Source: Pyxicephalus adspersus (lineage: Eukaryota > Chordata > Amphibia > Anura > Pyxicephalidae). From it: 64,000 bases of DNA. A program made the position numbers and the translations under genes. Positions within the stretch are counted from its first letter, which is position 1; every line of letters starts with the position of its first letter. The stretch is from positions 44,419,237-44,483,236 of the forward strand of contig NC_092869.1 of the NCBI RefSeq assembly GCF_032062135.1, in the 5' to 3' direction. Positions 1 to 64,000 of the stretch are shown here, piece by piece. The notes under the pieces were generated by a model. The model searched no databases. It was not told where the DNA came from and worked only from the letters and a program-made list of their open reading frames with translations.

Positions 1-340
1 TGCACAGAGCCCTGACCTCACCCTACTGATCACCTTTGGAATGAATTGGAATGATGAGCCAGGTCTTCTCTTTCGTCATCAGTACCTAACCTCACAAATG
101 GGGGGAAAATTTCTACAAAAAGCCTCAAAATCCAATCTACAAAAGTGGAGGAATGTTCATGAAAATCCATATTAAAGGCCATTAGTGGCAACACCAAATT
201 GATGGTCATGTCTTTTTATTAGGATGTCCAAGAAGAACATATAGTTGTAAGGGTGACATGTCGACTAACCTTTTTTTCTATGTAGTATACATTTAAACCA
301 CAACAAGGCTAATGGAAACCCCTCATAATGGTCACAAAAA
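1..340 (+). mobile_element. Decayed Tc1/mariner transposon fragment
   Basis: The left edge holds the 3' part of a Tc1-like transposase region. Read across frameshifts it gives the end of the DDE domain (AQSPDL, then a degraded NELE-like segment), and the stretch matches the better preserved copy at 3400-3760 almost base for base in places. The frame is broken, so this is a fossil. The element extends off the left side of the window. Confidence 0.6.
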
Positions 341-554
341 TGTAGAGGCCTGAGAGCTTAGCCCAGAGATCACACCAACACCCCAACATGGGAGAGTCAT
401 GTAGATTTATTTCTCAAGGATCCAAACACACTGAAATAATAGATTCGGTCATTCTGTATCTCACAATTCATTTTATATATTATCTGCTGAACATAGCTTG
501 TTATATTCAGTATTTTCTTCTCTTTGTTTCCCAGGTTGGTGTCTGACTGACAAG

Positions 555-671
555 CTCTGAGCGGAAAGTCTTCAACAAATCCATATACGCGGTCAGCTCG
601 GTCATTGATTATCTGCGGAAGTCAACAGGCAAATCGCAGAGGAACATCTCCAATCCCACAGAATTATCTTT
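555..671 (+). CDS. Candidate internal exon, gene unassigned
   Basis: A 117-nt open stretch starts after an AG at 553-554 and ends at a perfect GTAAGT donor (672-677). In the chosen frame it reads SERKVFNKSIYAVSSVIDYL and continues with RKSTGKSQRN, a plausible soluble protein segment. The length is a multiple of three and both ends are phase 2, so the exon would be symmetric. A stronger polypyrimidine tract and CAG lie 20 nt upstream (acceptor 533-534), but starting there puts a stop codon early in every frame. Either the downstream AG is used, or this is a pseudo-exon, or the sequence has an indel. I do not recognise the protein. No neighbouring exon of the same gene is identified. Confidence 0.33.
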
Positions 672-1249
672 GTAAGTGTTGAAAGGAATATGATAGACAG
701 GCCATAAAACAATTGTCCCTGATTGAAGCCCAGAATCTCGACTTCTACACTGTGAATCCTTCCTCTTCCAGAATTGAATCCCCCCCTACACCCCCACCAT
801 GGTGGACTATAAGTTTTTGTTACATTAGAATAAATTGGGTATTTTCCCTCATTATTCCCTGTTTATAGCCCAAATGATTCTAGAAGCCGGGTTCAGGGAC
901 GATTCTCCAACATATTAAATATCATTATGTAATTCATATTCTGCCTACAATCTGGTGTATTTCTTAGTGAGGATCTGAATATTCCTTGTGATATTCTAGA
1001 AGTGGAGAAGTGAAGAAACAAGCTGCTTTGTTATATTGCATCTAAAAATAATATTGTTACAAAACATAAATGTATAAAAATAAAATATACAACTGAAAAT
1101 AAGCAACATATTTTAGCATATATGTTCATAATTGTATCATACAATCTGCTACAAAACTAAAAACTGAGAAAAAAGTTTTCAAAGAAAAACCTTAAAAACT
1201 TGGGCAAGATGGGATTAATGGTAAAGCTGAAGAAGAATTCCATATTGTT
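672..1249. other. AT-rich spacer, nothing recognised
   Basis: AT-rich non-coding DNA follows the candidate donor site. It has short A-rich runs but no repeat family, gene or RNA that I can recognise. Confidence 0.5.
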
Positions 1250-1928
1250 TAGTAGGGATGAGCGAGCGAGTTTTTAAAACTCGATCTTGCTGCGCATCCT
1301 GCCGTTCACGCTTACCGAAATTGTGAGGGAGAATGGCCAGTGTAAACTCGCCGATTGAGCTCAAATTTCCCCCCGAAAAAATTTTGAAAAACTAAAAAAG
1401 ACTGCAGGCTGCGCTGATCAATGAATGCAGCACCGGCATCAGAGGTTACATGAGTTACAAGTTTCCCCATTCAAAACCTTTAGTGCTTTCTGATTGGCTG
1501 AGGAAAGCTTTACTCAACCAATCAGGGAGCACTAGGGGTTTTGAATGGAGATACGTGTCCCCATTTAACCTCTAGTGTCGGGGATCACAAACAGGATTCC
1601 CAGAGATGCAAGAATGATTGCAGTTTTGGGAAACCACTGGGATCCCCGGGCACTAGAAGTTAATTACCTTCTAGTGCCCCGGGATCTTTTCAATAAATGG
1701 GGCCACGGCTGCATTCTTTGAGAACAGTGTGCAATCCCCGGGGCAGTTGAGGTTAGTTAACCTCTAGTGCCCGGGGATCGCAAACAGGAGGATTCCCTGG
1801 AAATCCTGTTAATCCCTGTGAATCTTCCTGGTATAATTTCCTCGATCTTCTGATGGTTTTGCGAAATCATCGGAAGTTCGAGGATATTTTCACGGGAATG
1901 CCAGAGGCATTTTCGCTCATCCCCACTA
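1250..1928. mobile_element. Non-autonomous DNA transposon with terminal inverted repeats
   Basis: The left end TAGTAGGGATGAGCGA and the reverse complement of the right end (TAGTGGGGATGAGCGA) differ at one base, giving 16-bp inverted termini. The interior carries several long hairpins built on CACTAG and CTAGTGCCC blocks and no transposase frame. Size is 679 bp. I could not find a convincing target-site duplication, so the superfamily is open. The hairpin-rich interior resembles the 38961-39757 element. Confidence 0.65.
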
Positions 1929-2610
1929 TTTGGAAGAAGAGCTTCTTAGCCTCATCATTGTGAGCAAATCATTAACCTTTATTAGGTATTTTAATATGTA
2001 AGTTGAAAAATATAATGGTTTATAATTTTTATTTTTTCTTGCTCTTCCATGAGTATTCCTCTGCAAGGATCAATGGGGGTGATTTATTAAGGGAGTACTG
2101 GAATTCATATTTGTTGCCTGACATCATAAATCTTCAATCTTATATCTATGAAATCACTCACACATGTTTTCCCATTTCAAGAGACTGTCACCAACCTAAA
2201 ATAATGCAAAGCACAGAAGGTCAAATATTATAAATACTTATTTGCAAATTGTTGTTTAAATTGATTGGTCAATTACCTAGCATGTCCCTTTTCCTCCACT
2301 GAATTTTGAAACATATATCTATTGTGCTGTCAACCACAAATTTTGACAACTGCTTTGAGGTTTAGTGATGTTCTTTTTCTAGAAGCAAAAAAGCAACAGC
2401 ATTTGGTGGTCAGAAGAAACTTTCAGAATTTTCAGAAACTGCACTGAAGTTCATTATATCTTCAGTTACACCCACATGCGTATATCTATACAACATGGTT
2501 CTTAACCACTCCCATTCATTTGAAAAGGAGCGGTTGGGAGCGCAGTTGAGCCTGTAGTAGCTGTAAATCTGATATGGCCCATTAGAATCTCAAGCTCAAT
2601 GTCCATATTG
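1929..2610. other. Unannotated spacer
   Basis: Low-complexity AT-rich DNA with no recognised gene. The 76-codon open frame at 2003-2233 has no domain or splice context and is probably chance. Confidence 0.4.
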
Positions 2611-2830
2611 CTGGCTTCTAGGAGCTGGTTTCCATAGAGCTTCTATCCAAAATATATAAACGGGGCTCAGAAAAGAAAAGACAAAACAACTGGAGAGAGA
2701 GGGTGGTTGTGGTTTTGACTGGCGAGTGATGAAGTCCACAAAACCATTTAGAACATTTAAATGAAGGGAAATAATTGGAAAAAAGCAGATTTGTTGGTTT
2801 ATTCATTTTTTTATAATAGTCATTACCAAA
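2611..2830. repeat. Left copy of a local duplication
   Basis: About 220 bp that align with 3801-4025, including TCCATAGAGCTTCT, the AACTGGAGAGAG block and a closing ATTTGTT-rich stretch. The two copies are about 1190 bp apart in the same orientation and lie outside the Tc1 fragments between them. Confidence 0.7.
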
Positions 2831-3190
2831 ATGAGTTAGTCAATTGTGCTCCTCCAGCCTTGTGGTCACAGTTTGGTGACAAGCCTTTTCTGTTCCCCTA
2901 TGACTGTGCCCCAGGGTACAAAGCCAGCTCCATAAAGATATGGGGTCACCAGTTTGGTGTGGAGGAACTCAAGTGTCCTGCACAGAGCCCTGACCTCATC
3001 CCTACTGAACACCTTTAGAATGAATTGGAATGGTGAATTAGGTCTTTCTTTACCAACAACAGTACCTGAGCTCAAAAATAGGGGCAAATCCCCACAGACA
3101 CCCTCCAAATTATTGTGGAAAATCTTGTGGAGACTGTTATAGCTCCAAAGGAGGGGAACCTTCCAATATTGGCCATGGTATGGGTGCAAC
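2831..3190 (+). pseudogene. Tc1/mariner transposase fragment (copy a)
   Basis: The open frame at 2761-3018 encodes CAPPALWSQFGDKPFLFPYD, then CAPGYKASS and AQSPDLIPTEHL. This is the C-terminal part of a Tc1-family DDE transposase, where FPHDxAPxHK and SPDLNPxEHLW are the usual motifs around the second and third catalytic acids. A stop replaces the codon after EHL, and frameshifts follow. No N-terminal DNA-binding region is visible. Confidence 0.8.
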
Positions 3191-3204
3191 TTCATGTTAT
3201 AGGA

Positions 3205-3770
3205 CATGGAGAATGGGATGTTCAGCAAGCTTTTATACGGTAGATGGTCAGGTGTCTCCAGTGAAGCGTCCCGGTAATTCTCCATCATACAAAAACATTG
3301 TAGACAATTGTGCTCCTCCAGCCTTGTGGTCACAGTTTGGTGAAGACCCTTTTCTGTTCCCCCATGACTGTGCCCCGGGGTACAAAGCCAACTCCAGTTT
3401 GGTGTGGAGGAACAGTCCTGACCTCAACCCAACTGAACACCTTTGGGATGAATTGGAATGTTGAGCCAGGTCTTCTCATCCAACATCAGCTCCTGACCTC
3501 ACAAATGGGGTGAATTCCCACCGACACAACCCAAAATCTTATGAAAAGTCTTCCCAAAGGAGTAAATGATAATAAAGCCATAAAAGGTAGGCAATTCCAT
3601 TCAAATTTCCATCAGGGGCAACTCCATATTGATGGTCATGGATCTAGAATAGGTTGTTCAACAAGATCAATGAGGTGTAAGGGTGATGTGTTTACAAACC
3701 TTTGGAAATGTAGGATACCACAACACGGGTGATAGAAACTCCAAGATTGGCCATTCTCATTTTGGGCTAT
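3205..3770 (+). pseudogene. Tc1/mariner transposase fragment (copy b)
   Basis: A second copy lies immediately downstream in the same orientation. It reads DGQVSPVKRPGNSPSYKN, then CAPPALWSQFGEDPFLFPHD and SPDLNPTEHLWDELE, so the conserved DLNPxEHLW motif with its terminal acid is intact here. The stretch before SPDL is shortened compared with copy a, and a stop follows DELEC. The trailing non-coding part matches the fragment at 1-340. Confidence 0.85.
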
Positions 3771-3800
3771 TATGAGGGGTTCTCATCAGTCTTTGAACCA

Positions 3801-4025
3801 CTGGGTTCCAGGAGCCATTTTCCATAGAGCTTCTTTTCAAAACACATAAATAGGACTCGGAAAAGAAAGGACTAATACAACTGGAGAGAGGGGCTGATTA
3901 GTTTTTACTGGTGATGATGAAGTTGAACAGCGTGGTAATAAAAACAATTAAAATATTGAAATGAAAGGGAAGGGAAAGAAGCAACATTGGTGGTTTGCAC
4001 ATTTGTTATTTGCTAATGACTATAA
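3801..4025. repeat. Right copy of a local duplication
   Basis: This is the partner of 2611-2830, in the same orientation with clear but imperfect identity. Divergence between the copies suggests an old event. Confidence 0.7.
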
Positions 4026-4199
4026 TAATGATTAACAGAAATGCCTTATTGGAAATTCACTTATATCTCCTAAAATCCTATATCCCTCAGGATTCCGCCA
4101 TTCCTAATCACTTTTACCTTCCAATGTTTTACTTGTTGTCCATGTCCCTCCAATCTGTATGGCCATTTGGTCACAGCCAGCTGCAATACAGCAGTCCAA

Positions 4200-4740
4200 T
4201 AATATGGGGAGGACGCGGCCCCGGAGAATTATTATCCATGTACATGTAATTTCACTGAGTTCGGTTGGGCGTTGCGTTGGTGGAAAACAAAATGGATGGT
4301 TAACATTGTCAATGAATCAGAGGCGTGAATAAAATAATTTGCAAAATAAATAAAAATCCAGACAAGCTCAGCGCCATAAAACTTTTCATCTGACCGAGAA
4401 AATGTGTTTTATGGCTTTAATTAGTGGCAGTGTTTTCCGTGTATTCCAAGTGATAATCTGAATATATGCCGCGCTTAACCTGGAGGGCGAGAGGTACGGA
4501 AAGGACTTTCAGAATAAATGTTCCAGAGACGATCACAGGAAAGTCCTTCATTATTACACTGAAATTATGGCTTGAGCACATACAATATAAAATGTACAAT
4601 GTATTGTCAAAGCCTTTATGGAAGTCAGAGAAGTCTGTCCGTATATTGCTGGAAATATATATAAAGTCAGCACCAGGAAACAGTGATTTCAGCAAAATGG
4701 ATTTTGCTGCAAACTTTTCAGTTTTACTCATTAGGCCAAT
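4200..4740. promoter_or_regulatory. Low-repeat block, candidate conserved non-coding element
   Basis: This block lacks recognisable repeats, keeps several CpGs and has TAAT-core sites (for example TTTAATTAGTGG near 4418). Open frames exist on both strands (115 codons forward, 104 reverse) but neither looks like a known protein, and frames open on both strands are often chance. Regulatory status is inference only. Confidence 0.25.
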
Positions 4741-5043
4741 AAGGAAAAAATTGTTTCAGGTTCTTGTTTGTTTGTTTTTTATTAATGGCCAACATGTTTT
4801 GTCAAAATGGTGAATTTTCCCCAAATCTGGCGCTTTCTGACAAAATTTAAAGGAAATAAAAAACTCTCAATTTCTCTTTTTCCAGCTAAGGACAATGCTG
4901 CTGTGCTGCTTTTTGGAGCCTGATAAGCTAATTCTAATACAAAGAAGAAGGAGCAGAGGAATCGTACATCCCAGATGTCTATTATCTCAGAGGGGTGTCC
5001 TCCCTCCCTACCTAAAAACAGGTAGTTGCCTGCTTGCTAAGAG

Positions 5044-5374
5044 ATTATTATTATTACACAGTATTTATATAGCACCAACATATTACGCAGCGCTGTACAA
5101 AGTCCATAGTCATGTCACTAGCTGTCCCTTAAAGGAGCTCACAATCTAATGTCCCTACCATAGTCATATGACAGTCTAAGGGCAATTTTGGGGAAGCCAA
5201 ATAACCTAACTGCATGTTTTTGGAATGTGGGAGGAAACCAGAGTACCCGGAGGAAACACACACAAAGACGGGGAGAACCTGCAAACTCCATGCAGATAGT
5301 GTCCTGGCCCAAATTTAAAACTGGGACCCAGCGCTGCAAAGGCCAGAGTGCTAACCACTGAGCCACCGTGTTAC
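5044..5374 (-). mobile_element. tRNA-derived SINE, near full length
   Basis: On the minus strand the element begins with an A-box-like GGTGGCTCAGTGGTTAGCAC, followed by a degraded B box. A central body follows (CATGCAGTTAGGTTA and the reverse complement of GAGCTCACAATCTAATGT), then a tail with GTACAGCGCTGCGTAATATG and an ATAATAATAAT end. The GGTTCGAATC box is mutated here. Confidence 0.85.
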
Positions 5375-5700
5375 AATTATGTCAATTTTGGTGACTTCAA
5401 ATGTCTTAGGTAGATCAGCCCCTGCTGCAACCTCTCACCTTGTAAATTGCTACAAAGTTGCAATGTTGCATTCTTATCACTGGGCTGAAGAAACTGAGGA
5501 AATACTTCCTTCTGCCTGCAGCAGACTGATGACATTATTTTCAGCCTAGGCAAAGTCAGTGAATACAGCTTAAGACTTGCTCTTTAATTATAAAAGGTTA
5601 CGGTTAATGTATATTGTGACATGGCAGGTCTTTAGGTAAAGACATACAGGTCCACTTTAATTAAGTATAAGAGGGTAGTAAGTTTGTGCAGATCATATAA
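5375..5700. repeat. Fragment of an unnamed dispersed repeat
   Basis: The segment CTTCTGCCTGCAGCAGACTG and the following GATGACATTATTTTCAGCC recur in slightly changed form at 30780-30840. It is therefore repetitive, but I cannot name the family. Confidence 0.4.
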
Positions 5701-6783
5701 ACTGTAGGCAAAAACCAACCCCAATCTCCCGCAGTTACAAGCCGCTTTTCTTTGCACTGTTCTACACTCGAGCTTTAATTTTTAATAGCAGTAATAGCTT
5801 CACTCTGCCAGCACAGGAGGGAATCGGGTATATTATCATACTCTGTACAAGTTCCCAAATCATTTTGCTGGATTCCAATTACATCGGCTGTAGCTGTGAA
5901 CTCGCCGTCCATCTTAGGCGACATTTTGCCCTTTGTGGAGAGAAAACTCTGACCCATGAGCCGGACAAAATATGAACAATGGTATGAAAATGCACAATGC
6001 TCACACAATGCCATCTTGTCTTTGTTTATTCCTTTCCTCTGTATTTCAGAATTTAGACTGAAAGAAAATATTAGTAGAAGGTAAACTCGTCTCTGGAACT
6101 ATGAAAGTAGAATATTTGCCCCCCAATGGGGCTGAACATCAGTGTCACTTCTGCCCAGGAGACTCGCAGTAGGAGTCTGTAATTTGGCACATTCACCCAG
6201 AGTAACAGATGCCGAGATCAGCACTGAGTATCTCAGCTTTGTCTCTGAGAACCGCAATCCAACCGCTGATAATGAGGAAAACCTAATTGGACGCTTTATG
6301 TGACCGCCTACTGCAGCTTCCCAATAGGTTGCCTTTAAATTTGGATGGAAAATCGGTTCTGTAATTAGCAAAATGGAATTCTGTTTATAAACATCTTTTG
6401 TTTTTGCTTTTTCTGCTCTAAATATTTTTATGACCTTATAAATTTATATCGGTGATTCCTAACTTGAATTGTGAATTCTTTTTACCCAATAAAAGCACAA
6501 ACTATCCAAACCTATCTCATTTGTTTAATGATCGATTTGACCTACTGCTTTCCTCTCTAACTGAGCTGAAAACAATTAAATATGATCTCAGACAAATCGA
6601 CCTACAATCTACCACTTGATTGCTGAAATAAGATGTAGCCTACTTCGGGTATCTGGCAATTTCCTTGGACTGATAATATATACTGAAATACTTTTTCATG
6701 ATACGATTAAATTTCATTTGAGGTCAGGTTGAAAAATTGACTCTGCATGCGAGTCATCCGGGAATATGATCTGCTTCTCTCCC
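5701..6783. other. Unannotated low-repeat DNA
   Basis: Mostly unique-looking sequence with modest CpG content around 5780-6010 and 6110-6370. The open frames there (79 and 90 codons, minus strand) have no recognisable domain. No RNA gene seen. Confidence 0.35.
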
Positions 6784-6814
6784 CTGAAGAAGCACATGTG
6801 TGCGAAACGTGTTA
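6784..6814 (+). ncRNA. Hammerhead-like structured motif, copy 1
   Basis: CTGAAGA is followed by a perfect GCACA/TGTGC stem, then GAAAC GT GTT. The order of elements matches a type I hammerhead core with one additional A after CTGAAGA. Flank (stem I) pairing is weak in this copy. Confidence 0.4.
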
Positions 6815-7119
6815 GGTACAAAATCCTACCCTATATCTTTATACAAATTGGATTCATTGTATGGTTTGGTGAGCTTATATCATGAACATCATGAACCTTA
6901 TGTGATGAATATTTGTTTATTTGTTGAATGATACATCTTTGATGTTATTTATATAACCTGTCTGACCTATACACTGCCCTCGAACCCCTGATACAAATCC
7001 ATGCTTCTATTTGACTAATCACAGCCCATGATCAAATTGCACCATATTGCTGACATTGCAGTGGTGCAATGTATCAATATTTTGATCAATTTAAATCAAT
7101 TGTGATAGACTGCACTTAT

Positions 7120-7445
7120 GTCATGTACCACCCAATTTCCACTTTCCTTTCCCCTCATTCTTCCCTTTTATCTCACTTACTGCCCCCCATTCCCTCCCAT
7201 TCTCTTTGTTTTCTCCATCTCCTTCTTCTCTCTCTCCTCCCCTCAATCTCATTATCTCTGTCCATCTTTTCCTCTTTTTCCTCTCTGCTTTCTGCTCATT
7301 CTCTCCCCTCCTCTCTTCTCTTTATATATTTCTCTGCTTTGTTCTCTCATCACTCTGATCTCTTCCTATCTTTTCCCTTTCTTTATTCCTGCCTCTCGCT
7401 CAATCCTTCCCTTTCTTTCGTTCTCTATCTATCCCTCTCTTGATC
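7120..7445. repeat. Pyrimidine-rich tract (C/T on + strand)
   Basis: About 325 bp are dominated by C and T on the plus strand with almost no G. The two overlapping Ser/Leu/Phe-rich open frames (124 and 120 codons) arise from this composition and are not genes. Confidence 0.85.
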
Positions 7446-8170
7446 TTCTATGTCTAAGCTGTACATTATCTGTGGTTTAGTTCAGACCAATCTGTACGCC
7501 TCCGGCAGAGATAGTTATTGATTATGAAGATTTTCCTCCTCTGACACGCGGTTGGTATCTGGCTGGTCTATGGACAGATAAGACCTTCTCACTTCATTTA
7601 GACTTTTAGATAGTCTGAGTTCTTCTCGGTCAATAGCTTTGTACACTTTAGAGCTGTTAAGATGATTCCCTCCCTACAGGTTATCTGGGAGCCTTTCAGC
7701 AGCTTTAAGCTAATCAAACCCACATAGGCCTCCGGGTCGCATGCGACCACCTCTTGTGAACTCTTCCCCGTCGTCACAAATTGACTTCCAGAGAAGTTGT
7801 TCAAGACGCCGCGGAAAGTTTAGAGGCTGAATAAAAAAGTCTTTTCTGTAGCCGGAGAGAAACAAGATGCTAAAATTGATGTTTTAAAAGCTGCCATGTT
7901 CTTCTTTGAATTTAATTGCTATTTACCAAACCAAATAAACACCGTGGAAAACCTGGGAAATTCAGCTGTTCAAAGGAGCCGTGTTGTTCAAAGAAAGAGA
8001 ATCAGAGATTGGCCAGCTTGTAAATCATCTAAATATTTGCTGGTGGTTCTGTTTGACCTCCACAGTCTGCGGCGATATTTCTAGGGGGATGAAGAAATCT
8101 GACAATTTACCTCATTTGGAAAAGGACTCATTGATCATTGCCAACTAAAAATAAATAAATAATAGGAAAT
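7446..8170. other. Unannotated low-repeat DNA
   Basis: Moderately CpG-bearing unique sequence around 7480-7860, with no coding frame or repeat that I can support. Confidence 0.35.
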
Positions 8171-8171
8171 C

Positions 8172-8257
8172 TATTCCAGGTTTGTTGGATCACCTAGGTT
8201 CTCCCATGACATTCTAACGTGTCCAGTCTTCGAGGGCTTTAGTAAATCAGCCCCAAT
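8172..8257. mobile_element. Foldback MITE, one arm
   Basis: TTCCAGGTTTGTTGGATCAC through TTTAGTAAATCAGCCCC matches the right arm of the palindromic MITE seen complete at 36698-36914. Confidence 0.65.
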
Positions 8258-8261
8258 AAGC

Positions 8262-8470
8262 TAGCGTTTCTCAACCAGGGTTCCTCAAGAGTTTGATAAA
8301 GGTTCCTTGAGTTCCTTGGTGGCTCCAATGATCTTTTTGGCTATCTGTAAGGCTGACATTTTTCCCACTGGTCAGTAATGTAAGAGGAATTCTTCCCACT
8401 GACCATCACACTAATATACTGTGAACTGTGGATATAGTAATTATAGCATGGGTACCCTGATGACCCAAAT
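8262..8470 (+). mobile_element. hAT-like dispersed repeat (family B), 3' truncated
   Basis: Begins GTTTCTCAACCAGGGTTCCT and carries the internal blocks ATCTTTTTGGCTATCTGTAA and CCCACTGACCATCACACTAA shared with copies near 12285, 43805, 44523 and 53915. The right terminus is missing. Confidence 0.7.
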
Positions 8471-8489
8471 GTGGTCATGGGACAGAGAT

Positions 8490-8608
8490 ATAGCAATATA
8501 GAAAACCTGGAATGGATTTCTTCAACTCTATTTGCTATTTGTTCAACACTGGATTTAATCTATTCCTAGCTTGCTAAATCATTGAGGTTCCCCCATGATA
8601 GTATATCC
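8490..8608. mobile_element. Foldback MITE fragment
   Basis: Both arms are partly recognisable, from AACCTGGAATGG through CCCATGATAGTATATCC. It ends where a different element starts at 8609, suggesting nested insertion. Confidence 0.5.
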
Positions 8609-8830
8609 CAGGGGTGTAAAATCTGGCCCAAGAGCCAAATCTGGCCCTCAAGGGCCTTTTTTTTTTTGGCCCCCAAGGAATTCTGAAAATGAACTACATC
8701 TGGCCTGCCCGCGTTTCTTTTTTAATACATTCAGTACATAGACATTATTCCTTTACACCCATCATGTGACACAGCCTAGGCAATGATCACATGGTGCCTG
8801 ACTACCAGGGGCATAGTCTCCAATGGAGAC
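8609..8830 (+). mobile_element. hAT-like element with CAGGGGTGT terminus
   Basis: CAGGGGTGTAAAATCTGGCC and the following GGCCCTCAAGGGCC block are a left end typical of many vertebrate hAT MITEs, where ends of the form CAGNG are usual. I did not find a matching right terminus. Confidence 0.55.
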
Positions 8831-8959
8831 AAAACTTGTGATTTGTGATTAGTGTCAGACAAACTTGTGATTTGAGAGGATGAACAACATACAGCCTGCA
8901 TAGATAGATAGAAATTAGTCTTTTCAACCTTAAAGTGTGTGTAATTTGGTTGTTGATGT

Positions 8960-9009
8960 CAGGCTTATAAATCCTGAAGAAGCAGAATCTGCGAAACGCA
9001 TTGAGCCTG
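8960..9009 (+). ncRNA. Hammerhead-like structured motif, copy 2
   Basis: Core CTGAAGA (8974-8980), stem GCAG/CTGC, then GAAAC GC ATT. The flanks CAGGCT (8960-8965) and AGCCTG (9004-9009) are exactly complementary, forming an outer stem with an 8-nt internal loop (TATAAATC) on the 5' side. That matches type I hammerhead stem I. One extra A follows the first core strand. The AT-rich downstream sequence (TTCAAATACATTATATTTTT) resembles that of copy 11. Confidence 0.5.
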
Positions 9010-9185
9010 GACACGTGCATGTTTGTATAAGATATCTCTTATTTTTAATGTTCAAATACATTATATTTTTATGGACTAAAATGGTTTGTAAATGGTAATC
9101 AATGAAAGGGTACCTTCAAAGTCAGTGTGGGTATTTAGAGATTGAATAGATAGATTCCAAACAAATAGCCTATTTGGCTTCTGTA

Positions 9186-9335
9186 AATTGACCTTAGACT
9201 GTTTAAATGACATATGACTATGGTAGGGACATTAGATTGTGAGCTCCTTTGAGGAACAGATAATGACATGACTATGGGATTTGTACAGCGCTGCGTATTA
9301 TGTCAGCACTATATAAATACTGGATGATAATAAAA
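9186..9335 (+). mobile_element. tRNA-derived SINE, 5' truncated
   Basis: Contains GACCTTAGACTG, TTAGATTGTGAGCTCCTTTG and the tail GTACAGCGCTGCGTATTATG, then ATATAAATAC and an AATAA-rich end. The tRNA-like head is absent. Confidence 0.85.
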
Positions 9336-9479
9336 GAAATTGGATGTGTGTGTTTAACACAATTGTTCCCAAAAGAGAAAATATTGAATATTTCAACACA
9401 CTATTCAAGAAAACCACATCCATTAAAGAAAGAGCAAGAAGGGAATTAGGAAAAGATACCATGATTTACCAATTTTGCT

Positions 9480-10010
9480 TCTTTCCCAGCACACAGTTGC
9501 CCCAAGGACTTTCCTCTTGGGAAGGACTGACAGAGGACCAAGAGCCCACAGATAATGCACCAGGGTTCCAGCAAAGACAAGTCCAGAATACAAAGCCAGA
9601 TGTCGTACACGGGTATTGATCCCACCAGATATTCAAAGGCAAAGACAAGAACAGAGTTGAGGTCACAGGCACAAGGTCAGTCCAGGCAGCAAACAATTAC
9701 AGGGCCAGAAACCAGCAAAATCAGCAACAGTAAATCTAATGAATAACACACCAGCAGCAGGGCAACCCAGCTTAACACTACAACAAGTATTGGGGACTAG
9801 AAACAGAAAGGCTATAATGTCCTAGCAGCCAATGCCGGGGCAGGATGAAGCCAGGGACTAATCTGCCCCTAAAATTCCATTCAGATGTGCACAGCTTCGG
9901 AATTTGTGCTGGGGATGCTGAGAAGATACATCTTGGGCTGCACGGCTAAAGGGAAGCAGGGGATGCTGATTATTCCTTGTTCTCCTTGCTGCTGCAAAGG
10001 ACATCGTTGG
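9480..10010 (-). mobile_element. Possible LTR-retrotransposon remnant
   Basis: The stretch of CAGGGTTCC, GGCAAAGACAAGAACAGAG, AGGTCACAGGCACAAGGTCA and GGCCAGAAACCAGC resembles, in reverse, the leader or LTR region of gypsy-type elements common in frog genomes. No LTR pair, primer-binding site or pol frame is visible here, so this is pattern recognition only. Confidence 0.3.
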
Positions 10011-10555
10011 ACAAAGTAAATTGGGAGTGATATTGCAATGGCGCACAGCACAATTTCACCGGCCTGATAAGCATCTCCTAACAATAAAATAGTCTAAGAT
10101 ACTCAAACTACCAAGATGATCAGAATCCATCCTATTATCACTATCCTAATATTAATATTGACACTCAATGCAGGAAGAGTTTATTATTTTTTTACAGTTA
10201 GAATGGACATGTCAGTAACTTTATTTATTTAGTAAGTACAAGAGGTGGTCACTTGGTAATAGGAAAGGGCAGAAAAAAGCCAGACCTGCAATCTAAAATG
10301 CTAAAATAGTTGGTAACACATAAAGAAAGTCCATCCGAGTCACGCTCATGACATGGACTTCAGCTCTTAATATTGAGTCCATGAGATAATCGTCAATGAA
10401 ATCATCCAAACCATTTGCACCATTACACTATTTGCACAATTAAAACAATCTAATATTTGCTCAAAGGGCTGCTTAGGTGAAATTAGTTTATTAAAAAAAA
10501 TCTGCTCTTGTATTTATTTTTAATTTTGTTATTTTGTTGTGTGTATTTGGGATAG
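10011..10555. other. Unannotated spacer
   Basis: AT-rich DNA with no recognised gene or repeat. Confidence 0.4.
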
Positions 10556-10725
10556 TTTACATTGTTTATTTTAGTTTTCTTTGTATTTTCTTTTGTTTAT
10601 CTTTTCATTACTTATGTACTCTTTAAAACATTTCTTTTTCTTTTTTTTTTTTTGTTTGTAAAAAAAATAAAACATAATACATTGAGCCTTATTGAGAAGG
10701 CGCTGGGGGGGAGGGGGGGGGGTAT
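10556..10725. repeat. T-rich tract followed by A-rich and G-run simple sequence
   Basis: A T-dominated stretch ends in T12, then A8, then G7 and G10 runs near 10704-10721. The 74-codon Phe-rich open frame is compositional. Confidence 0.8.
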
Positions 10726-11702
10726 TATTTTGGCATTAAGCTTCATTGAATTGAAAGGAACTTCTGTACCTCTAGGAGCCAAATAAAGCACATTGTAGCA
10801 TTAAAATCCACCAAAAACCATTTTATTATCACCATTTTTGTTGAAATATCTGGGAGATAAACACTCTTTATTATTATTATAAATAATACTCTTGTAATAA
10901 TAACAATCTGGTATAGCACACAGAAATGTTTTCTCTTTTCAGCACACAGGAGTGTGACCTGGCAGCTTTCATGTAAAGCCGGCAATGACCCAGTTAGTCT
11001 CCTCTTGCAGATCAGGGACATTGATGAGGATAATGAGGATCACAAAGGCTTTGTCAATGTTTATCTATTCATCAATCCACTAAGATCTCAATGATTTAAT
11101 TAAGAGATGTTTACTAGCTGATCTGCACATGGCACTGCCACTTAAAAACATGTTTCCAATTGACATGGCTGCTTCTTTCTTCCCACCCAGCACTTCATGC
11201 ATTGTTCAGAAATCGTAGAGACTCCTGATTTTATAGCTAATAGAACTTTAAATATAATGTAAATTATACAAAATGACCCTACATTGTTTGGTTTTATGCC
11301 ATTGCATCATGAAGTGACAGAACCTATAAGTACCCATAGAAAGACATGACATTTCAGGAAAAGAAATGGTATGTAGATGTTCCGGTGTGTAAAATAAAAG
11401 CTAAAAAAATGCATTTTGGGCACATTAGGACTAAGAAAAAAATGCACCCAACAGTCAAATTCACAAATACAACCTAGCTCGGGATTGTTGTGTTGGTCTG
11501 CTACTATATTAGTGGCTCAGGACAACATTTAAAATAAATTGCCAAGCAACACCACCTGTTTATGACCAACCCGTTATCATTTATTGAAGGAAACGTGCAA
11601 TAAAATGTTTTTTGCAGCATCTGAACACAATGAGAAGATACAAGTGAGCTCTGCATTTTAGGATAATAACTGAAATAAAAGATTCTGACACATGCACACA
11701 TA
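10726..11702. other. Unannotated spacer
   Basis: Mostly AT-rich DNA. I see no coding exon, RNA gene or repeat family that I can support here. Confidence 0.4.
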
Positions 11703-12039
11703 TGGCAACACAGTGGCTTGGAGGTTAGTAATCAGGCTTTTGCAGCCCTAGGTCCTGGGTGTGAATCTCGGCTAGGACACTGTATGTAAGTAATTTAGAT
11801 GTTCTCCCTGTGTTTGTGTGTGTTTCCTCCTATATTCCAAAAACAGTTTAGCAGTTAGGTTAATTGACTTCCCCCAAACTGGCCTTAGACTGTGGTAATG
11901 ACATATATTTATGGGATTGATATTAGATTGTAAGCCCCCTTGAGGGACTGTTAGTGATATGACTACGAACTTTGTACGATGCTGATTAATATGTTTGTGC
12001 TTTATAAATAATGAAGTAATATAATAATAATTCTAATAA
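11703..12039 (+). mobile_element. tRNA-derived SINE, full length but old
   Basis: The order matches the other copies: CAGTGGCTTGGAGGTTAG head, a GGTGTGAATCTC box, CCAAAAACAG..GCAGTTAGGTTAATTG, ATTAGATTGTAAGC, and an AATAATAATTC tail. It is much more diverged than the 61310 copy, so the family was active over a long period. Confidence 0.75.
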
Positions 12040-12282
12040 ACTCAAACTAGTATTTTGAAGGGTCACAATGGAGTCATGCCATTAGATAAGTTGGAGAAGA
12101 CTTCTGTGCTGTCCTAAGTGCCATCACATGTGACCTTATGGGCCAGACAAGACCCTGGGTTGTAGTTTTGTTCTTCATATGGTGGCACCAGGGGTGCCTA
12201 TGGAAGAGTGCTGGGGGATATTGCAGATAACGAGCCCTTGTAATGTTGTGATCCATGACCCAAGGACTCAAAGTCTGAGACC

Positions 12283-12410
12283 AGAGTTTCTCAACCAGGA
12301 TTCCTCCAGAGGTTCCTAGGGGTTCCTTGAGTAATGGGTAATTTGTGTCTCTCAGGTCAGTTACCACTGTTACCAATTACTTTTTGGCTATTTGTAATTT
12401 GCAGCCCTAG
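12283..12410 (+). mobile_element. hAT-like dispersed repeat (family B), truncated
   Basis: GTTTCTCAACCAGGATTCCT followed by the shared block ending TACTTTTTGGCTATTTGTAA. Only the left half is present. Confidence 0.65.
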
Positions 12411-12510
12411 GTTCAGGTTCTGATCCTGACAAGACAACTAGAGAAATCCCCAAAGAGCTGGTAGTAGGTTCCTCACTGTGAGAGAGGCTATGGACTTTGG
12501 GAATGACACT

Positions 12511-12800
12511 TAGCATGATAGGGCACAGTCATGGGGGAACATAAAAGGTTCCTCACCAAACTGTGACCACAAGGCTGGAAGAGCCCAATTATCTATAATG
12601 TCTTTGTATGATGGAGGATTACCAAGGCCATTCACTGGAGACGCCTGATCCACCCAAACAGGAGCTGCACTATGTTTTCCAATGCAGTGTCCAATAAAGC
12701 AAGGCAGTGCACTGTACACTGGAAAGAAAGAGGTGTTTACCAAATTGTGACCGCAAGGCTGGGAGAGCTGAATTGTCTACAATTGTGCACTTGACTAGAG
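12511..12800 (-). pseudogene. Tc1/mariner transposase fragments, partly duplicated
   Basis: On the minus strand 12743-12510 encodes FIGHCIGKHSAAPVWVDQA, then PALWSQFGEEPFMFPHDCAL, the middle of a Tc1-type DDE domain. Immediately upstream on that strand (12800-12730) the same PALxSQFGK segment occurs again, so the same part of the element is present twice in a row. Neither is a full transposase. Confidence 0.8.
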
Positions 12801-13911
12801 ACACGTGGACTCCATCTTTGGAGAGGGGTTCCTATATGTGGGTCAAACACTACATATCTAGGATTGCACTCACCCAGATTTCCAACCTATATCACACCTC
12901 TAGCACAGCCGGTCCCTCTCTTATCATTTCCTTTTATTTTCCCACTTGCGGAGATTCTTTGCTGTAATTTATCACAAATACATTAATTCTCAGCGGTAAT
13001 TTTAGACAAATGGATCTGTATTCTTAGAGTATGAATATACCTTTTACTTTTCAGGCTGGAAATTATTCTCTGAATAGAGGTATTTATGTTGAAAAATTTT
13101 TTTGCAGAACTGAATAACACTCAATAACGTATACTTGCGTGGGCAAAAAAAAGATAATGGATATTATCTGAGACAGGAAATTTGGTAGGAGCAAAGTCTG
13201 AAGCATTGCCCGTACACATTCATTAGAAGGAGACGTTGGCAGCTCATGTCTTTTCAGCACTGAATGTTCTACTTTTCTGTGCGGCTGCTGTTCAGGTGTC
13301 TTTCCCAAAACCTCTCTCCTGTTCTTATTTTATTCATATTTATGGAATCTGATTGGATTTTTAGATGGAAACGAGCAAGATGTCCATGAGCAGAAAGAAC
13401 TAAAGCTGATCTGAAACATTAACCCCCTCCGACTTCCCCACTAATTAATAAAAAATACTAAATTCTATTTTTACTTACAGATGTGACTCTCCAGTCCTGG
13501 GTCTGCCTCCTACTCTGGGGGCTATCCAATGGTGGGGTCCTCTTGGATCCAGAAGAAGATGCAACTCGTGAATACAAAGAGGGCACATTGGCCGAGTCTG
13601 CCAGGAGCATCTTGTTCAAAGACTGTCAATATAGCTGATTGCCCCAAATTGATTCAGCTTCCAGGAAACATCTGAAAGATCACAACTGTTACATGGAATG
13701 GTTCTGTTTCATTTCACAAAAATGACTTTTTAATGTCAAAAAAATTTGGCTTATGGTCTCCCTGTTTGTGATGTCTTTGCAGAATTGTAGCAAAGTATGC
13801 AGGTAATAATGCAAATGGTGCCACAACGTTTGGAAGATAACACATATGAAATATTCTACTCATGTTCACCATCCTATAAAAGGATATCTATACTTATACT
13901 CCTAGAAGTAC
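12801..13911. other. Unannotated spacer
   Basis: No gene or repeat recognised. The frames at 12707-12967 and 13084-13308 are short and without domains. Confidence 0.35.
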
Positions 13912-14183
13912 AATTATTATTATTATTACACAGAATTTATATAGCGCTGACATATTGCGCAGTGCTGTACAAAGTCCATAGTCATGTCACTAGCTGTCCC
14001 TCAAAGGAGCTCACAATCTAATGTCCCTACCATAGTCTTTAATACAGACTAAGGTCAATTTTAAGGGGAAGCCAATTATTCTAACTGCATGTTTTTGGAT
14101 TGTGGGAGGAAACCCACACAAACATGGCGGGAGCCTGCAAACTTGGAACCTAGCACTAACCACTGAGCCACCGTGCTCCCTTT
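13912..14183 (-). mobile_element. tRNA-derived SINE with internal deletion
   Basis: Tail, body and the extreme head (GCACGGTGGCTCAGTGGTTA on the minus strand) are present, but the part containing the B box is missing between the CCTGCAAACT block and the head. Confidence 0.8.
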
Positions 14184-14217
14184 GGGCACACAATATAAGT
14201 GGTTGGAAGATCCAAAT

Positions 14218-14264
14218 TTTTCCTATATCCTCTGAAGAAGCTATTTGTGAAACGCGCTGGAAAA
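14218..14264 (+). ncRNA. Hammerhead-like structured motif, copy 3
   Basis: Core CTGAAGA (14232-14238), a weak central stem, then GAAAC GC GCT. The flanks TTTTCC (14218-14223) and GGAAAA (14259-14264) are complementary. The 5' internal loop TATATCCT has the same length and a similar start (TATA) as in copy 2. The base before the expected cleavage site differs from consensus. Confidence 0.4.
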
Positions 14265-14302
14265 CAAGGAATTTCTGAAGAATTCCAACCACGTTGCCAC
14301 AG

Positions 14303-14770
14303 TTTGTCGCCTAAATGAACTAATTGATTTCATTGCACTCCTGTACTTGGCTACAGATATTTTGAAAATGTGCAGTTATTATATTGAATAAATCTGTATG
14401 TTCTATGTATACTTGTATGTAAATTAGTTATTTTGCCAACAACTTAAAAAAAAAAAAACACTTTTCCATTAAGATCCCAGTCTGGGAATGGGCCAAAATG
14501 TCTTCTTTACATTAATGTTGTAAAATAAATTACATTAATGTTTTACATAAAACATGTAGCTGATGAAGTACATATACAATACATATACATACAATGCAAT
14601 ACAATACTATACAAACATTTGAACCATTCAAAAACAAATTTGATATAAAGCATCATATTCAGATCCATCCAGAGTAACCTCCTAATCATTACAGTTCCTA
14701 TAAAAAAACTCAGAGGGGTGTTAAAATTGCAAAAAGTATTGGGGAACCGGATTTATTGTATATTGATATA
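14303..14770. other. AT-rich spacer
   Basis: AT-rich DNA with a degenerate CATACAATA-type simple tract near 14565-14620. It may be the AT-rich 3' part of the element that carries the preceding motif. Confidence 0.3.
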
Positions 14771-14802
14771 ACGCTTTTCCCAGAACTATTTCGCTTCTAC
14801 AG
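14771..14802 (-). ncRNA. Hammerhead-like motif, degenerate copy 4
   Basis: On the minus strand it reads CTGTAGAAGCG, a loop, then GGGAAAAGCGT. Core positions are partly kept, but the central stem is not convincing. Probably a decayed copy. Confidence 0.2.
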
Positions 14803-15103
14803 GAATGTTAATTAGGAGGTCTGGACACAAAAATACATATACAATGTAACCATATGGACTTATAATGCAGAAAGTAATGATCAAATAATTATTGGAAAGA
14901 CATTCCATACCCATACACAATATAATGGTTGGTCACATATAAATTGTTATGAATTGGTCGGTCACTTAGAACTTATTAAATCTGTAACATTATAATAAAA
15001 ATAATAAATAATAATGAAAAAAACATGAATGGGTTATTTTTAATAGTAAACCAAAAAAATTATTAGTTTTTAATATATTAAAAAAAAATATTTTAAATAT
15101 TAG

Positions 15104-15303
15104 TTAACCTCCTGAGCGTTACACTGAGGTCTAGATTTCTGTACCAAAAGTGATCCACTGTTTTTCATGAAATTTTTTTTTAAATTGTAGACCTGTAACT
15201 TACAGAAATATGTCCGAACAGGATGTACAAAATCTCGGGCTTAACCATCCTTGCAGTTTTTTTTTGCCCGAGCGAAGGTCGGGCTTAACTGCAAGGTGGT
15301 TAA
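15104..15303. mobile_element. piggyBac-like MITE
   Basis: A 200-bp element bounded by TTAA at both ends: TTAACCTCCTGAGCGTTA on the left and GCAAGGTGGTTAA on the right, giving imperfect inverted ends TTAACCNCCT. TTAA duplication is the hallmark of piggyBac insertion. No transposase is present. Confidence 0.7.
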
Positions 15304-15816
15304 AGGGCTTCATATCAAAATATTTACACCCAAGATTTACCCAAATTTTATCAACAATTTAAACATGAGATTCAGTTAAGAAACTTTACTCTTAATTCAT
15401 ACGTTTGTCTTATTAAATCCAATGTAAAATTGTATTCAATTTGGGTAAATATTGGGTGATGAAAATATTTATAGACTCCAAAGAGCTACTGTCAAATTAA
15501 TGGGATCACAAAGATGTTGTTAAACCTGATCAAGGCATTCGGATCAATGATCTCCGGTCATAAAGAGGTTATACTGGACATCTCAGGGCAGTTAACCTGA
15601 CTTAGTTTATTTCCTTAATTATTTTTTCACTTCCAGATCAATATTTGTATATTGATGGGTTTTTTTCACTGTTTTTTTTTCTTTAAATACAAGAAATGTC
15701 TAAGAACTAGGCTACCATAGGTTAACGGGACTTTGCTAAACCCCCAGGAGCCAGTTAATCAGTAACTTACTAAAATAAAAAAGACAAAGAAAAAAGTGAA
15801 ATAGCATATACAAATA

Positions 15817-15818
<2 letters not shown>
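15304..15818. other. Unannotated AT-rich spacer
   Basis: Contains poly-T runs, but I see no gene or named repeat. Confidence 0.35.
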
Positions 15819-15869
<51 letters not shown>

Positions 15870-15882
15870 TATATATATATAA
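15819..15882. repeat. (TA)n microsatellite
   Basis: Nearly pure TA dinucleotides with two AAT interruptions. Confidence 0.95.
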
Positions 15883-16408
15883 ATAATTGCTACACAAGAT
15901 GTTTTGTAATTTAAGAATAATAAAAATCACATTTCATTGCATTCCAATCAGCCACTGCATTTAAATCCAATGTGGTTTTCTGTAGGTATTTTGTACATGG
16001 TGCTGTATAGAATGCGCCCTGAAATAACTTTCCTTGCTTGAATGATTGGGTTAATATTTTCCCAGAGGTTTTCCCAGTACAATTTTAGGCATCCCCTGTC
16101 TTGGTTGGGGTAAAATGTTGAGGTGGGATTGTCTGATAGAATTTCAGCTAGGGGTTATTTACTTTTAAAGGAAGGCCTTGGCAGCTTTCCTCATTGGAGC
16201 ATGGGAAATGTATCAGCTAATACTGATATACTATAATGAACCAGACACTCCAATGTAAAACGAAAATATATTTAATTATACCAGTAACAGTAGGAATCTG
16301 CTACAAAGTTGATTAAAATCCTTACACAGAAATAACCCCAGGAGGAATGGTTTGTAAATCAACAAAAGAGGAGTTACAGCCTATTGCAAACATGAAAACC
16401 ATCTTGGT

Positions 16409-16723
16409 TTAACCTTTCCCATTGACTCCAATCTCTTCTGCCAAAAGGTTTTTGCACAAAATGGCCTTTTTTTTACCGAGAATTCTACTCCAAATATTTT
16501 TATTTTGAATCAAGTTATAATACAGAGAGATACCTCCCTTACAACAAGTACTCTTTTGACTTCTATTCCAAAGAACTTCTGGTATAACAATTCCTCGTTC
16601 TGGAAGAGATTTCAAAAGGTTATTCATTTGCCATAATTTAAATCGATTAAGGAAAATTTTCAATTTTGATTCAGCCTGTTTAGAAGTCTGCAAGTGCCTT
16701 TTGTCTATAGGGGTGCTGCGCAT
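16409..16723 (-). pseudogene. Possible LINE reverse-transcriptase remnant
   Basis: A 104-codon minus-strand frame includes KLKIFLNRFKLWQMNNLL and CCKGGISLYYNLIQNKNIWS. The latter resembles the K-GG-x-LPDLxxYYxA-x-x-W stretch near the C-terminus of L1/Tx1-type ORF2 proteins. The match is short and lacks the catalytic YxDD region, so this is tentative. Confidence 0.25.
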
Positions 16724-16765
16724 TTGGCATTTTTTTGCAGCTTTATAAGTAGTTGTAAAACAACA

Positions 16766-16955
16766 AGCCTGATTTATTAAAGCTCTCTAAGGCTGGAGAA
16801 GACACATTTTATCAGTGAAGTTGGTTGATCCAGCAAACCACAATGGAAGTCATCTCAAGGTGTTCAATCCTGGACTAGATCCATTCCAGGTTTGCTGGAT
16901 CACCAAGCATCACTGTACCCTTTCCAGCCATGGAGAGCTTAATTGAATCAGGCCC
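16766..16955. mobile_element. Foldback (palindromic) MITE
   Basis: The left arm AGCCTGATTTATTAAAGCTC and the right arm ending GAATCAGGCCC are inverted copies. The inner parts CCAGCAAACC and GGTTTGCTGG also pair. The element would fold into a long hairpin. Confidence 0.8.
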
Positions 16956-17209
16956 AAATAGTGAATCTCAAATATAAATCATATCATTTATTTGGTAAAG
17001 GCTTGGCATTAGAGAGCTTCAGAAATTCCATGCAATGGCTGCAGTATCTCCAGCCTGTGACTTCCAATACGGTTGCATGTTGGGCCCATTACACCTTCAG
17101 CCACCATAAGATTGCATGTTATAAGTGCTGCCAGTACTGACTGAGTGTGAAACAGCATACAATCCAAACAGAAGAAAATGGGGTTGTGAGATTGTAATGT
17201 GTTTGTCTA

Positions 17210-17850
17210 GGGTAGAGTTGCCGTCGCAAGCCTGGTAAAAATATTTGCCACCCTTCCCCAATGAGTTAGAAACAGTCTGGTATTAGTAGAAAACACTTTC
17301 TTCATAACTTGTTTCCACTTGGAAGTGAAATAATTATTTTTCTGAAGCCGCTCAGATCCTCCTTCCCAGCCAAGGAGCCCTGAAAGAGAAGAGATTGAAT
17401 TACGGCATAAACTGCACCGCCAGGATTTGGGACACGGCTGGGGCTCAGCGCGCATTCAGAAAGCTTCTCGGTGTCTATATTTGGTTCTCAGCATCCTTCG
17501 GTCTTCGCTTTACATCCCCAGTGACCTCAAGAAACACTTGGCCCGAGAACGCTTTACATCACCTCCAAAATTTACGGCGAGCAGCCCGAGCCAGCTGGGC
17601 GCAGATCTGGCCGACCTAAAAATAAGATCACTTTACACCACTTAAAAGGTGAAATAAGATGTTAATTTGTAAAATGAAGACAGGAAAAGAGGGAGGGTAG
17701 ACAGGAATCTGATAAAATCACTTTTCGGTACAGTTCTGCCTGCCAATCCCGACTCCCACGGCTATAAAGATTTAAGTATTTAAAAAATCGAATGATTAAC
17801 ATTTCCTTGGGAACATTTATGAATCTATAGACATTTGTTTTCATGTATTT
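17210..17850. promoter_or_regulatory. Low-repeat, CpG-bearing block
   Basis: This stretch has higher GC and CpG than its surroundings and no recognised repeats. Two overlapping plus-strand frames (17395-17619 and 17427-17645) are open, one reading IPSDLKKHLARERFTSPPKF. I found no convincing splice sites and cannot name a protein. It could be a conserved non-coding element or a decayed exon. Confidence 0.25.
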
Positions 17851-17939
17851 ATGTCATTTATATTTATGTGTATAAATATAATATTATATACAGTATTATC
17901 ACCAGCCACTTTATTTTACTTTGTCCTCTTTTTGTCATC

Positions 17940-18435
17940 ATTCTTCATGGCAAAGATCCAACAAAGTGCTGAAATCATTCCTCAGGGGTTTATCGCCATA
18001 TTGATATGATAGCATCCCACAGTAGCTGCATATTTGTCACCTGCACATCCATGAAGGGAATCTCTCATCCATCACATCCCAAAGGTCTTTTGGAAGGAGA
18101 TCCGGTGACTGTGTAGGCCTTTTGGTTCTGGTGACCCAATTGTCATGTACAAGAAATCAGTCTGAGATGATTTGAGCTTTGTGACATGGGGTATTATCCT
18201 GCAGGAAGTAGCCATCAGAAGATGGGACATTGCGGCCATAAAGGGATGGACGTGACCAGCAACAGTACTAAGGTAGGCTGGGGTATTTAAACCATGCTCA
18301 GTTGGTACTAAGAGGCCCAAAGTGTGCCAAGAAAAACCTCCTACACCATTATACTACCACCAGCCTTAACATGTGATGCAAGGCAGGATGGATCCATGCT
18401 TTCATGTTGTTGGCTCCAAATTTCAACCCCATAAC
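17940..18435 (-). mobile_element. Decayed dispersed repeat
   Basis: On the minus strand the stretch has broken frames containing NNMKAWIHPALH-like and MTIGSPEPKGLHSHRISFQ segments. I recognise this as a widely dispersed vertebrate repeat often seen in fish and frog sequences, but I cannot place its class with certainty. Confidence 0.45.
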
Positions 18436-19560
18436 CTATTTAAAAGGACAAAGAAAGCTTTAGTCTGGTACTTTCTGTTGGGTGTTTTATTGTCAATTGT
18501 GGTCCCATTGGGCAGATTTGCTTTTGGCATGTTTCTTTAAACCATAGCTGCCCATTTACATATACAGCATTCCAGAACTACATAATGTCCCCAGTTACCC
18601 TTCCAGTTTATTTCATGGGGTCACTGTGTCCCTCTGAGGCTGTGCCAATAACCTGGCAGCATTTATAAGGGCCCGGGATAGCGCCGTGGTTTTATAAGCT
18701 TGACAAATTGGAACATTTATCCTTGTAATAGGTTTATCTTTTATCAGTTATTTGCTTGAGGACTCTCGTTGTATTTATTGCGCTCTGCTGCTCAGAAAAT
18801 TTACTCTTTAAGCAGCTTTATGCTTGTTGCGCTAGTGTTATGGCCATTTCCTGTCTAGCAGCAATCTTTTTCCGAATGTGCTCATTTAGGGAGCGGTATT
18901 ATATTACCAAAAGTGTCTCGCGGTGGGAAGTGCGACATAAACCACTGCAAATGTTTGCCGAATGAAAAAAAAAAAAACTTAAATGTGGGCTGAACCGCGA
19001 GAAGAGGGCACGGCGGAAGATTCTGCTTGGCGAGGTAATGACATCTTCCGATATTAATCTTATCTGGAAGGTTCTATGATATAAAGTTATGCAATAAAAT
19101 ACGAGTGAACCCAAAAATTTCACAAACTTATTTACGTGTTATTGTCATTTCAAATGTAATTTCCTTATAGATAAAACTGAAGCTTTTATTCTATTAAAAT
19201 ATTCCCTAGTGATCTGGCCATGGGGACCCTTGTTCAGGTACTGCTATTGGATGACAATGCTCCTGTGTTGTCACCCTATCACAAGGGCCCATTGGGGGCT
19301 GCATGGTCTATTCTTGGCATAATTATAAGTGCATGAAGATAGGCGATGGTTTCAAAGAGGCTATAGAACACTGAAGTAAAAAAAAAAGGTTAAAATGATG
19401 TAGATAAGTGGTACTTAGGGGGAGAATAAACACTTGGTGGTTTTCATCCCTACTAATCGAAATAGAAATACTACGGAAAAATGTTCCACATCCAAGACCA
19501 GTTAAAAAGTACATTTAAAAAATGCCTATGAAATATAATGCAATATATAAAAATAAATCA
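18436..19560. other. Unannotated, partly CpG-bearing DNA
   Basis: The block 18640-19050 looks unique with scattered CpGs. Nothing codes convincingly. Confidence 0.3.
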
Positions 19561-19682
19561 GTGGTAGGTCAACTGATTTTAATAAACTTTTAATAACAAA
19601 TTTTCTACGAGTACATGTTTGAAGAATAACCTCTTATATAAACAAACAAAATGATAGTAACATCTGTTGAAGACCAATATGG

Positions 19683-19724
19683 TGATGACGCGTTTCGCAG
19701 AACAAGGTCTGCTTCATCAGATCA
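19683..19724 (-). ncRNA. Hammerhead-like structured motif, copy 5
   Basis: On the minus strand: TGAT, CTGATGA, A, stem GCAGA/TCTGC with a 6-nt loop, GAAAC GC GTC, then ATCA. The flanks TGAT and ATCA pair, the core strand is the canonical CTGATGA, and the expected cleavage triplet GTC is present. Stem III would be only two base pairs. The single departure from a canonical type I hammerhead core is the extra A before stem II. Confidence 0.5.
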
Positions 19725-19740
19725 AACAGATGGTAGAACA

Positions 19741-21990
19741 AGTGGTCTAGTAAACAGGATTTTGATTAGTTCTAGATAATGGTGCCAAAAAGCTCAAATG
19801 TCAGCACCGGTGGATACGATTAGAACCTAAATCACCACCGCATATGAGCTCCATAATGGTAGAGTATTAGCAAATAATATTGTATGTCCCAATGCTCTTG
19901 GGCTGAGTGTTACCAATTTTTGATGGCAGATCAGAAAAGAGTGAGGTACTGCATGTCCCACCTCCGCAGCCCTCACTAATACACTTGGGGGGGGGGGGGG
20001 AGGGAGAGTGATTTTGTAGGCTTTAAAATAAAGAAAACACCAAAGCTAGTCAAAAAAAGGGTAAAACAAGCATTTTAATTAAAAAACAAATTAGGAAAGT
20101 ACAGAGATTGATATTTAGATATATAAGAAATAGATATTGTAAGTGAGTTTGAGGAATGTACCTGCAAAGTACCCAATTCTTTCTGCACAAGTTACAATAA
20201 TAATTGCACATAAACATGCTGGGTTTCCGCACGGAAATATAACTAGAATTTCTACAGCTGAAATACATCTAAAATGGATTTTGTTCCCCTTAATACAGAA
20301 GTAAAATAACATTATATTAATGCCGGATTGTTCTTCTGATTTAATGTGTTTCCCTGAGCAGCCGCTAATCTCGGCAGAAAAATCCAATTTTCATTTCTTG
20401 CATCTAATGGTGAACAGAGCAAATTAATCTTAATGTGACGTTAGCAAACTGCTTTACTATTTCATATACTGAAACAAAAGTTTGTTAACCAGAAACAAGA
20501 AGAGAGAGAGCAGTCCGAGGCAGCATGTATGTTATAAGAAGACTTTGTGCAAGCTGCCTGAAAAAAAAGGGATGAATGGGAAAAGGGAGAAAGGGTGGGG
20601 TGGGAAGGATGTTGGTGACCAGGGCATAGCGTGAGATGGCCTAGGTGAATCAAGTTGATAGAGTCTTAGCCTGATTTATTCAAGCTCTCCAAGGCTTTGG
20701 ATATAGTAAGTAGTAGATGGGCATCAGAAACAGATATCGCCAAACCCTTGGTAAATATCAGAGCATTTCGGTGTAAAGTCACAATTTTGATATCAATGCG
20801 GTAAAGAGTAATTATGGAATAAGAGGTCTGTCAATGAAATAATGAGATTGTGTTTCTGTTTTATACATAGCAGTGAGATGATTCTAATCTCTTGCCATGA
20901 ATGTGTAAACTTCTCCTTACATGCAGGACAAACTCTCTGTGTTAAGTTTGTTATCAGTCACCATTTAATGTCGTTGTGTTTCCCCTCATGTGCTGAAATC
21001 ATGAGAAGTGTAAAAGTTGTGCAATGCGTCGATTTGATATTTTTTTTTAAATTTCACGCAATAGCAAACAGAGTCCCACAAGGAAATTTGCGCTACAGCA
21101 ACTTGAAGTGAAGCCGAAGTTTTTTCATAAAGTCATCACTTGGTGCCGAAACCCGGATCTGCTATTATGATCCTGAAACCAAACCACAGTCACTGGAAAC
21201 ACCTTCATCACCAAGAATCAAAAAAGTCCAAATTCACAGCCATGTCATCGTGTTTTGTGACATGAAGGCGTCATTTTGGCAAAATGGGTTCCAGAAGGCA
21301 CAACAGTGACCCAACATTATTATAAGGAAGACAAAGCTGAGAGAAAGAGTCAGGAAAAGACGGCAGAAATGTGGAAAGTTTTACTATTTTTGAGGTTTGT
21401 ATGATAATTTTGAATACATCAATTTTGGACCATCAGAGAGTAATATTTTCCATTTTGCCTGATCATCCCCATTATTAGGTATTTAAACCTATATTAATAT
21501 TTATTATTATTTATTTTTTTCTTTATGTGTGCTCATTGGAAGCTTTTTTTACAAGAAAAAGTTGTAAAACCAAAAAGTAGAATTTTGAATCAAATACATA
21601 ACAGTAAAGTGAAAATATGACAATCACCACTGACAAAACCCATAATCAATGTTGCTGAAACCACTTTTCTCAATTTAGCTCCATCACTTGGCCACCTGTT
21701 TCCCAACCAGTCTAGATCCAGACTGGAAAATACTTCTCTAAAGGGCTCCTTACAATCCCCAAAAAAGCTTTAATTTGCATTTTACATCAGTCTTTTATAT
21801 CTTTATTACCAAAGATGAACTGTTAAAATAGTTTTTAGATCTCACAGAATCTATGTTTAAATATTGGACTAGTGGCTCGTGGTACATCAGTTTATCTGTA
21901 AGTTATGGGGACTCTCAAACACAAGAGTAAAAAACAGGATTTGAATTATGAGACAAAATTATGAATGAAATAAAAATAGCATTGGCCAAA
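19741..21990. other. Unannotated DNA with one G-run and an MITE end
   Basis: Includes a G14 run (19987-20000) and a short foldback-MITE terminus near 20672-20700 (CCTGATTTATTCAAGCTCTC). Otherwise I see no gene or clear repeat. The short open frames have no domains. Confidence 0.35.
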
Positions 21991-21999
21991 AAAGAGCCA

Positions 22000-22655
22000 C
22001 AGATGGTCATAAATGTGGTTACCTCAGTTAGTCAATGTGGGAAGTAACCACATCCATTGGTGGTCAGTATAAGGATGGACCTTTGGTTATTATAGAAAAG
22101 ACATCTTGGGTTGTTGGTCTGTCTAGAGGTGACTCTTTAAATTGTTGGTCAATAAAAACCTACTAATTGCTCAGTGTACATTCTTGGCCAGCTTAATATT
22201 GACCTCTTACTTTGGTGGTAAGTGTAGAAATGACCCCTTAGGTTTTTAGTGTAGAAGTGGCTCTTTAATTTGTAGGTGATTGCAAAAGAAGCTCCTGATA
22301 TCGCTGGTCAGAATAGCAATATAAGGAGCCATTGTTGGATAGCATAGAAGTCGCATCGATGGTTAGCATAAAAAGGACCCTTTACATTGATGGTCAGAAT
22401 GAAAGTGGCCCTTTGCATTGTTGAATAGTGAATTGACCCCCTACATTGTTGGTCAGAAGTAGCACTTTGCATTGGTACTCAATGTAGAATTGCACCTTGA
22501 TGGTTGCATTGATGGTAATTGTAGCTCCTTGCATTATTCATCAATGTAGGCATGAGGTCAATCTGTCCCTGTTGTCTTTTCAACGAACCCCTAGCAACAT
22601 CTGGAGGGACCCTATGAACAGACGCTCTGCATACCAACAGTGACCCTGGTCTTTA
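22000..22655 (-). repeat. Degenerate minisatellite inside a hAT-like repeat
   Basis: Roughly fourteen loosely conserved units of about 30-45 bp share CATTGNTGGTCAGNATAGAA and TGNCCCTTT blocks. At 22575-22650 the array joins a stretch (CCCCTAGCAACATCTGGAGG) that matches the left-end region of family B in reverse. The unit resembles the TTACATTGCGGGCCATTGGT part of the intact family B copy at 44660-44685. Confidence 0.6.
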
Positions 22656-24610
22656 ATTTTTAACTTAAATGCATGACTTTTCTGTTTTTATAATTTGGTG
22701 AATTTTTCATTGAAACAGGTCCATGTTCCCCTCATGAATTACAATAAGAATTGTTCTTTATAACAGCAAGCAGGAGAATGTATTTCAGGACTTTGCTCAT
22801 TTCTGGGATGTCCCCGCTCAGTCCTGTCTATTTCAGAATGAATGTATAATCCAACTATAACAAATTGTCTTCTATTCCTCGAGAGAAGAAGAAGAGAAAA
22901 AAAATGGAAAATGGCCGGATCGATTGTATCCCAGAACCTGCTGAGAAAGCCAAATGGGTTTTAAGTAAGAAGATGAATTGTTACAAGGTGGGAAACATCA
23001 TTAATACCCTGTTAATATTGTCAAGGTCTTTTTTTTAAGCAAAATGGAAATTCAACCTTTCCTGTAAGAAGGCTTTTGTTGGCGTTGGTCCATGTTATTA
23101 CAATATATTTGTAGGAACACACACGACGCCAGGGGTCATGGAAAATATCAGTGCAGGTTTGACACCTATGGAGAGAAATGTTCCTTAAACCAAGCAATAG
23201 TCTGCAAGGAGGCTGTGCTGGGATCATGCATTGGGAGTTAAAAATGGAATAACATTTACGACTATAGCTGGACGCACGCAGGTTTATTTTCTCCAACAAA
23301 TAATCCGATTCCAGCATTGCAAACATGAGGGGGATGCAGGGTGACCGGCTCCAAGGACATGACCAGTTTACAAGATGTTCCTAATGTTAAAAAAAAAAAA
23401 ACAATCCTTTTGGTGCTCAAGCATTGTTCAAGTTATGGTTCTAGTGTAAGATTGTAAATATTCCAAAATATCAACACATTGGGGGATGGGTTCATTATAT
23501 TTCAGAATATCTTAGAGCTACGTGATTCGTAATGAAGCTGTCCATAGCAATATCTTATAATTTTTATTGATGCCAAAATAGGTGCACTCATTATGTGGCT
23601 ATGGAATGTAAAATCACCCAGACTATACAATGGAAAATGTTCTCCATCTTACTTAGCTGCTTCACATGTAGGATTTATGAAGAGAGACCCTAGATGTTTT
23701 CAACTTCCATTGAGTGAATCTGAGCTTCCAGTGTTCATTCAACTTTAAGGTGAGCAAAAGCGGCATTATTCAATACTCAACATGTTCCAAGATGAGTCCA
23801 TACATGTGTGTTGGTACCTTGGTGTGGCAATGTGGTTTTATATTTATTTGCAAAATGTTTTTTAAAGCAAATTGTTGACTTCTGATAAGTAGCAGGTAAG
23901 TGTACTGGGGTAATCTCTGTATTTGTTCTGTACATTGCCATGTCCAGGTGCACCTTACACATTCCAGGAATAAATTGACCTAGGTTGTATGCAAATAATA
24001 ATTTATCATGCAATGGAAGAAGACTACACATATCTAACCTTCAATATATGTAATCTGTTCTACAACTATGAAGAAATAGCACACAATTCACAAATATCAA
24101 TATTTCCATATTACCATTTTTATATTCATAAGGGCAAATTTCCCATTACATACAATACATATATCATACAATACAATACAATAAATCATAGCTATAAATA
24201 ATGCCTAAGCTCATTTAACAAAAGCTTTGATTTTGTCAGCTCATATTTTCCTTTCTGCAGCACTGCTAAAGCTGCAATGAAGAGGAAGCTGAAAATCCCC
24301 AAAGCATGTTGGCTTTAAGTTTTATAAATGGCTGGAATGGATCCTTGAAACCCAAGTTTATCACGTGCACATGGACAGGAATTAGTTAGATCTAGTTAGC
24401 ACTAGAGTAGGAAACCCACAAAAAAATGATTTGTTGTAGCAGATGTCAACTCCTCCACCTCCGAACTCGGCCCATGATCTTCGAAATGGACAGGCAATAT
24501 AAACGAAAGGTCTACTCACATTTTCCGGGTCCCCTCCCCAAAATCACCTACACTCAGTAAGTGAAAAATGTACCTTAAACCGAATCAGTCACCAAAATTT
24601 TCACTTTACA
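22656..24610. other. Unannotated DNA
   Basis: No gene or named repeat found. There are A-runs near 23389 and a CATACAATA-type tract near 24148-24185. The 101-codon minus frame at 23021-23326 has no recognisable domain. Confidence 0.35.
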
Positions 24611-26040
24611 CAAAAGGGTAGATAAAAAAAATGAAGCCCCTTTTCTTTTGTGTTTACTGCCACGGCAGTAAAAACACAGTGGAAGTGCAGAGCCTCCTGA
24701 GATACTCACGTCACGCATTGCAGGGGATTTCTGGCTGCTCTTTCTGGATGTGCCAGAGATCGGGAATGCACAGAAGAAGCTTTTACCTACATGGAAAAAA
24801 AATTGCCAATGTCATGCATGCTCGGCTCATGCTCTGCAGTCTCGTTTTCCCCATGTACAGCAGCCTACATCATCCATTCTCGTGCCTGTGCAGTGCAAGA
24901 TTGGGTGACATAGCCAGAACAAGAAATGAGAAGGAAGGCAATGGCGGCACCAGGCGCTTCCTCTACGACAAAATAAAGGAGGTTTCCTGGAAAGCAAGGG
25001 GCCGAACCCAGGAAAGCTCCAAAGGGATTGGAAAATCGGCAAAAGTAAAGGTGTAATTTTGTAAGTTTTTATTTAGCTTAATTATAAGTGGAAACAGCAT
25101 TAAAACTTTTGTTATCCCAACTCATGTCATAGGGTATACCAAAGCCATCAATTCATTATGTTACCCCAGCTAACCCCCATAGTGCCTAGATAAGCACTAT
25201 GTTATTGTCCGGGGAAAATGGGTAGAAAATCTGTCCATCTGTAAAAAATCTTGCAACAAAATTTGCCAAAAGAAGTCATTTATGCAATGGCCTGGCTGTC
25301 TTGCAAGATTTAGCTTAAATTGTGTTTAGGAATTTCTCCAAAAGAATGGTTACTAAATCACCTAGGCACTGTTGGTGAAAGATGGGGTAACATAAGTATA
25401 GGTCTAACTTTGTCCACTTGGAGTGTGCCTTTCCTTTTAGGGAAAGGTGTGTTACTATCGCCAAGCCTAGGCATTGGTTACAGGGCTATTGGGCTTTGTA
25501 TACGTTTTGAATACTGATGCATGATTGGAGTGTGCAGGGTGACTGCTTGTATCAGTGTAGGCAAAAGGTGATGGAGATTATCAGTTACATTAAGAGATTA
25601 TTTGTTTTTGTGGCTTGAAAACCTCAATCCCCAGTGCTTTTACCCAGAAAAGGCATTTCATTGTAACAGCTGCAGAAGCGGGAACCTTAATAGCGAATGT
25701 GTTGATTAGTCGATTACACCGCCTTTATTATGCAAAATTATTAGGCTTTCTAAGTATGTCAAAAGCTCCCCAGATGATGTTTCCCCAACTCTGTCCTGTG
25801 CTGTAAAAAGTCAATGTGTTTTCCAAATGAAATAGCTTTTGCTTTTCTCTACTTTAATTAATCCTCCACAATAACATATTATGTCGCCATGAGAAGCCTG
25901 AAAAGTTTCTAGTAAATACAAACAAACATTCAGAACAATGGAAAGAAGTATTATGTGCTGGAAGGGGATACAATGTATCAGAAATGTAAAAACTTTCTAC
26001 ATTAGGAGATAGAGGAAGAATCTCAGCAAATGCCGGCATT
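24611..26040. other. Unannotated DNA with a moderately GC-rich frame
   Basis: The 141-codon plus frame at 24631-25056 lacks recognisable domains or splice context, and the opposite strand is also partly open. It may derive from an unnamed repeat. The rest is AT-rich. Confidence 0.3.
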
Positions 26041-27690
26041 CATTGATATTTGTGGGACTTGGATGCAAAGCCCATTGTAAATGAAATTTGCAGCCTTCAA
26101 TCTTCATTAGATTAGCTTGGTGAATCTCCACTGAAATTATTAGTAAAACAGTGCTGTGGGTTATTCCAATTTCAGGGCACTCGTCCCACTTTTATTCACA
26201 AAATCATTACCATAAAAGAATCTTTAGGGTTTTCCTTGCATTAGATTAAAGACATCACAAAACACAAATTTAGCCTCCTGGTTCTCTCTGTATTGGATCT
26301 CAATATTGGTAGACCTTCTGGGCTACACACACCTGAGCTACCTGGGCTCAGGCTGCGACTTCTCCAGTCTCAAAGACCTGCTCCCCATTATTTATCAATG
26401 GACAGGTGCTGGAAAAAGTTGCCTGACCCATTCATTCCTTCCAGGACACTTCGGGCCTGGATCCCTAATTCAGAGCCGCAATCCTGCAGAAACATAATTA
26501 CTCATTGCCATATCCAAACCCTTTCATCCCCTTTCCAAGTAAAACAAGATACATGATGCCAATTATCCTCTGAATTTAGCGCCACGTGTGCCCTTCCTCT
26601 ACCCTATAAACTTATGAGATGCTGGAGGGATGTGACAACATTTTGATGCATTGCTCCGCACTTCTCCATTGCTTTCTCTCCCCCCTTGCCTTCTATAGAT
26701 GTCTTCAAGATGGTCATGTAATGTCAGCTTCATCAAAGTGATCCCTCCTTGCCCAGCACGGTATGTCATATACAAGTATTTGACATTTTGCAGAGTCGGA
26801 GCCGGTCACAGAGGGATCACCTTGACATGGTTATCCAGCATGAACATGTATTGAGATATATGGGAATCATGTCCTGCAATGAAAGGTCAGCCCCTCGGTT
26901 TATGTTACACATTTCAGATATAAGCACACGGGACTGTAGATGGATTGATTTCAAGACTAAACTTTAATAAGTTGCTAAGACAATGAAGATGGCTCGTTGG
27001 CTAAGAAATATCGAAATGTGTTTTTTCTTGTTGCAGTACAACGTCCTCATCTCCCCGTGGTGTAATTAGAGACTTTCTTCTTCTTCTTCTTCTTAGGCTT
27101 TCTATAGTTGTATGATAAAAAGAAATGCAGTTAACTGATGACGCTATGGACTGAGCTCATCAATTAAAATAAATTGAAGCAGGAATCAGTTATTGGGCTA
27201 TGTATTCTAATCTAATCTTGGGATAGAGGACATTGAGGAATAACAGGGACTCAAGAGCACCTGTCATTGTGAAAAGCAAATTTCAAGAATGTTTGGTGAT
27301 GCTGGATACTGTAAACATTATCATGCCAGGGTCAAGGGAATGCATGCAGATAAGTGTGAATGTGCACTAAACAGCCAATCATGTACAAAGCAACTTAAAT
27401 GGTTGGATTTAGGAATGAGCATGATTAAATGATTGACCTTCATATTTAGGGTTAGATCTCACATTGGCCTCTGATGTGCCTACCAAGGTTTTACTGCAAG
27501 AATGTTAGCATGTTATGTGCATTTGTGGGTTGCAGTGCCAGTAATTTTAAATTATTCCCCAACGAGTTAATGCAACTCAATATAATAAGTCTATTGCACC
27601 TGGTAACATATGATGTGCATTCTGGTGTGCTGCATTGGAAAAAAATGTGGCAGTGCATTGAAAGCTCATTCATTTTGAATGGACTCCATT
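26041..27690. other. Unannotated DNA with a (TTC)n tract
   Basis: A (TTC)n microsatellite lies at 27074-27094. The frames at 26293-26556 and 26306-26497 overlap and have no domain. The last part (27605-27690, GTGCTGCATTGGAAAAAAAT) recurs at 28722-28790, so it belongs to an unnamed repeat. Confidence 0.35.
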
Positions 27691-27697
27691 AACACAA

Positions 27698-27985
27698 AGG
27701 CCCTAATTTTGACTGGAGAGAATATACTAATATTGAGGAAGACAGGTAATCCAGCAAACATGGGATGGATCTGGTCCAGGAATGAAAACAGTTGCCATCT
27801 AACAGCAAATGATCTTTAACAAATCTATTTCAGGTTTTTATTATTATTATTATTATTAATAAACAGGATTTATATAGCGCCAACATATTACGCAGCGCTG
27901 TACATTAAATAGGGATTGCAAATGACAGACTAATACAGACAGTGAAAGGTTTGTTGGCTCATCCAGATTTTGAGGAAATGTCCAC
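27698..27985. mobile_element. Foldback MITE interrupted by a LINE tail
   Basis: The MITE left arm and centre run to 27837 (CCAGCAAACATGGGATGGAT). The right arm resumes at 27947 (GGTTTGTTGGCTCATCCAG). The insert between them is flanked by AGGTTT on both sides (27832-27837 and 27947-27952). Confidence 0.7.
27838..27946 (-). mobile_element. LINE 3' end (L2/CR1-type), strongly 5' truncated
   Basis: A 109-bp insert that on the minus strand ends GTACAGCGCTGCGTAATATG, TTGGCGCTATATAAATCC and a TTAATAATAATAA tail. The same 3' end closes the SINEs in this window. The upstream part (TGTCATTTGCAATCCCTATT) matches the longer LINE fragment at 30085-30770. Confidence 0.7.
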
Positions 27986-28236
27986 CTACATACATTTCTT
28001 TATCTTAAACAGCCCACATCCCTAACATTCAAAAAGATATGCAATGAAAGACATCGATTTTAAGCGGGACTTTTAAAGCCAGTACCATCAATATATTACA
28101 AAAATAACAAAATGTTATTAATAATAAACATTAAAAACAAACTCTCATTTCAAATACATAAAACACAATAAAATTGTGGGTGTATTTAATGACCTCTCCT
28201 TACAGAATACCCCCAAAAGGGTTTAAATTCTGAATT

Positions 28237-28295
28237 ACTTCTCAATGCGTTTCGTGGAAAAAATCCGCTTATTCAGGAGGAAGGAGCGGAGAAGT
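28237..28295 (-). ncRNA. Hammerhead-like structured motif, copy 6
   Basis: On the minus strand: ACTTCTC, a 12-nt internal loop, CTGAATA, a GCGGA/TCCAC stem with one mismatch, then GAAAC GC ATT GAGAAGT. The outer 7-bp stem ACTTCTC/GAGAAGT is perfect. The first core strand has a G-to-T change (CTGAATA), which should be inactivating for a hammerhead. Confidence 0.4.
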
Positions 28296-28548
28296 CTGAT
28301 GTTTGTACTTCCAGCAGACCTCTTATTTAAAATTGTTGCAAGGAAGGAGGTGGTTATTGCGGCAATGGTAAATTTAAATCTTATTTAGCTAATTAGTGCG
28401 TAATCTCTTTCAATTTTCAATATAATTCACAGTTATCCTAAGTTTCATGTCCTTGAGTCCTCAAACAGATATAAGAACATACAGCCCAACCATGTTCCTA
28501 TTCCATCGGCTTCCATTGCAAGTAAGTCAGCTGTTGTGTGTTTCAATA

Positions 28549-28714
28549 GGCCTGATTTATTAAAGCTCTCCAAGACTGGAGAGGATACACTTTCATCAGT
28601 GAAGCTGAGAGACCCAACAATCCTGGAATGGATTTTGTTAAAGTCATTTGCTATTTGTTAGCAAATGTTTTCCGTCCTGGACCACATCCATTCCAGTTTT
28701 GCTGGATTACCTAT
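28549..28714. mobile_element. Foldback MITE, right arm truncated
   Basis: GGCCTGATTTATTAAAGCTC start, then CCAGTTTTGCTGGATTACC of the right arm. The outer right arm is absent, replaced by the unnamed repeat at 28722-28790. Confidence 0.75.
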
Positions 28715-29049
28715 GCAGTGAGCTGCATTGGAAAAACATACTGCAGAGCATCGCAAGCTCATTCATTTTGATTGGGCTCCATCAATATAAAGTGTGTTAA
28801 CATTCCAGCGTTGACCAAGGGTAAACTCAGCCATACTTGTCAAGGTGAAATTTCTCTCCCCCTTTGGTCTATCAGCCCCAATAAGCAGTAATTCGCTGAT
28901 AAACATGCCAACCTCGTACTTCACAACTTTAAAAACTAAGTCCTTCACGATGGCTTCCATGTTTCTATCCCCGCAGGTACTCGCTAAGTATGCTTTTAGC
29001 CCAGTGGGTGGAAATGCGCTGATTTTCAGTTCTTCCACCATACCGAAGA

Positions 29050-29760
29050 CGTTCTCTTAATGTCAATCACGTCGCACTGAGCCTGGGATAACATACATAT
29101 CTCACAATTAGTATTCCGGTCTGAAGGATTTAATAAGAGAGACAGTGACAACGCTTTTGTATCTCTCCATAAAAACGACCCCTGAAACAGAAGCTGTCAC
29201 AGAAACGATTACATCCGCTAATAAAAATGTTCCCCAAAAATAATTAATATTTTCTTGGCTAATTTAAAACATCCTCGCTTTCTGACCTTCGGTGTAAAGC
29301 TGCGGCCTCGTCGTTTTATTTGATGACGAACTCAATTAAAACGAAGGATGGAAGAGAGAGAAAGTAAATTTAGACTTCTCGACAGCGGATAATATGAAAG
29401 GATTTCATTTGACACGTTAAGATATTGCGGCGAACACAAAAGGCGGCCCATTAAAGCGGCTAATGTCTATGTAGCAAGCTATTTTCCCAAGTAGTTTTGA
29501 AGCCCGGGAACCAGGGGAGTAATGTACCTTTTCTTTTCTGATTTCAATAAGACAGCCGAGAACATTTTTTTGCTCATTATATAAAGAGTTTTAATACAGA
29601 GCAGACACCAGAACAAAAGATATTATGGAGATTAGCAAATACTGCATGAGACAAGTGCTCTTATTTCTTATTGCCAATTTATGTCTCCAATACAGCGCTG
29701 ATTGTAAAATCCGAATTGGAAGGAAGATTGTATCACAGTCAGATTATTAAAAAAGAACGT
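29050..29760. promoter_or_regulatory. Low-repeat block, candidate conserved non-coding element
   Basis: About 700 bp without recognised repeats, with retained CpGs and several TAAT/ATTA cores (for example CTCAATTAAAACG near 29331). It contrasts with the repeat-dense flanks. No long coding frame is present. Function is inferred only from composition. Confidence 0.3.
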
Positions 29761-30084
29761 AAAAAAAGGATCGGTATCTAGATTTCCCATTAGATCAAAG
29801 GGGTTGGAGAAAGATGGATCTCAGCGGAACCCAATATGTGACATGCTGAGTTATGTGTCATGGTAACATTTCCAGCTATTTATTAAAGGGATCTCAGTGC
29901 TCCCCGGACAATACGTTTATCTGCGTTTCAGCGCCATTTTTGTGTTTTTCCATCATTCAGAGTCACCATCATCTTCTTCCTGGACTGTGATGTTAGCTCA
30001 GAGATGACCCAATCATGTAAATCCCGGAGTCTTCCAGTTCTTGGTTGGGATCAAAACTGCAGCTTCTAACCGTGTGACTGGATA

Positions 30085-30770
30085 CAAAGTTACAATTATT
30101 ATTTTTAGGATTATAATATTAAACGGTATTTATAAAGCACTAACATATGTGCTGTGACTAAATAGGGGTTGCAAATGATAGACAGATACAGACAGTGACA
30201 CAGGAGGAGAGGACCCTGCCCCAAAGAGCTTACAATCTAGGAGGTGGGGGAAGTATCACACAATAGGAGGGGAATATGGAATGGTGGGTAAGTAGTGAGG
30301 ATTAGGAGACAGAAGAAGACGGGTAGGTGAGGGTGAAGCGTTGGGTTTTGAGGGCTCTTTTAAAGGAACAGAAAGTAGGAGCAAGCTGAATAGGAGGAGG
30401 AAGACCATTCCAGAGAGTCGGGGCAGCTCTAGAAAAGTCTTGGAGCCGTGCGTGTGAGGAGGTTATAAGTGAGGAAGTCATTAGTAGGTTGTTGGAGGAG
30501 TGAAGAGAGCGGCTAGGGGAGTATTTTTCTACCAGGTCAGAAAGGTAAGTGGGACAAGAACTGTGGAGGGATTTGTGTATCAGGTAGGTAGGTGGGGGAC
30601 GAGCTGTGGAGGGATTTGAAAGCAAAGCACAGGAGATGAATTTGATCCTCAGGTGAAATGGAAGCCAATGAAGAGAACTACAAAAAGAGGCAGCAGAAGA
30701 AGAGTGGTGGGAAGGATGGATAGGTCTGGCTGCAGCAATGTTGTAGTATGAACGATGAGGAAAAAGAGAC
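30085..30770 (-). pseudogene. L2/CR1-type LINE 3' portion with reverse-transcriptase C-terminus
   Basis: The 107-codon minus-strand frame (30625-30302) contains PTYLSDLVEKYSPSRSLHSS and AAPTLWNGLPPPIQLAPTFC followed by SFKRALKTQRFTL. The LWNxLPxxxRxAPxxxSFKxxLKTxLF pattern marks the C-terminal end of L2/CR1-clade ORF2 proteins. The catalytic region is missing. The 3' part (30240-30085) carries CATTTGCAACCCC and a degraded ATAAATACCG tail. A short direct duplication (CTGTGGAGGGATTTG at 30561 and 30606) interrupts the upstream part. Confidence 0.75.
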
Positions 30771-31180
30771 TGAGGTCATGTTTCCTCCTGCCTACAGCAG
30801 ACCAATGACATCATTTCAGACTAGGCGGAGTCACTTACTGAAGCTCAAGGTCATATAGAACATATGAATAGAACAACCTAGAACAATCATAAGAAAACTG
30901 CAGATAATCTTTAGTTTCCTTGCAGTGAATAAGACAAACAAATCAGGAGCCAGCTTCAATGCCTGATTGCTTTAATACTTCTATTTTAATTTTGAACGAG
31001 TTGGAAATTTTTTTTGGATTAACAATGCTTTTATTCCCCCATAATATGTCAACATCCTTAGAGACAGATCTATTGTATAGTCAAACTCTAGCTTTGCACA
31101 TCAACTTCCCACCCAGCCCTCGCTCTAAATCTTCCCCACCTTTCTTTCTAAGAAGTCTCTGTATGCCTGCCCTAAATCTG
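30771..31180. other. Unnamed repeat fragment and spacer
   Basis: 30780-30850 matches part of 5500-5560 (CCTACAGCAGACCAATGACA). The rest is unannotated. Confidence 0.35.
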
Positions 31181-31250
31181 GAAGTCTTTGGTCCATTATG
31201 TCCCGGAAGTCTTTGGTCCATTATGTCCCGGAAGTCTTTGGTCCATTATG
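31181..31250. repeat. 26-bp tandem repeat, about 2.7 copies
   Basis: GGAAGTCTTTGGTCCATTAT is repeated three times, separated by GTCCCG, with no differences between units. Confidence 0.95.
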
Positions 31251-32935
31251 TATTATCATGAGTACTCTTCCTCCAGTGGTGGTCAAGCCATGAATGCCAG
31301 GAGGTGGAACTGCCCTCAGCAGCATTCCTTGCAGCATTTTAATGCACCCTCAGACATTGACATACTGGACCTTGAAAGAGGGTTGATTGGCATTCGGAGT
31401 AGTTCAGCCTGGCACTGGATGGCTTAAGCCGTGAGTCTGAAGGAAAAGGCTGAAAATCTGCAAATCCAGCTTTTTGAATTTTTAAAATAGAAAATGTTGA
31501 CTTCTTTTACATGAGTAATATTGCAGAGGTGTGCTGTAAAATTATGCGGAGGTGTTCCTTAAAGAGACTCTGGTGATTCTGAAAATAATGAAACAAAGAT
31601 GAGATGGTGAAGAAATAAAGGAATACTGATTACTATCTGTGCTGCCCATTCTGTATCAATGCCATCAGACTCTTCCGTCTTAGATTCCTGGTCTCCAATA
31701 ACAGATCCTCTGTAACTACTGAATCCTGTATTGTGTATTGCAATGACAGAAGTTATCAAGAGGAACCACAGAGCATGAAGGGGTAGCCAACAGCTCTTGA
31801 TGTGCCAGATGCAGAAGATGCTTTGGGCTTTGGTAGATCTGCAATAGAGCCGGGACTGGTGCTCTGCACTGTAGAACAAGCATGTGTACATCTACAGGCC
31901 GGCCAATGTTTAATATTACAGGGGAACCTTAATGATGAGGTTTAGATTGCTTTTTACAAAGGGCAAAGGGTCTGGATTAGTCTAGGATGAGGTTCCAAAT
32001 GGGTCACCACTGTGGGGATTTTTCCTGGGAGACTCTCTATATTGGGTCCTTATGAGGACCGAGAAGAAATACAAGATCAGAGGGTCAACTAGACATTTTG
32101 TTTGCAGAATAGATTTTCCTCACCCCAAAAATGTTCAGAACAAGCTATCACCTTTAGGGGTGACAGATGGACTGTTTTCATCGGTGCTTTAAAAAATGGT
32201 CAGAGCTAATTCTAGAAAAGTCTTCTAAAAATGCCCCAAAACACTTCCATAAATGCCCAAAATGGCCTCAGAAATGGCTCAAAGGAGCTTGAAAACTTCT
32301 CTAAGTTTTCCTAAATGCTCCAAATGCCACCATTAAAATGAATAGAGTGTTTATAGACATTTTTAAGCATTTTTGTGAATTTTGGGGATTTTCGGAGTAA
32401 TAATGGGTCCTATTTTCCTATTCTTCTCAGCCACTTTAGTTTAAAACACATTTATCAATGCTGAAAAACTCATATAAAATGTTTAAAAAAATGTCAATGA
32501 AGCTTAATACTCCAGTCTCTGTCCAGAACCCACTCAATTGCTTTCTTTATGAAGGGGGCTGTAAAACGTGGTGGACATATTTTGGGGCAAATACAATCTA
32601 TTCTGGGCATAAACTACCTTGCTGGCGCTTTCACCATGGGTTGGTAATGTCATTTGGGGCAAGGGCATGATCCCGCCATGGACATGACTGCAGAATGTAA
32701 GATTATTATATATTATATGTAAGGTTATGATATTTGTATTGTTACATTGTATAAAAATGTGCTGTATTTTTACATTTTTAGCTAACACAACATTAAAATC
32801 AGACAGAGTTTCTTTTCTGGCTAATTATGTTTGCTTTATATTTGCAGATGCTGCAATGTCCTTTCCATAAAGGTTGATTGTGTCACGTTACTGCAGGTTA
32901 GTCCGGGGCTTTAAAAGAAAAGGGGAAAAAAATCA
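31251..32935. other. Unannotated DNA
   Basis: No recognisable gene or repeat. The 110-codon minus frame at 31559-31891 has no domain that I know. Confidence 0.3.
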
Positions 32936-33335
32936 TTTTGCTAATATTAGTTCCTGCAAATGGAGTATTTTATCTTCGGCGATGTAATCTGCAGCAAATC
33001 CTCGCTGGGGGAATTATAGAACACACTATTTGGCTGTGACTAATTTCACGTGAAGATAATTCAGCGGGAATCTGCATAGCGCATTGATTACCTGTTATAG
33101 TAACGGATGACGCCCATCCTGCATCCACAATTGCACAATTACAAAAGAGACAACGCACACAGCTCACGCCGGCCGTCCATCGCCTTCTCCTGGATTACCG
33201 CTGTCCGTTCTGTCTTAAAAATATCCTTGCTGGAATTATCGGTGACAGCCCGAGGGGAGACGGCGAGCACACAATATGAGTCCGGGTGATAAGGCCGCAA
33301 TACTTTCCAGGGGACGCAGAGCTGCATTTACTGCC
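32936..33335. promoter_or_regulatory. CpG-bearing low-repeat block
   Basis: About 400 bp with many CpGs (ACGGATGACGCCC, CACGCCGGCCGTCC), no repeats and short frames open on both strands. It resembles vertebrate conserved non-coding DNA. Coding use cannot be excluded, but I see no convincing splice pair. Confidence 0.3.
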
Positions 33336-34113
33336 CTTATAGTTCATCCAATCTGAACTGTTCAATAACTGTGCTGGGATCTTAAAGAGAACCTGTCAGC
33401 TATGAGTTATATGGCAGGCATTGAAAGGTGATCTTGCCAGGAAATTTGTGCCCCACTGAAACTGGTTTCACTTAATGAAGATTACTACATTGCATTCCTA
33501 CATTGCCAGCTGCCATCTAATAATTTAATACAGTCAATGTCACTGACACAGCGGCTCAGCTCAGGTCGATATGCCCCCATCCCTTACTCGAGTACCCTTT
33601 ACTTGCAGTATTTCAGGCATTCTTCCTTTTTTTAACTTTTCTAAGATCAGCTGCCTTGTGAAATAATGTGCTGCATACTCGTCCTTCAATCTGCATTTTC
33701 TGCATCGATATACTGCGTGTTCCTCTTGGGCGGGGCCATGACATCCTGCACTCACAGTCTTTCCTCAGTCTTCTGTGATCAGTAGCACCAGGTGTCATTC
33801 ATTCTAGAAGACTGAGGACATCTTGTGGTACAGAAGAGGTACTGCAGGGGATATAGGTGAATTTAAGGTTATTATTGCAATTGAAGCTGCTTTAATATTT
33901 CTGGGAGCCTGGAAAACAATAAATAAAATAACCCAATGGTGATTCACCCTCATGAGTCCTAATGTAAATTGTCTCCAAAATACAAACCGATGGAAAATTA
34001 AACATTTAACGGTTCTCATGGAATCAGGAACAGGTAAAAAAAGGTAAAATTGTAAAATGTGGACAATCTGTTCCAGTGATTTTTCTCTTTTTCTACTTCT
34101 TTTGTTTCTCCAG

Positions 34114-34297
34114 CAATGGCTTCAGATTTTATTCTGATGATGGGGGTCCGGCCAAAGTGGATGAAGTTGCAGAAAGACCTCGGATGTTTTATGGCCATTC
34201 TAAAACTCCTGCAGACTTGAAGCGCTGTGAAGTCTGCTGGGAATATGGAGGAACGAATCGTTTCACTGGAAATGTCATTTTTAATAACATTAAATGA
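34114..34297 (+). CDS. Candidate terminal exon, gene unassigned
   Basis: A strong pyrimidine tract (TTTCTACTTCTTTTGTTTCT then CCAG) ends at 34113. The frame then reads NGFRFYSDDGGPAKVDEVAE, RPRMFYGHSKTPADLKRC and on to a TGA at 34295-34297. A weak internal donor (GTGAAG at 34227) could end an internal exon instead. The protein is not recognised, and the minus strand is also open here, so chance is a real possibility. Confidence 0.22.
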
Positions 34298-34529
34298 AAT
34301 TAGCATATTAATTACAACTGCATCGCAAATTGGATACTGTGGGCTCTGCTCTGAATTTGTTGGGGATTTTTACCTTCAAAAGTGAAAAAAGGATTTTTTC
34401 CAAAGGCCAATTAAAATTCCAGAAAGAAAGGTCAAGGGGATTTTTAACATTTTGTAAATATCCCGGTCCAAAAAAAATAATAATGAGCTGCCCAATGATA
34501 AAAAGACCCAGAGCTCTAAGTAATTTACA

Positions 34530-34797
34530 CTGGTTAGACACACCCCTCTGTGACCAGAAACCCCCCTATGGGGTCAAACACACCTTTTTGTGTTCAGACA
34601 CACCCCATCCGTGTTCAGACACACCCCCTCTGTGGTCAGACACACCCCTTTGTGATCAGACAGTCCCCCTATGTGGTCAGACACACACCCTCTTTGGTCA
34701 GACAGTCCCCCTCTGTGGTCAGACACACCCCCTCTGTGGTCAGACACTCCTCCTCTGTGGTCAGACACTCCTCCTCTGTGGTCAGACACTCCCTTCT
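34530..34797. repeat. 21-bp minisatellite, about 12-13 units
   Basis: Unit CTGTGGTCAGACACACCCC with small changes. Because 21 is a multiple of three, both strands stay open: minus SDHRGGV heptads, plus CGQTxPL heptads. Units toward the right end are more uniform. Confidence 0.9.
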
Positions 34798-35084
34798 GCT
34801 CTTCAAGCCTTGGTCACCCCTGGGATTTCTGGCTGTGACCAGCACCAGGGAGAAAGTAAGTAATTGGGTTTTAAATTTAATTGAAAAGAACCTGCTACCT
34901 GTGTCAGTTCCTGTAAGTATGTTAGGACCAGACCTAAAATGGAGCCTCCATGAAATGTAGAATTCTCTTTCAGACTTGCTGCAGCTTCTAATATACATTG
35001 TGGGAAGTTCTGAAATGCGCAGTTATGTCAGAAGAAAGAGAAAACAAATCAGTCCAGGGGAGGAGCCGGTACAACTGTGCAAGA

Positions 35085-35395
35085 TGGAAGTGAGGGCTGG
35101 AGGGCAGATTTAATGAAGGGAAGGCTAAAGGACAAATTTAATGAAGGGGAGGCTGAAGGGCAGATTTGATGTAAGGGAGGCTGGAGGGCAGATTTAGTGA
35201 AGGGGAGGCTGAAGGGCAGATTTAACGAACGGGAGGCTGCGGGGTAGATCTAATGAGACTGGAGGGCAGATTTGATGTAATTGAGGTTGGAAGGCAGGCT
35301 GGAGGGCAGATTTGATAAAAGGGAGGCTGGAGGGCAGATTTATTAAAGGGGAGGCTGGAGGGGGGATTTATTAAAGGGGAAACTGGAGGGTAGAG
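35085..35395. repeat. 28-bp minisatellite, copy 1
   Basis: About eleven units of GAGGCTGGAGGGCAGATTTA with an AATGAAGGG linker. The same unit forms the array at 55355-55640. Upstream flanks (GACTTGCTGCAGCTTCTAAT here, GACTTGTTGCAGCTTTTAAT there) also match, so the array belongs to a larger dispersed element. Confidence 0.9.
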
Positions 35396-35672
35396 TAAAT
35401 TTCTTTATAATGACCTACAAGTATCTTTTCGATGCACATTATGCAGCCAGGGTCCATTGTAGTCACCACCAGGTAGCCCACCTTGTAAATGCCATGCAGC
35501 CATTGCTGGAAAAAGGAGTTGCAAAAAGTGCTGCGGGAGATGACCAGCATTGAGCTGCAACAAATGACTAAAGAAACATTCAATCAATATTTCACTTTCC
35601 ATAATGATAATTGATAACATGTCATCTGTTTTATGAATTTTCTACACATTGATAATTCACCTTTCCCACCAG

Positions 35673-35869
35673 CATTCCCCATCTGGGATTGTGGCCCCTC
35701 TGCGGGCCGTGTCACGGTTCTGTATCGTGGCTGGAGATGTGTGTGCAAAATGTTCCGGGGTTCTGGAATTCTCAGGATAGGCCATACATCACAGAGGAAG
35801 GTTTATTCTTCTCTGCGGCTCTGCCAGAGCTTCACGGAAAATCGAAAATCTTTACTTATCTCGGAGGCA
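35673..35869 (+). CDS. Candidate internal exon, gene unassigned
   Basis: An open 197-nt stretch lies between CTTTCCCACCAG (ends 35672) and a perfect GTAAGT donor (35870). The best frame reads IPHLGLWPLCGPCHGSVSWL, EMCVQNVPGFWNSQDRPYI and TEEGLFFSAALPELHGKSKI, with three cysteines early, which would suit a secreted or extracellular domain. Start phase 2 and end phase 1. A second frame is also open through the segment. I do not recognise the family and find no partner exon with matching phase. Confidence 0.3.
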
Positions 35870-36690
35870 GTAAGTGGCTTCTGCTGTTTCCTAGTTTTTA
35901 GCTAAAGGTCAGTACCTTCATTTGGGATGAATCTAACAAAGGCAAATTACACCAACAATTATCTCTGGGGGAAAGTCATTTCCGGACCACATTTTATGAA
36001 GTCTATGTAGAGTCAAAATGTTATTTGTGTCTTATTGGACAGAACAGGAAAGAGATAATCTGTGATGTGTATTGTGACTGGGGGAATTTACCATTACTTC
36101 CTGTCCTAGAGAGGCAACAGGAGACTAAATGAGTGAGACTAAATCTTTCTAAAATGAAGGGAAATCCTCTCTACCCAGGCCTAACCCTCTACCCAACACA
36201 AATGTTTTCTTTCCCCAAGCCCAAATCTCGTTCCCCCACAGGCCACATCCCTAGATACAAATTTAGCCCTCCAGAACCATGGAGGAACATAGGGAAGCTC
36301 CCTTCTGCTCTACATTAGCTGCAGCATATGGAACCATGGCACCCAACAGGAAATGCAAAACCTACCCCTAATGCCCAACCCAAGCAATGGCCATGGGGAA
36401 GAACATTACTAATGGAGGGTTGGCATGACAAATTCACAATCCAGCCTTCCCATGCAAGCCATTGACCTGATGCCAACCTCCTCATGCCCTTTGAAGGTTA
36501 CAATAAAACTCTACAGACTTGGCCACCAACATTAACTGGGAAAATGCAGTGCAGTGAAGAACAATTATTGTACGGCTGTACTGCACGGTAAGCAGAGCTC
36601 ACATATATAATGAGCAAATATGGCTGCCTCCATTCTTTAATACAAAAAATGACCCAAATACTTCCCTGCAATCAGAGCACCATCTTTGTT
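35870..36690. other. Unannotated DNA
   Basis: No recognised gene, RNA or repeat. Confidence 0.35.
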
Positions 36691-36697
36691 AGATAGT

Positions 36698-36914
36698 GGG
36701 CCTGATTTCTTAAAGCTCTCCACGGCTGGGGAGGATACACTTTGATCAGTGAAGCTGAGTGATCCAGCAAACCTGGAATGGAACTGGTCCAGGATTCAAT
36801 ACATTTGCTAACAAATGTCTTTGAAGAAATCCTTTCATTGTTTGCAGAATCACCCAAATTCACTGATAAAAGTGTATCCTCTCCGACCTTGGAGAGCTTT
36901 AAAAAATCAGGCTC
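36698..36914. mobile_element. Foldback MITE, complete
   Basis: A 217-bp palindromic element: GGGCCTGATTTCTTAAAGCT at the left and GAGAGCTTTAAAAAATCAGG at the right, with TCAGTGAAGCTGAGTGATCC facing a reverse copy. No coding capacity. Confidence 0.85.
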
Positions 36915-36980
36915 ATTGTCTAAGACTCCTGGACTGTGTCACTGTGTCCCATGGGCTACTGAACAGTTTTAACACATATT

Positions 36981-37191
36981 GAGCCTGATTTAATAAATCT
37001 CTCCATGACTGGAGAAGATAGACTATCATGGGAGAACCTGAGTGATCCAGCAAGAATTCTTAAAAATCATTCCCTATTATCTGGCAAATATTGTATTCCT
37101 GGAACAGATCAATTCCTGATTTGCTGGATCACCCAGGTTCTCCCATGATAGTCTCCTTTCCAGTTTTGGAGAGTTTTAATAAATCAGGCCC
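36981..37191. mobile_element. Foldback MITE, complete
   Basis: A second 211-bp copy only 66 bp downstream, with the same arms (GAGCCTGATTTAATAAATCT and GAGTTTTAATAAATCAGGCC). Confidence 0.85.
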
Positions 37192-37399
37192 ATTGTGCAA
37201 GCTTTACAAAAGTAAAGTACTACTCAGCACTAGAAATCATCATTTCTTGGCCCTCCATAAACATCCTATTTAAACTCAGCAGCAAACATTTGATGAATAT
37301 TATTTGGTTCTTCTAGAATCTGACCGATATTCTGGTCCAGTCTGACTTTAACTCAGAACAGCGGAACCATTTGGCACAAAGATTTCTGCCTGAGGTTAG

Positions 37400-38560
37400 A
37401 ATTTTTTGCATTTCTGCGTTCCCATCTTAAGATAATCGATTGCTCACACTGCACGCTTGCTTCTCATTTGTTACAATGTTATCGCCTGGAGAATTTCGAG
37501 TTTAATTTCCTCACAATAGAAATCAGCGAACTTTAGTGCGGCGCTTTGTACTTTTCGTATATGGCTACAAATATGTCGAGCAGCGTCTTCAGCCTGCGGA
37601 TCACCGAAAGGTTTCCTATGTTTGTCTATAATGATCCAGCTGACAATATTTTATTATGATTACAGTAGAGAGTCTTTATTAGACGCTGCACAAATGGGCG
37701 CTGTGAAGTCTCGCAGCTCGGACGTGTTTGCTGTTTACCACCTTCCGCCGTTAGCCCAATTAAATGCGGCCTGTGAAGGTCAAGCAGCGCCAATGTTATT
37801 TTCACACCCAGCATAACATTGGAACTAATGAATTTTTGCAGGAGATCTTTTCAACACGCGATGCTCTAATCCACAAATCCATACGTGTGCGTGTTTCTGT
37901 TTCTCCCTCCCGCGTGGTGCCAATCACGCGGGAATATCTTCATTTTCTTCCCTCTTTATGAAGACGAGCCCTTGGAAAAGACTTTTGTCATTCTTGTCTG
38001 GCATTTAATGATGCTAAAGAGAGTAAAAAGTCAATCAATATAAGAAAAGATTAGCATGTCTTTGCTTTCAATCGGCTGTCAGTGCGACACGGCCAAGGCA
38101 ATTTGATTGGTGCTCATTTTTAGCTTGTCAAGAATGGCGCATATCTGTTTCATTACCGCTATGGAAGAGGCTCTCCAGGTGTGAAAGACTCGAAACATCC
38201 GACCTTTGTTTCCAACCTTCATTTTTTTAGGGAAGGTTTTTAATAGGATAATAGGACGCTCTTTTCATTTTTCACGGTCAGCGTGTGCCTGGCCAGATTC
38301 CTCAGCTCGCTTCCATTAACGGTCTCGTAATAAAGATTGTTATTAGCCGATTTCAATATTCTGCAGGAAATGTCACTCCCTCCTTGCTCTCACCTCTGTG
38401 TTTGTGCAAAACGAGGTGTTAGGGCCGGATAATTAGAAAAAATCACCCAGTTTAGGCTGTTAGAAGAATTTAAAGGTGATTGTTCCTTGTTCAATGGCTT
38501 TGTTTGAGGCTGTTGTCGCGGGTCAGCGCTCATTTGTGAAATAATGGGTAGAATGTGTTA
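37400..38560. promoter_or_regulatory. Long low-repeat block, candidate conserved non-coding cluster
   Basis: About 1.1 kb with no recognised repeat, the longest such block in the window. CpGs are retained (GCGGCGCTTTG, CTCGCAGCTCGGACG, CCCGCGTGGTGCC) and TAAT/ATTA cores and E-box-like sites are present. No sizeable coding frame is seen. The pattern resembles vertebrate developmental enhancers inside large introns or gene deserts. This is an inference from texture, not alignment. Confidence 0.35.
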
Positions 38561-38960
38561 TTTTGTGGATGAGGAATAGAATCTGTCCCAGCCCTGGTGT
38601 TATTTAAAGGATGAATAATAAAACATGGAATTTGTTACAGCTTACCAGTCCTTGGATTTGGTGGCTTTATTAGTTTCTTTTTTCTGTCTAAGATTGGAAA
38701 ATATCTTTTAATCCTGATGGAATTATAGTGTCTTTGTCATTTTCTAAATTGGAAGCAAAAACATTGATTTTTTTGGAAACTTCTTATCCAATCACTGTCC
38801 GCCTATGCAATGCAGATTAAGACATGTTTGTCCAGGCACTGAGATCACCAATCAGCGGAGGCATTACTAGGATTGTGAAAGATTCTTGGCGACCATTAGC
38901 ACCAGAGGAGTGTATGCGGCACATGTAGCCACTGTGGGAAATTAGTGCAGGGGTCAGTAG

Positions 38961-39757
38961 TAGTGTTGGTCGAATATCTCAATATTCGATTAGCCAGCTA
39001 TTCGATCGAATAGTGAGAATTTCTCTGGGTGATCAATTGCCAAATTTGAACACCATTGAAGTCAATTGTGGGAGAATTCAGTTTTTTCAGGATCTTTTAA
39101 GGGCTGCAAGAGCAATCATATTGCTCTTGTGGCCCTTTACTAGTTGTATGTGTTCTTGGATAGAGTTTCTCTATTCAACAACACATAGTACAGCGCTGCA
39201 GCAGCGATCGCTGTTGCTGTGCTGTGCTACTACTATATTTTTTTAGATAGCGTTTCCCTAACCAAAAATACAGGGCACTACAGGTGAGGTCCCCATGAGG
39301 TCCCCATTCATCACCTGTAGTGCCCGTACCTTGTAGAGGAACTGCAGAGGTGTGAAGTTCAGTTTCCCACATGATGTCACAATGGAACTGAACTGCAGAT
39401 TACCTCTGCAGTTCCACTATGATCTTCGGGCACTATAGGTAATGAATAAGGACAAGTCCCCATTCATCACCTATAGTGCCCGGAGATCCGGCAATGACAG
39501 GAGGATTCCCACGGCTTCACAGCCTGGGAACCATAATGTCATTGTGGGAAAACCTGTAAAAAAAAGTTAGTTAAAAAAACACAAACATTCAATAAATTAC
39601 CTTAAAATTAATTTTTATTTTTTTAAACACATTTTTTATATTTTTTCGCCAAATTTTTACAGTCGAATCCCGTGTTTTTCGGGTCAGGTCTATCCAAATT
39701 CGAACAGCCATATTTGAGTCAAATATAAGGACAACCCGAATTCGAACACCAACACTA
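38961..39757. mobile_element. Complete non-autonomous hAT-like transposon, 797 bp
   Basis: Ends are TAGTGTTGGT on the left and ACCAACACTA on the right (perfect 10-bp inverted repeat), extended by imperfect CGAAT-rich subterminal repeats. The element is flanked by identical 8-bp duplications GTCAGTAG (38953-38960 and 39758-39765). Eight-bp duplications with TA(G)-type ends fit the hAT superfamily. Inside are two long hairpins built on GGGCACTACAGGTGA and GGGCACTATAGGTAATGA blocks and no transposase frame. Confidence 0.85.
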
Positions 39758-40339
39758 GTCAGTAGTAACACAGAGTTCAGGGGCCAGGAGAGGTCACACA
39801 CAACACTTAACATTTTGCTTGAGCTTACCATAAAAAATGAACTCAGATAAAAATAGTTTGGAAGCCACTGTCCACAACTCATCCTTACATCTTTGCCTAT
39901 TTGTAGCGTAATTCTTCACCCTTCATTTATGATTCGTCCATGGCTCGCCTCTGCAGGCCCCATCTATAGCTCATCTCTGCATGGATTGAGGCACAGAAAA
40001 AGTGCTTTCAAAGTTACTTGCAAACATTTTAAATTAATTACAAAGCCCTTGAACATTGCACTGTCACCAAATTTTCTTTTGAGAGGAGGAAGTGTTAGAT
40101 CTGTTGTGGGTACGTGCCCCAAGTGTAAGCATGTTTAAATGCAGATGGTTGTTCTGTAAAAGTATAGGCAAGGAAACATTTTTAAAAAGCAGATTAGACA
40201 TCTGTTTTCCCTGATGCTACAACTTTCTCTGCGCAGCCTCCTTTGCCATAGCGATAATAAATTTCTGTTCATGGTAGAAACGGCTCAGTACAACTTGTAA
40301 TTCACATGTCCTGCAGCTTTTCCACCCTTTGAACCCTTG

Positions 40340-40580
40340 AAATAGTTTTCAGGTCTCAGAGACATCTAGTTAGAATTTAACTCATTGGGGGTGATTGAGA
40401 ATATTGCCCCCTTACCCTGGTGGTCAGAATACAACCCTTAAAGATGGCTAAAAAGATCATTGGTGTCATGCCACTGGCTTTTCAAGCGGTGATGGACCCA
40501 GAACTATACAGAAACAATTGAAGGAGAAATCATTCATTCACAGCTCCAGGAACTCTTACCAACCTCTGGAGGAATCCTGG
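40340..40580 (-). mobile_element. hAT-like dispersed repeat (family B), diverged
   Basis: In reverse orientation it keeps CCCTTGAAATAGTTTTCAGG, GGCTAAAAAGATCATTGGTG and CAACCTCTGGAGGAATCCTG. More diverged than the 44523 copy. Confidence 0.6.
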
Positions 40581-40981
40581 TTATGATTGGCTGATCTAAA
40601 ATCCATGGCCAAAAATAAAGAGAGGGGATTTTCCTATTTTGGATTTGTTGGTCAATAGAACAGTTTGATCCCGAATTTTAGTGTTTTTCACTTTCATTTG
40701 CCAAATCACTATGATATGTTCAATGTCAAGCCCTGCTAAATCAGATGTGTCCCTGAAGTCTATGCTCTCTGAGATACGTATTGTTCTCCTGGAGGTTTAA
40801 TGCTCCTCCACCTGTGAGAGTCACGTTTTGGTCCTCCATGAATAAAATATATAAGAACGCTCTCCACACAGCACTCACTGGGGAAAAAGAATTCTTGCTG
40901 GCAACTTCAGTTCAAATCAATATCCTGCATTGGAGGTGACTCACTTCTCAATCACAGTAGGTGATCCAGTCCCGGGCCGCA

Positions 40982-41250
40982 ACCTGCTAACATCATGATG
41001 AAACCAGCACCGCTCTTCCACCTTCCGTCAGGCTTGCTGCAATGACCTTGGGAAATAAAGTGACCTCGAATGTGACACAGGCATGTATCAGATGTTCTGT
41101 TCCTTGCTGAAGAGTAATTGTTAATAAAGCCACTTGTTATTGGTACCTCTATAGAGATTCTCTCCATTACTTGTACCAAAACCGATAGAACATTGTGTAC
41201 CACCATGCATGGGTTAGAGTGCCACAACCTGCCATCATCCTGATGAAACT
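40982..41250 (+). repeat. Tandem repeat flanking gap 1, first copy
   Basis: The unit runs from CCTGCTAACATCATGATGAA through GAGTAATTGTTAATAAAGCC to GTGCCACAA, about 245 bp. A second unit starts at 41227 (CCTGCCATCATCCTGATGAA) and resumes at 42350-42520 after an insertion. Confidence 0.65.
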
Positions 41251-41274
41251 ATCACCAGTCTATCAGTCTATGCA

Positions 41275-42345
41275 GGCATGGGCTCCAGGTCCTATCTTTC
41301 AGGTAGAGTAACCCCAGTGCATGTGTTCCATGCCAGAGTTTCCTTCCTGCTGGAGACTTGCACTGGTGTTTGCACTAGCGTGGGTGTGTCTCTCTTCATC
41401 CATCAGGCAACACATACACGCCCTCTGTTTCTACAGCCTATGGCTCTGCTAGTATTTAAAGGCACTTCCCACTACAGGAAGTTGCCTGNNNNNNNNNNNN
41501 NNNNNNNNNNNNNNNNNNNNNNNNNNNNNNNNNNNNNNNNNNNNNNNNNNNNNNNNNNNNNNNNNNNNNNNNNNNNNNNNNNNNNNNNNNNNNNNNNNNN
41601 NNNNNNNNNNNNNNNNNNNNNNNNNNNNNNNNNNNNNNNNNNNNNNNNNNNNNNNNNNNNNNNNNNNNNNNNNNNNNNNNNNNNNNNNNNNNNNNNNNNN
41701 NNNNNNNNNNNNNNNNNNNNNNNNNNNNNNNNNNNNNNNNNNNNNNNNNNNNNNNNNNNNNNNNNNNNNNNNNNNNNNNNNNNNNNNNNNNNNNNNNNNN
41801 NNNNNNNNNNNNNNNNNNNNNNNNNNNNNNNNNNNNNNNNNNNNNNNNNNNNNNNNNNNNNNNNNNNNNNNNNNNNNNNNNNNNNNNNNNNNNNNNNNNN
41901 NNNNNNNNNNNNNNNNNNNNNNNNNNNNNNNNNNNNNNNNNNNNNNNNNNNNNNNNNNNNNNNNNNNNNNNNNNNNNNNNNNNNNNNNNNNNNNNNNNNN
42001 NNNNNNNNNNNNNNNNNNNNNNNNNNNNNNNNNNNNNNNNNNNNNNNNNNNNNNNNNNNNNNNNNNNNNNNNNNNNNNNNNNNNNNNNNNNNNNNNNNNN
42101 NNNNNNNNNNNNNNNNNNNNNNNNNNNNNNNNNNNNNNNNNNNNNNNNNNNNNNNNNNNNNNNNNNNNNNNNNNNNNNNNNNNNNNNNNNNNNNNNNCTC
42201 AGGGATTGCTCTAGAGTGGCACCTGGTAGCTACCCTGCAGCCCAAGACTATCCTCACCATCAGAGGCTCTAGTGAAGACCTGGTAGCGGCTTAGTTACGC
42301 CCCTCTGGAGCATATCCAGTCAGTGGCACAGCGGGTCCACACCCG
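41275..42345 (+). mobile_element. LTR-like insertion containing assembly gap
   Basis: Sequence inserted within the second unit of the flanking tandem repeat. It carries a TATTTAAAGG box near 41453 and a right part with GGCACAGCGGGTCCACACCC, features I associate with frog gypsy-type LTRs. Unknown bases fill 41489-42197, so the internal structure and exact ends are hidden. At about 1.07 kb including the gap, a solo LTR is the simplest reading. Confidence 0.35.
41489..42197. other. Assembly gap (709 N)
   Basis: Unknown bases. Frames reported across it are artefacts. Confidence 1.
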
Positions 42346-42349
42346 CTTG

Positions 42350-42525
42350 CATTACAGACCTCATATTGGACAAAAGCATGTATCAAAGACTCTGTCCCCT
42401 ACTGGGGAGTAATTGTTAATAAAGCAACTTGTGATTGGTACTCCTACAAAGAATTCCTCCTTTAGATGTTCCTCCTTTAGATGATGGAACTGATTGTGTA
42501 GCACCTTGGATGCATAAAGTTGGAT
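42350..42525 (+). repeat. Tandem repeat flanking gap 1, second copy (continued)
   Basis: GGGGAGTAATTGTTAATAAA and the following ACTTGTGATTGGTACTCC align with 41100-41160 in the same orientation. Confidence 0.65.
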
Positions 42526-43790
42526 CATTTTACAGGTGAGAACTTAACACGTTGGGTTTAATTTCAGCTGTTCTAACTGGTTGTACTCATTACAGTCCAC
42601 ATAGTAATCCCTTGAAGTTGTTTGGAACAAAGCCTTTAAGTGTTTCTATTTTCTATTATTTATTTGTGTGGCATTAATATACAAAAGTGCACAGGGGCTG
42701 CTAAGGGGGACCTTGTTGGATGAGGAGGGTCGAGGGCCATCATTTGACAACACACTTTGTCCTAAGTCCGCTGCTGCCTGTCAAACCAAACCTACCAAAC
42801 TTCCATGGAAGTCCATCGAGTCCTTCTATCTATATACAGTATCCATCCATCTATCATCTATCTGTCATCCATCCATGTGCTTGTGTATGATTTAATGAGC
42901 CCTTATATTAATAAAAGGTCATAGGTCTAGAACTGTCCAGAGTCAAGAAAGTTTCACATAAGAATTTTAATTTATTTATATAAAAAAAACTGAAAAATAT
43001 TCCTCTCCAGGCGCGGAACACAAATACAAAGAAAAAGAGAAAAAAAAGGCGATGAACGTAACTTGTCATTTACAGAGATGGAATCTCTCCGGTTGCAGCA
43101 GCCGCTCCAATCAATAAAACTTCTTAAAGGATTCATTTTTGGTGCATTTATTTGTTTAGTTCCAGATGTAAAAGAGTAATCAGCGCAGTCAAAGGCCATC
43201 AAACATCAATGTGGTGTGTCATGAATGCATTTATGAGCTGCACAAAAAGACCAAATATTATTATTTTATCTACTTGTTTTCTTTCACACCTAACTCGAAT
43301 ATTATTATTATTATAGTAAAACAAAAATATCAATAAGGATGTCCTGGTAGCTTGATATCAGCAAGTTCAGCAAACATTTTCTATTTCTTTATTGGATCAA
43401 ACACAAAGCATTCAGTTCTCCAATGACAGTGACACATTATTATAGATGGCCAGTATGGTGTCACACTTTTGGGAATAAGATGAGACATTGTATAGAATAT
43501 GAATAGATTTTATTGGTTGTTGTATTGTATTGTGTTCAGTTAAAAATGTTTTGGGACAGCAATCTCCAATGTGACCTTGGAGTTGGTATTACAGTTTCAT
43601 TGTGATATATAGACAAAGTTTAACATTATGGGGTTAGGTTGAACTTCTGAAGGTAATTCATTTGGTAGCTCAAGTACAAAGCTGTAACAATGTATACACT
43701 AAATGCCCATCGGATATTGTTAGCTGTTGCCTTTGATGTTGAACATCTTCTCCTCATTCGACTTTATCAAAGGTGAAGGCCACATTCACT
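42526..43790. other. Unannotated AT-rich DNA with an ATCC/ATCT tract
   Basis: A degenerate (ATCY)n tract lies at 42838-42875. No gene or other repeat is supported. Confidence 0.4.
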
Positions 43791-43811
43791 CCACCATACA
43801 GTATTGTTTTT

Positions 43812-43950
43812 TGCTTCTTTTTGGCTATCTGTAAGGGTGACATTCTTCCCAATGGCCAGCAATGTAAGAGGAATTCTTCCCACTGACCACCACACTAATA
43901 TACTGTGATCGGTGGATATAATAATTATAGCCGGGGTTCCGTGAAGATCT
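43812..43950 (+). mobile_element. hAT-like dispersed repeat (family B), internal fragment
   Basis: TTGCTTCTTTTTGGCTATCT through CCCACTGACCACCACACTAA to GGGGTTCCGTGAAGATCTGA. Both termini are missing. Confidence 0.65.
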
Positions 43951-44522
43951 GAAGAACTTTAAGAAATTCAGATAGCACCAATATTACAGGCCGGTATCTT
44001 TTCCGTTCCACAAATGACCTTCTCAGTGTCAGTTTTCAGGGAATAATCTCCATAGCGGCAGATTTTGGTTCCATTGTGCAGGTGTTGTGGGATATAAAAG
44101 GATGTTTAATAGCCTGGCAGTACGTACTGTTCCTTGGTTGGAGAATTAGGACGGAGTTCTGTGGACGGATCCCCTTTGTTTGTATAATTTATGCCACATT
44201 AGCATTTTGCTAATTCTATCTCTTTGTATTAATCTGACAGCCTAATTGTGTTTCATTTTTCACTCTGATAGATGATACTCCTGACTTGCGGCCCCACACA
44301 CGCTGCTCCGTTATATCAAATGATAGGATTAGAAAGTGGAGCAGAAATATGACGAGTGACAAAGAAAACTTAGGATACATCAGAGACATCTCTGTACTGT
44401 ACATAGGGAAGTCCAGAGATCCTGCAAAGTGACTGGAAACAAGAATAATGTACCAGTGTGTCATAAGGAACTTCATTGGCTATGAATGTAGATTTGTATG
44501 GACTGGAGGAGACCTATTAGAT

Positions 44523-44806
44523 CAGTGTATCCGGACCTTTTTAACATCGGTGATCCCTTGAAATAACTTTCAGGTCTTAGGGAGCCCCTTCTATATATAA
44601 TTATTATATTCACAGATCACAGTACATTAGTGTGGTGGTCAGTGGGAATAATTCCTCTTACATTGCGGGCCATTGGTAAGAATGTCTCCCTTACAGATAG
44701 CCAAAAAGATCATTGGGGTCACTTACACTGACCTGAGAGGAACAAACTGCTCATTGCTCAGGGAACTCCTAGTAACCTCTAGAGGAACCCTGGTTGAGAA
44801 ACAATG
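44523..44806 (-). mobile_element. hAT-like dispersed repeat (family B), complete
   Basis: Ends CAGTGTATCC and GAGAAACAATG are degenerate inverted repeats of CAGTGTTTCTC type. Flanking octamers TATTAGAT (44515-44522) and CATTCGAT (44807-44814) agree at six of eight positions, as expected for an aged 8-bp hAT target duplication. About 284 bp, non-coding. Confidence 0.7.
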
Positions 44807-47118
44807 CATTCGATTGTAAAAAATTAGCAGCTATATAAAATCATTTTAAAAATAAAATCCGTCAATTTCCCTTCTAGCCAGAAGACTGGACCATTGAAGC
44901 TGATTTGCACATTGGCCTCCAACAAGATGCTTCACTTGGGTTGTGCAGTGATGTGAACCAGGTGAAATTATCAATGGTGACACCAAAATGTCCAGTGCTT
45001 TGTTGCCCAACATGCCAGCTGCATCCAGCCAATCACACCTTATATGTACTGATGGACTCAAACTGAAAGTTCAGTAAAAAAATCAGTAAACTCAGCAGAC
45101 GATGGTCTTAGCCCCTTGGCATGGATCTGGACACCAATGGTTCCAGCACCGGTCCCTCTGGAGACTCACCAGAAATATTGAGACTCTGGGACAATGATCT
45201 ACAGTCCCAGTGCCATATTATCATGAATAATCATGAAGTTTTATTAGCACCCCCCAGGTTTGCCCCAATTACTGTAAATGCCATTTTTTCTAGACAGCTT
45301 GGTTTGCTTGTAAAAGAGAAGGAAGCTAAAAATAAAGGTGTAAAAAAAAGTTATTGTGTATGCTGATTGTAATTATTATGGATATTAACTCCAAAGAGTT
45401 ACCAGTATCCAATATGTTCATTATACAGAAAGGAGAGCAGCTGATAACATATAACAAGGTTTATTACAGAAATGGAATAATTCCACCATTCCCAATAATC
45501 ACATCAGATCATGAAGAGTATTAACAGGCAAATTCTTTGAAAGATCTGCAGAGTATTGCAAAACATTTAGTACTCCAATTCATTCTGTTGCTTCCTTCTT
45601 ATCAAGTCTTCATTTAAATGCTTTTCCACCAATCAGAGCAGCCTCATTATTTGGACAGATATGCAGGAAAATGTTTATGTCCAAGCTTTATCCTGGTTTA
45701 ACCAATGCACCCCTATACACATTCCCCCGGGAGAAGACATCTAGTCATTCTATTGTGTAGGGGGTTCCAGATTCCATCATAAGCCCCACTCCCTAAACAA
45801 ACTCCGGCATCTTCATTTGGAGGAAAAGATGTGAACACGGGGGAAAATGTTTGGGACACGCTAGTGCAATGTGCGCCAGGATGGACGCTTTTGGTCTCCA
45901 CCAAGATGCAAGTGACAGGGTGACAACATTGAGAGAAAAGAAAAGTTATCAGCCCATAACCGGGACTTTGGTGGTAGGATCCACAGGGATGATTTAAAAA
46001 AAAATTAAACATTGCAATTTTCAAAATGCAGTTAATATGTTAAAGCTTCTGATGTGGTTTAAAATGATAAAAAAAATCAATTGATGTCAATGAAAGCAGT
46101 TTATAATAGGATACCATTGCTTTCTAGTTCTATAAATAAGCTCTCAGCATCTCCTATGTTTATATTTGTCCTCTTCTCTCTTTTTGAAGAACACAGCAGT
46201 GGAGACTTTCAGGACCCTGGAGAGCTCCTGGAATTCTTTCATGTGGCCGGAGCGCCCAACACTGCGGTCCCAGCTCATCCTCCCATCCTCTGCCTGGAAC
46301 AATGCTGAGCAGGAGAGATTCTCGGCTCCTCTATTAACAGAAAAGAGGTGATTAACAATGGAAGACACAAAATGTCCCAAGCTGAATGCTGCAAACCAGT
46401 GTCTCATGGCCAAGGTTAAAGCAGAAAATGATGAGAAAATGACAATTTTAATGAAATCCCTGAAAAAAACTCTTTAGAAAATGATTCTTATGCTGATCAT
46501 TCAAAAGTTTCTATGTCCTTGAAGAAAAAAGATAATTGTAATGTGGTTTTTGTATAGCAGTCATGTAATATGGCACTTCGCACATGCTTGTATGGATGAT
46601 TTTTTTCTGCGCTAAATTATACATTTTTATTACTATTGGTGTTAAAAATAGAAATTGAGCTTAACTTTTGCAGGAAGAGAAAATTAAAACTTTAATAAAA
46701 GCAGATGGGCAATTTGCTTTTACTCCACATTCCTCTGATGCTAAATATATGGATTGTGAATTCAATTAGCAGAAATCTTTGTGCACCACAATGTCTCTGA
46801 CACTATTCACATCTGATGTTCAGACGAATCCAGGATCTCTGTAAGTGCATTCACACATTGCTTACCATCAAGTGTCTGTTGTGTAAGAAGAACTTGTGAG
46901 CCGGGCTTTGCAAACTTTCAGACTATATCAATAGATTTATAAACTGACCTTCATGGTGACCATGATTGGATGGTATTTCTGTTCTTTTGTAGGAGTATAG
47001 ATATGACAATATTAAGGTGTTGTGTTCTTTGCTTCTTGGGCACATCAATACTCTAAAACCCTCATTTTATATTTCTAAAAGAATTGATGGGTTGGAGAAG
47101 AATCCTATCAGTGATTTT
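44807..47118. other. Unannotated DNA with one weak exon-like stretch
   Basis: At 46190-46347 a pyrimidine tract plus AAG is followed by an open frame (NTAVETFRTLESSWNSFMWP) and a weak GTGATT donor. Other frames are open too, so I do not call it a gene. The rest has no recognised repeats. Confidence 0.25.
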
Positions 47119-47369
47119 GGCTGAGTGGCTCAGGGGATGAAGATTCCAGTGTATTGTGTTGGTGAGTTGGGGAAATCAATATGGCTTAGGGTCTCAAGTC
47201 CTTCTTATTGGTCTTACTCACATATCTCCATATCTCCTCTACATCTAAAGGAATCCACTATAAAGACATTTTATGAGTTGAGCTGCCAGAGCCAATCTGC
47301 CATCAACAGGGTCCAGGTCCAAGGGTACCTTACCCACATGCTAAATACCGTGTTAACAGCTGCCAGTGC

Positions 47370-47680
47370 AACCAGTGCAGTATATGTCGGAGCTATATAA
47401 ATGTATAATAATAGTGTGTGACCGTGGGGGGACATTAGAGTGTCAGCTCTTCTGTACAGAGACTGATTGGACTGGCTCAATGTTCTCTGTACAGCACTGT
47501 GGTATATGTCAGAGCTATATAAATGTATAATAATAGTGTGTGACTGTGGGGGGACATTAGAGTGTCAGCTCCTCTGTACAGAGACTGATGGGACTGGCTC
47601 AGTGTGCTCTACAGCACTGCGGTATATGTCAGAGCTATATATAAATTTATATTAGTAGTTTGTGACTGTGGGTGGCGGTC
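47370..47680 (+). repeat. Tandemly repeated SINE/LINE-like tail, ~121-bp unit
   Basis: Units begin near 47382, 47503 and 47623 with TATATGTCNGAGCTATATAA, then GGGACATTAGAGTGTCAGCT and GTACAGAGACTGATGGGACT. The unit resembles the 3' part of the SINE (ACATTAGATTGTGAGCTCC, GTACAGCGCTGCG, GCTATATAAAT). Confidence 0.8.
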
Positions 47681-48059
47681 TCTAGCTCCGAGCACATGGT
47701 ACTAATAATGGAAGACTTTTAAGTACTAAGTAAATCCTACCTGAATGCTGAATCCACCAACTCTTTAAAGATTTTCGGCTTTCATATTTGTTTTTAGCTT
47801 TATCAAGTCTTCATAGAATTGTGGGATTTATGAACCAGGGTTATTTGGACTGCTAAATTGTCAGATTCCCCCCACAGAAAAAAATCCTGATACATGACAC
47901 ATATTAGGAATATTAAATAAAATATACATATATCTGTTATTTTCCCGATTCCTAAAACGAATTGTAAGCTCTTGTTCTTGATGAGAAGCACCAACAAAGA
48001 ATAGTAATATGAAGTTTTTAATATCTCTCTCACTTGCTTATTTTATATTCTGTTTCACA

Positions 48060-48330
48060 AATGGAATCCAGAAGTAGGACTTGCACGCTACCTACCTCCT
48101 CCTGCGTTTCCTGCGGCACTGCGCTAAAGGTCTATTTCATCCCTGTAAACTGATTCTGATCTAATAATTATCGAACTCTCTGCTGTGAGATATTTTTCTG
48201 TCCTGTGTCAGAAATGGGTAACATCAGCCGTGTAGGGAGGGAGGAAAATTTTAAGGGCGGCTTGTCAATGAAAAGCTTTGATTAACGTTTGGGAACGTTC
48301 CTGAGAGAGCAGCTGAGTTTTGTGAAGTGT
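48060..48330. promoter_or_regulatory. Short low-repeat block
   Basis: Non-repetitive, with CpGs (CCTGCGTTTCCTGCGGCAC) and TAAT cores near 48160. Possible conserved non-coding element, on weak evidence. Confidence 0.2.
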
Positions 48331-48649
48331 CAGTGTTTATGCAGAGTGGGGAATTCATAGAGATGATGAGAAGATGAGATATACCTGCTGTGTCTTTCTT
48401 GCAGTGCGTGTTGCCATGATACCAGGACAGAGAAGCATTCATGGAATATTGAAGATGAGGAGGGAGAGACGGGTTTTTGCATACTTACATGATAGTCATT
48501 GTATATGTCAAATAAAAACTCCAAGTGAAGCATTTAGTCCAATGGAAGACGGGTTAGGATTTTAAATGTATTTCCAGAAAATGTTTGTGAAGTTTCTTAG
48601 TTTACAAAGTTTTTATTACACCATGCTAAAAAATACTCAACTCAACCTA

Positions 48650-50625
48650 TTTTTTAACTTTTCTGATTACACCCAGCATTAAGGTATCGCACCATACAAC
48701 ATGGTCCTCCAACAGGTGGAAAATACTCCACGCCTGACCTTCTCTACACCTTTCTGATGACATTACTATGGGGATATCACACCTGCAACATGGTCCTCCA
48801 ACAGGTAGAAAATTTCCCGTTCTTGACCTAGTCTCTAGCTTTCCTATGACATTATCACCAGGATATCGCACCATGCAACATGGTCCTCCAACAGGTAGTA
48901 AATTCTCCACTCCTGACCTTCTCTCTACCTTTCTGATAACATTACTATCAGGATATTGCACCATGGAACATAAACCTACAACGGGTGGAAAATATTCCGT
49001 TTCTGACCTTGTCTCTAGCTTTCTTATGACATCATCACCAGGATATCGCACCATGAAACATGGTCCTCCAACAGGTGGAAAATACTTTGTTCCTACTCTC
49101 TACCTTTTTGATCCTACCCACCACTGGGATATCACATCACCAACATGAAAATCAATAAAGTAGAACATGTCTCTGCTCCTGACCCTCTCCCCACCTTCTA
49201 GATTAATCAACATGACCCTGGGTACAAAATACTTTCCTCTTTGTACGATTCTGATTGCATTACTACCATGATATCATACCATGCAACAATGTCCTCGATC
49301 AGTTGGAAAATACTCTGCTTCTGACCTTCTCTCTGCCTTTCTGATGACATTGCGGCCACGATATCACACCATTCAACATGTTCCTCCAACAAGTAAAAAA
49401 TAATGCACTCCTGACCTTCTCTACACCTTTCTGATGACATTACTACCAGGATATCACACCTGCAACATGGTCCTCCAACAGGTGGAAAATTTTCTGTTCC
49501 TGACCTAGTCTCTAGCTTTCTTATGACATTATTACCAGGATATCGCAACATGGTCCTCCAAACAGGTGGTAAATTCTCCACTCCTGACCTTCTCTCTACC
49601 TTTCTGATAACATTATTACCGGGATATTGCACCATGGAACATAAACCTCCAACGGGTAGAAAATATTCCATTTCTGACCTTGTCTCTAGCTTTCTTATGA
49701 CATTATCACCAGGATATCGCACAATGCAACATGGTCCTCCAACAGGTGGAAAATACTTTGTTCCTATTTACCACTGGGATATCACATCACCAACATGAAA
49801 AATCAATAGGGTAGAACATTTTTCTGCTCCTGACCATCTCTCTACCTTTTGGAACAATCAACATTACCCTGGGTACAAAATACTCTCCTCCTTCTACGAT
49901 TCTGATTGCATTACTATCATGATATCCCACCATGCAACATGGTCCTCCATCAGTTGGAAAATACTCTGCTTCTGACCTTCTCTCTACCTTTCTGATGACA
50001 TTGCGACCAGGATATCACACCATTCAAAATGTTCCTCCAACAAGTAAAAAACAATGCATTCCTGAGCTTCTCTTTAGTTCTTCACGACATTACCACCAGG
50101 ATATCGCACCCTGCAACATGTTCCTCCAACAGGTAGGAAATACTTTGCTCCCAACCTTCTCGATAACTTTCTGACCATACCCACCACTGCGATATTACAT
50201 CACCAACATGGCAATCAATAAGGTAGAAAATACTCACCTATATCACACTTTCCAATATCACATTCAAAAGGTAGACTACTCTGATTTATACCTTTCCTAT
50301 TAACCTATCACTTTTGGATTACCCAACATGACTCCTTGAAAATTCTCTTTTTTTGACCTTCTCTCTTTCTGATCTTTTGGACCACCGTGTCATTACACCT
50401 CTAGTATAGCCTTAAGGTAGGTGCTCCTTTAGTTAGCAAATACTCTTTGCTTGACCTCTCTAAGGTTCTGAATATTTCCACCACCAGGTTGTCACACTTC
50501 CAGCCCTCCATCAGTTATAAATATATATTATATAGGTAAATATAGTCTCCATCAGGTACTCACCCCTTGACTTTCTCTCTAACATTCTGATTGTATCTAC
50601 CACCAGGATATCCCTTCCTTCAACA
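48650..50625. repeat. ~90-bp minisatellite array with higher-order repeats
   Basis: About 20 units share CAACATGGTCCTCCAACAGG, TCTCTACCTTTCTGATGACA and ACCAGGATATCGCACC. Blocks of several units are repeated: the marker ATCAATARRGTAGAACAT occurs at 49151 and 49802 (651 bp apart) and again near 50214. Because the unit is 30 codons, long frames open on both strands (135 and 171 codons minus, 126 plus); the minus frame repeats YPGDNVIRKLETRSETE-like segments. Units right of about 50240 are strongly decayed. I consider it non-coding. Confidence 0.85.
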
Positions 50626-50879
50626 TATTTATTGGCCATTAAAAATGGTTTATGATACACAGTGACTGTCCTGTTGGGGTTTCTATCCACTTTAAGGCAA
50701 ACACATTGAAAAAATTGGCTTCTGTATTTCTAGGACGGTAACAATATTCCTTTGATTGACTTAACTTTTTTTTAGAACACAATAGCTAAATAGGTAAAAA
50801 CCAAACTGGTAAATGTCGATGCCAATCAAGATTAGATCCTACGGATAGCCCATAGATTGTATTCCTCATCTCTATTTAC

Positions 50880-51350
50880 CAGGGAATATTCTAGCTGGTC
50901 GGTGGCACTTTTTTCAGCCATAACGCGCACTAAACAATGAAATATACGCACAGTATGGCTTTCTTTAATGGCTCTATTATGATGCTCATTTTTCACACCG
51001 GATAATAATGGAAAAACACAACGAACAGTCTGTTCAAGTTTCTTACTTAATTTGATCTATTAAAAAACAACAAGGTCTTAATGCTGGGAAGCGAAAATAA
51101 AAGCAGCAGAAAATGGGCAAATCAATTGTTTTTGCAGATAAGCAAATGTTATGATAATAACTCTGACCATCATTTTCGGCCAGCAGATTAATAGCTGCTT
51201 GTTATTTCAGAAAATCAATGGCGGTTGGGATTTTTTGTGTGTGAGCAGCCATTGAAGATTCAAGATTTACAGCACTAGGATCATGGAGGGGGATTAGGGA
51301 AGCTGGGCCATGCGTTTAGCCGGAACATATTAATGATTTGATGAACTCGC
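50880..51350. promoter_or_regulatory. Low-repeat block, candidate conserved non-coding element
   Basis: Unique-looking sequence with CpGs (CATAACGCGCAC) and homeodomain-type cores (ACTTAATTTGA, AATCAATTG). No coding frame. Evidence is composition only. Confidence 0.25.
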
Positions 51351-51609
51351 ACTTAGTTCAGCTGGGATTTTATCTCTCTGCAGCTTAACAATTTAAAATT
51401 AAAGTCTGTTTTCTCCAATGTATTATTAGGTAAGGCAAAATAAAATTCCAGGAGATGAGCAGGCTGATTGGATTGTGAGCTGGCTGCTTCACGTTGATTG
51501 GATGCTTGCTGGGAATCTGCCAAAAGAATCAATTGGCTAAGAGACAGGGAGGCTCCAAACAGAACTAACAATTAAACGTTGAGATGTGTATAAGGAGCAA
51601 CCAACCCAC

Positions 51610-52190
51610 ATGGAGCTTTACTTTATATTCAAACATTCTTGTTGGCTCCCAGTCCTCCATGTTCCTTTTTTGTCAATAATCTAGTGACCCTGAAAAATGT
51701 CTGCAAGTCCCTGGTCCAACATCGCTACCTAACCAGATGCCAATCCCCCAATTTATTAATCATGCTACACCTATAGCCAAACCCCCACTCACACTTGGGA
51801 ATCAGGTTGCACTGTCCCAACACTTAGTTTTATATTCAAACGTTGCTATAGGCTGCCAGTCCTCCATGTTCCTTTTTTATCAATAATCTGAGTGACCCTA
51901 AAAAATGCCTGCAAATCCCTGGTCCAACATCACTGCCTAACCAGATGCCAATCCCTGATTTAGCACCATGCTCTACACCTATAGCCAAACCCCCACTCAT
52001 ACTTGGGAAGTAGGTTGCACTGTCCTAGCACAGTTTTATATGCAAACATTGCTATAGGCTGACAGTCCTCCATGTGTCTTTTTCTCAATAATCTTGTGAC
52101 CCTGAAAGATGCCTGTAAGCCCCAGTCCAACATAAGTGATAAACCGAATGCCAATCCCCACATTTGTCCAAATGATGGTGTGCAGAAGCC
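51610..52190. repeat. 206-bp tandem triplication
   Basis: Three units start near 51622, 51829 and 52035 with TTTATATTCAAAC, each followed by GTCCTCCATGTTCC, CAATAATCT, CCTGGTCCAACAT and CCAGATGCCAATCCC. Spacing is 207 and 206 bp; the third unit is the most diverged. Confidence 0.9.
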
Positions 52191-52599
52191 CAGAAGCCAC
52201 AGTACAGGATCACAAGCCAGAAAAAGAATGGATCCCAAGGACATGCAGCCATGTGAGGTATCCTATGCCAAGAGCAGATTGAGATTCAAAGCCATGGGTA
52301 ATACATAGGGTTTGGAGACCCAAATGAGATATTAAAAAGCAGAGAGAGGTCAGACCGAGCAAGATTGTCAACAGGAATCAAACTAGTAAATGCACCCCCA
52401 GCAGGTAAAATTCTAATGTCGTAAGTAAGGTTGCCTAGCAAGGGACGGTTTGATTTGGTATAAATAACTACAATTGCATTATTCATAGGTTTGCTGCGTA
52501 AAAATAAAGAAAAAAGTGAAAAATATGACTAATATAACCAATAAATCTAAGGATTGGTATGCAATATAATAAATTCTTGTTCTTGCTATGCTTTAAGCC

Positions 52600-53620
52600 C
52601 ATTCAGGTTTAGTAACGCGTCAGTCTGCGTAAACCTTCCAGGTGTTTATTACCATGCTCAAAGATCATAAGACTTCCCCTGGCAATGACTTTTTCTGCTT
52701 TTGTCTTCGGAAGGTGGAAATCTACTACCTGGATTGAATGCCAGCTCGTGATTGTCTTCTGCTGATTGACATCTTTGTGTGAGTCTTTTTCGGCACTATA
52801 ACACTTGGCAAGCAGTTCAATATCTGTTAACAACACCAGGTAAGGTCCGTATCTCTGGATTATAAATAGAGCCCATAGAAAGCATTTAAGGAGCTGCCCA
52901 TTGCTTTGTATATATATTTTAAATACTTTATGAAAGTGATCCTCAGCAGTGTTCATGATGTGAGATTACAATCCACCAACGTGTCCTCCAGCAGAATGAG
53001 GGCATTCAGATAGTTTGTGCTTTATTCCTCAGTGATGTCACTACGACTTACAGAATAGGTGCCAAAAGCTTCCACAATATCATGCATCTTATGGTGTGGA
53101 TGTGGATTTATGATTGTGCACAATTCTTAGGATATCATTTCATGTCTGCGTTTAATATTTGGGTTAGCAATTCTAAAATTTTAGCAGTCGCTTCCCACAA
53201 TGATTCAACGTGACTGGATAAAACATTGCCGTGCTGCTCTGATGCACCTTCCAGTAATTGTTTGGGATGAGGCCAGTAAGAAAATCTTATAATCCCTAAA
53301 GATAAAATGATTCTGAAAGTTCCCAAACTTCATGTACTCAGTGACTTACTATGGAACCTAACTAATGTCCAGGCTGCTGTGCCAAATGTTGCTGGATGAT
53401 TTAGCCGCACATATTTCTTAAGGATCTCAGGTTACTCCATGAGACAAAGAGAAGCAAAGTATTCATCTGCATTTGAATTTTCCAGTTTAAATCCTGCACA
53501 AAACTCTGCTAAATACAATTTTTCATCTACAGTCACCAAATACAATACAATGCTGAGTATTTTCAGACAAAATGATGATTCACAACACATTTTGGCACTT
53601 GTAAATCTGAACAGGTAAGT
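52600..53620 (-). pseudogene. Decayed protein-like region, family unknown
   Basis: On the minus strand, protein-like segments follow one another across frameshifts and stops: VDEKLYLAEFCAGFKLEN (near 53500), HPKQLLEGASEQHGNVLSSH and VESLWEATAKILELLTQIL (53270-53140), HDIVEAFGTYSVSRSDITEE (near 53050), and the 115-codon frame 52956-52609 with QSNGQLLKCFLWALFIIQRY. The segments keep one orientation and a roughly linear order, which suggests a dead intronless copy (retropseudogene or transposon gene) of about 300 codons. I cannot name the parent. Confidence 0.35.
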
Positions 53621-53914
53621 GAGGTCAAGGATTTGCCATCTGGTCTGCCATCCAGTGGGTGCAAGTTTTAAGTGCTTAATCTAATCTTCAAAGTTTTGAA
53701 TTGATTGTTAATTTCCAAATTTAGTAAAAATCGGAATTTGCAAAAGTTTGAATTTCCAAAATGCTCCTAAGAGACATGAGTTGATCTGGAAGCTGATTCT
53801 GTTTATATGTTTCTGCAGTTCCCTGAGCACCCCTAGCTTGGCTCACAGTGCTATCAGTTCTGCACTTTTATCTTAGAATGACTGGCACTGCCACAAGGTC
53901 CCAACCGTCAATAA

Positions 53915-54169
53915 CAGTGTTTCTACACCAGTGTTCCTCCAGAGATTTAAAGGGGTTCCTCCAAAGGTTTCTGGGGGTTCCTTGAGCAATGAGCAATTTG
54001 TGCCCCTCAGGCAAGGTTAAGTGACGCCAATGATCTGCAAGGCTGACATTCTTCCCAATCACCAGAAATGGTATTCTTCCAATGTTGATATAATAACTAT
54101 AGAAGGGGTTCCCCAAAGACGTGAAAGTTATTTCAAGGGTTCCTCAATGTTAAAAAAGGAGAAACACTG
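53915..54169 (+). mobile_element. hAT-like dispersed repeat (family B), complete
   Basis: Ends CAGTGTTTCT and AGAAACACTG are perfect 10-bp inverted repeats. Flanking octamers GTCAATAA (53907-53914) and GTCTAAAA (54170-54177) agree at six of eight positions. Length 255 bp. This copy defines the termini of the family. Confidence 0.8.
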
Positions 54170-54177
54170 GTCTAAAA

Positions 54178-55040
54178 TAATATAACTGCCAGTCCCACCA
54201 AGTTCCCTTTCCATTTTTTAAGAATTTTTAAAGTAAATGAATTGGCTTTCAATGGAGGAGATACTTGAGGTGCAATAGAGGGACAGAAAAGGGATAGGGG
54301 TACAATAAAGAACAAAAGGACGCATTACAAAATATGGATGGATGGGTTGGAGTAATTTAGGGGGAGTGGGGTATGAATGGGTAATATAGGGGATTGGTGT
54401 AGAAGAGGGAAAATTAGAGAACAATATAGTCAAGACATTTTGTAATTTCTCACATGTATGCCTGGAGAATGTGCCGATAATTGCCATTTCTACCCGGCTC
54501 AGAGCTTTTGCCAATTGCACCTGGAAAATCTGTCAGACAAATGGCTGAATTTCACATTCTTGGTTCTTATTTTCTAAACACCCCGGGATGAAGAGAGCTG
54601 CACATTACTGCTCAGTCTTTAACCTTCAGAGGGAAAATCTAATAAGCACTTGTGAGCGAGATGATTTGTCTTGCGACTTGTATAATTGTGTTCCCGGTTT
54701 AATGGCAATGAGTTTCTCAAACGCTAGGCTCTCCTGGGATCCGGCTGAGGACAAGGAATTTGTCTTCATCTGCTTTCTTCCATGGACAAAAGATCTAAAT
54801 AAATAAACAGCAACAATATAAAAATGTATAGCAGTCTAACATCTCTACCCACGCTGCCACCGGAGCTTCTCACAAGGGCCAGATCATTAAAATGGTACAT
54901 CACCGGCACATTAGGAAAAATTCCTGTTGTCATATAAAATTGTCTGGGAGTTTGGGTCAAAAGGATTTGTGGTTTTGTATAAAAACCAATCAGTTCAGCC
55001 CATCCAAGATGAACGTCTTTATGGACAATAGTTTGTGATT
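54178..55040. other. Unannotated DNA
   Basis: No recognised gene or repeat. The 100-codon minus frame at 54218-54520 has no domain. Confidence 0.35.
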
Positions 55041-55650
55041 TAATGAGGGGTTTAAAGAGGACCTGTCAGTCATTTTACGTATTTGCATTTGACTACATTA
55101 CATCACAGCTCAATCATTATCCAGAAATCTGGCACTTTATTCACCTTCCTCTGGATCACTTGTTAAGAAATGGCTAATTAGTTGAAGACATTTGTAAACT
55201 ACACCGGCACTGGACAGTTGGCATCTCAGTTCAGGCTGTAACTGACTTGTTGCAGCTTTTAATGCACAGTGTGAGAAGGCTACAGTGTGCATTGAATATA
55301 GAGTTAGCATTTTCAGTCCAGAAGAGAAGCCTGTATAACTGAGCAAGACTGGGGCAGATGAATTAAAGGGGGGCTGGAGGGCAGATTTAATGAAGGGGAG
55401 GCTGGGGGGCAGATTTAATGAAGGAGAGGCTGGAGGGCAGGTTTAATGAAGGGGAGGCTGCAGGGCAGATTTAACAAAGGGGAGGCTGGAGGGCAGATTT
55501 AATAAAGGGGAGGCTGGAGGGCAGATTTAATGGAGGGGAGGCTGGAGGGCAGATTTATTAAAGAGGAGGCTGGAGGGCAGATTTATTAAAGGAAGGCTGG
55601 GTCAGATTTAATAAAGAGGAGGCTGGAGGGCTGATTTGAGGTTATTATAG
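55041..55650. repeat. Dispersed element with 28-bp minisatellite, copy 2
   Basis: The flank (AGGACCTGTCAGTC, then TTGCAGCTTTTAATGCACAG) precedes about ten units of GGGGAGGCTGGAGGGCAGAT plus TTAATGAA between 55355 and 55640. Same unit and same upstream flank as the array at 35085-35395. Confidence 0.85.
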
Positions 55651-56310
55651 GAAATTATTTGTAAGTCATTAGGTTAACAGTAAGCAGGCAACCTTTTGTT
55701 CAGAAATGTACAGTTTGATAAGGTGACCAAAAAAGGTCAAACTATTCTATGCCCCGTCTAGTGGCCCTGTGGTCGTGAAAAACCAGTTCTTCATTGTTTA
55801 ATGATACCTTACAATGTGTGAAACCAACAATCAGGTATAATAGTCACATCCAGTTTCCTTATATAAGGTTTCACAGACAAAGAAGCTGCAAAAACAAGGC
55901 AGAGAGGTACCATGGAGAGGATTGAGTGTTACCACCAGCTGGGTAATCATTGATCTGCAATGTTTTCATTTTCACTTCTAAATCAATGAAATAAGTAAAA
56001 AGAACTTTCTTTACCCTCAGTTGTACGGATCAAAAGGCAGCAATTCGTGAGGGCTCATAGGAATCCAGATGAAAGAGTAACTTCGTATGGGGGGGCTGAA
56101 TAGGGAGCAGAGATCATGGGATGCATGCAGATATTCGTGGAGATGAATCAGCCTAAATTTAATATTAAACTTTAATGATTTTTTTTATTTGAAAAATGAG
56201 AAATTTTATTTGTGCAAATTAAAATCACTATTATTCTATTCAAAACAAAGACAGTCAGCATGAAATATATTAATTAGCACCTTAATCAGCAGTCGGTCAC
56301 TAAACCAATC
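55651..56310. other. Unannotated AT-rich DNA
   Basis: Nothing recognised. Confidence 0.4.
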
Positions 56311-56317
56311 AATACGC

Positions 56318-56447
56318 TGCATCGTCAGTGATGTCACTGGTCTCAAGGGATTGGATAGCCTACATTCTCAGTGATGTCACTGGTCTCTAGCGAATAGATA
56401 GGTTGCATTCTCAGTGATGTCACCGGTCTCTAGTGATTGGATAGGCT
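56318..56447. repeat. 43-bp minisatellite running into gap 2
   Basis: TCAGTGATGTCACTGGTCTC recurs at 56325, 56368 and 56411 (43-bp spacing), each followed by a GATTGGATAGGCT-like segment. The third unit is cut by the gap. Confidence 0.9.
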
Positions 56448-57166
56448 NNNNNNNNNNNNNNNNNNNNNNNNNNNNNNNNNNNNNNNNNNNNNNNNNNNNN
56501 NNNNNNNNNNNNNNNNNNNNNNNNNNNNNNNNNNNNNNNNNNNNNNNNNNNNNNNNNNNNNNNNNNNNNNNNNNNNNNNNNNNNNNNNNNNNNNNNNNNN
56601 NNNNNNNNNNNNNNNNNNNNNNNNNNNNNNNNNNNNNNNNNNNNNNNNNNNNNNNNNNNNNNNNNNNNNNNNNNNNNNNNNNNNNNNNNNNNNNNNNNNN
56701 NNNNNNNNNNNNNNNNNNNNNNNNNNNNNNNNNNNNNNNNNNNNNNNNNNNNNNNNNNNNNNNNNNNNNNNNNNNNNNNNNNNNNNNNNNNNNNNNNNNN
56801 NNNNNNNNNNNNNNNNNNNNNNNNNNNNNNNNNNNNNNNNNNNNNNNNNNNNNNNNNNNNNNNNNNNNNNNNNNNNNNNNNNNNNNNNNNNNNNNNNNNN
56901 NNNNNNNNNNNNNNNNNNNNNNNNNNNNNNNNNNNNNNNNNNNNNNNNNNNNNNNNNNNNNNNNNNNNNNNNNNNNNNNNNNNNNNNNNNNNNNNNNNNN
57001 NNNNNNNNNNNNNNNNNNNNNNNNNNNNNNNNNNNNNNNNNNNNNNNNNNNNNNNNNNNNNNNNNNNNNNNNNNNNNNNNNNNNNNNNNNNNNNNNNNNN
57101 NNNNNNNNNNNNNNNNNNNNNNNNNNNNNNNNNNNNNNNNNNNNNNNNNNNNNNNNNNNNNNNNNN
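56448..57166. other. Assembly gap (719 N)
   Basis: Unknown bases, probably continuing the 43-bp array on the left. Frames across it are artefacts. Confidence 1.
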
Positions 57167-57628
57167 TGTTTTGTTAAATGTGCATTCTTCCAATGAAAGA
57201 ATAAAAAATTGTAAATAAAATACAATGGGGAGGGGGTGGGGGTGTTAGCAGCAATCCTTACCTTATTCCTTGATCCTCCAAAACTTGATGCATTTTGTTC
57301 ATTATATGGACAAGCCGTGACATTTTCACATACAATGCAGAAGGGCTTCCCACCTGCTTGAATTAATTGTATGCAATTAATTATATGGCACTACTGTCAC
57401 TCATGCTTGGGGTGGGCATGTGACATGATGTAAATGAGTTTGAGGGGTCAAAGTATTGATTTATACCTACTCTTGCCACCCTTACCTTGCTGGCATCCAT
57501 TTTGCATTTCCTTTGTGGGTTTGGGTTAGTTGGATATTTTTCTGACTTGTAATTAACAAAGAAGAAGAATGGAGCTCCACATTGTATGTTGATTGAACAG
57601 AGCATTTATTTGCACATATTAATAAAGC

Positions 57629-57666
57629 CAACACGTTACGGAGGCCTTCTAATATACCTCCTTCAT
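57629..57666 (-). ncRNA. Hammerhead-like motif, diverged copy 7
   Basis: On the minus strand: ATGAAGGAGG, a loop, CCTCCGTAACGTGTTGG. The central stem GGAGG/CCTCC is perfect although its bases differ completely from other copies. Two core positions are changed (GTAAC for GAAAC, ATG for CTG). An AATAAA-containing AT-rich stretch follows on the minus strand, as in other copies. Confidence 0.3.
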
Positions 57667-57949
57667 AAATGCCCAAATAATAGATAGAGAAAACAAGAAG
57701 CACTTAATGACTCCCTGTCATTTAAAAAACATTGGAAACAATGTTTAATAGATTTAATAGATTGTGATGTCATGTTTCTGTAGTTTGTATGGCTCTGTGT
57801 TCCAGTTATCAAGAAGTCCTTCTACGCCCATTTATTTTTCATCAACTAAAGCCTAATGAAAAGGACATTTGAAGATTCATAAAAAATGATTTGGCTTTGT
57901 TTGTGTGAATATATTCCGTTATAGTGCTCCAGACTTGATATAAGAACTC

Positions 57950-58365
57950 CGTGTTTCTGCAATGTTGGGCATCGGTGTTGGGCCTGTATGTTCCTCTGTG
58001 TCCTGCACTAATAGAGACTGAGCCTTGCTTGGGCTCATTGGTCCTGATTATCCAAGGACATCTGCATTACATCAACACATGCCTATAAAATACTTTCTGG
58101 TTTGCAATGGGAATATTCCGTATCTTTCACTGGCTCCCTGACCCGGGGGTTTCTGTATCCAATATGTTTAATATCTGAATTGTTCCTGACTCTGAATCCT
58201 TTTCATCCTTGGTTCCTTTCTAATCCTGTGTTCTTGATTTTCTGAATGATGACTGTCCTTGCCTTCTGTCCCTTAGTTTCTCTGAGAAGGACTTCTGGCT
58301 TCTAATCTCTATCCTGGCCATTACTTTATTATTTTTAGTAAAGGAGTGAAGGTCCCTTGCTGAAC
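57950..58365 (+). mobile_element. Possible LTR fragment
   Basis: A TATAAAATA box at 58084-58092 is followed by a long C/T-rich stretch (CCTGACTCTGAATCC, GGTTCCTTTCTAATCC) that resembles gypsy-type LTRs of frogs. No second LTR or internal region is found, so this would be a solo LTR at best. Confidence 0.3.
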
Positions 58366-58507
58366 TAAGCCTCAAATTTTTGAATGGATAGAGTAGGTCA
58401 TGATTTGGAATTACTATGAAAATTTAGATAAATAGAAGGCACTTCATAGGATAGATGGTTTATTTTGTTGCTTATTATGTGTTTTCAGTTCTTTATTTAA
58501 TTCCCAG

Positions 58508-58540
58508 AGAAGTGGATTAGGAGCTTGCAAAACGTGTCAA
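58508..58540 (+). ncRNA. Hammerhead-like motif, degenerate copy 8
   Basis: GAGAAGTGG, loop, GCAAAACGTGTC keeps the outline of the motif, but the stem and first core strand are poor. Probably decayed. Confidence 0.2.
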
Positions 58541-59073
58541 ATTGTATTATTTTGAGATTGATTATGAATGTTAAACCTTCATTCAATTGATTTTAGTTGT
58601 GTGTATTTAAGGAAAATATTAAATTAATTTTGCTGGCATAAAATAAATTATTACAATTTTAGCTGAAATATATTGTTGAGCAATTTGATGCCTAAAAAGT
58701 CCCATTTTTATGTATTTTTATTGGTTCTATATTTCATCTTTGGTGTGGGAGCCCTGGGTGATAGCGTCAGAAAGCGGGGACCCAAAAAGTGGGTGGGTGT
58801 GGGTGATTGGATGCTAGAGTTGATATTCATTCCCAAATCAGTAAATAGCAGCTGATAGCAGAAGGATCATAGGGATGGCAAGCCCTTTAGGTGGTAACGT
58901 TTGTTGGGTTTTTGGCCTTCAAGGACTTGCAACCTGAGTATGTGATTTTATGTGTTACTGTTATATTTATCTTTGGTTATATAAGTTAGTTTTGTTGGGT
59001 AATAAAAGTGTGTCCTGAAATAAATGGCTGCAAAGCAATTTGATCCAAAATATGGAGTGTTGTTTTTGTATAA

Positions 59074-59103
59074 GGGGGGGGGGGGGGGGGGGGGGGGGGG
59101 GGG
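59074..59103 (+). repeat. G30 homopolymer
   Basis: Thirty consecutive G. The proline-run frames on the minus strand (58948-59215) come from it. Exact length is likely unreliable in the assembly. Confidence 0.95.
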
Positions 59104-59387
59104 CTTGTGCAGCAAGATAAGAGGAAGGGTGAGCCTTTGGGCTACATAAGTCAAAATGTATGACCTCTGCGGAGGAGAGACGCTGAAAGCAGCTGTTAGC
59201 CCTGTGGACATACAAGGGGATCTTTCATTGAGTAAGCAATGGAAGTTATTAAGCGAATGGATATATAAGTCTCATCTCCCATACATTGAGATCTCCGGTC
59301 ACTGGACTTATCCCTACATTAAAGAATTGTGTTGCTGGTCAGGGTATTTAAACCTAGGGAGCCATTAAAAAAGATAAGATGCTGTTC

Positions 59388-59431
59388 TGTTCCTGATGAA
59401 GTGGACTTAGATCCTAGAAACGTGTCGAACG
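59388..59431 (+). ncRNA. Hammerhead-like structured motif, copy 9
   Basis: Reads GTTC (59389-59392), CTGATGA, A, a short GGA/TCC stem, GAAAC GT GTC, then GAAC (59427-59430). The flanks GTTC/GAAC are perfectly complementary and extend by a T-G wobble, and canonical core CTGATGA, GAAA and cleavage triplet GTC are present in order. Stem III would be two base pairs. Departures: the extra A and two non-pairing positions at the base of stem II. Confidence 0.45.
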
Positions 59432-60179
59432 TACCAAACCTACATACACTAAATAGACCAGAATACAAATCTAATGAATAACCTGATAGTTTTTTATGTA
59501 TTTTTTAATGATTTTAGAAAAATTGGGGTTTTTTAATACTATGAAATATTTTGAGTTTGCCTCAAAAGTCCCAAGAATACTTTCCTGCTTCCATATTCTT
59601 GGTATTCTAAGTCAAGAGGTGTCTAGGCTAAGCTATGCTAGTTGGATGCATACTATCTAACTTTGTTGGAGAGACCTTATACAGAAATGATCTTTTCCTT
59701 TCCCTATAACAAGTGGTGTGGGTTTTATCCTTAGGGCATTGGGGATCTCTTGGGGCCCTTTGGCTAAAATCCCAGCAGTTAAGATATTCATCAACTTTGG
59801 GATGTCATAAAAAACAACAATTTTATTCAGCAGATTCTGTTCTTTGTAATGTGGGATTCAATATCTTTCGTGAGTTATATTTTGTAATTGAAACTAACAA
59901 AAACAAATTCTAATAATGCATCTGAAATCCATCAATGCAACAAACACCGACCCATCAGTTTTGGTGTTCACGGGAACATCGCCTGGTGCATCTCACACCA
60001 GCATAGAATCACATCTGAACTTTTTATGCATTGTGAAAATTCTGTTTGATTTATTCATTTTTAGGCCATGGCAAGATGGAGAAAGTCTTGCATGCAATGA
60101 GAACGTGGTAATCACTATACTTAGTAATCACAATAAATTGAGTGGTGTATAAAAAGGCCAATTAATCATTTGCTTGTAA

Positions 60180-60680
60180 TTAACTAAATCTTCAATGCAT
60201 TCAGCCTGCTTAGATTCAATTTCAGAAAGCGTTTGTTGGTCAATTCATCACGCGTTGTTTGTGTCACTGGAATATGAAGAAAATGGCTTTTCATTAAGCT
60301 GTCTTCATAACTCACAATAGCCCAGAAAATAAGGACATTATTACTATGATTTTAATGTAAAATTAACTGCGCCTTTCTTTTGAATTATCACGGAGGAGGA
60401 ACCATAATCCAATATTAGATTTTCGTGTCGAAGTCTCTTGGGTTTTAATTGCATCTTAATTTCCTTCCACTGCAAATTAAAAGATGAAATTGAATATGCA
60501 GAGCGTGCACAGCCGGCAGTCGGAAAAAAAGTTTTTCAAATATTTTGAGACATCTGTTAGTAAGAGTCCCGTCCGCTGGTGTGACGGACAATTATCTAAT
60601 GCGCTTACTCTTTCAGTAAAATGAAGGCAGCTGAAGGTTCCTCCATGTGTACCGAATAGGGTCATATGGAATTTGTTGGG
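60180..60680. promoter_or_regulatory. Low-repeat block, candidate conserved non-coding element
   Basis: About 500 bp of unique-looking sequence with TAAT/ATTA-rich and CpG-bearing motifs (CATCACGCGTTG, GGGTTTTAATTGC, CTTAATTTCC) and no coding frame. Confidence 0.3.
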
Positions 60681-61309
60681 AGTGCGAAAGCAGATATAGA
60701 ATTAATTGGTGTCATAGCACTCTGATAAATTGTTCTATAACTTAATGCAATTTAATTCCGGGATTATAAGAAGCTGTTTACCTACATGCAAGGTAAGGAA
60801 CTTTATTACTAATTAAAAGCAAGCAAACTTTTAAAAGTCATTTTAGTGGATGATTCGGAAGTTATAAATAAAAATCTTTGAATTTGCTCAGAATATTAAA
60901 TCCCAATTAAACTCTCACACCTCTTATATCTCCATATAGTCCAGTATGCATTTATTTAGATATGTCTTAATACAGAAGGAAACCCCACGATACTCACCTT
61001 TTCCCATTCTACAGTAGGATGCCGCCATCTTCTTTCCTTGAAATAATCTTCCCATGATTTGTTTCTTAAACTTAATTAGATCTTCTTTTCTTGAAATAAT
61101 ATTAATCAAATAATCTTGATTTGTCAAGCTGGGATGATGTGAATGTCCCTTTCTGCAATAATGCCATGCCTGATCAATTTTTAGTTCTGCTTTGAAATAC
61201 CTTTTTCTCTTTGTGTAAAGGAGATTTGTTAGGGTATGTGTACACAAATAAAGGGGCATATATCCCAAAATTCCTTGAAATCTGTAATAATTCTATTTGT
61301 TGGGTTAGC
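60681..61309. other. Unannotated AT-rich DNA
   Basis: A 114-codon minus frame at 60924-61268 includes KRYFKAELKIDQAWHY and IKFKKQIMGRLFQGKKM, but I recognise no family. No repeat assigned. Confidence 0.3.
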
Positions 61310-61646
61310 ATTATTATTACACAGTATTTATATAGCACCGACTTATTACGCAGCGTTGTACAAAGTCCATAGTCATGTCACTAGCTGTCCCTCAAAGGAG
61401 CTCACAATCTAATGTTAGACCATAGTCATATTTCTTTAATACCGTCTAAGGTCAGTTTTGGGGGGAAGCCAATTAACCTAACTGCATGTTTTTGGAATGT
61501 GGGAGGAAACCAGAGTACCCAGAGGAAACCCACACCAACACGGGGAGAACCTGCAAACTCCATGCAGATAGTGTCCTGGCTGAGATTCGAACCTGGGACC
61601 CAGTACTGCAAAGAGTGCTAACCACTGAGCCACCACGTCACCCACG
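61310..61646 (-). mobile_element. tRNA-derived SINE, best-preserved full-length copy
   Basis: Minus-strand order: head with A box GGTGGCTCAGTGGTTAGCAC (reverse at 61614-61633), B box GGTTCGAATCTC (reverse at 61582-61593), body with CATGCAGTTAGGTTAATTGG and GATTGTGAGCTCCTTTGAGG, then LINE-like tail GTACAACGCTGCGTAATAAG, CTATATAAATAC and TAATAATAA. The A and B boxes form an internal RNA polymerase III promoter. About 337 bp. Confidence 0.9.
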
Positions 61647-61989
61647 GTATTAGGAAATAGGGATATTAGGAAAAAACATTGGCTCATACAGCTTAAATGA
61701 AAACTGATGTACAGCATTAAAATGGTTGCAGAAATCACATGTAGGTTTTTTAGATGTGGTTAGAATCCAAGAACATCGTTGTAGCTAGAAATTACCTACT
61801 GTAAATCTTACCCAACCCTTACAAATTCAAATTTTACTTGACAGCTCAGTACCTTTCATGTCAACATTTCAGAAACAAGGTTCAGTCAATATAACAACAG
61901 CCAGAATGTAGAAGTATTGTTTGCGCACAATATAACAAATGATACCACCTTGATTGCAATTGCAATAATTACTCTGTTGCTGGACTTTA

Positions 61990-62260
61990 CGGGCCCAGCT
62001 GTACAGCCAAGGGGCCGGGATTGTAATGAGCAGGTAATGATTAAGACATCACTGTGACCTCTTTAGTTAAAATGCAAAGTGGTTTGTCAATAGGAATGAG
62101 TCCAGCTTTGTGCCTGCTGCTTGTGTTGTGGGTGTAATCTATTTAATGACAACAGACGTTGATTGAGCTCTATTATAACTCAGAAGAACAAATGGAAAAT
62201 GAGTATAATTAAACGACGGCTATTTGTTCATATTGTTTTCTTTCACAAATGCAAAGCAGG
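61990..62260. promoter_or_regulatory. Short low-repeat block
   Basis: Unique-looking sequence with homeodomain-type cores (GGTAATGATTAAG, TATAATTAAACG). No frame. Weak candidate for a conserved non-coding element. Confidence 0.2.
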
Positions 62261-62507
62261 TTTATGACCTTGATGCAAAGATCAAGCAGGTATCACTCTA
62301 TGAAACATTACAGTATGTTTATTCCATGCAGAAAAAAGCAGAAACTTTTGTCTGGAAACCCCTTTTTTGTGATTTTAATATCTACATTTTTTTTACAACT
62401 TCTAATCAATTTTTGTGTTCTGGATTCAATGTAATAATAAATTAGATCGTCAGGATGCAAACGTTTTGCAAGTCAGAATGCAGTAAAACAAATGGAAGTA
62501 AAACAAA

Positions 62508-62548
62508 CCAATGCATTTCGGGGTCTTAACAGCCCCCTTCTTCAGGGG
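62508..62548 (-). ncRNA. Hammerhead-like structured motif, copy 10
   Basis: On the minus strand: CTGAAGA, AGGGG..CCCC stem, GAAAT GC ATT GG. The stem has entirely different bases from copies 2 and 5 yet pairs. Outer pairing AACC/GGTT is possible with a small internal loop. Confidence 0.4.
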
Positions 62549-62702
62549 GTTAAAAATATATGTGACAAGTTGAGTTATTGTAGATGGTAAAGACTTACAA
62601 TAAGTCATGAAAGTCGGCATGACTGTGATGCAGCTCTGAATAGCAGACCAGCATTTGTCGTTTGATTGTTTTTAATGGGAAAGATTTACCATTTCAACTT
62701 CA

Positions 62703-62755
62703 GTTTCCCAATTCCTGAAGAAGCAGATTCTGCAAAACGCGTTGAAATTGAGACA
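62703..62755 (+). ncRNA. Hammerhead-like structured motif, copy 11
   Basis: Core CTGAAGA (62715-62721), stem GCAG/CTGC, then AAAAC GC GTT. The outer stem uses CAATTC (62709-62714) with GAAATTG (62744-62750), one bulged A, and extends with mismatches to about twelve pairs. G-to-A at the first G of GAAA should impair a hammerhead. Downstream is TTTGAATAAATTATATTTTT, similar to copy 2. Confidence 0.45.
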
Positions 62756-63199
62756 CAAAAAGGCATTGTACATCTATGGCTGATATTTGATATGTTTTAA
62801 TATTTGAATAAATTATATTTTTATAAAATATGTTGTTTAAAAAAAGTGCTTTAAAAGTCCTTTTTGATTTATGTATTTTATAGAGATTTGGATGTTGGCA
62901 CCGAAATTAGTGCAGCTTCCATGGCTAAGGAATAAAGAAAGATATTGTCTGCAGACTTTGACATATGTCAAGTTCTATACACACCCTATAATTCCCATGA
63001 AGAAGACCCTGATTGTGCAGTTACCCCATTGTGCAGCAACCTCAATTACAATGTCCACTTATTGACGTGATCCGGCACCAATGAAAACCACAACCAAAAG
63101 TCATAAGGCAGGGTTTGAATTCTATTGTTTGTTACCCTGAGGTTCACCCAACCCAATCTATATGTGGCAGCCATGATTGAGGTTTGAGTTTCCCATCTT

Positions 63200-64000
63200 A
63201 TCTTTCTGCTGGACATTCTCAATATTTTCCAACATAAAATCCACAAAAGTAATTGCATTCCTTCTGCACATTATCCAAAACTAGAATACAATGGTGTTCC
63301 ACTAAAAGGTTCATAGCTCATACTATAGATCAGTATATGGTGCTGCAATATTGGAATGGACCCCCTGCTAACTGGGCATTGGTTGGAATATATAGTGATG
63401 CAAGAATGAAATAACAAATCTCCTTTAAAGATGGTGTTTTAGATTATTTGTGATTTCTATGGTGATTATGAATACATGTGCACTACAATCACCATTCATC
63501 TTTTCACTTTGTGTTCCCCACCATATATTTATGTTCACCCAAGCTATGTGCTTTGTGTTTACTAGCTTTTCTCTCTAATGACCATTTTCAATGTTTTCCT
63601 ACATAAAATACACAAAATTCTGATTATCCAAAACTAGACTACAATAAAATTCCTTATGTTTCTACCTTATTACACAGTAGTTATAGACCGAACACAATAT
63701 CTGATGCTGCAATGTTAGAATGTAACTCCCCCTAACTGGACATTTGCCATGGATGGAGCATATAGTTACATAGTTACGCTGAAAAAAAGACACAAATCCA
63801 TCAAGTTCAATCACTAGAGAAAATAATTAAACATATCTCAGATAAACCCCGATAGACAAAGTTGATCCAAAGGAAGGCAAAAAAAAAACCCTTATATTAG
63901 TGATGCAGGGAGGAACAGGCAAAGTTTCTACTTTAGTTTCTTGGTGATTTTGCTCAGTGGTAATTTATTACAAAATATGTTCACTACAATCACCATTCAC
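63200..64000. repeat. Tandem duplication, ~366-bp unit, second copy interrupted
   Basis: Copy 1 starts near 63210 and copy 2 near 63577. Matching marks: ACATAAAATNCACAAAA (63232 and 63601), TGCTGCAATNTTNGAATG (63341 and 63705) and CACTACAATCACCATTCA (63481 and 63982). The last spacing is 501 instead of ~366 because of an insertion at about 63767-63893. Confidence 0.85.
63767..63893 (+). mobile_element. Frog dispersed repeat (TACATAGTTACGCTG type)
   Basis: TACATAGTTACGCTGAAAAA, ACACAAATCCATCAAGTTCA, CCCCGATAGACAAAGTTGAT and GGAAGGCAAAAA are hallmarks of a short repeat that I recognise from anuran sequences. It interrupts the second copy of the tandem duplication, with ATATAGT on the left and ATATTAGT on the right as a possible target duplication. 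Confidence 0.7.

Follow-up and report, generated by a model that had tools for sequence, protein, structure and literature searches.

Does a short motif that recurs along a 64,000-nucleotide stretch of the Pyxicephalus adspersus genome (the window) represent a family of hammerhead ribozymes and, if so, which element carries it and what does an extra A in its core mean? The preliminary description had listed nine good copies with one order of parts (CTGANGA, an extra A, a stem-loop, GAAAC, a two-base spacer and a cleavage-site triplet) and two decayed ones. We re-read all nine sites in the window sequence at their coordinates and found the described order at eight of them, with small errors in the description, in that letters are changed at 28276(-), 62715, 62545(-) and 14232. 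Complete cores remain at 6784, 8974, 19720(-), 59393 and 62545(-). A covariance model, R1, trained on 76 copies from contig C1 alone (the window lies on contig C12), placed exactly eight of the nine sites at the top of its window matches, with E values, rough by the tool's own label, of 3.8e-11, 3.2e-9, 5.6e-8, 3.9e-6, 3.7e-5, 7.2e-4, 2.4e-3 and 6.4e-3. The remaining site, 57666(-), is missing from the R1 matches in the window at E<=10. The sites are as follows.

6778..6819, + strand: hammerhead-like copy, complete core with the extra A, stem II GCACA/TGTGC (R1, 41.6 bits, E 3.8e-11; sequence)
8968..9008, + strand: hammerhead-like copy, complete core, stem II GCAGA/TCTGC (R1, 31.9 bits, E 5.6e-8)
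14226..14264, + strand: hammerhead-like copy, CGCGCT, U16.1 changed to C (R1, 35.7 bits, E 3.2e-9)
19681..19726, - strand: hammerhead-like copy, complete core, GTC site, stem I TGAT/ATCA (R1, 23.1 bits, E 3.7e-5)
28238..28282, - strand: hammerhead-like copy, CTGAATA, G8 changed to T (R1, 19.1 bits, E 7.2e-4)
57630..57666, - strand: claimed copy, unsupported, without C3 and GAAA (absent from R1 matches at E<=10)
59387..59432, + strand: hammerhead-like copy, complete core, GTC site, stem I GTTC/GAAC (R1, 17.5 bits, E 0.0024)
62511..62551, - strand: hammerhead-like copy, complete core, stem II GGGG/CCCC, GAAAT, loop III TGCA (R1, 16.2 bits, E 0.0064, match drawn as 62531-62551; sequence)
62709..62749, + strand: hammerhead-like copy, CAAAAC, G12 changed to A (R1, 26.1 bits, E 3.9e-6)

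The ninth R1 match in the window, 17954-17991(-) (E 0.034), bears no resemblance by eye to the members, and a strict version of the motif matched once in the window versus 0 times in 100 shuffles. The two decayed copies had been mentioned without coordinates and were not identified in the window. The copies at 8968..9008 and 62715 have -5..+110 in common at 71% (pairwise blastn). With the 19681..19726(-) copy as the query, 39 further matches were found in the genome, 22 of them restricted to query positions 55-105, which is the hammerhead-like module. The 62709..62749(+) copy stands head-to-head with the 62545(-) copy; that the two are a single inverted duplication was rejected (arm score of 17.6 versus a shuffled mean of 20.4, with no similarity between the arms).

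The Rfam hammerhead models, put forward in the preliminary description as a check, gave no match in the window at E<=10. Hammerhead_1 matched 2 of 20 loci, at 22.2 and 18 bits, both below the cut-off of 34, and the Rfam hammerhead matched 0/9 loci of Penelope-like elements (PLEs). Its gathering score was reached nowhere among the sequences tested, and a genome search with RF00163 gave no signal in any control genome. Curated hammerhead models can overlook a family with more than 5,000 exact cores in one genome.

It is the genome-wide comparison that defines this family. Across the whole genome we counted 5164 exact cores that include the extra A (2621+2543), compared to 0 (0+0) in the reversed control, and 5 that lack it (4+1; control, 0+0). 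The extra A is therefore a mark of the family, and decay as its origin is ruled out. The motif departs in this respect from type I hammerheads, for which no nucleotide is expected between A9 and the pair 10.1/11.1, although one natural exception is known. The 3' half alone is found 588+621 times (control, 0+0), and we fetched 41 copies by this half alone and then inspected the 5' half. At least six of the eight fixed letters of CTGANGAAG were matched upstream in 39 of the 41 (controls, 8/123), and all eight in 26. N7 is the sole free place of the core in the 39 upstream-matching copies (G in 20, A in 14 and T in 5); the remaining places are each kept in 35 to 38 of them, and 38 retain the extra A. 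The cleavage-site letters are also conserved in 83 copies that were selected by GAAAC, with U16.1 in 75/83 and an H17 other than G in 81/83; the names 15.1, 16.1 and H17 follow hammerhead numbering. GAAAC follows stem II in seven of the nine PLE-linked copies listed.

The preliminary description had left open whether the extra A marks a variant class or loss of activity. The counts support the former, with the A as a fixed feature of the family. Loss of activity is not implied, because the plus-strand hammerhead of chrysanthemum chlorotic mottle viroid (CChMVd) has an additional A in this very position, between A9 and G10.1, and its rate of cleavage in trans is described in excerpts of PMC3705267 as moderately lower. 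CChMVd differs from our family in being a single viroid, as opposed to thousands of genomic copies, with another host and other flanks.

Stems I and II of the genomic copies covary, as the preliminary description had proposed to examine, and the loops vary (97 distinct copies). Among these copies, the third pair of stem II is Watson-Crick in 78, compared to a shuffled mean of 42.5 and maximum of 56, which bears out the compensated pairing claimed for this stem. The fourth pair is Watson-Crick in 44, versus at most 43 in shuffles, and the fifth and sixth pairs are within the shuffle range. For the whole structure in 76 copies, we counted 39 double-changed cells versus 16.7 after shuffling (0/500), and pairing was 78.6% in the true structure versus 19-44% when the structure was slid along the alignment; of five measures of the whole structure, two (pairs that show a double change, and pair types) were not above shuffles in this 76-copy alignment. 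Distal stem I was stabler with its own partner in three genome sets, with p values of 0.0006 (PLE-linked; n = 11, including some close relatives), 0.0008 (n = 35) and 0.0016 (n = 79). The pairing of the outer flanks, claimed for six window copies, is borne out in these three sets, but when only the eight window copies are compared, their own partners do no better than swapped ones (p = 0.43). An initial scan for exact helices in distal stem I gave no excess, the four proximal stem I pairs are only 66.4% paired, and single-sequence folds often preferred other structures. The putative stem III consists of one A-U pair (69/76 copies) with a palindromic CGCG loop; loop III TGCA of the 62511..62551(-) copy is palindromic, too. 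A core in which only N7 is free, together with two covarying stems, agrees with the hammerhead-like architecture first noticed in the window.

The preliminary description had also guessed that the copies belong to a PLE or a similar retroelement, and loci chosen by protein favor a PLE. In 7 of 10 loci picked by a PLE-type endonuclease (EN) protein alone, the motif is found approximately 1 to 2.1 kb downstream (all within 2.2 kb), and it is present in 4/8 nearer relatives of these loci; no motif was found in the stretch examined for the other three loci and four relatives. Altogether 11/18 PLE-protein-chosen loci carry the motif, and all 11 matches (E < 1e-4) are on the sense strand; among the PLE loci, L184 and L186 form a single head-to-head pair, and the copies L172 and L169 reappear as L174 and L178. 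L172, with the motif 1.2 kb past the stop of its open reading frame, is the sole copy in which a target duplication was found (15 bp, at 131-145 and 2172-2186). L169 holds a piece of reverse transcriptase (RT) with a weak match to RVT_1 (E 5.8e-4; 20.1 bits versus the Pfam curated cut-off of 29.6). L055, which belongs to a different stem I subfamily, carries this EN end in each of its two arms (47%, E 1.6e-22, and 42%, E 1.1e-10), behind VYLLTSKCGHFYVGNTKR, with a putative GIY-YIG stretch, VYLL..GHFYVGNTKR, that has no Pfam match. The EN pieces matched no Pfam model (L172 and L055) and no NCBIfam model (L172), and a protein search with the EN end and a PDB search gave no useful lead; the RT and EN pieces are presumably of PLE origin, judged in part by their motifs. 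Flanks resembling TATA and AATAAA had first suggested the R region of a solo LTR, a reading dropped once PLE coding sequence was found, and a LINE 3' domain beside L050 recurred in only two other loci examined at that stage (L052 and L075), at unrelated places. Within the window, tblastn with RT and EN gave nothing below E 0.16, and no PLE coding sequence was seen beside the copies, which are solo, decaying fragments. The similarity of window positions 15104-15303 to L177 and L179 lies in opposite orientations relative to EN and is therefore taken as an unrelated repeat.

We consider it very likely that this motif represents a type I hammerhead with an insertion between A9 and 10.1, carried in the non-coding DNA of PLEs, with predicted cleavage as a dimer and with the window copies as decaying fragments. 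The motif would be carried 3' of the EN gene, in the non-coding pseudo-LTR region, in several diverged PLE lineages. In the element RNA, stem I, the CUGANGA-A core, stem II and GAAA would fold into a hammerhead in which the extra A separates A9 from the first stem II pair. With its single A-U pair and palindromic CGCG loop, one copy could join another via a 6-bp ACGCGU stem III, and neighboring ribozymes in tandem or multimeric RNA would cut each other after UH. The motif thus probably cleaves as a dimer, and we infer a role in the processing of multimeric RNA. The window copies would be solo insertions, cut short at the 5' end or fragmented in some other way, from which the coding part is gone. 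In one subfamily, 0/46 genomic pieces begin near the predicted cleavage site (query position ~163), so that cleaved RNA has left no sign of having served as a template.

This last result speaks against our reading and would be expected if the fold had been kept and the ribozyme lost, with the PLE RNA using the junction as a structural signal, such as for RT binding or the start of reverse transcription. The fixed extra A fits such a signal, and the Anolis PLE ribozyme is described in excerpts of PMC11167929 as dispensable for insertion in vitro and as cutting only with the PLE protein. However, drift at N7 alongside preserved catalytic letters is a better fit to catalysis than to a generic junction, and the CChMVd hammerhead does cleave with its extra A (PMC3705267, in part). 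We regard loss of the ribozyme as rather unlikely.

We judge it improbable that the copies are retrozymes, small non-autonomous repeats of 170 to 400 bp that spread via circular RNA. Short single units and the few tandem copies (L119, 99 nt; L053, 200 nt) would suit them, and salamander retrozymes have an equally weak stem III, as partial text of PMC7229834 has it. Against this, tandem motif copies occur at only three loci (L119, L053 and L050; periods of 99, 200 and 1218) among L048-L127, for most of which the sequence is about 1 kb long, and the motif lies on the coding strand in all the PLE-protein-chosen loci that carry it. Still less probable is a non-autonomous DNA element with long inverted repeats, in which the motif would be a transposase site at the DNA level. 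Inverted head-to-head copies are present among the loci, an inverted copy of nearby sequence lies upstream of ~20/83 and 16/41 copies, and L128 comes close to being a 1-kb palindrome. Among the inverted pairs listed no common termini were seen, though, and the 15-bp target duplication of L172, the sense-strand link to EN, the PLE coding sequence within the arms of L055 and the pattern of covarying stems with varying loops all speak against it; Penelope elements with head-to-head inverted pLTRs are known (PMC3846280, in part). Chance is virtually excluded: the core letters are few and 39 viral contig stretches (IMG/VR) fit a loose pattern, but 0/40 viral matches have at least three stem II pairs from the closing pair, and these matches were rejected for want of a stem II. 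The genome controls are zero, both for the 3' half and for the exact A-containing core.

Minimal type I hammerheads of PLEs were reportedly described by Cervera and de la Pena (2014) and by Lunse (2017). PLE hammerheads are thus known already; the present family is a well-supported variant of them, and its fixed extra A may be the new aspect here. As described in parts of PMC7761336, PMC6466107 and PMC11167929, PLE hammerheads have a minimal stem III, are said to work as dimers and are dispersed in non-coding DNA; the window family is dispersed likewise and, on our reading, PLE-borne with a minimal stem III, whereas its A between A9 and stem II is distinct from those accounts. Position differs as well: in the copies seen, the EN end is followed by the motif ~0.6 to 2.2 kb further downstream, whereas in Anolis PAc the open reading frame begins inside the ribozyme (PMC11167929, in part). 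The axolotl and newt HHR_Amex1 is a type I hammerhead with a one-pair stem III and a palindromic tetraloop, poor as a monomer and better as a dimer, and our family would resemble it in these respects, but the axolotl copies lie in 330-bp tandem retrozymes, and section 15 of PMC7229834 mentions no extra A. By description alone, the repeat-associated hammerheads of X. tropicalis and the intronic ones of RECK and C10 (PMC3088659, in part) are a further likeness, as hammerheads in amphibian interspersed repeats.

We suggest tentatively, and with more doubt than confidence, that hammerheads with the extra A form a distinct and long-lived class common to many PLE lineages of the host and its kin, in which the insertion was selected to slow or gate monomer cleavage until a dimer or the PLE protein is at hand, and which was overlooked since standard hammerhead models reject it. 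If cleavage is confirmed, a viroid oddity, the A10 insertion, would be the rule in a large family of animal retroelements, and thousands of natural variants would be at hand for testing how the core tolerates an insertion. The motif also serves as a marker for old PLE fragments that lack the coding part.

The hammerhead-like motif with an additional A between A9 and stem II belongs to a family dispersed through the 1.44-Gb genome from which the window, part of contig C12, comes. The pattern CTGANGAN11GAAAC has 3,829 matches genome-wide, versus 1,058 for the reversed pattern. From these we took 80 stretches of contig C1, most of them having A as the eighth base, and found the layout (A/T)CCC-CTGARGA-A-GCC-N4-GGY-GAAA-CGCG-TC-GGG in 83 exact instances with sufficient flank; conservation drops beyond GTCTC...GAGAC in the 71 rows that combine this A with two stem II pairs. 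The 15-base 3' half, GCGAAACGCGTCGGG, which leaves the 5' half unselected, has 588 + 621 genome matches (reversed control, 0 + 0). Among 41 of these matches, in 40 loci, exact CTGANGAAG lies upstream in 26, and at least six of its eight fixed letters are present in 39, versus 8 of 123 control stretches 150 to 350 nt upstream. Among the 39, N7 is the sole free core position (G in 20, A in 14, T in 5), the remaining positions being preserved in 35 to 38 copies and the extra A in 38. The exact core with the extra A occurs 2,621 + 2,543 times in the genome and the same core without it 4 + 1 times, each against a control of 0 + 0.

PLE (Penelope-like element) hammerheads, dispersed minimal type I hammerheads, and amphibian dimer hammerheads are already known. 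None of the titles and abstract openings searched describes the extra A for a family of PLEs or of amphibians. An additional A at the same place is described for the plus-strand hammerhead of chrysanthemum chlorotic mottle viroid, with a moderately decreased trans-cleaving rate (PMC3705267). We file the family as a variant of known hammerhead kinds, apparently set apart by the extra A.

Of nine copies claimed in the preliminary description, eight stood when their sequence was read again: the core is full at 6784, 8974, 19720(-), 59393, and 62545(-) and altered at a single base at 14232, 28276(-), and 62715, and at 57666(-) both C3 and GAAA are missing. Defined strictly, the motif matches once in the window and never in 100 shuffles. 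In the proposed Rfam check, no hammerhead model matched the window, whether the threshold was the gathering score or E ≤ 10. A covariance model, R1, places eight of the nine claimed sites at the top of its window matches; it was made from A1, an alignment of 76 contig C1 copies that keeps one copy per locus and omits four loci whose matches look like chance. Elsewhere, Rfam Hammerhead_1 reaches the motif in just 2 of 20 loci, both under threshold (L135 by itself, E = 0.0027), and in none of nine PLE loci.

On A1, hammerhead pairing occupies 78.6% of cells versus 74.5% after shuffling, with 39 double changes versus 16.7 (0 of 500 shuffles in both cases), and a slid structure pairs 19 to 44% of cells; neither the count of pair types nor that of pairs showing a double change rises above the shuffles. 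Among 97 distinct copies from 100 matches listed for the exact core with the extra A, 78 have a Watson-Crick combination at the third pair of stem II (shuffled mean, 42.5; maximum, 56) and 44 at the fourth (mean, 25.3; maximum, 43); counts for the fifth (29 of 57 versus 22.6; maximum, 33) and the sixth are inside the shuffle range. The pairing of outer flanks, claimed from window copies, did not emerge from those copies alone (own versus swapped partners, n = 8, P = 0.43), nor as an excess of exact distal stem I helices of at least 5 bp in a first look (n = 80); it did emerge as better duplex energy with own than with swapped partners in three genome sets: 11 PLE-linked copies, close relatives among them (P = 0.0006), 35 of the 41 3'-half matches, six having no anchor (P = 0.0008), and 79 of the 83 instances, four chance-looking loci being left out (P = 0.0016). 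Stem III is a single A-U pair with CGCG, so that ACGCGU is self-complementary. The axolotl HHR_Amex1 is described as having a single pair, with a palindromic tetraloop as its cap, and as performing better as a dimer (PMC7229834). Simple folds of individual copies gave a mixed outcome.

The motif is also linked to a PLE-type endonuclease. After scoring 150 endonuclease matches of 2,958 candidates, we took 10 from various contigs, at 61 to 79% identity to the query and the majority having longer open frames, and examined the 2.2 kb downstream of each; R1 matches at E < 1e-4 in seven of these ten loci. L184 and L186, both among the ten, form a single head-to-head pair. It matches in four of eight further loci (L174 to L181, 1.5 kb per side), of which L174 and L178 are the same copies as L172 and L169. 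The examined stretch of the other 7 of the 18 loci has no R1 match. Since the window holds about one copy per 8 kb, density by itself should give some matches; the control against this effect is the bias in strand, with 11 of 11 matches sense. In L172, a 2.0-kb copy lies between 15-bp duplications, and its open frame ends in a conserved stretch, with the motif 1.2 kb further on. L169 holds a reverse transcriptase piece with YIDD (RVT_1 E = 5.8e-4, below the cutoff) that resembles three database proteins at 52 to 54% over 59 to 66% of its length. L055, whose stem I subfamily differs (GTCTTT or GTCCTT with AAGGAC), carries the same protein end in each inverted arm (47%, E = 1.6e-22; 42%, E = 1.1e-10), preceded by a GIY-YIG-like stretch. 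No curated model exceeds its cutoff on the protein pieces of these three loci. We take the reverse transcriptase, GIY-YIG-like, and duplication features to be PLE hallmarks.

A 221-base query, 19720(-) with flanks, matches 39 other genome places (40 of 84 candidates scored). Twenty-two fall fully inside query positions 55 to 105, at 90 to 98% identity, which is stem I TGAT...ATCA plus the enclosed sequence; 14 more are confined to positions 30 to 145, and 3 extend beyond, 2 of these longest-running matches being a head-to-head pair on contig C4. The putative ribozyme is therefore the best-conserved part of the insertions, which are scarcely alignable outside it. A 601-base piece of L137 has 46 matching pieces at 87 to 97% identity, excluding the query itself (40 of 256 candidates scored); 24 start at query positions 104 to 111, exactly at 105 in 17, and none begins near the predicted cleavage site (about 163; C3 at 133). 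This absence, seen in one subfamily, agrees with the Anolis PLE, for which uncleaved RNA is reported as the dominant insertion substrate and cleavage solely with protein added (PMC11167929). Position 105 (554 in the locus), which may be a splice acceptor, comes directly after TATTCCTTCTGTGTACACAG. As a side observation, many copies of the L137 subfamily begin just 3' of TTCTGTGTACACAG, as if the template RNA had lost an intron by splicing.

An inverted copy of nearby sequence lies upstream in about 20 of the 83 copies (score ≥ 36); of the ten highest scores in 40 shuffled controls, nine are ≤ 28 and one is a run-of-N artifact, as is L049, the top-scoring pair among the 83. The same holds for 16 of the 41 3'-half matches (15 of 40 loci; score ≥ 33, unshuffled), one of which ends at an N run. 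Wherever the motif falls within inverted arms, the motif 5' ends face one another. Rotifer Penelope elements are described as having head-to-head inverted pseudo-LTRs (pLTRs), palindromes, 8- to 10-bp duplications, and solo pLTRs, with self-priming given as the cause of the inverted arrangement (PMC3846280); this description covers the inverted pairs, making a new mechanism unnecessary. In the window, 62545(-) and 62715(+) are oriented head to head but show no arm similarity. Two other arrangements were seen: a 1-kb near-palindrome in L128 (about 1026 to 2069), with one motif per arm and adjoining exon-like sequence (ends and exon judged by eye), and tandem duplication of the motif in L119 (501 to 698) and L053, with periods of 99 and 200 nt.

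Further features of the window are as follows.

2866-3464: broken frames, DLNPTEHLWDELE
30302-30775, minus strand: open frame LHWLPF...APTLWNGLPP
35095-35394 and 55352-55637: similar 28-bp units repeated in a pair of distinct arrays with 20 kb between them
48685-50161: ~90-bp units in an array whose blocks each contain several copies, with a 180-bp higher order
62511-62551, minus strand: loop III variant in which TGCA replaces CGCG, both ends altered and the palindrome preserved

The frames at 2866-3464 resemble a Tc1/mariner-type transposase, and the minus-strand frame at 30302-30775 is similar to a LINE reverse transcriptase at its C terminus.
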